64,000 bases of DNA from Prorocentrum cordatum (Eukaryota > Sar > Dinophyceae > Prorocentrales > Prorocentraceae), in assembly GCA_963575745.1 (NCBI GenBank), contig CAUYUJ010020159.1, forward strand, positions 248,001 to 312,000. The letters run 5' to 3'. Shown one piece after another: positions 1 through 64,000 of this stretch (its first letter is position 1; each line of letters begins with the position of its first letter). A program made the translations under genes and the position numbers. The notes beneath the pieces are model-generated. The model had not been told where the DNA came from and did not search any database. It saw nothing but the letters and a program-made list of their open reading frames with translations.

Positions 1-662
1 ACGAGGCCCCGAAAAGTTACCGAAAAACCTTCCGAAGCCAAGAGGTCCCCTAACTAAATCCCTCAGCCGTTCGAAAACGCCCTTGCGAATCGATCGGACA
101 ACTTCATCGACAAAAACCCGCAAGGTGATCCGCCGTGCATGCGCGACTCTTGCACAGGCGGCCCTCCCATCGAACGTTGGGATTCGTCACCTAGCTCGAC
201 GCACGCGGCGAGGTCCAGCGCACCTGTTCGTTTCAGGTATTTCACTTCGCTGCGTACCCAGGCACAGAGTGGTCCCCCAAACGGCTTTCGAAGGGCCCAT
301 GCGATCCTAGCGCGCCGAAGACCGCCTGGGGCGCCCCCCGACGTCAGCCAGGTTTCTTGAAGTCGACGTCCACGAGCAGTGACGCACATATTCCAAAAGC
401 GCCACCTCCAAAAAGAACCAAAAGGCCCACGCTCTGCGCCATCCGAACGCGCTCCCCGCGAAGCGAAAAAAAGGTATCCACGTGCGGACGCGACGTGCTG
501 AGCGGCAGTGTTCCCCGCGGATGCTGCAATGTTACGTATCAAGTGGATTCAATATGTGTAGAATTGCTTACTATTGTATGGTGTTAAAGTATTACGTATC
601 CTCCCTAACCCCCCTTTGGGTTCGCGCCACCCCGCCGTGCCAACCTGCCGCTTCTTGGCGAT
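1..662. other. Unassigned sequence at window edge
   Basis: No recognisable gene or repeat. The longest open frame (159 codons, minus strand, 63-542) has no domain I recognise and a composition expected of GC-rich non-coding DNA. The last 130 bases become AT-richer. Confidence 0.3.
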
Positions 663-758
663 TCTATATATAGATATATATGTGTAAATGTATACATAAA
701 TCTGTGTATATATATACATACAAATATACATCACAATAAATACACATATGCGTATGTT

Positions 759-792
<34 letters not shown>

Positions 793-812
793 TATGTATA
801 TATACACGTATA
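663..812. repeat. TA-rich microsatellite
   Basis: Alternating TATA, TACA and TGTA steps with a nearly pure TA core around 760-783. The Tyr/Ile-rich frames across it are simple-sequence artefacts. Confidence 0.9.
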
Positions 813-819
813 TATGACA

Positions 820-2929
820 TCGACTCGTTTGGCCTCTTCGGCCCGCCGCAGCGTTACCCAGGATGGCCATGGGGCTGGAAGGGACAGCTCGAAAACATCC
901 CAATCTGCCCCCCCAGGGTTCATGGGCCCGCCAGACGGCCAAGGAGGGCCGTGAGAGCGCCCGCAACGGCGCCGCCACAGTTCAAACATATTGATTTCCA
1001 ATTTGTTGTCGACAGAAATTCAAGTCCTCGCTTTCGACCTCCAAAAACCCGCGACGGCCAAAACAGCCCCCCAAACGATCCCAAAAAGCTGCCTGGGAGC
1101 CCCAGACAACATTATATTGTATGAACAATGGAAGAACATTAGATGTTGTGAAATAGTTGGAAAACAAATAACCGCTGCATAATCATGCAGAAACCGTTCG
1201 CTGGATTTGCGAAGTGGCACGCGGCGCGCGCGACGCGCAACTGCGCGCGCCCGCCCAATAGCGACTCGCCCTGGAAAACTCGAAGGCCTCGCCTGCGATT
1301 CGGCGACGCACGCGCGCCCGCCGAATCTGCATATCTCCGACGCCGCGCCGGCGACGGCAGCGGCGGCGGCGAGGCGGCGGAAGGCGGAGCAGGGGGCAGA
1401 AGCAGCAGCACGACCACGGAACGACGGCGCCAAGGAAACAACGACAGGGCCGATGAAACTCGCGCATGAGGCGGGGGGAACGGGCAGGTGTGCGACATCG
1501 CCTGGAGTCGGGCGAAGAAGGGGCGCAGGGGGCGGAAAGGGGGGCGACTGGAACTTGAATGGGGGCGGCGGCTAGAACAGCCTCGGTGGGGCCGTCGAGA
1601 AAGTGCCCCTGGAGAGACGGGGACAAGGTGATGAGGCACAGAAAAAGCAGCGGCGGCGGGCGAGGGCCGCGCGAACCTACAGGCCGACTCGCCACTGCAA
1701 AGGGCGCAGGCCTCCCGACATTTCTGCGATCCAAACTCTCATGTGGCCACTGTACCATCATCGCGCGAGTGCCGATGGCAAAACGCCCTGCGCGCCCCCA
1801 CGCACCGATAACGTCGAGAGCACGCCGCCGCGGACCGCGCGGTTGCCGCCGCTGCGAATTGCGAGTGGGCCAGCAAGAACGCGCCCCAGACTGCCGCCGA
1901 CGACGTGGACCCCCCAGTTCTTCGCCCCTTCTCCCCACTCCCCATCCCTCCCACGCCCCCCCTCTCCAATCGCGCCCCCCCCCCCCCTTCCCCCTCGCTC
2001 GCTCCTCATCCTGCCCGCCGCCTTCTCCAATTAACCTCGTTCTTCCCTTGGCCGTCTGCGCCGCGACCCACGGCGGCGACTCGGATCCACAACGCCGTTC
2101 GCGCCCGGCCAGCCCGCGCCGATTGCACCGGCGCCTCAGGCAGCAAATTCGGGGGCCCCCAAAATTGTTGCAAGATGATCACCGCGAGCCGGGGCGGCGA
2201 AAGATACCCAACAAAATTCGGCACGATCGCCGCGGGGTCTCGATCGGCACGGCACCCAGGCGGTCGCGAGGTGTTTAGGTGTATTCGAGGTGCCTCAATC
2301 GATATACAAGACATGCAAACAACAAAGTCGGCCCCGCGTTGGGCGGGGGAGTTTTGTGCGCCTGCTTCAAATAAGCGGCCGAATCGGCGAGACGCCCACC
2401 GACTCCGCGCGCGTAGGTTTCGCATATGTATCGTCTATTGTTTGCTCCTGTATTTTCCATGAAACATGTGCAGCGCATATGCGAAAAAATACCTGGCCGG
2501 AGAGGCGCCTGTTTTCTGTTCGGAAAATGCCCAATGAATTCACGAAAAATAGGACCGCCCCGATCGGTGAAAACGCGAGAACATACATGCGAAAGCACTT
2601 GTCCCCCGGGACAGCCAGCGGGAACGAGTGGTGCGACGCCGCCGGGAGGTCGCGACGGAATGCAGCTGCCCTGTGGGGCCTTGCCCTCCCTCTGCCCCAT
2701 GCGCCCTCGGGTCGAAAACCCGGCCGCCTCCTGGCGCCAGGCGGGCGGGGGGGCGGGCGGGGGCGCAGCGCAGGGCGAGGGGCGCAGCCGCGCGGCTCAG
2801 CCGATGACGTCTGCGCCGCGCCACCCCCCGCGGCAATGTGCTCAAGAAAATTTCGCCGACGTGGGGCGGCGCCTCAAGGGCGATGACCCTGCGAAAAAAA
2901 TACAGTGGCCCCGAAGGGGGCTCCAGCCG
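820..2929. other. GC-rich unassigned stretch
   Basis: Very GC-rich with CGGCGG-type runs (1350-1400) and C-rich tracts (1900-2000). Overlapping Arg/Pro/Ala-rich frames are open on both strands but none contains a recognisable domain. I see no clear tandem array or terminal inverted repeat. Confidence 0.3.
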
Positions 2930-3450
2930 TCGCCCTTGATGGGGGGCCCACCGAGGCCCCCAACGGCGGCGGCCGCGCGCGGTGATCGCAGGCCCCTCAG
3001 GCATTTGCCCAACCGAAAGCCGCAGTGGCAGAGGCTGCGCGCCCTGCATGCACGCCCCTCGCGCGCTTCGTGGCCCCGCAAGCGACGCCGTCGAGGCTGC
3101 GGTAGCAACGGCCGCGCGCGGCACTTGCACCCCCCATGCTCCCAGCGGCGTCAGCCGCACGCCGCACTTGCGCACCCCTCGCGCGCCCGATGGCCCAACG
3201 TCAGCGGCCGCGCGCGTACTTGGGCACCGTTCGCGCGCGTCGTGGCCCCATGGGGACGTCCACCGAAAGCCCCAAAGGCGGCGGCCGCACGCGGTACCTG
3301 CGAAGCCCTCACGCAGTTCGCAGTTCGACGGGGGGCCTCGGCGAAGGCCCTAGCGGCAGCGGCTGGGCGCGGCATATTTGCGCAACTGTCACGCGTGTCC
3401 TGGCCCCGCGGGAAGCCCCGCTGAAAACCCCGACCCCGCTGGCACCGCTC
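2930..3450. repeat. Degenerate relative of the GTGGCCCCATAGGGAGC array
   Basis: Several degenerate repeats of a block with CGTGGCCCC, a GGGA-GTCC-ACCGAAAGCCCC core and a CGCGCG/GCGGCGGC spacer (for example 3236-3275 and 3405-3430). The core resembles the units of the 5.74-7.60 kb and 44.95-46.09 kb arrays, so this looks like an older decayed array. Confidence 0.45.
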
Positions 3451-4024
3451 GCGTGGCGGTCCTGGTTCATGTCGGCACGCCCCTGTCACACGCCCCCTGG
3501 CCCCCAAAGAAATTCCACCAGAAACTGTAATCAGATCAGCTGATGGGCGGGCCCTTCGCCAATAATTAATTTGTTGGACGCGCGCAGGCGACGCCAGACC
3601 CCGCACCGCGCCAATTCCTGGCGCGCCCCCGCGGCGCGAGACCCCCAAACCGACCCATGGAAACCGATCCCACACGCCGCTGCAGGACGCATCATCGCAC
3701 TGGGCTGCCATGGCTGTCAGCTTTCCAAGCAAGGCAATCCCTGCGCGCCGCAATAACCGCTTGCGCTTGGAGCGCTTACGCCGTATAACGTCATGTCTTT
3801 AACCTACACATGCCGAATATATGCTGTTATTCACTTAGTGCCGGAACATATTGCACGGCGACTGTGGAATTTTCCAACATACCAGCACAGCTCCTTAGTA
3901 CCTCCATTGTAAGCCTGGGGTGAAGGAGCACGAGGGGGCAGCAGGACGACAAGGGGGGATCAGGCAGCAAGCGGAGCATGAGGATGAATTACATTCGCCA
4001 GGTCAACCAAGAAGGAAACCAAAA
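3451..4024. other. Unassigned, partly AT-richer stretch
   Basis: 3780-3900 is noticeably AT-richer than its surroundings. I see no ORF with a recognisable domain, repeat or RNA gene. Confidence 0.3.
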
Positions 4025-4164
4025 GATACCGATACTGCTACTCCCCAGACCTCTCCTGGGGTGCGTTCTGACCAGGATTTCGAAGCGAATCCAGCGGTGG
4101 CGTCGAAGGCCTCCCAGGAAGCCCAAACAAGGGAAAACGACGAGAGGGTAGCGGTATGGATACC
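4025..4164. mobile_element. Short TIR element, GGTATCCATACCGCTACC family, copy 1
   Basis: The left end (GATACCGATACTGCTACTCC) is an imperfect inverted repeat of the right end (GGGTAGCGGTATGGATACC). The interior, with GGGGTGCGTTCTGACC and ATTTCGAAGCGAATC, matches the copy at 30315-30456. About 140 bp and no coding capacity, so MITE-like; superfamily unknown. Confidence 0.65.
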
Positions 4165-4219
4165 TTCTCCTCCTCTGAACCTAGTCAGCGGCCCCCGCCC
4201 ACTCCCACCCTGCTTCTCA

Positions 4220-4396
4220 TACAATCAAAAACCCGAATAAGGACGCGCGGTGAGGACGCAAGACCCTTGGCAGCCGAAATTGGGACGTTTGGGGCGGCGG
4301 ACGACGAAAACCCCAAGGACGCAAGAGCAAAGAAAAGCAAGGACGCAATGGTACCCTGAGCAAAGTCGCGCGTCCTTATTTGGGCTTTTGACTGTA
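4220..4396. mobile_element. MITE-like element, TA-flanked GTCAAACC family, copy 1
   Basis: About 30-bp inverted termini: left CAATCAAAAACCCGAATAAG, right reading TTATTTGGGCTTTTGACTG, each bounded by TA. Other copies end in CATCCTTACCATGCGG followed by GTTGACTGTA. TA flanks recall the TA target of Tc1/mariner-type elements, but no transposase is present, so that is inference. Confidence 0.7.
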
Positions 4397-5118
4397 GCAT
4401 ACGAACCAAGAGCAACACTGGAATTAGAGAGCGCTCACACCTGACGAGCAAACGGCGCTCGCGCACGGAGCCCTCTTCCGACGACTCTTCTGCGAAAGGA
4501 CGGCTCGTCACGCGGGCCGCGCAGGGGCGGGAATCGAACCGTAACGGGCCCCTCGCTCGCCGCATCGGCAAGAACATGACTTGGCCTTCTGCCTGGCGGA
4601 GCAACCTCCGATGGGCGTGCGAAGACGAAGCATACGCCGCGCCGACACAAGATGTTTTCCACGTGCAAAAACCTGTGCGGCGTTTGGGCATGGGCTTTCC
4701 TCTCGCGAGCCCGCTGCCACTGCGGCGAGCGAAACATGCGCCGCGCCCGCGCGAGAACGCCATTTCCAAAGGGATTAGGCATGCAGCTTGGGCGGGGGCG
4801 ACCAGTGGCCTGCTCGCGCAGGCCCCCCAAACTCTCTGCTGCGCGGCGCGGAAGCGGGCGCGTCACCTTCACGCGAAATGCACGCGGCGCTGGGGCGAGA
4901 GCGACATTTTCGTGCGCTCGCGCATCGACGCATTGACGTGCTCAATTCGCAGCGCCAAAGCGAGGGCGACATTTGGCGTGTTCACGAAGGTTGTGCGCCC
5001 CGGGCCATTCGCGTCGCGCCTTGTGCAACGTCGACGCAACAAAACGCCCTCGTCGACAGCAAACACATCGACATTGTCTTGGTTGAGACAAATACGATAT
5101 ATACTCCTGGAGTCGGGC
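4397..5118. other. Unassigned GC-rich stretch
   Basis: Long Arg/Ala-rich open frames occur on both strands (for example plus 4576-5421) with no recognisable domain. A tRNA T-arm-like motif near 4528-4541 was examined and rejected. Confidence 0.3.
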
Positions 5119-5319
5119 GCAACGATAAGTGGGACCGGCATAAGGGGGCATGCGTCGACCCCAAATCGCCCATTGATCGCAGATAGGGGCCCGATAGCCC
5201 CAACCAGCCCAGGAAGGCGCGGATTCACTATCGGAGGCCTATCGCCGATCTATCGGCGATTTATCGCCGATTCCAGGTCGACGCATCCCCCCATTATGCC
5301 TGTCCCTCCCTATCGTTGC
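5119..5319 (+). mobile_element. MITE-like element, GCAACGATA family, copy 1
   Basis: 201 bp bounded by GCAACGATAAGTGGG and CCCTATCGTTGC. The interior (AATCGCCCATTGATCG, GGCCTATCGCCGATCTATCG) aligns along its length with the inverse of 13784-13976. GGCGAT/ATCGCC motifs give it hairpin potential. No ORF of note. Confidence 0.75.
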
Positions 5320-5739
5320 CCCCCATGGATGGAACCCTCATCGGCTTGCCAAGACCGGTGGCAAAATGTGAAGGGCAACGCCGGGGAAGGACCTGCTCAG
5401 GGGGCAAACATGGACCTGTGAAGGGGCCCAGTGACGCAGGAGTAAGCGTGCCTGATGATTTTCTGTTTGGAAAAGTGCTTCCCAGCCCCCTAGCCAGCCT
5501 ACAGCTGGAAACCAATAGAGAAGAAAACTAACATCATCTCTTAAAAATGTAGCAGAGTACTCGTGGAGTTCTTAACACGCGAATCAGTGCTCAGATCGAG
5601 GAAAACCTCTCTTGAATATGATCTTGAAAACTCGCAAAATGTATTTTCTGGAATGTTATACGAAGACGGTCCCCGCGTTCCTCTCCTCTCCTCTCCTCTC
5701 CTCTCCTCATCCCCCTCCTCCATCACAATCATCATCATC
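5320..5739. other. Unassigned stretch ending in CTCCT and CAT runs
   Basis: No gene seen. 5685-5745 holds CTCCT repeats followed by short ATC repeats, directly before the 78-bp array. Confidence 0.35.
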
Positions 5740-7600
5740 ATCACCCGTTTCAGCACACCCCTCACGCGTTTCGGGGCCCCGCAGGGAACTCCATCGAAGG
5801 CCCCAATTGGAACGCCCGCGTGCGTCACGCACCACCCAGTACAGCGCTGCGTGGCCCCACAGGGAGCTCCATCGAAGGGACCAATGGGACCGCCCGCATG
5901 CGTCAGGCACCACCCAGTACAGCGCTTCGTGGCCCCATACGGAACTCCACCAAAGGTCCCGGTGGGACCGCCCGCATGCGTCACGCACCACCCAATACAG
6001 CTATTCGTGGCCCCGCAGGGAGTCCCACCGAAGGCCCCGATGGGACCGCCCGCGTGCGTCACGCACCACCCAGTACAACGCTTCGTGGCCCCATAGGGAG
6101 CTCCACCGACAGCCACAGCGGGACCGCCCGCGTGCGCCACGCACCACCCAGTACATCGCTTCGTGGCCCAATCGGGAGCTCCACCGAAGGTCCAACTGGG
6201 ATCGCACGCGTGCGTCACGCACCACCCAATACAGCGCTCCGTGGCCCCATAGGGAGGAGCTCCACCGAAGGCCCCGATGGGACCGCCCACGTGCGTCACG
6301 CACCACCCAATACAGCGTTTCGTGGCCCTTTATGGAGCTCCACAAACGGCCACAATGGCACCGCCCGCATGCGTCACGCACCATCCAGTACAACACTTCG
6401 TGGCCCATAGGGAGCTGGCTCCACAGACGGCCCCAATGGCTCCGCCTGCATGCATCGCGCACTACCCAATACAGAATTTCGTGGTCCCATAGGGAGCCCC
6501 ACCGGAGGTCCCATTGGGACCGCCCGCGTGCGCCACACACCACCTAGTACATCGTTTCGTGGCCCATAGGGAGCTCCACAAACGGCTACAGTGGCACCGC
6601 CCGCATGCGTCACGCACCACCCAATACAGCGCTTCGTGGCCCACTAGGGAGCCCCACCAATGGCCCCAGTGGAACCGCCCGCGTGCGTCACGCACCACCC
6701 AAGACAGCGCTTCGTGGCCCCATAGGGAGTCCCACCGAAGGCCCCGATGGGACCGTCCGCGTGCGTCGCGCACCACCCAGTACAACGCTTCGTGGCCGCA
6801 TAGGGAGCCCCACCGAAGGTCCCAGTGGGACCACCCTCATGCGTCACGCACAACCAGTACAACGGTTCGTGGCCCCATAGGAAGCCCCACCGGAGGTCCC
6901 ACTGGTACCGTCCGCATGCGTCGCCCCCACCCAGTACAACGCTTCGTGGCCACATAGGGAGCCCCACCGAAAATTCCAGTGAGACCACCCTCATGCGTCA
7001 CGCACAACCAGCACAGCGTTACGAGGCCCCATAAGGAGCTCCACCGAAGGCCCCGATGGGACCGCCCGCGTGCGTCACGCAACACCCAGTACAGCGCTTC
7101 GTGGCCCCATATGGAGCCCCACCGATCCGTGGCCCCATAGAGAGCTCCACCGAAGGCCCCAGTGGCAAAGTCCACATCGCTTCCCCCATCCAGCACAACG
7201 TTTCGTGGCCCGTAGGTAGCTCCACCGAAGGCCCCAGTCCAGTGGCAAGTTCGGCTGCGTCTCCCCCACCCAGCACAGCGTTTCGTAGCCCATAGGGAGC
7301 TTCACCGAAGGCCATAGTGGCAAAGTCCGCATGCGTCTCCCCCACCAGCACGACGTGTCGTGGCCCATTGGGATCTCCACCGCAGGCCCTAGCAGCAAAG
7401 TCCGCATGCGTCTCCCCTACCCAGCACAACGTTTCGTGGCCCATAGGGAGCTCCGCTGAAGTCCGCATGCGTCTCCCCAGCCCAGTGCAGCGTTTCGTGG
7501 CCCATAGAGAGCTCCTCCGAAGGCCCCAGTGGCAAACTTCGCATGCGTCTCCCCCACCAAGTGCAGCGTTTCGTGGCCCCCATGGGGAGCTCCACCGAAT
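5740..7600. repeat. 78-bp tandem array (about 24 diverged units)
   Basis: GTGGCC recurs at 5851, 5929, 6007 and 6085, a period of exactly 78 bp. Units carry CGTGGCCCCATAGGGAGC, CCACCGAAGGCCCC and GCGTCACGCACCACCCAG. From about 7140 units switch to AAAGTCCGCATGCGTCTCCC and vary in length. Because 78 is a multiple of 3, several frames stay open on both strands, giving spurious repetitive proteins. Confidence 0.95.
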
Positions 7601-7680
7601 ACGATACCCAGAATTGCGGCTCTCAGAACTACATGTGGTTGGGTCTTCCGCCGGGCTCATTTCTGGGTTTTCGCCCCCCC
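7601..7680. repeat. Array-flanking segment shared with the 45-kb array
   Basis: This roughly 75-bp segment (AATTGCGGCTCTCAGAACTA, then GGTTGGGTCTTCCG) matches the reverse complement of 44876-44945, which borders the related 90-bp array. The two arrays therefore sit in a common larger unit in opposite orientations. A run of about 17 C follows at 7675. Confidence 0.75.
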
Positions 7681-7765
7681 CCCCCCCCCCCTCATTTCCC
7701 ATAGTTTCCAATGTTTTCTGGAGGATCGACGATTGACGATGTGTCTGTGTTTTTGTTCCCCTCAC

Positions 7766-7890
7766 AAGATACATCGCCGACTGGCTGGCCATGGTCCCCG
7801 ACGGCAGATCCGCGGGCTCCTGGGCGGGGACTGGGCTATCAAACCCCCATCGGCGATGAGGTGGGCAAGTGGTCGATGCACCCCTCCTGG
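7766..7890 (-). mobile_element. Degenerate GCAACGATA-family copy 3
   Basis: Aligns with 13825-13950 (TACATCGCCGA, CTCCTGGGCGGG, GGGCTATCA, CGGCGATGA, TCGATGCA) in the same direction as that copy. Terminal repeats are not recognisable, so this is a decayed or truncated copy. Confidence 0.5.
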
Positions 7891-7929
7891 AGCCCAGCCC
7901 CTCTCCAAATTGCCCCGTGAAGAGATGAA

Positions 7930-8287
7930 GTCTGAGCAGCCGGCTCGTACCAGAAGGCTGCGCGATGAGGATGCAAGGGCCTTGGGCGCCCACTTCGAAG
8001 CTGTTCGAGCGGGGCGCGGCCAGCGAAAGTGGCCAAAGTCGGCGGCGGATCAAACTCCCTTGAGTAACCACCCTTTCGTGAGAACGGCCTAGGACCGAAA
8101 CCGACGGACCTGGACCCGCAAAAATGACGGCCGCGAGGCCCTCTCGCGAACCGAAAACGGCCAACTCGCCAATCGACGTGTCAGGGTCGGAGGTCCATGA
8201 ACCTCCGACAGGGATGGGCCGAGGAGGGCAAGGATGCACGGCTACCCTTGGGAAAGTTGCCCATCCTTACCATGCGGGTCAACCGTA
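7930..8287. mobile_element. GTCAAACC-family MITE, copy 2
   Basis: The right end (CCATCCTTACCATGCGGGTC, then AACCGTA) is clear. The interior (GCGCGATGAGGATGCAAGGG, GGGATGGGCCGAGGAGG) matches the copy at 21490-21832. The left terminus is decayed, so 7930 is approximate. Confidence 0.6.
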
Positions 8288-9289
8288 GATTGTAGAGGAG
8301 GGGGAGGTGGAGGAGGAGGAGAACCGGCGACTACAATGGGTGCGGTTTCCAACGGGTGCGGTTTGCCTCGTGTCATATCTGCCCCTCCCGCCCCCGGGAC
8401 ACGGATCACACTGTCAGTCAATGCGACCGGATCACATGACACCGTCGCTCCTTATAGTAAAGTGGAGCACACATCGACAATCATGGCACTGTCTCTCGCA
8501 AGGGCCCCAGACAGGCCGCCACAAAGCAACTCGCAAACCGCGCCCTGGCGTAACCGCGCCACTTGCAGTCGCCGAGGAAAGGAGGAGGTCGCAGACGCGC
8601 GAGCAGGCCGGCCGGCGGGCCGGCCGGCCCCTTCAGGGGCGGCGCGGGCGGGCCGCAGCCCGGTCACAGGCATGTGAACTCCAAGACGTCGCTCTCGAGG
8701 TCCGCACGGGATTTGGAAGATGCAGCACTCTGTAGCCACGTGCCGGGTGTGCTTCCAAGCAAAACCATCTGCAGAAAATCTGTGATGTCGTCACTCCACC
8801 GCTTCTGCTGTCCGCCGTGTCGGCGGACGGGGAGGAGAAGGAGGAGGAGGAGGAGGCACAGGGGGAGGAAGAGGCGGAGGCGGAGGGGGAGGGGGAGGAA
8901 CTTTTCTGCTGCCACGCACGCCTGCCAATTCCCGAGGCGCCTTGGCGCCAGGAAGCCTGCCACGGGGAAACTTCCAAAAAGGAAGCAGGGTTCAGGGATC
9001 AGGCCGAGGCGCAACATCCGAATCGGATGAGGGCTGGCGGGCAAGGGAAAAGGAGGAGGGCGCGGGATTCCCGCCGTCACGGTCCCGCAGCCCTCCGCAC
9101 AAGCCGAGGGCCCCTAGGTGACCAGCCGTGATGGCAAGCAGCACAGAAGCACCAGCTGCTGCCTGCCACCATGGCTGGCACGCCTAGCGGACCTCGCAAC
9201 CCGCAAAGGAACGACCGGGAGGAGGCGGCCTGCCGGCAGGAAGCCGCCAGAAGGGAGGCAAGCAGAGCGGCCTGCCACAGGAAGCGGCC
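8288..9289. other. Unassigned stretch with GGA and CCGG runs
   Basis: Contains GGAGGA runs (8294-8325, 8830-8905) and a GGCCGG run (8607-8632). No gene recognised. Confidence 0.3.
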
Positions 9290-9535
9290 TGCCTCCTCCT
9301 CCTCCGCCGCCTCCTCCTCCTCCTACTCCTCCTCCTCCTCTCCCTCCTCCTCCTCCTCCTCCTCCTCCTCCTCCTCCTCCTCCTCCTCCTCCTCTTCCGC
9401 CTCCCCCTCACCTCCTCCTCCTCCTCCTCCTCCTCCTCCTCCTCCTCCTCCCCTCGCCCTCCTCCTCCTCCTCCTCCTCCTCCTCTCCGTCCTCCTCCTC
9501 CTCCTCCTCCTCCTCCTCCTCCTCCTCCTCCTCTT
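9290..9535. repeat. CCT/AGG trinucleotide microsatellite
   Basis: About 245 bases of nearly pure TCC repeats. Ser-, Pro- and Leu-rich plus-strand frames and Glu/Arg/Gly-rich minus-strand frames are repeat artefacts. Confidence 0.97.
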
Positions 9536-9740
9536 GGCGTCGGGGGCGACGATCGGGGCGAATAGCCCAGGGGGATCAAAGGGCGCCGATGGTGCGTACC
9601 TTCGGCGAGGCTCCCGGGCGAAGACGTGCCATGCCCGCTCATGGGCGATTCGCCTCGATCGCCGCCTCCGATCCAAGCGATGTCCAGGCTCAGACCGCGG
9701 GCGTGACGAGGAAGAGCACGGCGGCCATGCTGTCCAGCCT

Positions 9741-9897
9741 AGGTCAGGCCTGTCGCCCCTACAAGCGAATTTTGGACGAAAGACTTAAGATACTCAAGAA
9801 ATGCTCCCAAATGGTCCAACTAGTCAAATAATCGTCACTATACTAATTTTTGTCTATTTGGGGATCTTCCTCCTGTAGAGGGACGTGCCCGACTTAA
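9741..9897 (-). mobile_element. GTCGGGC introner-like element, copy A
   Basis: The family is about 155 bp with inverted termini. Plus-strand left end: AGGTCGGGCATGTCCCCCTA then CAGGCGGATTTTGGACGA. Right end: CTCCTGTAGAGGGACAGGCC then CGACTTAA. The interior often has AAATACTC and an inverted pair around CCCCAGACTATGTTTG. No coding capacity. All copies have this orientation, so they are placed on the minus strand, where they would read 5' TTAAGTCGGGC to 3' CCCGACCYAAG. Here the 3' end reads GACCTAG. Confidence 0.8.
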
Positions 9898-11405
9898 GCA
9901 TGCAGTTCCGCTGCCGCTTGATTCCGAGAGCTGGTCGCCGTTGATGGCCACTCTCAGAGACCAAACGGCCTGTCCGCGAGGAAAGGGATCATCCCGGGGA
10001 TGTGGTCGAGAGCTCTGGGGACCATACGTGTAGAACACGCGACGCCAAAGGTCCTGGACATGGGACATCTGCCGTGCTGTTGGCCGGTACCCACAGGCCA
10101 CCGGTCAGAAAACGCGTAAGTCACTCCAGGCGATGCTTGCAACCACTGGGGCGGTGCCAAACGATCATCAAAACGCATCCGGCGTTTGCCGAGACCGTCA
10201 GACAACGAAGCAATCCTCTTAAAACGACCGCGGCCCTATGATAGAGCAGGCACGGATGACCCGGTAACCAGAGGAAGCCCGTCGTGAATGGACTGACCTC
10301 AACCTGGCTCCACGTTGAACTGAGAGTATCGGGGAGACTATAAAATCTACAATGCCGCTGGAACGTTAATCCTGTACAGAACTCTCTATGTCAGCAACAT
10401 CCGCACAATAAGAGTACGCAATGATGTGGCATGTGGCGTTCTCCGAATTAGGAGAGTGGCCCACGAAACAGACCATGAAAAGGAGGAGGACACACAAGTG
10501 GAAGAGACTCCATGTGGAGGCTGCGCAGGGAAACGAGGGGATGGAGAGACAACGCGTAATTAAACCTACGGCAAATTTCTGCCGCAACGGCGTGGGCCCT
10601 GGTCTGTGTCCTGTCACCGGGAGAACCGCTCAAACCTTAAGAGATCTCCGCTGCCAGGGCCTCCCAGAGGCCGCTTGGGCTCCTGTTTGGAACGCATACG
10701 CCCGCGCTGTGGTTGCGACGCCGCGACGCGATGGGGGGGGGGATACGGAGGGGCAGAGGTGAACCTTTCTTGCGGCCAGGGGTCTCCTTTGGGGCCCTTT
10801 TCCCAGTGGTCAAAGGAGGAGCAGCTACGGATACCGCTACGCCCCCGTCGGAATCCAGGCAAGAGGGCACCCCTGGAGAGGCTCGGGGGGTGGCGGTCTC
10901 GGCACCTCCCCGCAAAGCTGGATCAGCAAAGAAACGACACCACCCCACCTACGGCCCCGCGGGGCTCAAAAAATACCACGAAATCCCGTATACGCTACGT
11001 GGTGGTGTACGCTACGGCCTCCGATGAGCCGTGGCGCAGCGTGGAGGGCCGCAGGTGGGGTGGCGCAGTTTGTTCACTAATCGAAGAGCTCCTCTCCTGC
11101 AGCCCGTTCCCCCCCCCCCCTGTATCGCCACCCCCACGAAAAGCCAGAAGTCAAGGGCCCCCAGAAACCTCCGCGCGCTTGCCGCGGCCACCGAGTAGGA
11201 GGAAAAACGAGCAGGAGGACGAGGAGCAGGTCGAGGAGGACACAGGACTGAGTACGGGGCCCGCCAGCCTTGCCGCGGAGGCCCCGCGGCCCACCAGCCC
11301 GTCCACGTCTGTGGCGCCCGCCCCTTCTGAGGCCGAAGAAGGGCGCCGCCTCCCCCGCCCGGCGCCACTCCGCGGCCGCTGGGCGGGGGGAAACCCTCTG
11401 ACCGG
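9898..11405. other. Unassigned stretch
   Basis: No recognisable gene. Open frames at 10606-11625 (plus) and 11012-11579 (minus) are long but without a domain. A (C)n run lies at 11109-11120 and GGAGGA-type runs at 11200-11240. Confidence 0.3.
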
Positions 11406-11787
11406 GGTCAGGCATGTTCTCCTACAGGCGGGTGTTGGGAGAAACATAGAATATAGCCAAAAATTATGTTGCTCCCGTCGCACGTCAGGACCACATCCAA
11501 AAGATAATTCCGAGCACCCAGGAAAATATCGAACGAGTGTCGAAAGAGTATCGCCTCCCGGGGCCCGACGAGCGAACAAGTGTACTGAGTTGGTGCTCGA
11601 AACTTCTTCTTGTGACCAAGGCTGAAGCAGGTTGCAACATTGTAATCCTACATGCGGATGTTGGAAGAACCGTAGATAATAGCCAGAACACGCTCAAAAC
11701 CAGCCGACAGAGCACGAACCATCGCCACACGCCTACTCATGCAACCATTCTTGAACCTTCCTCCTGCAGAAGGGCATGCCCGACTCA
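11406..11787 (-). mobile_element. GTCGGGC element, copy B, interrupted
   Basis: Left end GGTCAGGCATGTTCTCCTAC and right end CTCCTGCAGAAGGGCATGCC then CGACTCA. A second, degenerate left-end-like block (CCTACATGCGGATGTTGGAA) at 11648-11667 and a foreign repeat at 11466-11640 show that the element was interrupted or partly duplicated. Confidence 0.7.
11466..11640. repeat. Dispersed 180-bp repeat, copy 1
   Basis: Shares ordered blocks with 25975-26155: TTATGTTG, CCATCGCAC-like, GGACCACATCC, AGCACCCAG, AAATATCGAA, TGGTGCTCGAAA, and GGTTGCAACAT versus GGTTGGAACAT. It lies inside copy B. I could not see inverted termini. Confidence 0.65.
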
Positions 11788-12261
11788 TTGCCAGGGGCGG
11801 AAGCCAGGGAACACAAACCTGTATATATACCCATAATGAACGGCTGGAGCCCAGTGCGGGTTTCTCTGATCGGCGTCGGACTCGAGGCCGGCGAGGGTCC
11901 CCTGGCGGCGCTCCCGGCGCCGCCCCCAGGGAGCTCCGCGAGCTCGGGAGGGGGGGCCCTGCCCTGGTCCCACAAGTCCACGCGAAACCCCCAAGCACTT
12001 CTTTTTGGGAGGATTCGTCTTTCGCCGATTCGGAAGAGAGGCAGAGACCACCGCCACCGAGATGACTAGCAAGAAAGGGGCTCCACATCCACTGTGGGAG
12101 GGGACCGAAGGTAAGAGGGCCCCACAAGAAAACTAAATCGGGATAGGGGGTATTCTCTGCAGATGTGTCAAACCTGACCGCCCAGATGTATTATCCCTGA
12201 CGCAAAGACGGGGGCCCAAGCGAGGCCACGTCTTCCCTGTGCTAAATGATCAGGGTTCGGG

Positions 12262-12426
12262 TTATGTCGGGCGTGTCCCCCATACGGGGGGATTCTGGGC
12301 GGAGAATCAAAAATACTCAAAACATGCCCCGCAAATGGGTAAACATAGTCCAAACAAATCGTCCCCAGACTATTGTTTGACTGTTTTTTTGCATATTCTT
12401 CCTGTAGAGGGACAGGCCCAGCGTAA
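12262..12426 (-). mobile_element. GTCGGGC element, copy C
   Basis: Left end TTATGTCGGGCGTGTCCCCC, interior AATCAAAAATACTCAAAACA and CCCCAGACTATTGTTTGACT, right end CTTCCTGTAGAGGGACAGGC. 165 bp. Confidence 0.8.
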
Positions 12427-12514
12427 GATTGGGGGCTAGGGGTTCCTCGACCCCAGAGCGTCGTCCTGTTCTGCGTGACGCTCGGGCGCGCCGCCGCCCA
12501 GTCCTCCTTCTCCC

Positions 12515-12600
12515 CCCCTCCTCCTGCTCCTCCTCCTCCTCCTTATCCTCCTCCTTCTCCTCCTCCTTCTCCTCCTTCTCCTCCTCCTCCTCCTCCTCCC
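12515..12600. repeat. CCT-rich microsatellite
   Basis: CTCCTCCTC runs interspersed with TTCTCC. Its frames are Ser/Pro-rich or Glu/Arg-rich artefacts. Confidence 0.9.
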
Positions 12601-13004
12601 CGACGAGTTCTCGGCGACGGTGGTCCCTGGACAACGTGCAGTCGACCCGAGGTCTATCATCGAGGTCGGTGCGGGAGGAGTGCCCTAATGTCCTTCGTGC
12701 TTATCGGACGTCCCTGTGCATCCTGGGGGGGGGGACCATGTATGATCTGTGGGATTTGGCCGACGGGGGGTCTCAGATGTTCTCGAAAGATGATTTCCTG
12801 GCCCAAGTCCGACTGTCAGACCGTGAAATGTCGGGGATCTCTGAGACCTGGCGTTCCTGGATGTGTCGGGCGCCGCGGCTGGAGCGATTTTGATCCCGGT
12901 CTTGGCCCCGCCCAATATTTCTACTCTGATCGATATGAGCACAGACGAAGGCCGCGAGCGCTCACGGCGACGAGCCCGAGACCATCGAGAACCCTCCGGT
13001 CCTA

Positions 13005-13130
13005 GAAGCCTCCCAGATGGGTTTGAAGCGAATGGGGTCGAAAGATCGCGCCGCATCGCCGATTCATCACCAATGCATCTGAGATGCATCGGCAACGTCG
13101 GCGATGCATCGGCGAAGCCGGCGTGGAGAA
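13005..13130. repeat. GATGCATCGGC palindromic repeat, copy 1
   Basis: Begins GGGGTCGAAAGATCGCGCCG and continues as overlapping ATGCATCGGC and GACGTCGGC-like steps. Same arrangement at 25587-25772 and 61672-61850. Self-complementary units imply strong secondary structure. Confidence 0.75.
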
Positions 13131-13318
13131 ATCGCTCCGCGCCTGCGATGCGGCGCGATCCTCTGGCCCCATCTCTTTAAGGCTTCGGACTGCGCACAGA
13201 CAGCACCCCCCCCGGGCAGCCACTTCCTGGCCTCAACAGGCCCCTCTGCGAAGCCAGGGGTGGTCCCGACACCTCACCCCGGGGGCGCTGAGCGCCCCAA
13301 AGCGGCGCTGGAAGCAGC

Positions 13319-13403
13319 GGAGGAGGAGGAGGAGGAGAAGGAGGAGGAGGAGGAGGAGAAGGAAGAGGAGGGAGGGAGGAGGAGGAGGGAGGAGGAGGAG
13401 CCA
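13319..13403. repeat. GGA microsatellite
   Basis: GAGGAGGAGGAGAAGG-type run of about 85 bases; Glu-rich frames are artefacts. Confidence 0.95.
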
Positions 13404-13619
13404 GGGTGTTGAGACCGCCCTAAGCTACCCGGGGGGGCCCCTGGAGGCCAGCTGCTGCTGCAGGGGGTGGCTGTCCTGCGCGCAGCCTGCAGCCCTCCGT
13501 GGGATCCAGCGCTGCAGGCAAAAGACGACACGTTGCGTACATATCACGACTGGAGCCCCTGGTACCGGGCGAACAACTAAGACGAAGCCAGGAGGAGAAC
13601 TCCATCGGGAGAGGATGGA

Positions 13620-13730
13620 TCGCGAGTCTCTGAGGTCTGGCGGCGCTGGAAGATGTCTCGGGCGCCCCGACAATCTCAGAGCGTTCCAGAACATCCTGGA
13701 ACGGGTTTGTCCTCGTCCTCTCCCCGTCCG
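13620..13730. repeat. Dispersed repeat with GATGTCTCGGGCGCC block
   Basis: The ordered blocks CTGGCGGC, GGAAGATGTCTCGGGCGCC, CAGAGCGTTCCAGAAC, CTGGAACGG and TCCTCGTC recur at 62655-62785. A shorter related piece lies at 12838-12883 (CTGGCGTTCCTGGATGTGTC). Nature unknown. Confidence 0.6.
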
Positions 13731-13783
13731 AAAACTCCCAATGCGAATCAATTGCAACGCTTGGATCCCAGGGTCACTGAGGG

Positions 13784-13976
13784 GCAACGATAGGGGGGAC
13801 TAGCAGAAAACATCGGCCTGGAATTGGCGATACATCGCCGATAGATCGGCGATAGGCCCCCGATAGCAAATCCCAATGTTCCTGGGCGGGACGGGGCTAT
13901 CAGACCCCTATCGCCGATCAATGGACGATTGGGGTTCGATGCATCCCCCGCAATGCCCATCCCCACCTATCGTATC
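13784..13976 (-). mobile_element. GCAACGATA-family element, copy 2
   Basis: Inverse copy of 5119-5319, starting GGCAACGATAGGGGG and ending CCACCTATCGTATC. The internal ATCGCCGATAGATCGGCGAT palindrome is conserved. Confidence 0.75.
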
Positions 13977-13984
13977 AGGGCGAC

Positions 13985-14140
13985 ATCTACACATATGCAC
14001 AGCTCCCTGGAAAGGCCCATCCTGAACCAAGTAGCTGTGTGTACGCCACGCCCTCCTGGCTCGGCCAGGAGGGCGTATACGTAGCTCCTGGGTTCAGCAT
14101 GGGCCTGGCCTGGGAGCAGTGGATCTGTATAGATTCGTCG
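13985..14140. repeat. Fold-back (hairpin) element
   Basis: A roughly 150-bp imperfect palindrome centred near 14060. Left arm blocks are GCACAGCTCCC, AGGCCCATCCTGAACC, GTAGCTG and CGCCCTCCTGGC. The right arm has their complements in reverse order: GCCAGGAGGGCG, TACGTAGCTC, GGTTCAGCATGGGCCT and GGGAGCAGTG. Ends next to a GTCGGGC element. Confidence 0.75.
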
Positions 14141-14177
14141 TCAGATCCTTGCCCCTCAGTCTCCAGGTCTACTCTGC

Positions 14178-14501
14178 GGTCGGGCATGTCCCCCTACAGG
14201 CGGATTTCGGAGGAAACATTAAACGTTATGAAAAGAACCAGTGATGATCATTTTTTGGTAAAATAAAGTCGTCCGCGTATTTTGTTCAACTATTTTTGAC
14301 TTTCCCAAGGCTCCCAATTTCGCGCTTCGCGCTGCGCGAAGCGCGAAGTGCGAATAACTTCGCGCTCTCCCGCCGCCTCCCAGGGGAGAAGAGGAGGACG
14401 AGGAGGAATCGGAGCCGAACCGCGAAGCGCCAAGCGAGAATAACTTCGCGTCCTCAAGGGCGCCCTTGTTTCCATCCTGTAGAGGGACACGCCCGACGCA
14501 A
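14178..14501 (-). mobile_element. GTCGGGC element, copy D, with internal insertion
   Basis: Left end GGTCGGGCATGTCCCCCTAC and right end CATCCTGTAGAGGGACACGC then CCGACGCAAG. The extra length comes from a TTCGCGC repeat at 14318-14460. On the minus strand the 3' end reads CCGACCGCAG followed by AGTAGACC. Confidence 0.8.
14318..14460. repeat. TTCGCGC hairpin plus GGA repeat, copy 1
   Basis: TTCGCGCTTCGCGCTGCGCG folds on GAAGCGCGAA. It is followed by TAACTTCGCGCTCTCCCGCC, a short GGA run and GAACCGCGAAGCGCC. The same order occurs at 57948-58112, with a partial copy at 60770-60836. All three sit inside or beside GTCGGGC elements. Confidence 0.65.
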
Positions 14502-14502
14502 G

Positions 14503-14706
14503 CCTACTCGGGCGCCATCTGGGAAGCTCCGACTCCTGGACTTGCGGTCGCCCGGGCCGCGGCCCCCGCCCTCCGGGCCGAACGCGCTGGACCTGGACTT
14601 GCGGCTCTCCGCCAGGGGGCTCCCCTCGGGGCTCCCGAAGTGATGCGTGCGCTTCCCGTTGGCGTGCGACCGGATGGTGATCCGCCGCCGTTCCTGCACC
14701 GGCTGG
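14503..14706 (-). CDS. Candidate host exon, Ser/Arg/Gly-rich
   Basis: A minus-strand frame stays open from about 14706 (after TTACGCCAG, a possible acceptor) to the border of element D. It encodes a hydrophilic segment rich in Arg, Ser, Gly and His (for example QERRRITIRSHANGKRTHHF). The composition is coding-like but no domain is recognised. The plus strand is also open here, so this is weak. It may be an exon preceding element D as an intron; reading phase across D was not resolved. Confidence 0.22.
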
Positions 14707-15097
14707 CGTAAGGAACCGAACTTTTTACACCGATGCTATTTTCTGGTCCCGCTTTGAGATTCGCACAAGAAAACGAATTCTGGTGCATACAGCATCCTGG
14801 TGTATACATGTTTTGTTGTTTCCACGGGAAAACGGGGAACAAAGTATACACCACACCACCCCGACGTCGTCCCCGACCCTCGAAAAAGTCCTGGCATTGA
14901 AAACCAGCCCGCCACGGGTAATGTATACGTTCCAAATTCCGTGGCGTGCGTGCGGGGCCCGACGGCACAGGCTGGCCGCCCCAGCCACTCCTGCCACGAA
15001 GGTCTTCGTGCAGTGAAGAGCGGCATCTCTCCTTCTCCCGCCCTCCGCTGCCGCTCTCCGGCTCCTTCCCCGCTCTTGCAGCTGGACAGTACGGTGG

Positions 15098-15268
15098 AGG
15101 CCAGTCCACAAGAAACCTTCCTCGAGAAGCCCAACCCCGAGACCCAAGGCCGTCCATCGACTTTTGGTGTGGGAACGTCGCGCTTTCCACAGCAGAGCCA
15201 TCGAAACCCAAGACACCCAGGGAACCCTGGAGGCGAGCAGGGTGTTTCCTGGCATGCCCCCACGGTAG
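15098..15268. repeat. Dispersed 170-bp repeat, copy 1
   Basis: Ordered blocks CACAAGAAA, TCGAAACCCAAGA, CCTGGAGGCGA and CAGGGTGTTTCCTGGCAT match 23889-24065. It abuts GTCGGGC copy E. No inverted termini were seen. Confidence 0.65.
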
Positions 15269-15272
15269 TATG

Positions 15273-15582
15273 AGGTCGGGCATCTCCCTCTACAAGAGGT
15301 TTTTGGGCGACAACTGAAACATATCCCACAAATGCCCAAACGTACTCAAAGGTGGCTGAACAAAACTCGTCCCAAGACTATTTCTTTCATGCGAACCCTA
15401 CCCCTACCTCCCGCGATTTCCGAGGGAGAGGGTAGGGCTCACTTCGTTCGGGAGCTCCCGAGCGAAGTGAACCCCACCCTCCCCCTGAGAAATCGTGGGG
15501 GGCAGGGGCAGGCTTCGCATGTGGCCCCCTATTCTTGACGATTTGGAGATATTCCGCGTGTAGAGGGACAGGCCCGACTCAA
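15273..15582 (-). mobile_element. GTCGGGC element, copy E, with palindromic insertion
   Basis: Left AGGTCGGGCATCTCCCTCTA and right GTGTAGAGGGACAGGCCCGA then CTCAA. The interior is split by the palindrome at 15387-15523. On the minus strand it starts GTTGAGTCGGGCC. Confidence 0.78.
15387..15523. repeat. Long palindrome nested in copy E
   Basis: A roughly 135-bp fold-back centred near 15456. Left arm: CATGCGAACCCTACCCCTAC, CCGCGATTTC, GAGGGTAGGGCTCACTTCG and CGGGAGC. Right arm: GCTCCCG, CGAAGTGAACCCCACCCTC, GAAATCGTGG, GGCAGGGG and GCTTCGCATG. A likely fold-back transposable element; its insertion explains copy E's length. Confidence 0.8.
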
Positions 15583-15837
15583 CTGCAGTGCGTGCCCGAG
15601 CCCGGCTCGTCTGGAGCGCGCGTCCGGACGGTAGGGCAAGGCGTGGTCGGGTTCGGCCCCTGCCGGCGCCAGGCGGGGGGCTCGCCCACGGCCGCCGCCC
15701 CCGGGAGCCACGTCCCGGGGGGCCCCCCCGGGGCTGCGGCTGGGGGCACAGCGTGGCCCGAAGGGCCCCCAAGGTATGCGCAGATCTCAGGTTTTTGAGT
15801 ACGTCTACATGCACGCGTGCACGTACAGATCAGTGTG

Positions 15838-15866
15838 CACGTGCGCGTGTGTATACACACACACGC

Positions 15867-15899
<33 letters not shown>

Positions 15900-15908
15900 T
15901 ACACACAC
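15838..15908. repeat. TG/TA microsatellite
   Basis: GTGTATACACACACACGC followed by TATATATATATATATGTA. No gene. Confidence 0.9.
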
Positions 15909-16486
15909 TCTAACCAATATACCAACCGCCAGCCGACATCCCCGAATATCGATCTCCCAGGCGGTGGTTCTGGCCAAGCCCCCGCCTCGGAACCAAGCCA
16001 CACGTCGGGACCCCATGGGCAGTGCCGCCCCCAGCGAGCGCTCGGCGCGCTGGGCCTTCCGCGCCAGAAGACGCGGCCGAAACAAAAAGCTTCAAACGTG
16101 AGGTCCGTGGAACGCTCCCATTCTCGAGGGCGCGCAAACATGGATTGGCGATCCATGGATTTGGTGCGCGGTCGCCAAATATCCATGGATCGGGGAAGGT
16201 GCCCTCCCCAAAATGCGGCCGGTGCCGCCTGGGTCGGCGGCGGGACTGCGCGATTTACCACTGAAACGGGACCCGTTGCCGATCCACGCCCCCTTGATCC
16301 ATGTTTCCGATCGCCTGGCTCTTCCTGGCACGCCCGAAATCCGCCCGCCACCGTGCCCCAGGGCACGTTGAGGCGTGGAGGAATGCCAAGGTCTGTCTAG
16401 TAGGGTTTCAAAGCTAAGAAGGGGTCCTCCCCCTCTCTGTCCACAGACTCCTGCGCGTATCGCCCATTCTTTCTGAGGCCACATCC

Positions 16487-16732
16487 CTCGTGCCCGCTCG
16501 AGGATGGTGCACTTCCGGCATGACAGCTAATCCCGAAACCCTCATTCCACGCGTGCTCGCTCGCGGATGGTGCACTTCCCGTATGCCAGCTAATGCCTGA
16601 CCCCCACCCTTCCACGCATGCCCGCTCGAGGATGGTGCACTCTCCGCGCGGCAACTGGTGCCTGAACCCTCATTCCCTGCGCGCCCGCTCGAAAATTATG
16701 CACTTCCCGCGTAACTTCTTACTCCTAAACGT
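16487..16732. repeat. 64-bp tandem repeat, four units
   Basis: GCCCGCTCGAGGATGGTGCA and relatives recur about every 63-65 bases at roughly 16490, 16553, 16618 and 16682, each followed by CTTCC and a CATTCC-containing spacer. The array ends exactly at GTCGGGC copy F. Confidence 0.88.
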
Positions 16733-16888
16733 AGGTTGGGCCTGTCCCCCTACAGGCGGCTTTTGGGCGACACATATAAAAATCAAACAATACACCCAGC
16801 ATTATCAACAAATTAACCGCAACATCCTGCCCCGACCATGGCTTGACCATTCTTGAATGGCCCTCCTGTCGAGGGACAGGCCCGACTT
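16733..16888 (-). mobile_element. GTCGGGC element, copy F
   Basis: AGGTTGGGCCTGTCCCCCTA to CTCCTGTCGAGGGACAGGCC then CGACTT; 156 bp. The minus-strand start reads GAGCAAGTCGGGCC, a GCAAGT-type possible donor. Confidence 0.8.
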
Positions 16889-17231
16889 GCTCCTGGACCC
16901 CCCGAACCCTCCACCTTCCGAACCTTCCGCGCGGCAGGTGCCGCGCCGCGGCGGACGCCGCCGCCGCCGAAACCGCTGCTGCGGCCTCGGCGGAAGCCGC
17001 AATGGCGGCCGCGGCGGCGGCCGCCGCGGCGTGGAACCTGCCGCGCGGAAGGTGCGGAAGGTGGAAACGCCCTCCCGCTCGAAGATCCACTGCTTCCCCG
17101 CACTCCCGGGGCGCTGCTGCCGCCGGGCCCCGGGGCCCCCGGAGGCCACGCTCCCTCTCGCTGGAAACTCGACGGGCCTGCGCCCCCCCGAGCTTCCAGG
17201 ACGACCCGCGCAGGCAACCAGGGGCACCATC
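16889..17231. other. GC-rich segment between two GTCGGGC elements
   Basis: 343 bases of GCCGCCG-rich sequence. Frames are open on both strands; the minus frame is Ala/Arg-rich. It could hold an exon between introner-like copies F and G, but nothing in it is diagnostic. Confidence 0.25.
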
Positions 17232-17382
17232 AGGTCGGGCCTGCCCCCCCCACAGGGGGATTTTGGACGAGACATGGCGCAGAATCGAAAGATGTGCAGA
17301 ACCTGCTCCAAATGCTCAAACCGTCGTCCGTGGACACTATGTTTGGATGTGTTCCCCCTGTGGATGGACGGGCCCGACGTAA
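17232..17382 (-). mobile_element. GTCGGGC element, copy G
   Basis: AGGTCGGGCCTGCCCCCCCC to CCCCCTGTGGATGGACGGGC then CCGACGTAAG; 151 bp. More diverged than most copies but termini and length are conserved. Confidence 0.75.
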
Positions 17383-17389
17383 GGGCACC

Positions 17390-17879
17390 AAGATGGGCCA
17401 AGATACCTCGACGACGGCCCAAGATGGCACCGAGGCGGCCGAATATTGATTCAAGACGGCCCGAGATGTTTGCAAGGGGGCCCACGTGGCCACAAGAAGA
17501 CCTCCAACAGGATCCGAAAGCCAAGAACATTGGTTCCCTTCTTGGGTTTTTGAATACTGGCTGGGGTATCGCCTTTTCGGGTTGCCGTCAGCTCAAGGCG
17601 ACCAGGAGAACTCCACGATGGCTCAAGAAGCATCCATAACGGCCCCAAGACGACCCAAGAGGGCCTCACGTGGGACCCAAGACGGTCTTAGAAGGCCTCT
17701 GACAGCCCAAGCAGGCGCGAGGACGGCCCCCAGACACCCACCATACGGCCAAGAGGGTCCAACGACGGCTTAGGAGAGCCCCGAGCCGGCGTAAGAGGGT
17801 CCAATGATGGTCCAAGAGGGCCCCAAAGGACCCCCAAGACTGCCTCACAGGAGCCCAGGGCAGCCCCAAGACGACAAAA
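17390..17879. repeat. Degenerate CAAGACGGCCCAAGAGG satellite, short block
   Basis: Imperfect 20-24-bp repetitions built from AAGATGGC, AAGACGGCCC and GGGTCCAACGACGG. The same repeat family forms the large block at 48.88-51.47 kb. Confidence 0.7.
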
Positions 17880-18370
17880 ACTAGTTTCATCGTCAGCATC
17901 ACCACCATCAACACCATCAACATGATTCTAAGCATCACCAGCATCATCGTCGTCGTTGTCGTCAACATCATCGTCATCATCAGCATCATCATCATCACCC
18001 TCACTCTCATTCTCACCATCGTCAGCGTGATCATCGGGGTTATCATATCATCATGAGCATCAACATCGTCACCCTCACCCTCACCCTCACCCTCACCATC
18101 GGCATCGTTATCGTCATCGTCATCGGCATCGTCATCACCAACAACAGTACCAGTATCAGCATCAACAGCCTAATCATCCTCATCATCATTGCAAGTTTCA
18201 TCATCGTCATACTTATCGTCGTCAGCATCATCAGCACCATCAGCTTCATGATCCATATCCTCGTGTTCATCCTTATTAGCATCACCATTATCTATAGCAT
18301 GAACATCTTCATCAGTACCATCATCCTCATGATCCTCATCCTCCTTCTCATCCTCAACATCTCACACAGG
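17880..18370. repeat. Degenerate CAT/ATC trinucleotide region
   Basis: Long imperfect runs of ATCATC, CATCAG and TCACCCTCACCC. The Met/Ile/Thr-rich frames are artefacts. Confidence 0.9.
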
Positions 18371-18705
18371 GCCCTTTCCCTCCACACACAGTACCTTCGG
18401 ACCTGGACAATGGCACGCTAGTCACCGCCTGATTTGGCACTACTGCTCTGCGCAATCGCGTTGACGCGAAGGAGATGTAAGAAGCAAGCCGATCGAATAT
18501 CATTCAGTGGCCACCTTAGTGTGTCGAAGGTCATTAGCAGGTCACTGGTGGGTCACTAGTGGGTCCATTGCACTCGTGGGCCACTCGTGGGCTGACTTCA
18601 TCAGCGGGACGTTCGCGGGGCCGGTCGTGCAGCCATCGGTGGGCCACTTGAAGGTCATCAGAGATAGCAGGGCCTTCCATTAGCAGCTGTGATGGGAGGC
18701 CCACC
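18371..18705. other. Unique stretch with GGTCACTGGTGGG repeats
   Basis: 18530-18600 has short direct repeats of GTGGGTCACT and ACTCGTGGGC. Otherwise nothing is recognised. Confidence 0.3.
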
Positions 18706-18709
18706 TTGA

Positions 18710-18763
<54 letters not shown>

Positions 18764-18835
18764 GGAAATCATCAGCATCATCATCACCATCACCATCACC
18801 ATCACCATCACCATCACCATCACCATCACCATCAC

Positions 18836-18871
<36 letters not shown>

Positions 18872-18882
18872 CATCCTCATCC

Positions 18883-18929
<47 letters not shown>

Positions 18930-19075
18930 GTCATCATTACCATAAACATAATCATCAACATCGTCGTCATCATCAGCATCATTATCATGATGACCATGAT
19001 TTAGATTCTCATCACCGCCGTAGACATCGTCATCGTCATCGTCGTCATCATCATCGTCATCATCATCGTCATCCC
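18706..19075. repeat. ATC/GAT trinucleotide microsatellite
   Basis: Nearly pure ATC with an ACC-containing stretch at 18785-18838. It yields a poly-Asp frame on the minus strand and poly-Ser or Ile/Thr frames on the plus strand, all artefacts. Confidence 0.97.
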
Positions 19076-19352
19076 TCGAACAGTCGCAACCGAAACTGCT
19101 GGGCTGGCACGGTAACGTGACTTGCCGCAGGCAAATGGATAGTAGGGTAAGGGCGGGCACGATGGCCTAACAGCTCATGTGGTCCAACATCGGCGGCGCC
19201 CGCTGTTGGGCGAACGCCCTCTTGCATCAAGCGGAGAACGATCCGCGGCGACACGGACAAAACAAATCCTGCCCGAATTGGACAAAATCTGTCTCGCTCC
19301 GTTTCCCTCCGCACCCTCTGGTCCGACAGTGCCGACCACCTTCCCCAGCCTT

Positions 19353-19507
19353 GGGTCGGGCATGTCCCCCTACAGGCGGATTGTGGACGAAAAATCAAAA
19401 ATACTCCGGACACGTTCCAGAAAGGCCAACAATAGTCAAACAAGCGTCCCCAAACGATTTTTAGATTATTTTGAAAATTCCCTCTGTAGAGGGGCAGGCC
19501 CGACTTA
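19353..19507 (-). mobile_element. GTCGGGC element, copy H
   Basis: GGGTCGGGCATGTCCCCCTA to CCTCTGTAGAGGGGCAGGCC then CGACTTAA; 155 bp, close to consensus. On the minus strand it is entered through GGGTTAAGTCGGGCC and left through GCCCGACCCAAG. Confidence 0.85.
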
Positions 19508-19514
19508 ACCCAAG

Positions 19515-19697
19515 CCCCCTGGGCGCCACCCAAAGCGTGCGGGGGAGACTCGCGCGGCAGCGCAGCTGGATGCTCCGGACCACTGAGACCCTGTGCTCCA
19601 CCACCTCCGGCGTCACCTCGCCGCGGGTCGGCAAAGGCCTCCGGACCAAATGGGTCCTGGATCCCGGGGCACCCTCCGAACATAAAATCATCCCCAA
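19515..19697 (-). CDS. Candidate host exon, Pro/Gly-rich
   Basis: A minus-strand frame reads FMFGGCPGIQDPFGPEAFAD then a Gly/Pro/Ala-rich run up to the border of element H. Biased but coding-like composition; no domain. If H is spliced as an intron, this would be the upstream exon, ending near GCTTGG before GTTAAGT. The plus strand is also open. Unproven. Confidence 0.25.
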
Positions 19698-19734
19698 GCA
19701 ATGCTTACACTTAGGGGCTCCTGCTTGTCACTAA

Positions 19735-19925
19735 GGGGCTGGGCGGGTGTCGCGGTCTGGCGGCCACGTAGTCGCCGTCGCCGCCCTGTCACTGCCTCGT
19801 CGCCGCCCGTCGTCTGGGCTGGTGTGGCGGTCTGGCAGCTGTGTGGTCGCCGTCGACGCCCCGAGGCTGCCTCATCCACGCCCGTCGTCTGGGCCCATGT
19901 GGCGGTCGGGCGGCTGTGTCCGCCG
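19735..19925. repeat. 75-bp tandem repeat, array 1
   Basis: CCGTCGTCTGGGCTGGTGTG, GCGGTCTGGC and TCGCCGTCG recur about every 74-75 bases. Related units recur at 20805-21030. Confidence 0.8.
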
Positions 19926-19937
19926 CCGTGCCCTTCG

Positions 19938-20100
19938 GCACGGAGTGGGCGTGTCATCAGGTCCTTTGCCCGATCCTCCAAGCATCGATCCTCGACCCAG
20001 AACCGACCAGTAACTGGGGGAGCCGTGAGTGAGTGGGCGTGTCATCAGGTCCTTTGCCTGGTCCTCTAAGCATCGAGCCTCGGCCCAGAAGGTTCTCAAA
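19938..20100. repeat. Tandem duplication of about 92 bp
   Basis: GAGTGGGCGTGTCATCAGGT, CCTTTGCC and AAGCATCGA occur at 19940-20005 and again at 20031-20095 with few changes. Confidence 0.88.
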
Positions 20101-20189
20101 GGGGGGCGGAGCCCAAGTTGCCAGACCTCCTCGGGCTTGCCGCATGCCCCTCCTGGGCTCCCCCGCGCCTCCCCGCGCGATGTTTTTCG

Positions 20190-20770
20190 GGCCCACAAAG
20201 GCCCAAAGAGACAGGCCAGGAGAACCCCAGGAGACTCCCAAGAAGACCAAGGAGGGCTTCGAGAGGCCTGAAATCGCCCCAAGAAGCCCAAGATGGCCCC
20301 AAGACGGTCCAAGAGGCCTCCAAGACGGTCCAAGAGTCTTCCCAAGAGGGCCCGAAGATGCAGAGTCATTGATTTCTGCTAGGTGTGATACATATTTTGG
20401 CGTTCTTGCCTTTTCTGCTTCTCGACGCTCCAAGACGGCCCAAGAAGCCCCCAAGATCGCCCCAAGACGATCCAAAATGCGGGCCTGAGGGCCCCAAAAC
20501 GGCCCAAAAGGGCCCAAAAGGCCGCAGAGACGGCTCAAAGTGAGGGCCCACATGGGGGACTAGAATGTACATTTCGAGGTCCCAGGCCCTGAGGGGCTCC
20601 AAGGAGGCCCCCAGAGGCCTCCCAGAGGCCTCCCAGGTGTCCCCGAGAGGCCCCAAGTGGCCCCCAGAGGCCTCAAGGGGCCCTCAAGGGTCCCCAAGAG
20701 GCTCCCAGTAAACCCCAAAGCTGCCCCAAAGATGCCCCCGAGAACGCTCCGAAGAGATCCCTAAAAGCAT
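20190..20770. repeat. CAAGACGGCCCAAGAGG satellite with GAGTCATTGATTTC block
   Basis: Repeats of CCAAGACGGTCCAAGAGG and GAGGCCTCCCAGAGG. 20366-20440 carries the longer block seen in the 49-51 kb array (TCATTGATTT, a T-rich centre, then CTCGACGCTCCAAGACGG). Confidence 0.8.
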
Positions 20771-20804
20771 CCCTGAGAACTCCGACAAACAACCTAGGCA
20801 CTGT

Positions 20805-21030
20805 GGCGGAAGGAGCCGAAGACCACTAGATAGTCGCCGTCGCCGCCCCGTCGCCACCTCGTCGCCGCACGTCCCCTGGGCCGGTGTGGCGGTCTGGCGG
20901 CTATGTAATCGCGGTCGCCGCCAATCGCCGCCTCGTCGTCGCCCGTCGTCTGGGTCTGTCTGTCGGTCTGTTGGCTATGTTGCCGACGTCGCCGACCCGT
21001 CGCCGCCTCGTCGGCACCCGTCGTCTAAGC
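20805..21030. repeat. 75-bp tandem repeat, array 2
   Basis: Units with GTCGCCGCCTCGTCGTCGCC, CGTCGTCTGGG and GCGGTCTGGCGGCTATG, related to 19735-19925. Confidence 0.75.
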
Positions 21031-21425
21031 CTTGTTGTGCAGTGGGGTGCGCTGCTATGCACTGCTTTGCACGTTTGTTGGCGTTTCATGCGTTGCTTTG
21101 GGTTGCTTCGCATTGCGTTGCGCTCCATTGCGTGGCCGTGCCATGTTTTGCAAAATATTATGTTAATTGCTTTGCATTGTTACGCTTTGTTAGGGATTAC
21201 TCTGCATTGCGTTGCGTTGCTCCGCCATGCTTAGGACTGCGTTGCTTTGCACTCCCTGTCCCCTCCTCCCCCCTGCATTGCGTGGCTGCGCATTGAGTTG
21301 CGTTGTTCTCGTGGCTTTGCACTGCTCTGCGTGGCTTTGCGTTGCTTTGCGTTGCTTTCAATTGCTTGGCGCTGCAACGCACTGCTGGTCCAGTGCTTGC
21401 CAGTGCAGTGCACATTGATTTGTTG
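21030..21425. repeat. TTGCGTTGC short-period repeat
   Basis: Irregular repetition of GCTTTGCGTTGC and GCTTTGCACTGC. Cys/Ala/Leu-rich frames follow from the period; no gene. Confidence 0.85.
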
Positions 21426-21489
21426 TTTCCTCTGCTGTGAGCTGCTCTGCGCCGCATAAATGACACAACGTGGATCGCTCCCGCCTAGA

Positions 21490-21832
21490 TAGAGTCAACC
21501 AGTATAGTAAGGATGCGCGATAAGGATGCAAAGGCCTTGGACGCCCATCTCGAAGCTTCTCGAGCGGGGTGCGGCCGGCGAAAGCGGCAAAGGATGGACC
21601 GAGGAGGCAAGGATGCAAGGGTACACATCGCTCATTTCAAATCGTGCTCATTTCTAAGTGTGCTCGCTTCTATGTTCATGGCCCCCTATCGGCCAGGAAG
21701 AAGCCCAGGATAGAACAAATAGAAATGAAAGGGTCTTGGCCCCCCGAAAATCAAAGAACTTTCGAATACTTAGAAATTCACCATGTGTACCCTTGGGAGG
21801 GTTGCCCGTCCTTGCCATGCGGGTTGACTGTA
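21490..21832. mobile_element. GTCAAACC-family MITE, copy 3
   Basis: Left end TAGAGTCAACCAGTATAGTA then AGGATGCGCG. Right end GCCCGTCCTTGCCATGCGGG then TTGACTGTA. 343 bp. The interior GATGCAAAGGCCTTGGACGC matches 7930-8287. No transposase. Confidence 0.75.
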
Positions 21833-21967
21833 GCTAACGCCATACCGACTGCACCACCAAGCCTGCGCCGCACAGCTGCAAGAGAGGAGCACTGCCTGGG
21901 GGCTCCACGGCGCCTCGAATCTACTTCACATCCCAAAGAAGCACTTCACAAGCCTAGACTTAGGTCT

Positions 21968-22173
21968 AGGTCGGGCATGTCCCCCTACAGGCAGATGTTG
22001 GACGATGTTTTTCCTTTTTAGATATAATTACATAGAATACATAATTAATCACACAAGCCCAAACAGTCAAACAATGAATTCATAATGGTCAAAGATAGTC
22101 AGAACATCGTCCGTAGACTATTTTTGGACTACTTGTTGAAACTCCTCCTGTAGAGGGACACGCCCGACTTTAA
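21968..22173 (-). mobile_element. GTCGGGC element, copy I
   Basis: AGGTCGGGCATGTCCCCCTA to CTCCTGTAGAGGGACACGCC then CGACTTTAA; 206 bp, longer by an AT-rich internal stretch. The minus-strand 3' end reads CCGACCTAG. Confidence 0.83.
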
Positions 22174-22177
22174 CTTC

Positions 22178-22312
22178 GGTCCACGAAGACTCCTCGGATC
22201 GGCGCTAGACCGACCACCATGGTCGCGCCTCCGGCGCCGCCCCTGGCGCGCTCCGCGCGCCAAGGAGGGGTGTCCAGCAGCGATCCAAAAGATCCCCGGG
22301 GAGCTTCGACAG
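22178..22312. mobile_element. GGCGCTCCGCGC palindromic element, degenerate copy 1
   Basis: GGATCGGCGCTAGACC, CGCCTCCGGCGCC, TGGCGCGCTCCGCGCGCCA and AGCGATCCAAAAGATCC keep the order of the family, but the terminal repeats have decayed. Confidence 0.55.
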
Positions 22313-22625
22313 TGCATGCTCATGCATGTTTTTCATCCCGCGTATCCCGAATTGTATTTTCTGACGGTCCCGAGCCCCCCAGGCCCCCGAGAACGAGAGG
22401 CCGGAAGCGCAGAAACGCATTTTGCCCCGCGGCTCGGCAGGAGGCAGTCCGCACGCGCGTCCAGGCAACCCCAGGGCTGCGACGTTGCGAGCCCGTCCCG
22501 CGTGCAGAGGAGGAGGGCGGGAGACGAGGAGCGGCGCGGAGACAGGAGGCGAGAAAGAGAGCACTCACTTTGTCTTAAACCAGCCAAGAGGATATAACAA
22601 TAAACAACGGCATGAACATACACTT

Positions 22626-22990
22626 TTGGCGCTCCGCGCGAATTTCTTGGATCTGCGCGAGAGGATGGCGAGTTTGATATCGATGGTGACACCGGTGGCG
22701 AGAATGCAACTGATATCGAGATTGAGATCCATGGTAACATCGAGATTGAGATCGAACGTGCGACCAATTGTTGTTCTCATGGTGTCCCGATAATGCGTCC
22801 CGCGCTATCCCGTCGATGTCCCGCGGGGTGTCCCGTCGGTGTCCCAGGGTGAGTTCGTTCGCGCCGAGTCGACAGCGAGAGATCGACAATGAGATCGATT
22901 GTGAGATCGATCGCGCCATGTCGATCCCTCCCTGGCGCGGGGCGCCGGGAGGACCCAGCGCGGATCCAAGAAATCCGCGCGGAGCGCCAA
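22626..22990. mobile_element. GGCGCTCCGCGC element, copy 2, expanded interior
   Basis: The left TTGGCGCTCCGCGCGAATTT, CTTGGATCTGCGC is inverted at the right as GCGCGGATCCAAGAAATCCG, CGCGGAGCGCCAA. The centre has GAGATCGA-type repeats (22720-22910) absent from shorter copies. Confidence 0.75.
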
Positions 22991-23299
22991 CAGTTGACGT
23001 TTCTGGCATCTTTTTCCCCTCCGACGAGAGAAGCCCCGTGGCAAGCGACCACGAGGGTACGACACGACCGAGGCACTCGCGCGGCGAGGCCGCGGGGGGG
23101 GGGGGCGCGGGGCGGCCAGGCCGCGGGGCAGTCCCCGGACGCGCAGAGGCACGCCGGGAGCCTCCTTTGTTCCCCCGGGGCTCCCTCTGGCGCACGGCGA
23201 CGCCTCGTGGTATACTCCGCGCAAAAGCGGCCCCGGGGCCCTCCTCGAGGGGATCCGTCCTGGCCAGCTGCTCGAGCTGCGTCCTGCCGTGGCGACGAA
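22991..23299. other. GC-rich unassigned stretch
   Basis: Contains a G run at 23094-23105; no gene recognised. Confidence 0.3.
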
Positions 23300-23510
23300 A
23301 ACTTCGACACGCACAGACACACACACACAGACACACAGACACATAGGCACACACACAGACGCACGCACGCACGCACGCACACGCATGCGCACACGCACAC
23401 AACACACATCACAGAACACAGAACACAGAACACAGAACACAGAGCACACAGCACACAGCACACAGCACACAGCACACAACACACAATACACACCACACAC
23501 ACCACATATG
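23300..23510. repeat. CA/CACAGA microsatellite
   Basis: ACACACAGACACACAGACAC grading into ACGCACGC and then AACACAGAACACAG. The Cys/Val frames on the minus strand are artefacts. Confidence 0.97.
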
Positions 23511-23607
23511 CACACGCACCTCAAATACAGTGGGACCTAAGACATAATAACATCCTTCAAGATCATGAGACCCCCTGCCGGCCAAAATCGAGAGCGTTCG
23601 AGGGGAC

Positions 23608-23704
23608 CCTCCCCCAGGATGCACAATAATGTCCAACAAGCAATAAGTACATGGGGCACCCTCCCCGAGCCGACCCCGATCGTATACCTCGGTCCGACTG
23701 TAGA
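23608..23704. repeat. 100-bp dispersed repeat, copy 1
   Basis: CCCTCCCCCAGGATGCACA, then CACCCTCCCCGAGCCGACCC and TACCTCGGTCCGACTG. The same arrangement and spacing occur at 25131-25232. Confidence 0.75.
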
Positions 23705-23888
23705 GGAACAAACCCTGCTTACAATGGACAAGCGGAGCTCCGCGCAGAACTCCAACACAAACATGTGGATGCTTGGCTCTCCGACGCACTGACTCTTCCT
23801 CTGGCGGCGAGGTGGCGGCATCGTCGCAAGCTCTAAGCCTTCAAGCGCGTAGCAGGCGGGTGGACTGGACATGGCAGTCGCGTGCAAA

Positions 23889-24065
23889 GTAGGGGCCCAA
23901 CCACAAGAAATCTTCCACAAGAAACCCAAGCCTAAGACCCCAGGACGTCCATTGATTTTAGGTGCGGGAAGGTCACGCTGTCCATGGCAAAACCATCGAA
24001 ACCCAAGAACACAAGGGCAACCTGGAGGCGATCAGGGTGTTTCTTGGCATCGGTCTCCACTGTAG
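23889..24065. repeat. Dispersed 170-bp repeat, copy 2
   Basis: Matches 15098-15268 in order and spacing (CACAAGAAA, CATCGAAACCCAAGA, ACCTGGAGGCGATCAGGGTG, TTTCTTGGCAT). Confidence 0.65.
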
Positions 24066-24185
24066 GGGGAAACGGCCATGGCGATCACGCACGTGGAAGA
24101 CATCGGCGTGCGACAACCTGAAACAAAACCACCCACACACGCACACGAACCTCCTCCTCCTCCTCCGACGCCGACGAAGGCGCGT

Positions 24186-24369
24186 CACCATGCCCACGCC
24201 GTCGCACTTGTGGCAATGGCCGGAACCCTGCACCAGGTCGCCGCGAATGTTCTGCGCACAGCCGCCGCACTCTGGGCACCCCTGCTGCGCGCGGCCGAAG
24301 TCCCCCGTCGTGGCGTGCAGGCCAACCGAGGGCGACAGGAACATGGCGAAGAAGAAGCCCTCGCGGGAG
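24186..24369 (-). CDS. Candidate exon with DnaJ-like cysteine motifs
   Basis: A minus-strand frame reads, in order, FLSPSVGLHATTGDF, then GCPECGGCAQNIRG, then GSGHCHKCDGVGMV. CHKCDGVG fits the CxxCxGxG repeat of DnaJ-type zinc fingers and CPEC is a second Cys pair. Such fingers bind zinc and, in J-proteins, help hold substrates. No J-domain is visible, so the parent could be any protein with a cysteine-rich DnaJ-like finger. AG dinucleotides (GCAG before GGGTGC) could be acceptors. It probably belongs with 26974-27118, upstream on the same strand. Boundaries are not established. Confidence 0.4.
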
Positions 24370-24750
24370 GCAGGAACCCGCGGCGCGCATGAGTGGGGGG
24401 GGCAGGGGGGGGGGGGAGGGCTCCCGGGAAGGAGGCTGCTCACAGACAGGGCCCGGGCCTCCTCCCCCGAGCACCCGGGGTGCCTCTGCGAGACGCCTCC
24501 CCCCCCCGCCCCGCGGGCCCGCTCTCCGCGCGTGGCCGGAGGGAGACCGACGCGCCCAGCGTCGCGAGGATCGCGCCCCGTGAGGCGCGACGCGCATCCA
24601 TCTTGTCGCCCTCGCGCCCTCGTGAGATGAAAGTCGCAGCTACGCGAGGCTTTGCCATTGCGGCGAAGGGCAGCTTTGTCGGGTGTCGGGTGGTTGTGCT
24701 CCGGCTCAGGGACCAACGCAACTCTGCTGCTGACGGCCATGGGAATGGTC
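24370..24750. other. GC-rich unassigned stretch
   Basis: G and C runs (24389-24420, 24493-24510); the frames lack recognisable domains. Confidence 0.3.
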
Positions 24751-24936
24751 GGCGGCGAGCGAGGGGGGGAAGTGAGAAGGAGAAGGCCTTCTCGGAAGGC
24801 GGGGGGGCTTCTCAGAAGCCCTCGCGCGTTCTGACTGTTTTTTTTTCTGTCTGCGGGGAAAGCTTCTGAAACTTCTCAGAAGGCTGGGGAAGTGAGAAGG
24901 CCTTCTCCTTCTCACCTCCCCCCCTCGCTCGCCGCC
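24751..24936. mobile_element. MITE with near-perfect 43-bp inverted repeats
   Basis: The left arm 24751-24793 (GGCGGCGAGCGAGGGGGGGA then AGTGAGAAGGAGAAGG) and right arm 24894-24936 are inverse copies, 42 of 43 matching. The 100-bp centre contains further TTCTCAGAAG palindromes and a T run. Flanks GAATGGTC and GAAATGGG are weakly alike, possibly an eroded target duplication. Arm identity suggests recent insertion. No coding capacity. Confidence 0.85.
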
Positions 24937-25130
24937 GAAATGGGACGCGCCCTCGCTGCGCCCCCTCGCACCAGGGCAGCCGCCCTGGCCAGCCTGGGCC
25001 CCCCGCGCGCCGCGCGCGCGCGGCGACGCAGCTACCTTCGCGCCCACGAGGAGTGGCACAGACACGCTACGGCAGGCGCTCGCCGTCGCCGTCGCCTCGG
25101 ACGTCCTGCGACCGAGAGCACCTACAGGTC

Positions 25131-25232
25131 ACGGTGCCCTCCCCCAGCATGCACAGGAGCACCGAACAGACACGACGAACATTAGGCTACCCTCCCCGAG
25201 CCGACCTCGACCTTCTACCTCGGTCCGACTGC
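25131..25232. repeat. 100-bp dispersed repeat, copy 2
   Basis: GTGCCCTCCCCCAGCATGCA, CTACCCTCCCCGAGCCGACC and CTACCTCGGTCCGACTG; see 23608-23704. Confidence 0.75.
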
Positions 25233-25586
25233 ATTCAGGGCACACTTTTTTGGGGAGGCATGGCGTTCGGCCTCCTGGCGTCGGCTGCGGGCCTGGGAGC
25301 CGTCAGCAGGCTGCTAGGAATGGGACACTGGCCCCGTCTGTAGGTCTGGACCCCACATCTTGAAACGAGCATCGCGCCGCTAAATGTTTTGGCCGTCGTC
25401 GCCAAGCCTTCCGGGGGGACTCATGGAAGCGTCCCGTGTCATCTCGCTGGCTCTTGCGAATCGACGCTGACAGACGCGAATGGTCGCTAAATCGACAATA
25501 TTCGGCGCTGAGTTGGCTCATTCTCACCGCCTACCAGACGCTAACGCACGCTAATCCACCCTAGTGGTGGAAGCTGGGGGCTCCTA

Positions 25587-25772
25587 GATGTGGTCGGAGT
25601 AGGTGGGGTCGCAAGATCGCGCCGCATCGACGATGCATCGGCGGTGCACGGGCGATGCACCGGCGATGCATTGTCGACGTCGGAAATGCATCGGCGACGT
25701 CGGCGTGCATCGGCGATGCATCGAGCTGCATGGAGCCGCATCGGCGATGCATCGGCGATGCGGCGCCCCCCC
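25587..25772. repeat. GATGCATCGGC palindromic repeat, copy 2
   Basis: GGGGTCGCAAGATCGCGCCG followed by many GCATCGGCGATGCATCGGCG steps and GTCGACGTCGG. Ends directly at GTCGGGC copy J. Confidence 0.85.
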
Positions 25773-25778
25773 AATATT

Positions 25779-25942
25779 AGGTCGGGCATGTCCCCTACAG
25801 GCGGATTATGGGCACACGCAAGAAAGATAGTGCAACAAGAACTCCAAAAAATGCAATACTAGCTGTTTTGTGAATCGCCCCCAGACTATGTTTGAAGTAT
25901 GTTCATGACTACTCCTCTGGTAGAGGGACATGCCCGACTTAA
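25779..25942 (-). mobile_element. GTCGGGC element, copy J
   Basis: AGGTCGGGCATGTCCCCTAC to CTCTGGTAGAGGGACATGCC then CGACTTAA; 164 bp. Internal CCCCCAGACTATGTTTGAAG as in other copies. Confidence 0.85.
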
Positions 25943-25974
25943 CCCCAACCATGACATCCACCCCATTGGTCTTA

Positions 25975-26155
25975 TGTTGTTCCCATCGCACTTAAGGACC
26001 ACATCCCAGACATAAGTTAAAGCACCCAGACAAATATCGAAACAATGTCGAAACAGTGTCTTCCAGGGCCCCACGCGCGAAAACCTTCGAATTTTGCTGC
26101 TTTCTTGGTGCTCGAAATTCTTCCAAGTGATGCGGGCTAAAAAAGGTTGGAACAT
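25975..26155. repeat. Dispersed 180-bp repeat, copy 2
   Basis: Aligns with 11466-11640 along its length. Here it follows a GTCGGGC element, while the other copy lies within one. Confidence 0.65.
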
Positions 26156-26224
26156 CATAACCCCAGCCGTGATATCCACCCCCCCTGGTCACCAGCATCC
26201 TAGCCCCACTTAACCCCAGCCATG

Positions 26225-26335
26225 ATATCCACCCCCCTCCTCCATCCTCCATCCTTCCTCCTCCCTCCTCCGTCCTCCCTCCTCCCTCCTCCTATCTCCC
26301 TCCTTCCTCCTGCTTCCTCCCTCCTCCTTCCTCCC
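26225..26335. repeat. CCTCCT-rich microsatellite
   Basis: Irregular CCTCC and CTTCCTCC repeats; no gene. Confidence 0.9.
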
Positions 26336-26662
26336 CCCCTTGGTCACCATCATCCCCCTCTTGAACTCCCGACCCTTCTGCATGACTCGGCGGGGCCGAA
26401 ACCAGCTGCATGCAACAGATGTCGTAGCCCCCCTTTCCCTATCCCCCCCCCTTTCGTTCGGCCCGAATCCCCTTCTCGAGCTCCCGACCCTCCCCCCGCA
26501 CCCCCCCCTTTTGGCGCGTCGGGCAGAGCGGCGTCGCAAGGGGGGCCCGCGGAGAAGGCGGCCCGTGGGCGTCAGAAGGCTCACGCTCAACAGCGTGCAA
26601 CAAAACGAAAAGAGGGCTCGGCAGTAGATAGGAAAGGAACAAACAGGCATACACAGAAACTG

Positions 26663-26771
26663 TTGGCGCTCCGCGCGGGCCTCCCTCCCTGGCGCGCGGA
26701 GCGCGCCGATGGGGGCGGCGCCGCCGGGGAGGGGGGTCCAGCGCGGATCCGAGAATCCACGCGGAGCGCCA
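26663..26771. mobile_element. GGCGCTCCGCGC element, copy 3
   Basis: TTGGCGCTCCGCGCGGG at the left; GCGCGGATCCGAGAATCCAC, GCGGAGCGCC at the right. Weaker inverted similarity continues outward (ACAGAAAC against GTTTATGTGT). The whole is bracketed by a direct repeat ending GGGCTCGGCAGTAG (26590-26626) and GGGCTTGGCAGTAG (26807-26848). Confidence 0.75.
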
Positions 26772-26973
26772 CAAGTTTATGTGTATAACGTTGTTCTTCT
26801 TCGATCAGCTGCATGCAATGAAAAGAAAAAAAGGGCTTGGCAGTAGAGGTGCTTCGCAGTAAAGCAGCATAATGCGTATCAAAATATACTTCGTCCACCT
26901 TACTTTTGCGTGCACAGGCAGCGATGACAGACAACTCCACGCAGAGAGGGTGTATGCTGTTCCGCCCTCTTGC

Positions 26974-27118
26974 CTTGCCGCCGCACTGAGTACACTTGCC
27001 GGACCCCATGCACGTGGTGCACGTCTTGGGCTGCCTGGCAAGCCAATCCTCGTGGTCTTGAAGCGCCTTCAGGCGCCTCTCCTCTTCCTCCTGCCTCTCT
27101 CTCTCCTTGGGGGTCGTT
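26974..27118 (-). CDS. Candidate exon: charged helix plus DnaJ-like zinc finger motif
   Basis: The minus-strand frame reads PKERERQEEEERRLKALQDH, then EDWLARQPKTCTTCMGSG, then KCTQCGGK. CTTCMGSGKCTQCGG has CxxCxGxG spacing followed by a second CxxC, typical of DnaJ-type cysteine-rich regions; a Glu/Arg-rich helix precedes it. The frame reaches AAG then GCAAG, a good non-canonical GC donor of the kind known in dinoflagellates, so the exon may end at 26974. The upstream border is uncertain. With 24186-24369 this supports an intron-rich minus-strand gene for a zinc-finger protein. Inference; no complete product visible. Confidence 0.45.
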
Positions 27119-27427
27119 GGACTGCACCCTCTTCTGGACCTCCTCCCGATTCTCTTCATGTTCCTCGTCTTCCTCGTCCCCGTTCCACTCCCTCTTCCCC
27201 TCCCAGGCCCCCTCCCTCCCACCCATGCCCCTCCCCCTTCCTTTTCGTGCTCCTCGTGCCCCTCTCCCCCTCCCCGCCCTCCTCCCTCCCCTCCGTCCCC
27301 ATCTCCCTCTCTCGCCGCCGCCGTCCTCCTCCTCCTCTCCGCCCACGCGCGCACAGTGGCCGATGGCACCCCGTCCCTGCCCTACCGCCCTTGGCCCCCC
27401 AGATTGCAACGACAACGGCTCCCGCCT

Positions 27428-27910
27428 GCGACTTCCTCCAGATTCACTGAAGACCCCCGCTCCTGAGACTTCCTCTCAATTTACTCAGGATCGGTGCTCC
27501 CGCCTGTGATTTCCTCACAATTTAGTCAGGACCCCCCGCTCCCACCTGAGACTTCCTCAGAATTTACCCAGGAACGGCGCTCCAACTTGAGACTTCCTCG
27601 CAATTGAATCAAGACTTCCTCGCAATTAAATCGAAACCCCCAGTTCCCACGCCCTTCACAGTTTTCAAGAATTGCGTGCTCGCCTGTGACTTCCATGCAA
27701 TGCATTCAGACATGGCGATTTCGACGCTCAAGAAACACGCTGCGCCAAGGACGCCGCTACAATTTACTTAATAATTCTCGCCATACTCAGGCATCCCGCT
27801 TGAATGTCCCACCCGCCCGACCCGCCCGTCAGGGGATCGCCCGCCCGTCGTGGGCCCCCGTCCGAGACTTCCTTCAGGAACGGCGCTTTTGCCTAGGACT
27901 TCCTCGAACG
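27428..27910. repeat. About 40-bp minisatellite, degenerate
   Basis: GAGACTTCCTCxCAATTTA and variants recur at about 27466, 27506, 27548, 27590 and 27611, with scattered copies to 27900, spaced by CGGCGCTCC-type linkers. Confidence 0.8.
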
Positions 27911-28280
27911 TTCACGCTCTTACCTTTCTGTTCCTCCTCCCTCTCTCTCCTCCCTCCTGCCTCCTCTCCTCCCTTTTCTCTTCCTTCTCTCTTCCCTCAT
28001 CCTTCTGCCTCTCTGCCCTATCCCCCCTCCCGCGTCTACCTCGTCCCTTCTCCCTCCCCTCTCCTGCCTCCTCCCTCCCTCTTTCTTTCTTTCTCTCCCC
28101 CCTCTCTCTCTCTATATCTCTCTCTCTTTCTCTACCTCTCTTATCAGTCTTTCTCTCTCTCTCTCGTTCTCTGTCTCTGCCTCTTATCAACCACCCCCTC
28201 TTCGATCCTTCTCTCCTGGCGTTTTCCCTCTTCCTTCGTCCTTCCCCCTCCCTTCCTTCCACTCTCCCTCGTTCTCCCCC
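27911..28280. repeat. CT-rich tract
   Basis: Long pyrimidine-rich stretch of CTCCCTC and CTCTCTCT runs. On the minus strand it is a purine tract. No gene. Confidence 0.85.
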
Positions 28281-28389
28281 TCATGATTTTGCAGGGCCCA
28301 CACCAATTCCAATGGCGGGCATATGTACGCCCACGAAAGATTGTCCGCCATGTCAGGTTCGTCCGCCTGTCTCTAAGCCCGCCGCCCAC

Positions 28390-28690
28390 CGCAAAGAGAA
28401 ATAATCCACCCAAAGGAGGTGTGATCGAAGTCGAAAAGGGCGGGTTTCGAGGGTGTGGGGAATTCGTTTTGAATGACACGCGGGCAAGTAAGAGCGAACA
28501 GTCTTAGACTGATTGTTGTTGCTACTTCCTCGCACCTCAGCCAGTGGCCGACAAGGAAGATATTCCCCCTGGAGGGGTGCAATCGAAGACGAAGTGGGAA
28601 GGTGAGGGTCAGGGTATACAGAATGCAAGACACGCGTGCCAGTAAGAGCGAACAGTTTCAACATGATTGTTGTTGATGTTGTTGATATTG
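28390..28690. repeat. Tandem duplication of about 165 bp
   Basis: GGTGTGATCGAAGTCGAAAA, GACACGCGGGCAAGTAAGAG, CGAACAG and TTGTTGTTG recur as GGGTGCAATCGAAGACGAAG, GACACGCGTGCCAGTAAGAG and CGAACAG. Confidence 0.8.
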
Positions 28691-30091
28691 TTGCTGCTGT
28701 TGTCGTTGCTGCTGTTCTGCGACTGGGAGGGTTTGATGCTCGTTCTGGGGGCCTTCCTGGAGTCACCCGCTCCACCCTTTCACCCTTGATGCCCGTTCCA
28801 CCCCGTCGGACGTCCGTCGACTTGAGTCGAAATCGATTCGGGCTTGAGCCGAACTTGAGTCGAATCAGAGCTAAGCGACATCATCTATGACTTGAGCAGA
28901 GCTTCCCGGCGTGCCCCAGGAAGAAGAAGCAAACGAACCAACCTCGCTTTGAACCACCCCCGCTCCCGAACGGGAGCCAAACGATGCCAAACTGCATGCC
29001 CATGGGGCGGCACGCAACGGTGGGGCTCCCTGACGAGGAGGCCCGTGGTATGAACCGGTTCCGCCTGGAAGCGAAAGCGGGGTAGGCATCTCACCCTGTC
29101 AAGAAAGGTGCCCCCAACGAGCGTCCCAGGGACGCGGGTCGTCTCGGCTGAGTGGCCCTGGGTACAGCCAAGAATAACCCCCCAGGGAGAATAAAGTTCG
29201 GCGGTTACGGTGCGATAATAAAAGTTGCCCACCAGGACCAGCATAAAGATGTTAACAGAGGAGCCAAAGCCGAGGATATCTTGAGGCATCCTTGGCTTTT
29301 TGTCCTCTCTGAGACATCCTCAATCCACAATTCAAAACCTATTCGATTTTATGTGTAAGCGCTTGACGGAAATTAAGATGTTCATCTGCCCGTGTAGGGT
29401 AGCTCATCTGCCTCGTTTTCCCAGGATAATCAACCACAGCGATAAACAAGTTCAGGGCGCCAGGGGGAGGAGGAGGAGGAGGATGAGGAGGAGAGGAGAA
29501 GGAGACATCCTTACGAAACGTACTGTTTCGCTCGAGACGTCCTTCAGTGTGTGCTTGTTTCGCTTGAGACATTCTCGAGTGTATGCTCGTTTCGCTTGAG
29601 GTTGCTATCTCAACATAAGAAGGAAGTAATCTCGATGGCGAGCTTTTCACGGTGATAATGAAGTTCGGCCTCCGCGCCCCCGCGCCCCCGACCAAACTCT
29701 TATTGGCCGTAGATAATCAACTCTTATGTGTATATGGGGGGGTACATTATTATCGTGGGTACCCGGCTAAGACTGACCTTTAGTGTGCGGCTGGTTGGGG
29801 GGCCGCAGGGCGACCACACCCAAACGCGCAGGACGCTACCTATCGCATCGCGCTCGGCGATCGGGGGACCCAAATGAACCCATACCAAAGGTCACTCCGG
29901 CGAATGGGTCACTCTTACCCAGACCCCCGACGTCGTGTTTTTTTCACGACTCGATCCCCAAAAGTCTCGACCCCTTCCCCGGGACCGGTTTTTCATCCTG
30001 AGCCACTTGTGAGGGCCCCCACAGGCAGAACATGTAGGAAAACCTCCAATCGTATTTTTTCACAGCGCGAGGGGGGAGGAGCACAAAACGG
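28691..30091. other. Mostly unassigned stretch
   Basis: 29513-29602 holds three roughly 45-bp units with TGTTTCGCTTGAGAC or CTCGAGACG. Otherwise no gene or inverted-repeat element is recognised. Confidence 0.35.
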
Positions 30092-30206
30092 CTTGTTGGA
30101 TCTGCGCTGGACACCCTCCCTGGCGCGCGGAGCGCGCCAGTGGCGGCGCCGGAGGCGCCGCCATGGGGGCCCAGCGCGGATCCAAGAAATCCGCGCGGAG
30201 CGCCAA
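30092..30206. mobile_element. GGCGCTCCGCGC element, copy 4
   Basis: Starts at TTGGATCTGCGCTGG (left terminus truncated), central GGCGCGCGGAGCGCGCCA and GGCGCCGGAGGCGCCGCC palindromes, ends GCGGATCCAAGAAATCCGCG, CGGAGCGCCAA. Confidence 0.7.
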
Positions 30207-30314
30207 AAAATCCTTCTTCGATCGTAGCCGGTAAGGGCCCCCAAAGGCCGAAAATGGCGGACAACCTCCAGCCGTGATTTTTTAAAGAGCGAGGGGGTCT
30301 GGGGAGACCACAAA

Positions 30315-30456
30315 GTACAGATACCGCTTCCTCCCCTGGCCTCTCCCGGGGTGCGTTCTGACCTGGATTTCGCAGCGGATCACGCGGTGGCGACGATGGC
30401 CGCCAAGGAGGCCAACAAAAACGAGAAAACGGGGGACTGGTAGCGGTATGGGTACG
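30315..30456. mobile_element. GGTATCCATACCGCTACC family, copy 2
   Basis: GTACAGATACCGCTTCCTCC at the left, GACTGGTAGCGGTATGGGTA at the right. Interior CCCGGGGTGCGTTCTGACCT and GGCGACGATGGCC match 4025-4164. Confidence 0.65.
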
Positions 30457-30461
30457 TCTAG

Positions 30462-30515
30462 TCGATCGTCGCCGCAGCTCCTACAGCTCGAGGCATTCCT
30501 TCTGGGCCTTCTCTT
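30462..30515 (-). pseudogene. Decayed copy of coiled-coil exon fragment, adjoining element K
   Basis: On the minus strand this matches the part of the 31.1-kb segment that encodes RKERLELEDLRRRS. It has small changes and an in-frame TAG, so it is a broken duplicate. It begins exactly where GTCGGGC copy K ends (CCTAAG then AGAAGGCC). Confidence 0.5.
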
Positions 30516-30671
30516 AGGTCGGGCATGTTCTCCTACAGGCAGATTTTGGAGGAAGAACTGAACTCACAAAAAAATAATCGGAAATAATCAAAAAATACTT
30601 CAAACATCGCCCCGAACCTATCTGTGGACTATTCGGGAATATTCCTCCTGTAAAACGACAGGCCGACATAA
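30516..30671 (-). mobile_element. GTCGGGC element, copy K
   Basis: AGGTCGGGCATGTTCTCCTA to CTCCTGTAAAACGACAGGCC then GACATAA; 156 bp. Lies upstream (minus strand) of the exon fragment 30462-30515. Confidence 0.82.
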
Positions 30672-30705
30672 CTCACATGAGCGCAACAAACAGAAAATAA
30701 AGCAA

Positions 30706-30773
30706 AAATCGTCCGCGTACTATGTTCTGACTATTTGAAGGTTCCTCCTGTAGAGGGGCAGGCCCGACATAAA
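30706..30773 (-). mobile_element. GTCGGGC element, right-end fragment
   Basis: Only the right half is present: CGTCCGCGTACTATGTTCTG, then CTCCTGTAGAGGGGCAGGCC, CGACATAA. It directly borders the second exon fragment. Confidence 0.75.
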
Positions 30774-30776
30774 TCT

Positions 30777-30831
30777 AGTCGATCGTCGCCGCAAGTCCTC
30801 CAGCTCGAAGCGCTCTCTCCGGCCTTCTCTT
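30777..30831 (-). pseudogene. Coiled-coil exon fragment between two GTCGGGC elements
   Basis: A second copy of the segment encoding RKERLELEDLRRRS, one base short relative to 31.1 kb and so frameshifted. It is bordered on both sides by GTCGGGC elements (30706-30773 and 30832-30913), an element-exon-element layout. The fragment plus element has been duplicated at roughly 310-bp spacing (30464, 30781, 31087). Confidence 0.55.
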
Positions 30832-30913
30832 ACGTCGGACAGATACTCCAACAATCGCCCCCAGACTATGTTTGGACTGTTTGTGCATACTCTTCCTGTA
30901 GAGAGACAGACTG
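30832..30913 (-). mobile_element. GTCGGGC element, copy L, internally deleted
   Basis: ACGTCGGACAGATACTCC joins CCCCCAGACTATGTTTGGAC and CTTCCTGTAGAGAGACAGAC. About half the usual length. Confidence 0.65.
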
Positions 30914-31084
30914 AAGCCTCAAATCTAGTCCTGAGGGCTCACGGTGAAATCCATATGGGCTTTTGCACCTCGAAAATCAATTCGTCTTGTGGTTCACCGT
31001 TTGCAGATTCAACCCTCAAAAATCAATCGAAAAGGCATTTCAGATTTCACCCTTTACCCACCACCCGAAGAAAATGCTCGGTAG

Positions 31085-31235
31085 TCGATCGTCGCCGCAG
31101 GTCCTCCAACTCGAGGCGCTCCTTCCGGGCCTGCTCCTCCAGAGCCCGCTGGCGTTGCTGGTCTTCCTCCTGCTGCTTGCGCCGCCGGGCCTCCCTCTCC
31201 TCGAGCCGCCGCCTCTTCTCGTCCTCGGGGAGGAG
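31085..31235 (-). CDS. Candidate exon: Glu/Arg/Gln coiled-coil segment
   Basis: The minus-strand frame reads EDEKRRRLEEREARRRKQQE, then EDQQRQRALEEQARKERLEL, then EDLRRRSTTEHF. This charged helical sequence has regular Leu spacing and varied codons, unlike the simple GGA repeat that precedes it on the minus strand. It suggests an exon of a coiled-coil protein rather than microsatellite. Two truncated duplicates lie at 30462-30515 and 30777-30831. It could be the same gene as the zinc-finger exons at 27.0 and 24.2 kb. Exon borders are not clear. Confidence 0.42.
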
Positions 31236-31370
31236 GAGGAGGAGGAGGAGGAGGAGGAGGAGGAGGAGGAGGACGAGGAGGGGGAGGAGCGGAAGAGGAG
31301 GAGGAGGAGGAGGAAGAGGAAAAGGAGGAGGAAAAGGAGCAGGAGGAGGAGGAAAAGGAGGAGGATACGA
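31236..31370. repeat. GGA microsatellite
   Basis: GGAGGAGGAGG run with AGGAAAAGG variants; Leu-, Ser- or Glu-rich frames are artefacts. Confidence 0.95.
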
Positions 31371-32399
31371 CGCTGGCTGGCTGACGCCGCGCTCCGAGGT
31401 CAAGCCGCGGGCACCAGGCGTGCACAGGCGAACGGGCAGCCTGAGCGGCCACCCGAGGTGCCAAGAAAGACGGTGGCCCCCGTCCGAGAAACACGATCTC
31501 GGAGCCCAGCAGGCACCAAATAAAGAGGACAAGGAAAACAAGAGGATGAAGGTCCGCGGGGAGCACACCAGCAAGGGTGCTCCACTCTCGCGACCCTAAT
31601 CTCTGGACTCGAGACGATATCGTGAAGATCGGTTCGCTGGGAGCCTGACCCAATACGTTTCTGGGTCGGCATCATGTACAGGACGAGGCGCACGGATCCT
31701 GCGAGAATCCTGTCCGCCCTCGTCCCCAGGGTGATACCCTGCCAAAAGCTGTTTTCGGTTCCGAAAGGCCCGTTCCGAATGCCGAAATGCAGGGTCGGTG
31801 GACGAACATCCTACCAACAAATGTCCTGCCGTGCAAGTGGTGAAAACCCACAAGGAACGCGAAGGCAAACGTGCCCCGAGGAAACACAGAGACGATACCC
31901 CCTGGCCGCGGACGCGGGAACGGGCCCCGTTTCTGGCATGACACGGTCAGGCGCCACTGTGGCGGCCATGGTACGCCTGTCCCTGCGATGGCCGACAGTT
32001 TTCCAACGCTTATCAGGCGAAACGCGGGGCCCTCGCGATCTGGAATCCCAAGATCCCTGATCGCAAGGTCTCTGTGCTTTGAGGCGCCATCCCTAACCGA
32101 GACGATCGGTTCGAAGCTGACCCGAGGACGAACGTGGCGCTCGGGCCCACTACTCGGGGAGAGGCTGCGCTGGCGTCGTATACCAAGGGAAAACGGCGCC
32201 GCCTCCTCGGGCCTGAGAGTCCCTTCCCGAGATTCACACGACCGAGCGACAGCAGAGGAAAAAAAAAGGTGGTCACAGCAGGCAGCGATGCCAGGACCAC
32301 GGCCGCCATGACTCGGCCTACCTACACTGTCCTGGCCGCCCGCGGCGTCGCCAGGAATGCAGGGGGCGGAGGCAGACGCGGTCAAGGCCGCAGCCTTGG
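31371..32399. other. Unassigned region downstream of LINE-B
   Basis: A 367-codon minus-strand frame (31672-32775) spans much of it and extends into the LINE-B end. It includes CRCQFCKKGS but no domain I can name, and a plus-strand frame is open over the same bases. It may be LINE-B tail or chance in GC-rich DNA. Confidence 0.25.
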
Positions 32400-32605
32400 C
32401 AGCGCGAGTCCGAGCAGGGCAGGCGCGACGAGGGAGTAGACTGCGGGTACTCTCAAGCACCGAACCTTTCTTACAAAACTGACATCGACAAAACTTGGCC
32501 CCAACGGGCCGAAGACCGTGTCGGGGCTCCGAGGGAACACCGCGGGAAACGGCGGCAGGAGCCCCGCGGGGCCTGGGCGGCTTCCTGCCCCGAAGTCGGG
32601 TGTGA

Positions 32606-32645
32606 AACCGCCCCCCCCCCCCCCCCCCCCCCCTCCCCCCTCCCC
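32606..32645. repeat. Homopolymeric C tract
   Basis: About 28 consecutive C followed by TCCCCCC, within the 3' part of LINE-B. A difficult site for sequencing, so its length should be treated with caution. Confidence 0.9.
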
Positions 32646-32937
32646 AGGCGGTGAGAGCATGTGCAATCCAACGGAGAAGCGAGTCATATTGCCGAATGCC
32701 TATGCGCATGGCCTTTCGCTGTATCTTGGGGGCCGAGTGGGTGTTCCGCCCGAGACATGCAGCACGGTCGCCCATCGGCTGCCAACAGCATGGGCATGGG
32801 CCCCGCGCTGATGGCCCCTGACGGGGACTGCACTGATGCCAACTTCGAACCCCCCGAGGTCATGAATTTTGCTCGAGGTGCCCCCCCCCCATAGATCAAC
32901 ATTCAAACGCCGATGGGGGCAGCGCCACTGAGGGCCA

Positions 32938-33306
32938 CTATTGAGACCGCCCAAGAGGCCTTTGCAGCCCGCATGGACCACGACAGGGGGACGGGGGGGG
33001 GGGGCATACCTGGAGGGCCTGGAAGAAAGCGAAAAGCTCGGCCGTAGGAGAAGACTGCACTGGGCCCGGCAGAGGCCCCGACACCAGGATGTCGATGCCC
33101 TGCCTCGCGAAGCCCCAGCCCGCTCGGGCCGCCCTGTGCCAATGCAACATACGTGAGCATGCGCCGTCGGTATACGCGCGGCCCGAGATCCCTTGCGTGT
33201 TACCATAATGTACCGTCCATCGAATGTCATCTATCCTCGGCGGTATCGCAGGGAAGCTGCTGCGACTGACCAGCCCAGGCGACCACAACAAGGAGTCTCG
33301 AGACAT
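32938..33306 (-). pseudogene. LINE-B RNase H domain, partial
   Basis: Contains GRAYTDGACSRM, fitting the first catalytic Asp motif of RNase H (YTDGA), then GWGFARQGIDILVSG and AELFAFFQAL, where the Glu fits the second motif. RNase H removes the RNA strand after cDNA synthesis. The third motif is not in this frame; a shifted frame shows VVHAGCKGLLGGL, suggesting a frameshift and a lost Asp. Confidence 0.65.
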
Positions 33307-33339
33307 AGTGGGGGGCCCTCTCTGGTCGAAAGAGCACAG

Positions 33340-33640
33340 GACTTATGTTCGCATCGTGTCCAGGAAGGGGCACTGCCATAGGATGCGGTAGATGCCACAT
33401 TGTTCCTGTCCGCAGTGCGGGCTACACGAGTCCGATCTGCATCCGCAACGGCGAATCTTGTCTGGCGTGCATAGGCCTCCAGCCACGATAGCACGAATAA
33501 GACCGCCTTCTTTAAAGTCTGGCTGCCACGCGCGCGGAGGCTCGCTGGGCCCACGTGCATCGACGACGTCGTCTGGAATCACGTACAAGTCATCGGTATC
33601 CTGATCGCTGCAAAAGTCTGGATCTGGAGCGGGGATCGGA
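33340..33640 (-). pseudogene. LINE-B Cys/His-rich post-RT segment
   Basis: One minus frame gives CGCRSDSCSPHCGQEQCGIY then WQCPFL, resembling the Cys/His-rich region between thumb and RNase H in LINEs of this kind (compare CRACPREPETLGPAFIECPA in LINE-A). Confidence 0.5.
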
Positions 33641-33641
33641 T

Positions 33642-34466
33642 CTACGATGTTGATGATTGGTTCCACCCAGTAGCCGGTTGGTTCCTTGGGGCAGGCGGGT
33701 TTACCAGCCAGCTGCGGCCGTGATGCCCATCTCTCCCACAGCCTCCGAACTGCGGCCTCGCGGGCCAAAGCCCGCATCGTGGATGGAGCCCCCCGCCGGT
33801 GTCAAAGACAGTGCCCAAGTCGGTGCAGCACGCGAACCCACTGGAGGCCGCCGTCCATCGGACGTCCTTGAGGGCAAGAGCAGTAGCCCCAGCGGGGCCC
33901 GCCACGTGCTTCCAAGGGGAATTGGCTTCAGATAGCTGTGTGCGCGCCTGCGTGCACCGCGCCGCCTGCAGCACGTGCGAGGGGATGGCGGCGTCTTGGC
34001 TCAAAAGGGCCCACTGAGATAAAGGCGCAGTCCACGCCTCTCCCTGCGGGTCTGCGTACAACAAGCCTTGCAAGCAAGATGTTACCCAACAGGAAATACC
34101 TGCTCCTGGCGCATGCAACGCCGTTCTCTGACCAGCATGCATTTGGCCAACGAGCCTCGGGGGAGCGCCATGCACCCCCAGCCCGTAGGTAGCCGCAGGC
34201 GGCACTGCCTGCTTAATAAATTTCGTGAGCAGCGCCCCAGCCTTACGAAGAGTACGAAATCGAGATCGACGACGAACGGCCCCGCCCACCCTCTGTCTCA
34301 ACTTGGAATACAGGATGGGCCGGCCCGACGCAACCTCAACGCCCGAGACCTCCAAGGCTGTGGCGCATTGGTATCCTAGGGGGGCCAGCTGCTTGCATGC
34401 CCACTCTCCGAGCTTAGGGATGCTGCTCGTGACCTTCATCTTGTGAGCAGCTGGTGGCAAGCCCAA
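33642..34466 (-). pseudogene. LINE-B reverse transcriptase thumb and connection region
   Basis: A 274-codon frame with GVEVASGRPILYSKLRQRVG, RSRFRTLRKAG, VPPAATYGLGVHGAPP, then PLSQWALLSQDAAIPSHVLQ. Arg-rich RxRxLRKAG and PAATYG-type segments are usual after the RT palm in dinoflagellate LINEs. It is separated from the palm by a stop and frame change, so it is part of a broken ORF. Confidence 0.65.
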
Positions 34467-35178
34467 TATCTTAAGGACGTGGATTAGCTACCGAAGGAGC
34501 TTTCGAGACCAGTCGCATATCTTAGAGACGGCAGCTCGGACGCCGATCGCGATGTCGTCCGCGCAAAGATCCAAAGAACGCGGGGTGAACGATGCGCGTC
34601 TCTCAAGAGAGTCGAAGGCCGTCAGCATTACACACTGCAGTGCGAACGTGGCTAGCGGGCAACCTGGCAGCACGCCCTGGCGGGAACCGTGTCAAAAAAC
34701 AACTGTCCAACCCCGACGTTCTCCCTCCCATGTGCATCCTGAATGCAAGCGACATGAGCTGGCCTGGGAATTGGTGTGCGGACGCAGCCCGAAGTAGCGT
34801 GCTCCATGACACCTCTTCGCTGTATCCACAATCGCGTGGGCGGAAGCCTCGCTCTGAGAGATCTGACCTGCTTCCGCCTGGACAGATACCCTGGCAGAAA
34901 CGCCGGCGGAAGCGCGTCGAGACCCCACGGCCAAATAATTACGCCCAAGACGCGACGCCCAAAAACTGACCCAATCAAGGCGCGACCTGGCCCAGACTCG
35001 GAATATAGAGGGAAGTAAAACGATGAGGGCGGTCGCCCCCAGACGGCTTCCCCGAGGGAGCGATGTGAACTCGGGCCAGCATGCGAGACGACATCCCAAA
35101 CGTTTCACAAAGGTCAAAACATAACCGAGACACGCCAATGTTCCATGTGATACCAAGGCCCATGCGAGGCCAATTTGC

Positions 35179-35347
35179 ATACACCACCACCGCCCGCAAC
35201 AACAATTTTCCGCAAGAAAGGTTCGGGGCAGGGTCGTGCCAGACGACGCTGCAACGCCACGGCGAAAAGGAGCGCGGCGCAGCTCGCAAGCGCCGGGGCA
35301 TGGGGAGTTCCTGAAGCAGAAACAGGACTGCTTGGTGGTGGTGTATA
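35179..35347. mobile_element. MITE with TATACACCACCACC termini, copy 1
   Basis: Left ATACACCACCACCG and right CTTGGTGGTGGTGTATA are inverted repeats, 169 bp apart. Inserted in the LINE-B RT region. Confidence 0.65.
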
Positions 35348-35384
35348 AAAATCACTCCCCTTGGCACCTTGGTAACCAAACTTC

Positions 35385-35552
35385 TATACACCACCACCGC
35401 GTGTGCTTTGATGAATTCTGTTTCGGCCCTTGCGGGAAAGGTGGCAGCCCGGTTGCCGCTGGCGGCGGGGGGGGGGGCGGCGGGCTTTTCACCGGAGCAA
35501 AACCGCACCAAATCGCATCGTATATTATTGTCGATCTTGGTGGTGGTAGTCA
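35385..35552. mobile_element. MITE with TATACACCACCACC termini, copy 2
   Basis: Left TATACACCACCACCGCG, right CTTGGTGGTGGTAGT, 168 bp. Only 37 bp separates it from copy 1. The interior shares only short stretches with copy 1. The two could alternatively be read as one composite element. Confidence 0.55.
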
Positions 35553-36468
35553 GATACTGTGCTCGGAGCCCAGTGACGAGGCCTAGATCGATCCCCACAT
35601 ACTGCCGCACGCCAAAGAAATTGAAGAGCTGCTCGTCGCAGTTCTGCAATTGCAAGCGGAGGAAGCCGAGGTCCATTCGTGTGAAGGTGCTGGAGGTCCT
35701 GGAACACGACATCGTCCATGTCCCCGAGTATGCTTTCGCTACTGGCAGCTGGCCCCGAGGGGGCCCCGTCTCAGACTTCAGACCAGGAGCCCCGTCAATT
35801 CTCGCAGATATCAATCGCAGCAGGCCCCAAAGCTGTGTGCACCTGAGCCAGTTTCCACCCTCTCGGCTTAGACCACTTGTGTATAGGGCCTGGCTGGGTA
35901 CGGAGCTGGTCCCGCATCCAGATCGAACAGGAGCGTGCGCGTGCAGCAGAAAGCCGACGCTCATCGACCTGCGCATGTCTGACAAGGTGATATCCCAGGA
36001 AACGCAGCATGTTAGGGTGCCAGCTGGTGGAGGAAAAGATCTGATCGATGAGGTCGGTGAAAATAGCCGATGCCTCCGAATCGACGTGCCTCCTCATGTT
36101 CCCTTCCGTGCCCTCCTGAGCAACGAATTGGTAGAGGTGTCTCCACTCCCTGTCTGCATGCGCGCGGCCCTTGCCAAGGGCGATCTGAAAATTGTAAACC
36201 CGCAGCTGTAGGGGCCGAGGCGCGCGAGGCCTTTGTGGCCGCAGGCTGAAAGCGCGCCGAAGCGCCTCCCGCTGTCGACTTGGAAGATCGAGGGCCTGCA
36301 TCGCGACCTTGGAACTTCGGGGCCACCTCGGGGGCGATATCGAACAAGGGTAACGACTCAGCTTCAGCCCCTTGATATGTCTGTGCGCAAATACAATCCA
36401 GGCGGCCTTAGTGCAAATCGGCCTCGCCTAGCTTGTGCTGGCAGCCAGCGCGCGTGATGTCTACCATG

Positions 36469-38253
36469 TCACGGCCTGGGTCTCCTCTGGCACGTTCGAA
36501 CTGCGGCTCGTCGTCGTCGTCGTCGCAGACGTCGGACTTGATCTGGGACGAGAACCGTAGAAGAGGTTGTGGGCCCTTGAGAACATTTACTTGCTGAGCC
36601 CTCACCCTTGGGCCCACCGACGCACTCGCCGCGTGGTGGCTCCTGGGAAGAAACTCGAGGACGACCTCGGGCTCTTTCGTGACCGAAATCACTCGCCACC
36701 CAATAACCCATATTAGAAAAATTAGCCGTTTGGGGGTCGCGGTATGCGCCGTGAGGGATGGCGACCATTCGGGCATTCAGGCGCTCAGGCCGTCTGGGTG
36801 TGTCAAGCAGGTCAGGGCCGATGTCCCAGTCGCCGCCGACGATGAAGGGCAGCTTGTCGTGGGCCAAGCAAATGCCGAGGGTGCGAACCCGTTGGGGGTT
36901 GGCAGCCCCAAGCTTGAGGCCCTGCCCCAGGTAGATTGACGCGGCAATGCATCCGTGCCTCAAGCCGCCCTCGACCAGCACGGTCACCACGTGCTCAAGG
37001 TCGATCACGTGCGTCTCACAATAGGACGAGAGCAGCGTGGCGCCGATGTGGGTTCGGGCGAAGATGCCCACTCCAGCGAAGTTGGTGCCGGCGTCGCTAA
37101 CCAAGCAGGGCGAGACGAAAGGCTTCCATCTATGCGCGGCAGCCCATTCCTGGGCACGCGCCAGCTGGTCACCGCGAAGCTTAAACTCCTGGGCGTACAC
37201 CACCTGATAGTGAAGGGCGTGCTCGAGGGAGTCCTTGAACTGTGGCCACCCGCTGCCGTTGCAGATGGCGATTCGAAAGTCCGTGCGTTTGCCACCCTTG
37301 GGAGCTCTTCGCGACTTACGAGGTCCCGGTGCTTTCGAGCTGCACGCAGCAACGACTGCCCGCTCACTGGTCGAGAGGTCACCTGGAGCCAGCGTTGCTG
37401 CGACCCCGAGGGCCCCTTTGCACCATGAGCGGGTGCCTGGCGACGAAAGATCCGGACCTGGTTCGACGGTGCCTCGGGCCTCGGATGAAGCAGGCTGGGG
37501 CTCCAGACCGCAGGGCTCGACATCAATGATGATGGCCTCGCCACCTCGACCAATTGCCGGTTCCTCGACCACGTCTGGGTAGTGACGGGAAATCAGCCTC
37601 ATCTTCTTGGCAGCTGGGGTCGGCTGAATCATGCAGGTGTCGGGCTGTGGAAGCTGGAAGGTGTAGACCACGTTGCAGACGTCCGCAGCGCTGGCGTCCC
37701 GCTGAGCTGGTAGCGGAGACGCCATCTGCACATGTGCGGCAAGCACATGGGCGCCACCGCCGCGCGGGGTCCGTCGCTGCCACAGCCGCCCGCGCCCTGC
37801 CGCGGCGCCCGCTCCGAACCAGGCGGCATTGACCACCTCCACGTCTGGGGCCCCTGGAACGTCACACCCGCGTGGAGGAGAGTGATCACCGCGCCGACTC
37901 GCCTGCCGCAACAGGGCGCCAACCTGCCCGTCGGCAGTTCCGCGCGGAGGAAAGAGCCCCGTGGCAACATGCGGCGTGAAAGAGAACCCCGCCCCGACAT
38001 CGCCCGACGCGGGCGACCCCGGGACGGCGCCCACGTTGGCAGCGGGTGAGGCAGCAACAGCCTCAGGCTGAACCTGCTGCAGTCCAGCAGGGGGCGATGC
38101 AGGGGCCCGCTGCCGCAGCATCTGATCGATCGCGCTGTTACTCGATCTCTGATTCGGTGTAGCGGCCCCAGACGTTCGGATACGATCTTCCCGAATGGCG
38201 CGTTCAGCGCCATGAAGCTGCGCGCGTGGCTGATCAATCTGAATCTGCAGCAA
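36469..38253 (-). CDS. LINE-B endonuclease ORF (594 codons open)
   Basis: Longest plausible real ORF in the window. Residues 1 to about 320 are Pro/Ala/Gly/Arg-rich and low complexity. An APE-type endonuclease domain follows: ICNGSGW near 330-336, YAQEFKL near 353-359 with the likely catalytic Glu, GGDWDIGPDLL near 470-482, and YWVASDFGHE near 525-535. This domain nicks target DNA to prime reverse transcription. In the family, the GDWN motif ends in Asn and the last motif is usually SDH; here they read GDWD and SDFGH, so activity is doubtful. The 3' end runs into a poly-Arg frame from a GTC repeat. Start chosen as the first Met; the true N-terminus may lie further upstream. Confidence 0.65.
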   Translation of the reverse strand: MLQIQIDQPRAQLHGAERAIREDRIRTSGAATPNQRSSNSAIDQMLRQRAPASPPAGLQQVQPEAVAASPAANVGAVPGSPASGDVGAGFSFTPHVATGLFPPRGTADGQVGALLRQASRRGDHSPPRGCDVPGAPDVEVVNAAWFGAGAAAGRGRLWQRRTPRGGGAHVLAAHVQMASPLPAQRDASAADVCNVVYTFQLPQPDTCMIQPTPAAKKMRLISRHYPDVVEEPAIGRGGEAIIIDVEPCGLEPQPASSEARGTVEPGPDLSSPGTRSWCKGALGVAATLAPGDLSTSERAVVAACSSKAPGPRKSRRAPKGGKRTDFRIAICNGSGWPQFKDSLEHALHYQVVYAQEFKLRGDQLARAQEWAAAHRWKPFVSPCLVSDAGTNFAGVGIFARTHIGATLLSSYCETHVIDLEHVVTVLVEGGLRHGCIAASIYLGQGLKLGAANPQRVRTLGICLAHDKLPFIVGGDWDIGPDLLDTPRRPERLNARMVAIPHGAYRDPQTANFSNMGYWVASDFGHERARGRPRVSSQEPPRGECVGGPKGEGSASKCSQGPTTSSTVLVPDQVRRLRRRRRRAAVRTCQRRPRP

Positions 38254-38879
38254 GGAGGTTACATCGCCCTGATCAGGGGTAGGAGGAGGAGGAGGAATGC
38301 AGCAAGGAGACAGCGTCTGCTCGCAGACACAGCTCTACCACCAGGGAGAAAGAATAATGCCCAGCCAGCCACTCCCCTCCCAGGGGTCGGCTAGACTTGG
38401 GGCGCTCGCCGCCCAGCAAGCTGTTGAGCACCCTCAGCGCGATCGGGGCCAAGTCTTCGGGGTCAGGGCAGGGGGCCCCGAAGGCCTTCCCCACCCTAGC
38501 GGACCCGTAAGCCCCGCGCCGCCGAAACCAGACGACCGCCCCTTATGGCGGTAACGTCGTATCCCCCAGGCGCAGAGAGCCTGAGCGCACCCGCCTCGGG
38601 CTCCCCGGAGCCCAAGTCCACCCCAACAGTGGCCCCAGCATCGCCCCCGCGGGCAGGCGCAGGCCCCCCCCCCAGAGGACCCGGCAGGGTCCAGCCCAAA
38701 CGAAGCCACGGGCGCCGACGGCACCCCAGGCCCCCCCCCCCCGACACGACGCCATCCCCGACCCCCCAGCGCCCACCGACCCCGCAGACCCAACAGGCAG
38801 GCGGTTGGTGGCGGCAGCCTCCAGGACCATCGCCTGCAAGGCGTGGATGGCCGAAGGGTTGCAGCGCCTGTCCGCGCCG

Positions 38880-39615
38880 CCAGCCAGCTGGCGTATCGCC
38901 CCGGGCGTCCTGGCAGACCGTCTGCAACTCCTGCAGCGAAGCCTGCCATCGATTTCGACCAAATCATGGTCGCGCAACAGCCGGGCAATATTTTGCTCCG
39001 CAAGGACAGAAGGCCTGACTCCAGGCGTGAGCGCAGCCTTGTCAGACCACAGCTCAAGCTGGCAGCTTCGCTGGACCGCCCAACCAAAATGCTTTGCATG
39101 CTGGGCGGGCCCCGAGAGATCCCTGAAAAATATCTTACACGGCCATCGGGGACCTCGACGGACAGGGCCCCAAATTTGGCACAACAGTCGGCCCACGTGT
39201 TTCCAGCGAGCAAGAGGGTCCTCGGGTGCCGAAAAAAAAAAAAAACCCAATCCTCGGTCATGTGGGCGGGGACCCAGGCAAACTGTGGCGGCTCGCGCTT
39301 CAGCCTCGCGCGCTGCCTCCACGCGCCTGTGTACGGAGCACTGGCACTTGTCACTTTTTCGGCAGCACCATCGCGCCAGAGTTCGCTCTCTTGGGCGAAG
39401 ACCCGGCAAATCGCTGACCAGCAGCTTGGCCGAGGGCATCTGTTGCAACGCCCTCAGCCCAGACAGTCTCTCGGCCAGTCCGGCCGTCTGTCGCGCGCAT
39501 GCGAGCCCGCTATGCACGGCGCGCGCGAAGACTCCATTGGCGTTCAGCCTGACGGCTGACCAGCCGCGCCGACGCAACTCTGGAACATCATTATGATATC
39601 CAGAGCCGTCGATAC

Positions 39616-39647
<32 letters not shown>

Positions 39648-40080
39648 AACAAGATATATATTTTTTAACGCCCCTGACTTCTTGGGGCGAATCCCAGCCC
39701 CCCCCCCCCCCCCAGAAAAAGCCAGAGGTGTCACTCGGCGGCTGCGGCGCATCAACTTTGGGCCACCGAGAGATTCCGATCGCGACGTCGAACGAATCGA
39801 CCTCCTGCGGTCCCTCGCCGAGAGGCCCCGGCTCCACCGTGGCGTCACTGGCCGCCGCCATCCTCGGTTCGAGGCCACAATCTTCCTCGTCAACAAGCAG
39901 GCGCTGAGTCAGCGCAGGGCACTCGATGAAAGCGGGGCCGAGCGTCTCGGGCTCACGGGGACAGGCTCTACACCTCTGGTCATCGCGCAGCCAGTGCTTG
40001 AAGGGCCCAGCCTTGGGCCACAGAGACACAGACCACAGGCAGCGCAGCGCCCCCGCCCGATCCGCCCCTGTCACCGTCGC
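38880..40080 (-). pseudogene. LINE-A 3' part: Cys/His segment, RNase H and C-terminal CxxC
   Basis: One frame has WPKAGPFKHWLRDD then CRACPREPETLGPAFIECPA (about 39.90-40.03 kb). After a TA-microsatellite insertion (39.61-39.66 kb), another frame gives GVFARAVHSGLACARQTAGL, and a third gives FAWVPAHMTEDWV then LLAGNTWADCCAKFGAL (39.17-39.29 kb). The latter fits the last RNase H motifs (His, then GNxxAD). The tail has GRLRCRSCRRSA. Three frames, so a dead copy. Confidence 0.65.
39610..39665. repeat. TA microsatellite inside LINE-A
   Basis: ACATATATATATATATATAT run interrupting the 3' coding region. A C run (39699-39712) follows nearby. Confidence 0.92.
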
Positions 40081-40149
40081 CGACCTCCCCCCCGCACAAG
40101 CGCGCGGGCCTCTCGGCCAGAACGGCGGTTCGGCGGCGCAGCAGAGAGG

Positions 40150-42010
40150 CGCTCAACAATCTGGCGCATCTGCCAGCGCTGGATGCCCTTTCTGAGGAGC
40201 CCGCGAAAAAGTCGAGGCGGTCTGGCCAGAAGCGGAATCATTGGCCACTCATCTGGTTCGATCATGAGCGGCGAACACATAGGCTGGCTCCTCGTGGCAG
40301 GTCCAAACGCCAGCCCACTCCTGGAGCTCGTGGTCCGCCATCTGGCGAGGGCTGCCCCGCGCGTTTGCCCCCCGCACCTCAGCTGCCGCCAGCAGCCTGG
40401 TGAAGCCGCGCGCCGCCCGAGCGCCTCCCTCCAGGCTCTTGTCGGCCCAGCCGTGCCACTCCTTCTCGCGCTCCTTTCCGTGGCTCCTGGTGAGCCGCTG
40501 GGCGTCGTCAGCGATCCGCTGGGCCTGCGCCCCCCGCTGGTCATGGCCCATCTGCGCGAGGCCTCCGTCGAACCACTGCGCCGCGTCGGCAGGGAGCTGG
40601 CTCCAGACTCGGCCCGACCTGACCACGTTGCCGTAGCAGCGATGGATCTCTAGGAGCAGCTCGCCATACTCCTCGATGTTGCCCCCGCCGTGAGCCGCGC
40701 CTCCGCCCAATCGCCCACGGTGGCTCCGAGACGTGGGCACGCTGTGATGGCAGTCCCCAACGCGACTAACCACTACGCCACGCTCATCGCATCCCCTGGC
40801 AAGGCCAGCGCCACCGCCGCGCCCCGCAGCAAGGTCACGCGCCTCCACTGCATGTCCGTCAGCACACAGACTGACGCCAGGACCCGACGCCTGCGCGGCA
40901 GGCGGCCGCTAGCCACGCATGCGCCCGCGCCTGCCTCTGCTGACGGGCGCCCCAGGCAGCGGGCCAGAGAACGCCCTGGACGCAGCGGCGGCCTCACCGA
41001 TGCGCCGATGAGCTCCCGGACGCCGCACCTCCACGCGGGGCGGCCGCGCGGCCGCGCCTGCCTCAGGGAGGGGGGGGGGGGGGGGGGGGCAGGTCGCCCA
41101 TCGAGCTGCTCAACTACCCCCCCCCCCCGGCCATCGCGCCACCGCCCGCGGCCGTCGGGCCCCGCCCGCGCGGCCCCTCCAGCAGCGGCGCGCTCCCCGC
41201 GCCTCCCGCCTGCAGCGGCCCTTCGGCCAGGGCCTGCGGCGCTCGGCGGGCCCGCGGGCAACGCAACGGCCGCGCCATCCACCGCCGAGCCAAAAACCCG
41301 ACCTGCAGCTGGACGCCCTGGCACTCGCGGCGACGCCGAGCCCAGCAGCCGCGATGGCGCGCCAGGAATCGGCGATCTGACGCCCGCGACGACCACGCCT
41401 GGCAGCCGCGATGGCACACTAGGACATTGCGGTCTGACGCCAGGGCCCTCCGCTCCAGCAGCGCGAACTCCAGCGGGGACCTGCGAGGCGCGCGGCGACC
41501 TCTGCGACCGCCGCGGAGCCGCCAGTGCACCGATTGACGCAGAAGACCCAGCCGACGAACCCATCTGTCTCGCCGCTGCCCCAAGCCCAGTGGAGACAAA
41601 TCCCCGGCCATCTGGGGAAGTATTGGGCGACAACCTCGGCGAAACTGCCAACCCCGGGGCCGTCGAGCATGCGGGCGCAGGGGCGCGACTTCCACGGGCT
41701 GAACCCATGCCCCCATATGCCCTTCGGGACTTCGCCCGTCCCAGCAGTGCCCGGCAGCTCGATGAGGCGACTGCGACTAGCGCCCAGGTGCCTCGCCCAC
41801 CGCGACGCCACCATGTGCGCACTCACCTTCGGGTCGTGGAGCTTGCTCTTGCGGGGCGGCTGCCACTTGGGCTGGGCGAGCTTGACGGCGGCCTCGCGCC
41901 CTCTGCCCATGCGATGCCTCCTCTCCTCGCCCACCAAGTACTACCGATCACAGAGCTCGGCCTCCGCCGGGCTGACCACTGCGCCCCAGGCCCGCCCCGG
42001 CCCGCTGGAA
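40150..42010 (-). pseudogene. LINE-A linker between endonuclease and missing RT
   Basis: EERRHRMGRGREAAVKLAQP and WQPPRKSKLHDP (41.8-41.9 kb) begin the linker. EWHGWADKSLEGGARAARGF (about 40.40-40.46 kb) matches the WxxWxxxxLxGGAxxAHxF segment that precedes RT in dinoflagellate LINEs. Only about 200 bases later comes LLRKGIQRWQMRQIVERL (about 40.17-40.23 kb), typical of sequence after RT, so roughly 1-2 kb of RT is absent. A G run at 41071-41089 and Ala/Gly-rich low complexity lie in between. Confidence 0.55.
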
Positions 42011-42126
42011 CCAGACACATTGAGGACCTGTTGGAGCGCCCTCACCCACATGTGCTCGCGAGGATAGGGTGCCGCCCCCGCTGCCGCCACCGCCGCGAAC
42101 CCACGCGGCTCTGCTGCAACCCGCGC

Positions 42127-42760
42127 TCAGGCCTCGCGGTCCACCGTGGAGACGTCAACGCGGCCTGGGTGGCGCGGGCACAGCGCCGCGTCGGTGGTGG
42201 CTCGCGCCTCGCTCAGCCAGGGGTCGAGGTTCGCGGCCGCGATGGCGTTGCCCAGGGTGGGGCCCTCAACTGCCTGCCAGCAGGTCGGCTCAAACGGCAC
42301 AGCGGGGGGGCCACGCACCCCCTCGAGCCACGGACCCTTAAGCTCGTCGCTATCCATGTTCCCCCAAGGCCGTCAAGCCCACGCGCGCTGAGCACGCGGA
42401 GGTAGGACCTCAGCTCGTCGACGGTGTCGCCTTTGTCGCCGACCATGCCGGCTGCGTGCCTCAGGTGCGCGACGACGACGATCAGGCCACCCCTCGCTCC
42501 CAAGTGGACGCAGCCCGCTAGCATCCTCGCTCCTCCAGGATGGGAGACGGCACGAAGGGCGGCGTAAAGACCGCGATGACATTGCGCGCGAGGAGCGCCA
42601 CCCCACCTGACACCTCGAGCGCCCCCTCGCCCGTGGCCTGCCCTGGGGCCCACAACTCGTGGTAGCCCAGGTCGCGCACCTGGCCCTGCAATGAGCTCAA
42701 CTTGTCACCGAGGGCCCTGTGTTCCTGCACCGTGAACAGGTCCCCGTCAGGGGCGTCGGC
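42127..42760 (-). pseudogene. LINE-A endonuclease domain, frameshifted
   Basis: LFTVQEHRALGDKLSSLQGQ (42.68-42.74 kb, Glu of the QE motif), then WAPGQATGEGALEVSGGVAL, then a frame change to GLIVVVAHLRHAAGMVGDKG and DTVDELRSYLRV (42.39-42.50 kb), then MDSDELKGPWLEGV (about 42.31-42.36 kb). The GDxN motif expected just before MDS is damaged. APE-type target-nicking nuclease, here inactive. Confidence 0.62.
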
Positions 42761-42769
42761 GAGGTACTC

Positions 42770-44005
42770 CGCCAGCCCTCGCCCAAACGAAACGTAGACC
42801 GTGGTCAACGTGCCCGCGACGGTACCCGAACCGCCAGTCATACTTCCTGATGCTGTAGCCTCCGCCACCTTCATTACACCGATACAGACAATCTTCATCA
42901 TGCAACTTCTTGCCGTAATACGCCCTGCAGGCCATCTTGTGCGCCATGGTCCTGATGGCGCGCTCGTCAGCAGGGACATCCACCTCCGCCTCGCTGAGGC
43001 TGGCCCGCAACATCTCGATGGGCGCCTCGCCAGCGGCGCACTCGAGACGCTAGGGGTCGGGCGCCTTCCCGCCAGCCCAGCCAGGAGCACCATCAGGAAC
43101 AGGCCGAGCACGCTCCACCGCAGCTGGCTGGGCCAGCACCTTCTCGGCGAGCTCCGGGTGGCCCAGGACGCGCTCCGTGACCCCGCCCGGGGCGCCGACC
43201 TCCTTGAGCAGCGCCTCCAGGCCCACCAAGTTGAGGTCGGGGCCCCTCTCCACGGGGTCTTCTTCTCGTCTGGCGGCTTGGGGGACACGGCGTTGAGGTC
43301 CCGCATCTTCGCCTCCATATCCAACCCCTCCACTCGCAGTGCCTTGCCGCGCTCGCGCTCGTCCTCGAGCGCCTTCTGGGCATGGGTGACCACCTCCTCG
43401 GCTTTGGCGACCACCCCTTCTTGCTTGACGATCGCATCTTGCCTCGCCTTGGGTTTCCTTTTCGGCGCCAGCAGCTGGGTGAGGACAGGCTTCTTCGAGC
43501 GGGCCTCCTCTGCTCATCCGGACTGTCAATCGTGTCCCTGACCAACTGCGGCGGCGACGAGGTGGCTCGCAGGCTCCCCAACTCCTCATCGAACTGCGCC
43601 AGGGCCTTGCTTCAGGCCTCGTCAGCATCTTCCTCCTCACTGGCCTTCGCCGCCCTGGACAGATGGCGCTTGGCCTTGCTCGCAGCCCGCAACGCTTTGA
43701 CCTCCCCCCGCAGCCTCGCCAACTCCTTCTGCATGGACCCCTTGGGCGACCTGCAAGTAGCTCGGCCCAGACCCACCACCAGGTCCACCTGCGGCTCCTG
43801 GGCCGTTCGGCTGGCGGCGGCGGGAGACCCCTCCCTCCCCGCAAGCCCTCCCGAGGAAGGCCGCAGACTTGTCGACCCCGCACAAGTGGCACTGCTTCGT
43901 CGCCCCAAAGGTGACACATGGCATCCCGAGCTTGGGCCAGCGTTCTTATGTGCAGAACTTGCAGTACCAATCGGGCGTGGGCTCGACGCGGCCGCCAGGC
44001 GCCAT
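42770..44005 (-). pseudogene. LINE-A ORF1: RanBP2-like zinc finger and coiled coils
   Basis: The start Met at 44005 opens MAPGGRVEPTPDWYCKFC. An in-frame stop follows at once, then PCVTFGATKQCHLCG in the same frame. The W-x-C-x2-C ... C-x2-C pattern resembles a RanBP2-type zinc finger, a nucleic-acid or protein-binding module. Other frames hold MQKELARLRGEVKALRAASK (about 43.68-43.74 kb) and VVTHAQKALEDERERGKALR (about 43.33-43.41 kb), coiled-coil segments expected of an RNA-binding ORF1 product. Stops and frame changes show decay. Confidence 0.6.
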
Positions 44006-44189
44006 GGTCCCTCGCCTGCACCAAGGAGGTACAGCGAGGCCGACCACAGAACCACAAGCCACGTCGCGCGCGTGCTCACATTGGCGGCAGGAGCCGCCCA
44101 GGGACCAGAGGCGAATCAGGCACTGGCAAGAATTGGTTGGAACTGGCCGCGGACTAGCGGTATCCGTTTTTTCCCCGGGGAAAAAGCAT

Positions 44190-44210
44190 CTTGAGCCAAA
44201 ATGGCCACGG
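44190..44210 (-). other. Spliced-leader relic
   Basis: Read on the minus strand this is CCGTG followed by GCCATTTTGGCTCAAG, identical to the conserved 21-base core of the dinoflagellate spliced leader except for G in place of A at base 5. It sits exactly at the 5' border of LINE-A, next to a GGA microsatellite, about 185 bases before the ORF1 start. Known biology: dinoflagellate mRNAs receive this leader by trans-splicing, and genomic relics mark reinserted cDNA. This is not an SL RNA gene: no Sm-site or snRNA-like downstream region follows. Confidence 0.85.
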
Positions 44211-44325
44211 AGGGGGAGGAGGAGGAGGAGGAGGAGGAGGAGGAGGAGGAGGAGGAAGAGGAAAATGAGAAAGGGGAGGAGGAGGAGGAGAAGGAGGAGG
44301 AGGAGGAGAAGGAGGAGGAAGCCGT
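44211..44325. repeat. GGA microsatellite at LINE-A 5' border
   Basis: GAGGAGGAGGAGGAGG run with AGGAAAATGAG variants; poly-Glu or poly-Leu frames are artefacts. Confidence 0.95.
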
Positions 44326-44404
44326 GCGCGTGCCGCAAGAAAATCACGGCAATGCCGCTCTCCCCAAGGGCTTGTCGACTTTCCGTCAATCGCCTTGTGG
44401 GGAT

Positions 44405-44500
44405 CGAGCCAGATAAACCCAGGTAGATGCAGGCAAATCGAGGTAATTCCAGGTAGATGGAGATCAATCCAGGTACATCCAAGTAGTTCCAGAGATCTCC
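44405..44500. repeat. Short minisatellite, CCAGGTAGATG
   Basis: About 15-bp imperfect units: CCAGGTAGATGCAGGCAAAT, GAGGTAATT, CCAGGTAGATGGAGATCAAT, CCAGGTACATCC. Confidence 0.75.
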
Positions 44501-44633
44501 CTCAAAGTTGGAGCACTTCGCGGCCACTTCAGCGCGACGGCGGCAGAAGTCGTCAATCTTTTTAACGACGTTCGGGTAGAATGCTCTGCCCGCGGGAGCC
44601 CTCGCAGGGCCCCCGCTGGCAACAAAAAACAGC

Positions 44634-44810
44634 TACAATCGACCCGTATCATAGGGATGCGCTGCAAGGATGCAAGGAGTCTCGAGGTAACGTTTTCGAG
44701 CGAGGTTGACGAGTGAAAGTCGCCGAGGATGGGCCGAAGAGGCAAGGATGCAAGGATGCAAGGGTACCCTGTGGGAAGGCTGCCCATCCTTACTGTGCGG
44801 TTTGCCTGTC
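44634..44810. mobile_element. GTCAAACC-family MITE, copy 4
   Basis: Left TACAATCGACCCGTATCATA then GGGATGCGC. Right TGCCCATCCTTACTGTGCGG then TTTGCCTGTC. Interior GGATGGGCCGAAGAGGCAAG as in copies 2 and 3. 177 bp. Confidence 0.7.
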
Positions 44811-44875
44811 TCGGCATGAAAACTGGCCCTGGGAATCGGCGGGAACCTTCCTCGGGTCCACGCTGTGAGCAAAAA

Positions 44876-44945
44876 ATTAGTCTGACGAAAGACCCAACCA
44901 TACGTAGTTGTGAATACCGCAATTGTGGATATATTCCTCGGTGGC
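44876..44945. repeat. Array-flanking segment shared with the 7.6-kb array
   Basis: AAGACCCAACCATACGTAGT and ACCGCAATTGTGGATATATT are the inverse of 7601-7680. Confidence 0.75.
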
Positions 44946-46095
44946 GCCCCCGGGCCACGAAACGAGTGAGGGGTGTGCCGAAATGGGTGGGTGGAACCGC
45001 ATGCGAGCGCAGCCACTGGGGCGTTCGGTGGAGCTCCCTATGGGGCCACGAAGCGTGTGAGGGGTGTGCCAGAATGGGGGGTGGAACCGCATGCGAGCGC
45101 AGCCACCGGGGCGCTCGGTGGAGCTCCCTATGGGGCCACGAAGCGTGTGAGGGGTGTGCCAGAATGGGGGGTGGAACCGCATGCGGGCGCAGCCACTGGG
45201 GCCTTCGGTGGAGTTCCCTATGGGGCCACGAAACGTGTGAGGGGTATGCCAGATTGGGGGTGGAACCGCATGCGGGCGCAGCCACTGGGGCCTTCGGTGG
45301 AGCTCCCCACGAAACGTGTGAGGGGTGCCAGCCGCATGCCGCAGCCACTGAGCTCCCTATCGTGTGAGGGGTGTGCCAGAATGGGGGGTGGAACCGCATG
45401 CGGGCGCAGCCACTGGGGCCTTCGGTGGAGCTCCCTATGGGGCCACGAAACGTGTGAGGGGTGTGCCAGAATGAACCGCATGCGACTGGGGCCTTCGGTG
45501 GAGCTCCCTATGGGGCCACGAAACGTGTGAGGGGTGTGCCAGAATGGGGGGTGGAACCGCATGCGGGCGCAGCCACTGGGGCCTTCGGTGGAGCTCCCTA
45601 TGGGGCCACGAAACGTGTGAGGGGTGTGCCAGAATGGGGGGTGGAACCGCATGCGGGCGCAGCCACTGGGGCCTTCGGTGGAGCTCCCTATGGGGCCACG
45701 AAACGTGTGAGGGGTGTGCCAGAATGGGGGGTGGAACCGCATGCGGGCGCAGCCACTGGGGCCTTCGGTGGAGCTCCCTATGGGGCCACGAAACGTGTGA
45801 GGGGTGTGCCAGAATGGGGGGTGGAACCGCATGCGGGCGCAGCCACTGGGGCCTTCGGTGGAGCTCCCTATGGGGCCACGAAACGTGTGAGGGGTGTGCC
45901 AGAATGGGGGGTGGAACCGCATGCGGGCGCAGCCACTGGGGCCTTCGGTGGAGCTCCCTATGGGGCCACGAAACGTGTGAGGGGTGTGCCAGAATGGGGG
46001 GTGGAACCGCATGCGGGCGCAGCCACTGGGGCCTTCGGTGGAGCTCCTTATGGGGCCACAAAACGTGTGAGGGGTGTGCCAGAATGGGTGTGGGA
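44946..46095. repeat. 90-bp tandem array (about 13 units)
   Basis: AGAATGGGGGGTGGAACCGC recurs at 45541, 45631, 45721 and so on, period 90. Six central units are almost identical, while those at 45300-45480 are shortened by internal deletions. On the minus strand units read GTGGCCCCATAGGGAGCTCC then ACCGAAGGCCCC, as in the 5.7-kb array. 90 is a multiple of 3, so frames stay open on both strands; long repetitive proteins here are artefacts. Confidence 0.97.
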
Positions 46096-46572
46096 GGGGG
46101 CAGCGGGAGGAAGGAAGGAGACGCGGGGCACCGTCTCTTCAAAACGAGGACCCAACACCACAGGATGGTTGGGAAAAACACGGCGTCGGAGGACTGAGCG
46201 GGAGGCACGGCTCTGAGGAAGCTCGGGAAGCAACTTCTGGGAGGCCCCCGCGAGAACGAATATGGGCTACGCTTCGCCTACCCCTCTCATGTTCCCTTGT
46301 GTGCTCCCCAAAAGGCTTCCACAACTGCTGGGGGAGCACACGTGCGTTGTTCCAAACATCGACCACTTCTCGCGTTTCATGACCCGCGGGGGTGGCGGTG
46401 CTTCACTGTAGGCGTCTTCGATCATGGCAGCAAGTGTAATGATTCAAAGAGGAGCGCTCGTGGTGATCACGCCGTGCACAAATCGATGCCGCGTTGGCAC
46501 GAACATGGGAAAAAATGAGGAAGGGCGGAGGAACGAATAGTAAGTGACGAAGGAGGAAGGGGGACAAAAGAC
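46096..46572. other. Unassigned stretch
   Basis: CTGTAGGCGTCTTCGATCAT at about 46405-46424 resembles a block in the 49.8 and 51.4 kb repeats. No gene seen. Confidence 0.3.
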
Positions 46573-46676
46573 ACCTCGAGGATCTGCTGCTCCCGCCGCT
46601 GCTTCTCCGCCTCGGCCTGGTCGAGGATCCACTGCTCCTTCGCTCTCTTCTGCCTCCAGCGGCCGTTGCCTCCCAC
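46573..46676 (-). CDS. Candidate exon: Glu/Gln-rich helical segment
   Basis: The minus-strand frame reads GGNGRWRQKRAKEQWILDQA then EAEKQRREQQILE. It is preceded by CCCGTAGCCAG, a good acceptor, and followed by GAG then GTGTCTTTTG, a possible GT donor, giving an exon of about 104 bases. Composition is like the coiled-coil exon at 31.1 kb. Could be an upstream exon of the same minus-strand gene; not proven. Confidence 0.4.
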
Positions 46677-46989
46677 CTGGCTACGGGAGGAAGCGGAGCG
46701 ACAATCTGAAGGGGTTCAACGGCTCTGGATGTTCTTGGTGGGGCCTGGTCAATTCAACGGGAGGGAGAATGGGGTGGGCACTCCTTCTCCCCCTCCTCCT
46801 CCTCCTCCTCCTTCTCCTCGATCCGACGTCACAGAGAACATGTGGCATCGTGAAACATAATGACCCGAGCCCGGAACCCGTCTTCTTGCTGCATGTCTAG
46901 AGCCAGAACGATCTGATAAAGCCCCATGTCCCGAAACAAAGCAAAACACGCCCACTGCCAACACACTGCGACGCCAAGATCTCATGATG

Positions 46990-48330
46990 GGCCGATTCTC
47001 CACCACCGCGACCATAGGTAGGACGGGGGAGAAGGGAGGATGAGGAGGTCCTCCTCCACCTCCTCCTTTTCATTATCCTCGTCCTCTTCCTCCTTCTCCT
47101 CATCCGCCTCCACTCCTCTTCCTTGTAGAAAATTTCTCTCTGTCGCATCCCGAGGTGAAAGTTTCGGGCGGGCTGGGCGATTCGCGTGAGAATTCCTCAC
47201 CGCTTATGACCCTGAAGCTTAACACTTGGCAACAGCTTCACAGATGGAGGGCGGGTGGTTCTCAAAATGTGACGCTCGCCTGAGCGCCGCGCAATTTCAC
47301 TACACACCGTTGCAAGAATTTCACGTATTGAACGCGGATGGTCTTCAAAATGCGGTTCCCGCCTTAGTGCCGTACGCATTCGATTCAAAATGTTGCAGAG
47401 TTTTCACAGCTTGAAGGCGGTTCCTTCTTCAGATGAGGTTCCCCCCTTAGCGCAGCGCACATAGGATATAAGCATGTGCGTAAGTTTCGCGGATTGAAAG
47501 CGAATGGTTTTCAACATACAGCTCTCGCCCTAGCGCCGCGCACCTTCGTTTTCAAACACTGCAGAGTTTCACGGGTTGAAAGCGGTTCCTTTTCAAGATA
47601 TGGCTGGCATTAGCGACGCAAGCATTCGTTGTTAACATTTGCAAGATTTCACGGGTTGAGGGCGGGTGGTCTTCAAAATGTGGCTCTCGCATTAGCGCCG
47701 CGTGCATTCGTTTGATAACTATGCGAGGGCTTCACGGATTGAGGGGGGTTCCTTTTCAAAATGTGGCTCTGGCCTTAGCGCCGCGCACACTCCTTGTAAA
47801 CAGTTGCAAGAATTTCACGGCTCGAGGGGAGCCCGTTTTCAATGTGGCTCTCGCCTTGGCGCCGCGCACGCTCGCTTAAAGAATTTGCAAGAGCTTGACG
47901 GGTTGAGGTGAACCCGCTTTCTAACAGTTGTTCTCGCCTTATCGCTGCTCACACTCGTTCAAACAAAATGCAAGAGTTTCACGGATTGAGGGCGGTTCCT
48001 TTTCGAAATGTGGTTATTGCATTAGCGCCGCGCACACTCGTTAGTACAATTTGCAAGATTCTCACGGGCTCCCATGATCAAAGTACCAGAAATGGTGTGT
48101 AGGAAGGACTCGGGATTACGAGGGTGCAACAATTACGTTCGTCCGCGGTGTTGAACTCCCCAAAATGGCGTTGTGGCGCGATTCAGGACCGTGAAAACGC
48201 AACAGTCAGGTTGATCCGTGGCGGCGTTGGGATCCCGAGAACAATGTTTTGGCATGCGAGCGGTGGTCTTCCGACGAGGCAGTTCCCCCAGTGGCAATGA
48301 ACCATCGTGGGGGCATGTGAAGAGTCAAGA
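46990..48330 (+). mobile_element. Tandem-array-bearing repeat unit, copy 1
   Basis: Order: CCTCCTC-rich tract (47040-47125), flank with CTGTCGCATCCCGAGGTGAA and TATGACCCTGAAG, a 75-80-bp array (47228-48070), then a flank with CCATGATCAAAGTACCAGAA, CAACAGTCAGGTTGATCCGT and CGAGGCAGTTCCC. The same order is present, inverted, at 54750-55480 with fewer array units. Two copies with conserved ends and variable centre suggest a mobile or duplicated unit. No ORF, TIR or target duplication was recognised. Confidence 0.65.
47228..48070. repeat. 75-80-bp tandem array inside the unit
   Basis: About ten diverged units with TTCACGGATTGAGGGCGGTT, CCTTTTCAAAATGTGGCTCT and CGCCTTAGCGCCGCGCACAC. Confidence 0.9.
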
Positions 48331-48458
48331 GGGAGCTTGAAAAAAGTGTTGATTCCAACACCGATGATGACTCTTGGGTTTGACTGGTCCTCCTCCTCCT
48401 CCTCCTCCTCCCTGTCCTACTTATGGTAGTGGTGGTGGAAAGTCCGCCCATTTGGGCG
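48331..48458. other. Short unassigned stretch with CCT repeat
   Basis: CCTCCTCCTCCTCCTCC at about 48388-48412; otherwise unique. Confidence 0.5.
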
Positions 48459-48680
48459 CCCGAGTTATCCGGGGTAACTCGGGTCCGGGGTAACTCGGGT
48501 TCGGATTCCCGAAAAAACGAACCCGAGTTATCCCTGACCCGAATTACCCCTGATGATTCGGGGCTCTCGACGCCCGAACTATCCGGGGTAAGTCGGGTCC
48601 GGGGTAACTCGGGTTCGGAATCCCGAAAAACGAACCCGAGTTATCCCTGACCCGAGTTACCCCTGATGATTCGGGGCTCT
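48459..48680. repeat. Duplicated hairpin repeat, period about 114 bp
   Basis: Two copies (48459-48572 and 48573-48680) of a fold-back unit: GGGGTAACTCGGGTCCGGGG, TAACTCGGGTTCGG, a CCCGAAAAA loop, CGAACCCGAGTTATCCCTGA, CCCGAGTTACCCCTGATGAT, TCGGGGCTCT. Both stem and tandem copies are well preserved, so it is recent or maintained. Confidence 0.88.
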
Positions 48681-48879
48681 GACCCATCATCTCAGGGGGA
48701 GGAGGAGCCGCCAGGTCGATCTCGCCCAGCGGGTGGGAGATCCTGACCGCCGCCCGGGTGTGCTCGATGCGCCGGCGATCCTTGCTGCACTGGCGCAGGT
48801 TGTAGGCGAGAGGGAGCGAGGGCGCGCTCCTCGCGGGGATGTGTTCCTGCTGCTGACAAGGTCACTCTGCATAGGAAGC
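48681..48879. other. Unassigned stretch
   Basis: The minus strand frame 48687-48917 has no recognised domain. Possibly unique intronic sequence or an exon. Confidence 0.25.
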
Positions 48880-51480
48880 CCCAGGGGGCACCGGAGGGAC
48901 CCCCAGGACGCGCCCAAGAGGCCTCAGAACTGCTCCCCAAGAGGCCCAGATGGCCCAAGATGGCCTCCAAGTCCGCGCAAGATGGTCCAAGATGGCCTCC
49001 AAGACGGCCCAAGAGAGTCGAAGATGGCCCAAGACAAGACGGCCCAAGAGGCCCCCCAGAGGCCTCCCAGACGGCCCAAGAGGCCTCCAAGAGGCTCTCC
49101 AGGGCCCGAAGAAGCCAAATTCATTGATTTTCCTTAGGTTGTTGAAGGATTTGGGGATGTGCTTCTTCTCGGCATTCCGACGGCTCAAGACGGCCCAAGA
49201 TGTCCCCAAGATCGCCGAAGAGGCCCCCAAGAGGGCCCCATGACGGTCCAAGAGGCCTCCAAGTTGTCCCCAAAAGGGCCCCAAGACGGCCCAAGAGGCC
49301 TCCAACACGCCCAAGATGGCCTCCAAGACGCCCAAGATGGCCTCCAAGACGGCCCCGAAGCGCCCCAAGAGGGTCCCCCGTTGGCCCAGAAAGGCCCCCA
49401 AGACGGCTCCCGACGGCGTCAGACGTGCCAGGAACTCACCAAGATGGCCGAAGTTGGCTCGAAGCTGGCCCAAGACGGCCCAAGAGGCCCCCAAGAGGGC
49501 CTCCACGAAGCAGGGACAAAGGCCAAAAACCTTGATGTTCCAATGGTTTTCAAAGGATTTTGACATTTCCTTCTTTTCGGCCTTCCGACGGCCCAAGACG
49601 GCCCAAGAGCCCCCAAAGATCGCCGAACGATCGCCCACGAGGCCTCCAAGACGGCCAAGATGACCTTCAAGATGCCCACGTGTTCCCCGAAGGCTTTCCA
49701 AACCGATTCGAGGAACACATCGTCCGATGGCTTGGCAGGTCTGGCCTCAACGTTCGGCCACATAGGCGCTTCCAAAAAGGCAGGGGGCGGCGGTGATTCG
49801 CCGTAGGCGTCTTCGATCCGCCGCCCCCTTTTGCTTCAGCAAAGGGGTGCCTGGCGTGCCAAACTAACTATATGGTTTTGGTTTTGGCCCTTTTTCCAAA
49901 GAGCTCCTCCTGGGGCTTCGGTCCGTCCCGCCGGCCACCCGGAAAGGATCTCAAAACCTGGTTGCAAAGGTTTTCCCTGCTCCAGATGGCTCCAAGACGG
50001 CCCAAGATGCTCTCCAAGACGCATCCACGACGGCCAATAGGCTTCTAAGACGGCGAAGATGGCTCCAAGATGCCTCCAAGACGGCCCAAGATGTACCCTA
50101 GACGGCCTATACGATAGCTTGAAGATGGCCCAAGAGGCCCTCAAGAGGCCCTCAAGAGGCCTCCGAGACGGCTCAAGAGGCCTCCAAGAGGTCCTCCAGG
50201 AAGGCCCGAAGAGGCAAAATCATTGATTTCCCTGAGTTTTGTCAAGGATTTTGGCTTTTGCGCCTTCTCCGCTTTCCGACGGCCCCAGACGGTCCAAGAG
50301 ACCCCCCACATCGCCCCAAAATCGCCCGAGAGGCCTCCAAGATGGCCCCGTGACGGCCCAAGAGGCCTCCAAGACGGCCCCAAGAGGGCCCCAAGACGGC
50401 CCAAGAGGCCTCCAAGACGGCCCAAGATGGCCTCCAAGACGGCCAACATGGCCTCCAAGACGGCCCCGAAGCGGCCCAAGAGGTCCTCCAGGAGGGCCCG
50501 AAGAGAGCAAAATCATTGGTTTTCCATAGGTGTTTGAAGGAGTGTGGCATTTGCTTCTTCTCGGCTTTCCGACAACTCAAGACGGCCCAGGAGGCCCCCA
50601 AGATCGCCCAAGATCGCCCACGAGGTCTCCAAGATGGCCCCATGACGGCCCAACAGGCTCCCAAGATGCTCCCAAGAGGGCCCCAAGACCGCCCGAGAGG
50701 CCTCTGAGACGCCCAAGATGGCCTCCAAGACGGTTAAGATGCCCCCCCCCCAGATGTCTCCAAGACGGCCCAAGATGCACCCAAGACGGCCTGATATTGC
50801 CTCAAGATGGCCCTGGACGGCCCAAGAGGACCCCAAGAGGCCTCCAAGATGGCCCAAGAGGCCTCCAAGAGGTCCTCCAGGATGGCCCGAAGAGGGCAAC
50901 ATCATTGATTTCCCATAGCTCCGACAGCTCAAGACGGCCCAAGAAGCCCCCAAGATCGCCCACGAGGCCTCCAAGATGGCTGCAATAGGGCCCCACGTCG
51001 GCCCAAAGAGGCCCCACAAACGGCTTCCGACGGCGTCAGACGGGCCAGGAGCCCACCAAGATGGCCGAAGTTGGATCTAGGCTAGCCCAAGACGACCCAA
51101 GAAACCTCCAAGAGGGCCCCCAGGAGGGCTCAAAGAGGCCAGAATCATTGGTGTTCCTTAGATTGTTGCAGAATTTGGGCATTTGTTTCTTTTCGGCCTT
51201 CCGACGGCCCGAGACGGCCCAAGAGCCCCCAAAGATCGCCCCAAGATCGCCCAAGAGGCCTCCAAGATGGCCCCAGAACGGCCCAAGAGGCCCCCAAGAC
51301 GGCCCCAAGAGGCCCCCAAGACGGCCCAGGAGGCCGTTAAGACGCTTCCAAACCGATTCGGGGAACACATGGTCCGATAGCTTGGCAGGCCTCTGGCCAC
51401 AGCGTTCGGCCACATAGGCGTTTCCGAAAATGCAGGGGGCGGCGGTGACTCGCCGTAGGCGTCTTCGATACATGGGTCGG
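48880..51480. repeat. Large degenerate CAAGACGGCCCAAGAGGCCTC satellite
   Basis: About 2.6 kb of imperfect 20-24-bp repeats (CAAGACGGCCCAAGAGGCC, TCCAAGATGGCC). Superimposed is a longer block, AATCATTGATTTTCCTTAGG then a T-rich stretch with TTCTTCTCGG and TTCCGACGGC, at about 49117, 49528, 50216, 50510, 50898 (shortened) and 51143. A 120-bp block (CAAACCGATTCGxGGAACAC, GGCCACATAGGCG, GGGGGCGGCGGTGA, CGCCGTAGGCGTCTTCGAT) occurs at 49699-49815 and 51350-51470. The minus strand translates as Trp/Leu/Gly-rich repeats, which are artefacts. Confidence 0.93.
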
Positions 51481-52309
51481 CAGATGTGGCGTCAGCCTGT
51501 ACATCCAGGAAGATCTGGGGAGATCTTGTGGTCCTTGCAATTTGCCATGATAGCCCCCCCCCTGGTCATCACCCCCTTCTTGGGTGCCCCCGAAAAATCA
51601 AAATTGGTCGCCGATTTTGGGCCTGGGGAATCCTCGTCGACTTGGCTGGAATCCCACCAGCCCTCTGGGCGTAGGTGATTCAATGAATGCTGCCTTCTCT
51701 CTGCCAATATCCCTCCTTCTCCTGCTCGGGGGAGTGGTTCATTGCTGCACCCTGATGATACACACCCCCTCCCCCAGGCGACTGGCAGCCAACCAGGAAC
51801 AATGCCGTCCCTATTATAACCCCCTCCAACCATCCCTGACAAACAGCAATGCGAAGCACACTCTGCTTTCAAATTCGGAGCATGCGCCACCAACCCGATG
51901 CGCCGCCCCCCATCCCTCTCAACGAAACAATAAACAGTACACTATGGGGTGGTAAAGTTATGTTCGTGAGCCCCGCGGACGCTTTGTAATGTTTTGACAA
52001 AGACCGCGGGTGTGTCAACATGTTGCCTGCTGCGCGCAGGGACACCGGCCATCCCTCAAAACATACAACATGCACCTCGCGGCTGAATCTGGATCATGCG
52101 CGGCCAACCCGCGATCACTGTCAAGAGCTTTTCGATAGGGACGGCGGGGGTGGTGGCGTATGGCCTGCTGTGCGAAGGCCCACCAGACACAATAATGGGC
52201 ATTGGCTTCCGAAAAGGATGGTGGGGGCCGACATGTTTCCGATGTGTGCTGTCCCGTGCGCAGGCGCACCTGACACACTCTGCACGTGCCCCGAACGTGG
52301 CGCGCCTGG
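51481..52309. other. Mostly unique stretch
   Basis: Contains a hairpin at 51971-52011 (CCCCGCGG, CTTTGT paired with ACAAAG, CCGCGGGT). Open frames on both strands have no recognised domain. Confidence 0.35.
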
Positions 52310-52830
52310 CCTGAAGCGCCCAAGGTCGGTCAAGATGGCTCCAGGAAGGCCTCGGAGACCCCAAGATTGCCTCCACGATGGCTCAAGATAACTCATGTTG
52401 GCTCACGATAGCCGCCGACGCACGTTCGAGAGGCCTCAAGACGGCCCCGCCAAGGACCCCCCAAGAGGCCAGCCTGGCTTCAAAACCTAAGTTTGATGAT
52501 GTTTACCTTCTCGCCTCATCGCTTCTGATCGGCCTCGGATGCTCCAAAATGGCCCCACGATGGCCCAAGGGAGGCCCAAGAGGAACCCAAGAGGACTCCA
52601 AGCCAGCCCCAATAGCGCTCCAAGAACGGCTCTAGAGGGCCTCAAGACGACATGTTTGAGCCTCCGATGGGGGGGACCTGAATCCGTTACCCCTCTCTTT
52701 TTGAGCCTCGGGGGCCAAGACGGCCCCCAGAGGCCTCCCAGACCCTTCCGAAGAGCCCCAAGAGGGCCCATGGACCCTCCAACAGATCCCCAACAGGGCC
52801 CAGAGAGTGCCCAGAGTGGCTCCGCGAGGA
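52310..52830. repeat. Continuation of the CAAGACGGCC satellite, older
   Basis: More diverged GGTCAAGATGGCTCC, CTCAAGACGGCC and CCCAAGAGG units, interrupted by unique sequence. Confidence 0.7.
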
Positions 52831-53844
52831 CCCCAAGGGAGACAGACCTCCGAGAAAACACTTCCAAGGCGGCTGTTGTACTACATGCTTCTACACTTCC
52901 CTAATCAAGGCAACTCGCCTGGCGATCTGTTTCTGGATGAGCTGGTAGGGAAGCGCGAAGCGTCAAGAAGTGCCAGGCCAGAACGCACCCCAGAGACGAA
53001 CGGAAGAGAAGGTCCCTCCTTTTCCCTCGTCCTCATCCCGCTTCCCCTTTCGTCGCCCTCGTCCTCCGCACGCCTCCCTCCTCGTCCTCCTACTCCCTCC
53101 TGCCCTTCCCTCCTCCTTATCGTCCTCCTCGCTCATCACTCACATCCCGTCTCCACCCTCCGCACACCTCTAACATTATTTCTCGTCCTCCGCCGTCGTT
53201 CTGCAATAACTCCCTCAAGAATGCCCGAAAGCTCAGAGCCAATATTGTCTTCAATCCTCCCCCGCGCTCGCTCTCCTCTCTGCTTGCTCCGCCGCCTCCT
53301 CCTCCTCCTCCTCTTCCTCCTCCTCGCTGCCCGTCCTCCTCCCTCTTCCCCCCCTGCCCTTCCCCCTGCTCCCAGTCCTCCCGCCGCCCCCGCTCCCTCC
53401 GAAGCCACACGAGCCCACCCTCTTACTTCCCCGCACTTCCCCATTCCCCCTCCCCGCTATCCCCCTCCCTCTTATACCAGTGCCCCTCCCCCTCCCGCCA
53501 CCACGACCTCGAGCTGCGACCACGACAGCGGCCGCGACGACGGCCGCGCCCACCACGACACCGGCGACGACGGCGGCGGCGAAGGCGCGAACTGCGACCG
53601 ACCCTGAGATCCGACGCAGCGACAACATTTTCCACATCGTAGAAATCACACGCCAGGAACCCTAGACCCCATCTTCCCGGTTGTTTTTCGAGCCGGATCG
53701 ACCTGTGAGGGCCCCAGGGCCCGACGCCAAGGCGAAACGCCCAGCTCGAAACAATGGAGGTGCCAGGATTTCAGGGGGCGACCGACAGCGTGGATAGAAG
53801 AAGAAGAAGAAAAAGAACAACAACAACAGCATGAACACAAACTC
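52831..53844. other. CT-rich unassigned stretch
   Basis: 53020-53470 is pyrimidine-rich (CCCTCCTCGTCCTCC). Ser/Pro/Leu- or Arg/Gly-rich frames on either strand are compositional. No gene recognised. Confidence 0.35.
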
Positions 53845-53972
53845 TTGGCGTTCCGAGCGGACTCCTTGGATCTGCGCTGGACCCCCCTTGCGCGCGGAGC
53901 GCGCCAGGGACGGCGCCTGAGGCGCCGCCTGGGGTCTCAGCGCGGATCCAAGCAATCGGCGTGGAGCGCCAA
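53845..53972. mobile_element. GGCGCTCCGCGC element, copy 5
   Basis: TTGGCGTTCCGAGCGGACTC, CTTGGATCTGCGCTGG at the left; CAGCGCGGATCCAAGCAATC, GGAGCGCCAA at the right. Central CGCGCGGAGCGCGCC palindrome. ACAACAACAGCATGAACACA before it resembles the sequence before copy 2. Confidence 0.75.
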
Positions 53973-54254
53973 CAGCTTGCGCCAACAGCTTGCGTTCCAA
54001 CGCTCCTCGCCAGCGAAGGCGCGCTCCGCGACAGCAGCGGTGCGCTGTGCGACCGGCCGCCGTCCATGCCTTCCACGAGGGCGGCGCCCGAGGCCGCGCG
54101 AGACCCGCGAGGCCGCGCGAGACCCGCCGCCAGGCGTCCCTTCCGGGCCCCCGCGAGTGGGGGGGCCGGAGGTGCGCGGCCACGCGGCGCGGCGGGGGGC
54201 GGGCGCCTCCTCTGGGCCGAAGCGTCGCTGGCTGGGCAGGGGGCAATGGCGGAG

Positions 54255-54680
54255 GAGGGGGAGGAGGAGGAGGAGGAGAGGAGGAGAGGAGGAGGAGGAG
54301 GAGGAGGAGGAGGAGGAGGAGGAGGAGGAGGGGGGAGGAGGAGGAGGAGGAGGAGGAGGAGGAGGAGGAGTGCTTCTCATTGAGAAGGTGAGGGGGGTCT
54401 CCGCGTGAGGTCGAGCAGTCCTCAGCATCATCTGGCCAGGCCAAACGAGGAGGCCGTGGTCACCGCAGACGTGCCTCCACAGCGGGGCAACACTTGGCCT
54501 CTGCGCGCAAAGCTCGACTCGGCATGCAGGCACGTTACCAATAGGAGGAGGAGGAGGAGGAGGAGGAGGAGGAGGAGGAGGAGAAGGGGGGGAGGAGGAG
54601 GATGAGGTGGAGCAGGAGGAGGAGGAGGAGGAGGAGGAGGAGGAGGAGGAGGAGAAGGGGGAGGAGGAGGAGGAGGAGGA
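54255..54680. repeat. Two GGA microsatellites
   Basis: GGAGGAGGAGG runs at 54255-54372 and 54541-54680, separated by about 170 unique bases. Gly-, Arg- and Glu-rich frames are artefacts. Confidence 0.96.
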
Positions 54681-54749
54681 CCAGTGTAAACCCAAGGGCC
54701 AGCAACGATGTTGGAATAAACCATCCCTCCAAGCTGCCTCCTCAAAGGG

Positions 54750-55480
54750 CCCTACAGCGGTGCATTTCGATTGAGGGAACTGCCTCGTTGGAAGGCAACG
54801 GTTAGAAAACCCTGACGCATTTCAAAACATTGTTCTCGGGATCCCAACGCCGTCACGGATCAACCTGACTGTTGCTTTTTGACGATCCTGAACCGTGCCA
54901 GAACGCCATTCCGAGGACTTCAGCACAGCGAATGGACGCAACAGTTGCGCCCTCGTAATCCTGAGTCCTTCCTAGACACCATGTCTGGTACTTTGATCAT
55001 GGGAGTTCCTGTAACTCTTGCAACTGTTAATAACAAATACGGGCGGCGCTAAAACAATAGCAACATGTTGAAAAGGAACCGCCCTCAATCCGTGAAGCTC
55101 GTGCACTTTATGTTAACGACTGCGAGCGGCGCTAAAGCGAAGACCACATGTCGAAAAGAGGTTCACATACATCGGTCAAATTCTTACAATTTTAAACGTT
55201 GGGACGAATGTACGCGACACTAAAGCGATAACCACATTTTGAAAACGGGTTCCCCTGAAGCCGTGAAGCTTTTGCAAATTGTTTAAATGAATGTGCGCGG
55301 CGCTGAGGCGAGAGCCACATGTTGAAAACGACCCGCACTCCATCTGCGAAGCTGCTGCCATGTTTCACATTTCAGGGTCATAAACGGTGAGGCAATCTCA
55401 GGCGCAACGTCCGGCCCGCACTAAAAACTGGCCTCGGGGTGCGACAGGGAGAAGTTGCTTATCAGGAAGAGGAATGGAAG
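54750..55480 (-). mobile_element. Tandem-array-bearing repeat unit, copy 2, inverted
   Basis: Reverse complement of the organisation at 46990-48330: GGGAACTGCCTCG, CGGATCAACCTGACTGTTGC, GTACTTTGATCATGGGAG, then a shorter array (55010-55345), then TTTCAGGGTCATAAACGGTG, CCTCGGGGTGCGACAGGGAG and a GGA run. Confidence 0.65.
55010..55345. repeat. 75-80-bp array, about four units, inverted
   Basis: CCGCCCTCAATCCGTGAAGC, GCGAGCGGCGCTAAAGCGA and ACCACATGTCGAAAA are the complement of the 47-48 kb array units. Confidence 0.85.
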
Positions 55481-55640
55481 AGGAGGAGAAGGAGGAGGAG
55501 GAGGAGGAGGAGGAGGAGGAGGAGGGAGAGGAGGAGGGAGAAAATGAGGAGAAGGGGGAGGAGGAGGGGGAGGAGGAGGAGGAAGAGGAGGAGGAGGCGA
55601 AAGAGGAGGAGAAGGGGAAGAAGGAGGAAGAGGGGGAAGA
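55481..55640. repeat. GGA microsatellite
   Basis: GAGGAGGAGGAGGAGG run with GGGAGAGGAGG variants. Confidence 0.95.
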
Positions 55641-56817
55641 ATGGGATATATAGAGTAGCGCCATGCCAGCCCTGCGCAGTCCGCCGGCGGCTCAGCTTCC
55701 CAGCCACGATAAGCCGGACGTGGCCGCAGGGTCCAAGCGTCGCTGGCGAGGATCGGAAAGAAATGGGAATGGTCAAGTAGCGAAGCGGGCAAATCAGAGA
55801 GCAGAAAATCCACCCCCACAGTAAGCACCACGACAAGCGAGGCCGTTCAGCAAATGTACGCAAGAAAGGAATCGAACAGCGCAGGGCTGTGTAGTCCGCG
55901 ACCAGGGCCGCTTAGTAAATGCCAGATGTCGGGGTCGGGGTGGTTTTTCCCCTCTTGACAGATACTGAAGGTGGGGCGCGGCGTCGTGCACGACCATCCG
56001 GCAATGCTGAGAATTGTGGCAAGAGTCCGTCGCCAAAACGCTGCAGATACTCGCGCCGCATCTCGGGGGGGGCTTTCGCTTGCACGCGTGCCCAAAACCT
56101 CTGGCTCGGAACAAAAGGACCCGCGCGCTCCACAACAACAGGAAATGAATGTGTGGAGGCCCGCGCGCTACAAAACGGGGGAGTCAAAGCTGCCAGAGGT
56201 GGGGTTCGCCGCGCACCACCCTGGAGGAGAGAGGAATCTCAGCCTCCGGTTTGGTTGGCTCCCCGACCCGTGCGCGCTGGTATCTTTGCGCCGTCGCGCT
56301 GCCCCTCCCCCCCGTGTCGATGGGTGTACCACATCTCTGGAGGTTCCCAGAGACCCCCGCAAATCCCCCCAGGAGGCCTCCAGAGGTACCGCACGCCCAG
56401 CAAACGAGTCATCAGGAGCATGCGGGAAGCCATGCGCGGCAACTCGAGACCCAATTCGCAGTCGAAGTTTGTAGTAAGGGCGGGCGGTGAGGAGGGTGAA
56501 AAGTGGGGGTCGGGCGCAGGGTCCGGGCAATGGTGTCTCTATGGGCCACGTATGGGCGATGCATCCTCAATTGCTGTATTCGGCGGGGGAAGAAATTGAG
56601 GTTCCCCGCCTGCACCCGCGCGCGAGACTTGAGGGTCAACGAAAAAAGGAGGCGGGGGGTCCGGGAAAGGCGACGAAAGCAACGTGCGCTGAGGGCGCAT
56701 AAAAAAAGGTTGGAAGCAAAAAACGAAAGCGGTGAGGTGAGTGCCGGAATCCGCCCAGCCAGTCTGACATGCGGAACACTGCGCCTCAGTTTTGGGGATC
56801 TTGAGGGCCAGGGCAAC
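55641..56817. other. Unassigned stretch
   Basis: No gene recognised. Frames such as plus 55919-56599 (226 codons) lack any domain I know. Confidence 0.3.
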
Positions 56818-57060
56818 ATGTGAATTCCCATTGTGGGGAAGAGCAAATTTGTGAATTCACAGTTGGGGGAGAAAAAAAAGGGAAATGTGAATTCACGTTT
56901 CGGAGAAAAAGAAAAATGAATCTGCATTTGGGAATTTGGATACGAATCTGTATGAAGGGCCCATCTTTTGGGAAGAAGGAAACTGTGAACTCAAAGCTTG
57001 GAAGAAAGGGACATGTGAATTCAGATTGTGGGAGAATCGCGGGATCAATTCCAAATCTGT
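56818..57060. repeat. About 35-bp degenerate minisatellite
   Basis: TGTGAATTCACATTGGGGA-like units with GGGAGAAAAAAAAGGGAAA linkers, six or so copies diverging rightwards. Confidence 0.8.
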
Positions 57061-57379
57061 CTTAGGGGTCGACAAGTCAGCGTTTGGGAGCATACGCGGT
57101 CATCAATCGCACAATCAAGACACACTTGCGCTCCACTTCGCCGCCCCGCGCGCGATGTGCAAGAAACGCCCGCGCGCATGAACGATCATGGATGGACGGC
57201 GCGTTTGCACGCGCGGGCAACGCGCGGGCACGAACGACTGGCCATCCATGACCACCAACATTGGATGCCAATCGTGCCCGATCACAGACATGAGCGATAC
57301 ATTGAGCATACATGGGCCGTTCAGCCCCCAGTGAAGACCCCCTGTTGCAGACCCCTTCTTTCACCCTCCAAGACGTAAC
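57061..57379. other. Unassigned stretch
   Basis: Short inverted repeats (GGCACGA ... TCGTGCC at 57218-57270). No gene. Confidence 0.3.
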
Positions 57380-57513
57380 CACTTTTTGGCCAGCGGGCTG
57401 CCAACGCCTCGAAAGGCTGACAAGTGGAAACCGCGAAGGGCTGGCCTCGGAGGCAAGGACGCAAAAAGTACACTAAGGACAACCGTGCGTCCTTACCATG
57501 CGTTCTCACTGTA
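57380..57513. mobile_element. GTCAAACC-family MITE, copy 5, left end uncertain
   Basis: Right end GTGCGTCCTTACCATGCGTT then CTCACTGTA, interior GGCCTCGGAGGCAAGGACGC. The left terminus is not recognisable. Confidence 0.5.
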
Positions 57514-57791
57514 CGTCGGATTCATGCCGAATCATCGACACGCGAGCATCGTCCCCGCAGATCTTGCGGGGCGGAGGCGCGGAATGGCCAATGCAACTAT
57601 CGAGTGCCGCGCGAGGCCTCCAAGACTACTGAGAAACGCTGTCCCGAGCGCGCCGAAACATAGCCCGAAACGCGTGCGCGAATGGGGAACGAAAGGGGAC
57701 GTGTTGAAAGAAGGAGGGGGGGCAGGGAATCCAAACGATAGAATGGCCCATGCCAGGATCTCCACACACACACACACACACACCTGAACCT
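57514..57791. other. Unassigned stretch ending in CA repeat
   Basis: An ACACACACACACACACACAC run at about 57762-57783 abuts GTCGGGC copy M. Confidence 0.4.
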
Positions 57792-57924
57792 GGGTCGGGC
57801 GTGTCCCCCTGCAGACGGATCATAGTCAAGAACAAAAAAAACAAACACGTACAAACGTCCCCAGACATTGTTTTAAATCTATATATATATACATGTCTCC
57901 TGTAGAGGGACAGGCCCGACTTAA
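57792..57924 (-). mobile_element. GTCGGGC element, copy M
   Basis: GGGTCGGGCGTGTCCCCCTG to CTCCTGTAGAGGGACAGGCC then CGACTTAA; 133 bp. The minus-strand start reads AGGTTTAAGTCGGGCC and its end reads CCGACCCAG. Confidence 0.83.
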
Positions 57925-57947
57925 ACCTAAACGGTGCTCAACTTCGC

Positions 57948-58112
57948 GTTTCGTCCTGCGCGGACGCGCGAATAAGTTCTCGCGCTCTCGCGCCGACCTC
58001 GCCCCCCCTGAGGTTGGAGGAGGGGGTATGGGGAGGAGGAAGAGGACGAGGAGGAGGAGCAAGAGGAGAAGGAGGAACGAGGAGGGGAGCAGACGAGGAA
58101 CCGCGAAGCCCA
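57948..58112. repeat. TTCGCGC plus GGA repeat, copy 2
   Basis: CAACTTCGCGTTTCGTCCTG, CGCGCGAATAAGTTCTCGCG, CTCTCGCGCCG, a GGA run and GGAACCGCGAAGCCC, as at 14318-14460. Confidence 0.6.
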
Positions 58113-60769
58113 AACAACCTCGGGCCCTCGCGGGCGCCCCTGCCCCATGGTCGTCGCCTCCCCCCTGGACTGGGTGCTCGTCCTGGGGACATTCCTGGAG
58201 CCACTCGCTCCACTCATGCGTCGATGCTTAGTCGAAAGTCCATCGCCTTGAATCGAACTCGAGTCGAGCTAAAGAGTCCCTTGTGTGATCCCAAGCACCG
58301 AACAACAGAGACGTAACATCTCAGAAAAGCACGACAGGAGCCCTAGACCACGTGCTTCTGCGTCATTCTTCGAGCGGGTTCGATCTGCGAGGGTCCCAGG
58401 CCCGGAACCAAAGAAAACAACGCCCGGACCTGCGGGTCGAACTAGAGTCGAACAGATCCGCCAGGTGGGCCCCAGGAAGGTCCCTAGAACAAACTTCTTC
58501 GTCGGCAGCGAGGCGGGACGATCCGCTCCAGCGTGGCAGCGATGCAGGGGCACTACAGAGCGAATTGGCCGGCCTCTGACTCAGACGCCCCCGAGGAGTC
58601 CTCGAGCCCCGAGAGGGGGGCGGGGTCGTGGCGCGCGACGCGCGATTACCCTCGTGGGACCCCGCAGGTGGGCCGCCCTGGCGACGCCCTTTTCCCTCAA
58701 ACGGGGAGGGGGGGCCCCTGGTCAGGGGGGAAGGGGCCCTGGCCCTCCCCCCCGACGTGCCCACAGGCGCGACGTCCAAGATCTCACGGCACAGAAGAAG
58801 GGCGAGGACAGGAACATAATGATGTCCTGATCGGATTGGCTCAGGCTCCGTATCCAGGACTTCTGGAGGCTTCTTGGAGCTCGTGCTGGACAGCAGGCAA
58901 TATTGGAAACCTTGGCACGTATCATGATCATGACTTCTTCTCTGACAGGGGGGAAGTCGGAGGTGGGAAAAAAGGTGCGAGGAGAGAGGAGGGAGGAAAA
59001 GGGAGGAGGAGGGGAGGCAGGTAGATGAGGGCAGAAAGGGGTTCGAGCGGGATGAGCAGCAGGAGGAGACAGGAGAGACGAGGGTCATGTGACAAAGAGG
59101 AGAGGGAAGGGCAATGGAGAAGGAAGGAGGAGAAGGAATAACGCAAGACCACCTCCTGACGACCAATGCAGCCAGCAGCAACATGGCGCTGGCTCAGATG
59201 GCGCACGGCGCTGCAGCCTCAAGCGACGCCTCCTGTCCTTTCAGCTCTTTCCAGAGCTTGCCAACATCCTTCGCGAGCGCAATTTAACGACGAATGTAAA
59301 GGATCATGTCGAGCGCATGGACGCAAGACCACAACAAAACACAAACAACCACCATTCACACCAACAGCGCACGATACAGCACACCGCGCAGCGCACACAA
59401 CCTCAGCACAACGCGACACACTATACAAGCACGGGCACAGACGAACGCGCACGCGCGCACACTATTCACACACACACACACACACACGCACAAACACATC
59501 TGCGCTCACGCGCGCACACACATCCGCGCTGTTCCCCATGTTGCTCCGTGTCCCTGGTGAGTTGGACAGGAAGGATTGGGCGGTAGAACGGAGAAGATCC
59601 AATAGATAATGAAGGGGGAGGCGTGGAAATGACTCTGGGAGCGCAGGAACTCGAGAACCATCAGCAATGTGCAGATGTCGTATGGGGCTAGAAGAGGAAG
59701 TGGAGCAGAGTGAAACAGGATCGCAGGCGCGTGCGATAACAACTAAGAGGGGACAGCTCGAGGGGAGCACATGCTCCGACAGGAAGGTACGATCCCATAC
59801 CTCTGAGGCTTCGATGCTTCCGCACCTTGGGTCCCCGACCTCCCGACCACTTCACGGTAAGAGCTTGTTCGTCTCGTGTACTCTTTTCACGGCCCAGTGA
59901 CCCAGAAACGGCCCCCGAATGCCGAAAACGGCAGACACACACACCATCTGGCGCGCTGTGGTGCCACTAGCGGCAGGGGGAGGAAGAGGGAGGAAGAGAG
60001 GAGGAGGACGAGGAGAAAGGAGAAAGAGAAAAAGAACCCCCGAAGGATCCCCCTGGTCTCCCGTAATTTCGCGAAATCTCCTCCTCCTCCTCCTCCTCCT
60101 CGTCCTCCTCCTCCACCTCCCAGCCAAAAACCGATCAGAACTGGTCTCCGTACTGTTTCGATCTGCTTGCAGCCGTGGCGATGACCAGGGGTGACGAAGG
60201 CCACCGAAGGCCAGATGACGAGGAACGAGGATAATGAGGAGAAAGGCTCCCGAAGCCGTAGCGACAGCATGCAATGCTTAGGCAATGCTGGCTGCTGGCT
60301 CGGGATGCACCCTGCCATTTGAGAATGCATCGTGCGATCCGGCCATACTTCAGGGACCTGCGCTGACACATCTGACCCTCCTCCGACGCAAAATTCGCTT
60401 AGAACGGCTCGCCCAGCCCCGCGCAGGGTCCCAGATCGAGTTCCGACTGTCCCAGAGTCCCCAAACATCTGTTGTTGTGATTTGTTTGCAACTTCGCTCC
60501 ACACAAGTTTAGAAATCTTGCTGGAGACCAGCTCTTCACCTCGAGTTGCTTGTTTTTGAGTTTGCTGGGGCACAGTGAGGGCCATCATAACCCGAACACC
60601 GCAAGAGCAATAACTACCAAAACCAGAAACGCTCGTCGTGCGTCTGCTCATGACTCAGGAACGCTTCCAACTGCCGAGAACCGCGAACAAAAATCTGATC
60701 TCAATTTCGACCCCGCACCCACACGACGAGGAGGGAAACAACCGGGGGAGGGTGGGGAAAAATGGGGCG
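58113..60769. other. Long unassigned stretch
   Basis: Mostly unique. A minus-strand frame at 59203-59290 reads ALAKDVGKLWKELKGQEASL then EAAAPCAI and stop, coding-like but isolated. A CA repeat lies at 59458-59520 and CCT runs at 60080-60118. Frames on the minus strand 59887-60651 show no known domain. Confidence 0.3.
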
Positions 60770-60836
60770 CAGAACTTCGCGCTTCGCGCTTCGCGCGAAG
60801 CGTGGGTCACATCGCGCTCTCGCGCCGGCCGCCAGG
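60770..60836. repeat. TTCGCGC hairpin, partial copy 3
   Basis: AACTTCGCGCTTCGCGCTTC then GCGCGAAGCG and TCGCGCTCTCGCGCCG; lacks the GGA run. Immediately precedes GTCGGGC copy N. Confidence 0.6.
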
Positions 60837-60839
60837 GTT

Positions 60840-61234
60840 AGGTCGGGCAGGTCCTCCTGCAGGCGGATTTTGGACGACATATGAAGCATGGTAAAAACAT
60901 GTTCCAACATAGCGACAAATAGTAGAACAATCATCACAAGACATTTTTTACTCTTTTTCGCCTATCTATGCTTGCACTGAAGGGGTCCTAACAGAAATTG
61001 AAAGATTTGGCCAAAACTTCCACCGATGCTGGTAGCCGGCTGGGCTCCCGGGTCCCCGGTTCCGCGTTCCCGGGTTCCTGGTCATTGGTTCCGGGCCGAT
61101 TTCGGTGGGTTCTGGGTTCCCGGTTTCCCGGACGATCTCCTTATCGATCTCTTTATCGATCCCATTTCGAGCCATCCACTGATTGGGGCTTTTCTCTGGT
61201 GGAATTGCTCCTGCAGAAGGACATGCCCAACTTG
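60840..61234 (-). mobile_element. GTCGGGC element, copy N, with insertion
   Basis: AGGTCGGGCAGGTCCTCCTG to GCTCCTGCAGAAGGACATGC then CCAACTTGAG. 395 bp. The centre has TTCCCGGGTTCC-type repeats (61050-61130) not seen in other copies. Confidence 0.72.
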
Positions 61235-61451
61235 AGAGTAGAAGAGGATGAGAGAGGCTCAGAAGTCGGGCGAAGGCTGGCAGACCCGTGGCTGCTAAAA
61301 CGGAGCTCTGGGAAATTGCTCGTTTTCTTCTTCTTCTTCTGGGAAGCAGCCTGTTTACTAGATTATGGTGCACTGAGCTTTATTCTGGGAGTTTGTTTTG
61401 TTCTTCCGGGAAGACCGTTCCATAAACATAGCAGCCACGGACTTTTTGGAG
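61235..61451. other. Unassigned stretch
   Basis: Includes a TTCTTCTTCTTC run near 61325. No gene. Confidence 0.35.
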
Positions 61452-61640
61452 TCCCGAAGCGGTGCGGTGACAGACCGTGCGGTGACCTCGAAATCCTCCA
61501 AGACCTCACCGCACGGTCCGTCACCGCACAGTCTTGGGACCCCGGATGCCCCTGTCGCCCGAGACATCGTCGGAGAACGACCCGAGTCCCAAAACCGTGC
61601 GGTGACCCCGAATCCCCACCGAGTCACCGCACGGTGTGGC
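61452..61640. repeat. Clustered CCGTGCGGTGA / TCACCGCACGG inverted motifs
   Basis: The 10-11-base motif occurs direct at about 61453, 61470 and 61596, and inverted at about 61505, 61519 and 61624. The terminal pair 61452-61475 and 61624-61637 could form TIRs of a roughly 185-bp element. Confidence 0.7.
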
Positions 61641-61671
61641 CACCACCCCGTTTGGGGGCCCCGAATAGAAG

Positions 61672-61850
61672 CCTCCTAGATGGGGTCCGAGTAGATGGGG
61701 TCGGAAGATCGCGCCGCCTCGCCGATACATCGGCGATGTATCAGCGATGTATCGGTGATGCACCGGCGATGTATCGTCGACGTCGGCGATGCATCGGCGA
61801 CGTCGACGTGAAGCAAATTGGGCTCCACATCGAGCCGCATCTACGATGCA
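61672..61850. repeat. GATGCATCGGC palindromic repeat, copy 3
   Basis: CCTAGATGGGGTCCGAGTAG, GGAAGATCGCGCCGC, then GATACATCGGCGATGTATCA steps and GTCGACGTCGGCGATGCATC. Bracketed by a direct repeat GTGTGG(C/T)CACCACCCCGT then TTGGGGGCCCCGA (61633-61663 and 61852-61883). Confidence 0.85.
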
Positions 61851-62034
61851 TCGGTGTGGTCACCACCCCGTTTGGGGGCCCCGAGACTTGCCAGCCTTCG
61901 CCCTGCTGCCGAGGGGCACCGGGGAGCCGAGCCGCGAGGAGCGCGAGGCGCTTCTTGCGCCCCCGAGGGCGCCCCCCTCGAGGAGGGGTGCAACGTGGGT
62001 GCCACCTGCAGGGCCCCCCGAGGGCCCCTCGAGG

Positions 62035-62106
62035 GCTCCTCCTCCTCCTCCTCCTCCTCCTCCTCCTCCTCCTCTTCCCTCTTCATCCTCCTCCTCCTCC
62101 TCCTCC
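62035..62106. repeat. CCT microsatellite
   Basis: TCCTCCTCCTCCTCC run interrupted once by TTCCCTCTTCA. Confidence 0.95.
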
Positions 62107-62211
62107 TGCAGCCCTCGACCCCCATCATGTGGGGATGCTGCCGTCCAGATGGGGCCCGGGCCCGAGCAGCTGGTGTCAGAGGCAGGGCTCGACCAAAAAG
62201 GTGCTTGTCTT

Positions 62212-62402
62212 ATGTCGGGCGTGTCCCCCTACAGGAGGATTCTCGACGAAACATTAAACATACCCCAAACATACTCCAAAAAGGCCAAACAAATACTCCA
62301 AAAATAGTCCCCAGACTATTTTTGGAGTATGTTTTGACTATTTTGGGGGTATTTTTTATTTTTCATCGAAACTCCCCCTGTAGTGGGACACGCCCGACTT
62401 AA
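62212..62402 (-). mobile_element. GTCGGGC element, copy O
   Basis: ATGTCGGGCGTGTCCCCCTA to CCCCCTGTAGTGGGACACGC then CCGACTTAA; 191 bp. It contains an internal inverted pair around CCAAAAATAGTCCCCAGACT / ATTTTTGGAGTAT. On the minus strand it ends GCCCGACATAAG. Confidence 0.85.
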
Positions 62403-62654
62403 TGGTTGTCGTTGTCGTTGTGCTGTCGAATCTCCCTCGCTCTGTCTCCAATCCGCCTCTGCTGCAAAACGAAGTCGAAACGAACACGGCCCAAGATAAT
62501 CATCGGCCTGCACGTCGCGCCGCATCGCCGACATACAGAGGATGCGGCGCCTTCCTCCGAGCCCATCTGACTCGACCCCGTCTCGGAGGCCTGGAATGTG
62601 CTGCTCCCCCACCACAGAGTAAGACCAAGCGAGGGCGAGGATAAGGTCGGGTGA

Positions 62655-62785
62655 GGAAAAATCGAGAATATCTGATAGCTGGCGGCTCTGGAAAATGTCT
62701 CGGGCGCCGCGGCCTTCACAGAGCGTTCCAGAACGCTCTGACAGCCTTCCGGAACGCCCTGGAACGGATTTATCCTCGTCGCAGC
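62655..62785. repeat. Dispersed repeat with AATGTCTCGGGCGCC block, copy 2
   Basis: GGCGGCTCTGGAAAATGTCT, CGGGCGCC, CAGAGCGTTCCAGAACG, CTGGAACGG and TCCTCGTC, matching 13620-13730. Ends at copy P. Confidence 0.6.
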
Positions 62786-62788
62786 GTT

Positions 62789-63470
62789 AGGTCGGGCCTG
62801 TCCACCTACAGGGGGGTTTTGGACGACAAATGAAAAATATTCAAAAATTACCCTGGCGACGTACCAAACCCCTGCGCAATGCGGGGCATGAGTAGCTTGA
62901 GAGACGTTATACGGAAGTGATGACGTGACATGGGCTCATATATTTCTGCAAGTGGCATTCGTGAGGCTCGCAGCTCTTCAAGGATTGCGAGGTCCCGCTC
63001 AGATCTGCGTGGTGCCTCACTCCGCTGGACCCGCCACCAGCCTTTGAAAGTAGCGACAATTTCGCAGATCGCAGCCCCCCAGGCACGGCGAGGTCTTGCT
63101 CAGATCCGCGCGGTGCCTCACTCCGCTGGACCCACCAGCAGCCCTCGAAAGTGGCGACAGTTTCGCAGATCGCAGCCCCCCAGAAACGGCGAGGTCTTGC
63201 TCAGATCCGCGCGGTGCCTCGCTCCGCTGGACCCACCAGTAACCCTCGAAAGTGGCGACAGTTTCGCAGGTCGCAGCCCCCCAGGGACGGCGACCATAGG
63301 GGGGGGGCGGGAGGAGGACGCGACCACACCCCTCTATACAAAACGAATACTCAACCAAGGAGGGTTGGGAGATACTCCCAAATGGTAAACAACAATTCAG
63401 GCAATAGTCCCCAGACTATTCGTTTGCTATATTTGAGAATTCTCCCTGTAGAGGGACAGGTCCGACTTAA
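62789..63470 (-). mobile_element. GTCGGGC element, copy P, split by tandem repeat
   Basis: Left AGGTCGGGCCTGTCCACCTA then CAGGGGGGTTTTGGACGACA. Right ATAGTCCCCAGACTATTCGT, then CTCCCTGTAGAGGGACAGGT, CCGACTTAA. The centre (about 62860-63340) is foreign and holds a 101-bp tandem repeat. Two different copies joined by deletion is an alternative. Confidence 0.65.
62975..63296. repeat. 101-bp tandem repeat, three units
   Basis: GCGAGGTCTTGCTCAGATCC, GGTGCCTCACTCCGCTGGAC and TTCGCAGATCGCAGCCCCCC recur at 62990, 63091 and 63192. The last two units are almost identical. Confidence 0.95.
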
Positions 63471-63619
63471 TCCTAGCGTCGCCCGACAGGAGAACGCCAC
63501 CACCGCCTCATCCGCTCCGGTCCGCCCACGGTGCGCCTGCGAGCGACTGCCCCTGACCCTGGCGCCCTGGGGGACGCAGGGAACCTTCCCGCCGCCGAGA
63601 TCGAAAGAAAGTGCCGCTG

Positions 63620-63845
63620 GCTGGGGAGGAGGGGAGGATGAGGAGGAGGAGGAGGAGGATGACGAGGGAAGAGGAGGAGAAGGAGGAGGAGGAGGACAGA
63701 AGGACGAGGAGGAGGAGGAAGAGGAGGAGGAGGACAAGGAGGAGAAGAAGGAGGATGAAGAGGGAGCAGGAGGAGGAGAGGACAGGAGGGCCTGGAGGAG
63801 GACGAGGAGGAGGAGGAGACGAGGAGGAAGAAGAGACGAGGGGGA
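63620..63845. repeat. GGA microsatellite
   Basis: GGAGGAGGAGG with GACGAGG and AAGGAGG variants; Glu/Arg- or Ser/Pro-rich frames are artefacts. Confidence 0.95.
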
Positions 63846-63930
63846 GGCAGCCGGCCTTGGTGTTGGCAGAGCCCCACCCGGAGCAGTCGATGCCCTTGGC
63901 CTGCAGGGCCTCCCGCGCGCGGGGGCGCGG
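63846..63930 (-). CDS. Weak candidate exon at window edge
   Basis: The minus-strand frame reads REALQAKGIDCSGWGSANTK then AGCLPL before the GGA repeat. Mixed composition unlike the flanking low-complexity sequence. No domain, no firm splice sites. Confidence 0.2.
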
Positions 63931-64000
63931 GCGTCCCCCCCCCCCCAGCTGGGGGCGAGCCGACGCCCGCAGTGGGCCGCGCCCGCCTCTGCCGCAGAGG

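Follow-up and report, generated by a model that had tools for sequence, protein, structure and literature searches.

A short mobile DNA element of Prorocentrum cordatum keeps largely one orientation along a contig and may form an intron in a kinesin gene

Results

The genome of Prorocentrum cordatum, a bloom-forming alga, harbours tens of thousands of copies of a short mobile DNA element, and about 17 copies of this inverted-repeat element (~160 bp) lie in the window, the 64,000-nucleotide stretch of one contig that we analysed. The best overall explanation, which we favour as the probable one while keeping some reserve, is that the element is a MITE whose insertion into an exon can yield an intron, and that the shared orientation of its copies follows a minus-strand gene array.

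Searching for the terminal arms with at most 3 mismatches retrieved 20 matches in the window, as compared to none in 100 shuffles. Fifteen two-ended copies were extracted, each with its flanks, and a profile derived from the element detected 21 pieces, with the minus strand being the best for every one of them; beyond the two-ended copies, these included a partial copy (30691-30772) and a fragment (30840-30909). The original prediction of a repeated element with all copies in one orientation was thereby upheld, at a count near its 16 copies and one fragment. The element termini (consensus TTAAGTCGGGC...GCCCGACCTAA) form terminal inverted repeats, and the core is 127 to 676 bp long, typically 150-160 bp against a predicted 155. 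The predicted borders had to be shifted: the flanking TTAAG and part of the AGG belong to the element ends, with an 8-bp duplication just outside. The copies in the window are as follows, with coordinates giving the core between the terminal arms.

9741..9893, minus strand: element copy (arm match and profile)
11407..11784, minus strand: element copy, 378 bp, split by a copy of the short repeat family F5 (11513-11640)
12266..12422, minus strand: element copy; imperfect 8-bp duplication CCCCAATC/CCCGAACC
14179..14497, minus strand: element copy, 319 bp, inner insertion; duplication GAGTAGGC/GAGTAGAC
15275..15578, minus strand: element copy, 304 bp, inner insertion (flank read-out and profile)
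16735..16886, minus strand: element copy; duplication GTCCAGGA/GTTTAGGA
17234..17378, minus strand: element copy (flank read-out and profile)
19355..19504, minus strand: element copy; duplication GGCTTGGG/GGCTGGGG
21970..22168, minus strand: element copy; duplication ACCGAAGT/ACCTAAGT
25781..25938, minus strand: element copy (flank read-out and profile)
30518..30768, minus strand: element copy with part of a second copy inside (30691-30772)
30840..30909, minus strand: element fragment (profile)
57794..57920, minus strand: element copy; duplication GTTTAGGT/GTTCAGGT
60842..61231, minus strand: element copy, 390 bp
62214..62398, minus strand: element copy; duplication GACAACCA/GACAAGCA
62791..63466, minus strand: element copy, 676 bp, inner insertion; duplication CGCTAGGA/CGCTGCGA

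Directly outside the termini lies an 8-bp target duplication with the consensus nnCTAGnn. Of 72 distinct copies taken from this contig and from other places, 41 had a duplication matching at 7 or more of 8 positions, and 21 had one matching at all 8; in an earlier set of 52, in which two copies had been fetched twice, 26 reached at least 7/8, as compared to 1.6% after re-pairing the flanks. The terminal inverted repeats and the fixed-length 8-bp duplication are those of TIR DNA transposons and MITEs, and the duplication marks the element as a non-autonomous cut-and-paste DNA transposon. The element resembles hAT-like MITEs in duplicating 8 bp of its target, in having short inverted repeats at its termini and in lacking coding capacity, whereas its TTAAG ends do not appear to fit the hAT terminal consensus.

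In a kinesin gene (locus L053), a copy coincides exactly with a predicted GA-AG intron (169 bp between duplication starts) whose splice sites both lie within the target duplication. A kinesin paralogue (L066) carries a clean empty site, with one uninterrupted GTGCAGGA, and the predicted spliced product of the filled locus, VCQVDIHEVQDAAGVSSF, can be set against VCQVDVHEVQDPAGASSF in the paralogue. The unspliced stretch has stop codons in all three sense frames, and the RNA of this copy is predicted to form a hairpin (z = -6.9). Judged from sequence, the copy would be spliced out with the message unchanged. A filled and an empty site of one intron-gain event are thus present within a single genome.

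This was the sole clean intron among 46 sampled stretches between matched exons, one of which contained the element; two longer myosin and eight dynein inter-exon stretches held no copy. Stop codons in all three sense frames were present in 31 of the 46 stretches, while in the other 15 (including L050, L052, L073, L076, L127, L128, L129 and L132) at least one sense frame is open throughout, so that these 15 do not strictly have to be introns.

The kinesin copy exactly fits a classical introner model, according to which each copy in the window is a spliced intron of minus-strand genes and only one orientation can splice; several other families of the contig were also found between myosin and dynein exons. 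We nevertheless regard this model as improbable for the window. Twelve of the 15 two-ended copies were scored for flanking coding potential, and none appeared coding-like on both sides. Across 50 copies the mean sense score was -0.20 upstream and -0.11 downstream, as compared to +0.49 in held-out dynein exon ends, and both flanks were positive in 4 copies in sense and 8 in antisense. Length-neutral GT/GC/GA...AG cuts at the borders were found in 18 of the 72 copies in sense and 10 in antisense, against a chance expectation of 23% for each strand, and the remaining 54 copies had no such sense cut, again the rate expected by chance; the donor-like and AG-like borders noted originally are no commoner than chance. 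Among the 41 copies with a duplication of at least 7/8 there was a sense lean (12 sense, 4 antisense). In a first set (n = 43, two copies counted twice), AG only at duplication positions 5-6 occurred in 17 and CT only at positions 3-4 in 11, showing no significant splice-site enrichment (p = 0.34), and sense and antisense could not be told apart by the length of the open frame over the joined flanks. Most sampled copies, those of the window included, seem to sit in non-coding DNA, often adjoining or nested with other such families, which also argues against the classical model. The introner reading is thus supported for what the family can do, but not for the copies in the window.

No named genes were found in the window: one of 10 open reading frames matched Pfam, weakly and below the cut-off (Exo_endo_phos), and two open reading frames of the contig gave no match above the cut-off. 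Over 264 kb of the contig, element orientation was 52:4, with all four opposite-strand matches outside the window, and the 12 copies in this region with a duplication of at least 7/8 were all on the same strand, with duplications all different. Among the 100 perfect arms listed, the ratio of same-strand to opposite-strand pairs was 8:0 at distances below 20 kb, 38:10 from 20 to 100 kb, 48:21 from 100 to 300 kb, 31:35 between 300 kb and 1 Mb, and 13:16 beyond 1 Mb. Agreement up to about 300 kb within a contig is the pattern that unidirectional gene arrays would make.

It is most improbable that this co-orientation is an artefact of one duplicated ancestral block. One tandem duplication does exist on the contig (about 347-353 and 353-359 kb), but the differing target duplications contradict such an origin, many self-matches outside the tandem block are element-length, and strand agreement is also seen on other contigs.

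Other short families are likewise oriented: 13 of 18 with at least 3 loci on the contig are strictly co-oriented. Copies of co-oriented families in the window include the following:

12092..12261, minus strand: family F4 copy, co-oriented, adjoining an element copy
15078..15268, minus strand: family F1 copy, co-oriented; 28 direct and 0 inverted pairs in 264 kb
30300..30455, minus strand: family F10 copy, co-oriented; at two loci, L129 and L132, dynein exons likewise have F10 between them

Repeats longer than 320 bp were less biased (94 direct, 45 inverted and 17 ambiguous pairs, versus 95, 15 and 11 in shorter repeats). Since other families are co-oriented too, orientation seems to follow transcription, even for copies that are not introns themselves.

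When stretches between exons of known genes were matched to the minus strand of the contig (n = 42), 11 matched in sense only and 1 in antisense only, while 20 matched on both strands (many being palindromic hairpins) and 10 had no match. The window orientation thus appears, on sequence comparison, mostly to agree with that of the same kinds of element between known-gene exons, and suggests minus-strand transcription of the window. Family F5 speaks against a reading in which orientation follows transcription, since between two exons of myosin it lies antisense relative to its orientation on the contig.

Discussion

We propose that a transposase acting in trans would insert this hairpin-forming non-autonomous DNA transposon at nnCTAGnn targets, duplicating 8 bp. 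At an exon target of the form ...AG|G[A/C/T], the duplicated target could provide both splice sites, and an intron of about 168 bp would be removed with the message unchanged. The shared orientation would follow the direction in which a long gene array is transcribed, presumably that of the minus strand in this case, most plausibly because reverse-facing copies disturb pre-mRNA processing and are lost, while forward-facing ones are tolerated. No signal making the opposite orientation harmful was found; AATAAA occurs in 1 of 36 copies, counting either strand. Two candidates were rejected. The poly(A) signal AATAAA itself is skewed on the contig minus strand (13 vs 45), but a similar skew in several further A-rich hexamers shows that it is not specific; acceptor-like TTGCAGG (48 vs 14) was dropped because it is part of a repeat unit inside two long copies.

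Alternatively, orientation may be fixed at insertion, with several unrelated short DNA transposon families inserting by the transcription or replication direction of a domain, so that polarity arises from insertion and not splicing, even in neutral non-coding DNA. The strong bias in copies mostly neither exon-flanked nor splice-competent, its sharing among short families, its weakening in longer repeats and its decay with distance on the scale that strand domains would predict speak for this idea, under which introners would be only the conspicuous part of a wider process of oriented insertion. We rate it as a less likely option, albeit a serious one: the preferred target is a palindrome, and comparisons with enough cases revealed no significant polarity (smallest p = 0.096; 72 copies), and we know of no cut-and-paste transposase that inserts in a fixed orientation.

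Our results suggest that introner-class elements can remain strongly oriented in non-coding DNA, where their own splicing cannot explain it. They separate selection by splicing from oriented insertion, ideas that are usually merged and for which the RNA data and annotation already published for P. cordatum offer a test.

Introners of dinoflagellates (Roy et al. 2023, as summarised in PMC11453091) and of P. cordatum (PMC10666404) are described, in the accessible parts of these accounts, as short inverted-repeat elements of many families, enriched in introns, with GA/GC/GT donors and AG|G acceptors and a proposed non-autonomous DNA transposon nature. The inverted repeats, GA donor and transposon nature of the present element resemble these, whereas most copies sampled here do not look intron-like and yet are oriented; a family-level structure in which both splice sites come from an 8-bp nnCTAGnn duplication does not appear in those parts of the two accounts. 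In the excerpted account of PMC9860276, the insertion site provides both splice sites of Florenciella introners, as it does for the kinesin copy, and an Aureococcus example has the same 8-bp length of duplication but contains splice sites of its own and lengthens the message by 12 bp, unlike the length-neutral kinesin copy. Intronic retroelements of mammals are biased in orientation relative to transcription, which the available portions of PMC1794541 and PMC3517506 ascribe to selection on RNA processing; here, in contrast, the elements are short DNA transposons of a dinoflagellate, at 52:4 on one contig.

Element structure and target site duplication

On the minus strand of the window, which we take as the sense strand, the element has a consensus of 160 bp running from TTAAGTCGGGCCTGTCCCTCTACAGG at the start to CCTGTAGGGGGACATGCCCGACCTAA at the end (36 ordinary-length rows, with two copies present twice among them). 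Searching the whole assembly for the inner arm pattern with up to 2 mismatches retrieved 60,769 forward and 60,101 reverse matches, as compared to 0 and 1 for the reversed control pattern; since the consensus sequences of the two arms differ at two positions, these totals represent arms rather than copies, and a single copy may be counted twice. Just outside the element ends we found an 8-bp duplication, matching at 6 or more of 8 positions in 51 of 72 distinct two-armed copies, at 7 or more in 41, and perfectly in 21 (14 of 40 further sampled stretches, having no second arm within reach, were omitted). An earlier set comprised 52 copies, of which 26 had a duplication of at least 7/8, versus 1.6% for re-paired flanks. 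The duplication consensus in the 72 copies is nnCTAGnn, with no significant polarity at any position (smallest p = 0.096). By this duplication signature the element is a cut-and-paste DNA transposon, whose ordinary 160-bp copies are far below transposase-coding size.

Longer copies bearing the element's ends (2–2.6 kb) were observed in two fetched element-bearing stretches:
L010, 720–2831
L015, 858–3503
L015, 3675–5734
Two of their 8-bp duplications are perfect and one matches at 7/8; the interiors are tandem repeats, with a unit of ~77 bp in two copies.

An intron gained by element insertion

Pfam searches for kinesin, myosin-head and dynein exons allowed us to retrieve 46 inter-exon stretches, 31 with stops in all three sense frames and 15 with at least one sense frame fully open. 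The element was found in one of the 46, in a kinesin gene (L053), where the putative intron spans 169 bp from duplication to duplication, GTGCAG|GATTCATTCGGG...CTGTGTGCAG|GATGCC. Unspliced, this stretch has stops in all three frames; without the intron, an open kinesin frame is restored, VCQVDIHEVQDAAGVSSFQCPGATRR. The paralogue L066 reads VCQVDVHEVQDPAGASSFRCPGATRR, with a single unbroken GTGCAGGA. The filled site in L053 and the uninterrupted target in L066 therefore show that the predicted intron arose by insertion of the element, with both presumed splice dinucleotides lying within the duplicated target. This resembles the Florenciella introners, for which the insertion site is described as supplying both splice sites (PMC9860276).

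Another hairpin family, strongly palindromic (GGTCCGCGCGGATTTCTTGGATCGGCGC...), occurs between kinesin, myosin and dynein exons at L049, L050, L052, L054, L066, L073, L076 and L127. A sense frame is open in 5 of these 8 loci, so the hairpins need not all be introns.

Most copies do not resemble introns

We trained a codon-based score on the ends of kinesin and myosin exons and tested it on held-out dynein exon ends, where it averaged +0.49 in sense (15/16 positive) and +0.17 in antisense (12/16 positive); it thus separates coding from non-coding sequence better than strand from strand. For 50 element copies, the sense scores of the upstream and downstream flanks were −0.20 and −0.11, and the antisense scores −0.18 and −0.06; both flanks were positive in 4 copies (sense) and 8 copies (antisense). 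Length-neutral G[TCA]...AG cuts were available in 18 of 72 copies in sense and 10 of 72 in antisense, where chance gives 23% on either strand; the donor- and AG-like borders originally taken as a sign of introns are no more frequent than chance. With flanks scoring as non-coding and cuts near chance, most copies, taken singly, do not resemble introns, and would sit within long introns or intergenically. The original prediction of a probable introner is partly supported: for the family, by the predicted intron at the kinesin site, and not for the copies in the window, where none of the 12 scored (of 15 two-ended) has coding-like flanks on both sides.

The window has a G+C content of 60.7%. The P. 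cordatum CCMP1329 genome is described as 4.15 Gb with 59.7% G+C and a largest scaffold of 3.56 Mb, with GC, GT and GA donors at 51%, 25% and 24%, AGG at 80% of acceptors, a mean intron of 4,709 bp, and introner elements enriched in introns (PMC10666404).

Orientation domains

Across 264 kb around the window, the best strand was minus in 52 and plus in 4 of 56 merged element loci. Two of the four represent one tandem duplicate and none lies inside the window, confirming the uniform orientation initially noted there. Twelve copies carry a duplication matching at 7 or more of 8 positions; all of them lie on the minus strand and no two duplications are the same, indicating independent insertions.

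Agreement in strand between element arms sharing a contig, among the first 100 perfect arms listed:
below 20 kb, 8 agree and 0 disagree
20–100 kb, 38 and 10
100–300 kb, 48 and 21
300 kb–1 Mb, 31 and 35
beyond 1 Mb, 13 and 16

Neighboring arms among those listed agreed 40:15, a value attained in 53 of 5000 shuffles. The size of these strand blocks fits the unidirectional gene clusters described in dinoflagellates (PMC11453091).

A tandem duplication of ~5.8 kb (contig 347.4–353.1 and 353.2–358.9 kb), 97% identical between copies over a 3.5-kb part, bears element copies in both orientations.

We also examined the other repeats of the contig, after masking the element and dropping one half of the tandem duplication. 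Pairs of short repeats (no longer than 320 bp) were direct in 95 cases, inverted in 15 and ambiguous in 11; for longer repeats the corresponding counts were 94, 45 and 17. The short families comprised 26 direct only, 8 inverted only and 5 mixed or ambiguous; among the 18 with at least 3 loci these numbers were 13, 1 and 4. Inverted ends are present in several of the short families, whose members adjoin or nest within one another.

The transcribed strand

No named gene was found in the window, and one of 10 open frames tested had a Pfam match, on the minus strand, weak and under the cut-off. This frame (window 36469–38334) encodes 621 aa; its match is to the endonuclease/exonuclease/phosphatase family, and it may be part of a retroelement.

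We compared 42 of the 46 inter-exon stretches, oriented by their genes, with the contig minus strand (L056, L060, L062 and L065, read as intronless, were omitted). Sense-only matches numbered 11 and antisense-only matches one (L080); a further 20, many of them palindromic hairpins, matched both strands, and the other 10 had no match. Among non-palindromic elements filling short exon gaps, we read those of L053, L055, L071, L128, L129, L132 and L134 as sense, and the copy of repeat family F5 in L069 as antisense. The elements in L128, L129 and L132 are likely introns, although this is not forced, since one sense frame is open throughout. Known genes contain members of the 13 co-oriented families; the orientation matches for F7, F10 and F13 and is reversed for F5. 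This comparison favors minus-strand transcription in the window, with exceptions.

Possible causes of the orientation

The analysis shows that the element is built as a transposon, was inserted independently at its sites, lies in strongly oriented domains and accounts for one intron gain. Beyond this, we infer that the minus strand is transcribed and that splicing takes place, as well as what causes the orientation of the non-coding copies. One orientation may be selected against through RNA processing, for which mammalian introns provide a precedent (PMC1794541, PMC3517506); we searched for a specific signal that makes the opposite orientation harmful and found none. A bolder and rather unlikely reading is that insertion itself is oriented and sets the polarity of the copies. 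In the parts of the literature covered on introners, MITEs, orientation and intergenic copies, we found no report of oriented introner-class copies in non-coding DNA, and we claim no priority; introner copies are described as also recovered from intergenic regions (PMC9860276).

Strand composition

In contig 148001–412000, T exceeds A on the minus strand in 7 of 8 33-kb bins, and several A-rich hexamers are skewed toward the plus strand. Long CCT/GGA tracts occur in the window at:
9284–9541
31196–31386
44200–44336
54233–54698
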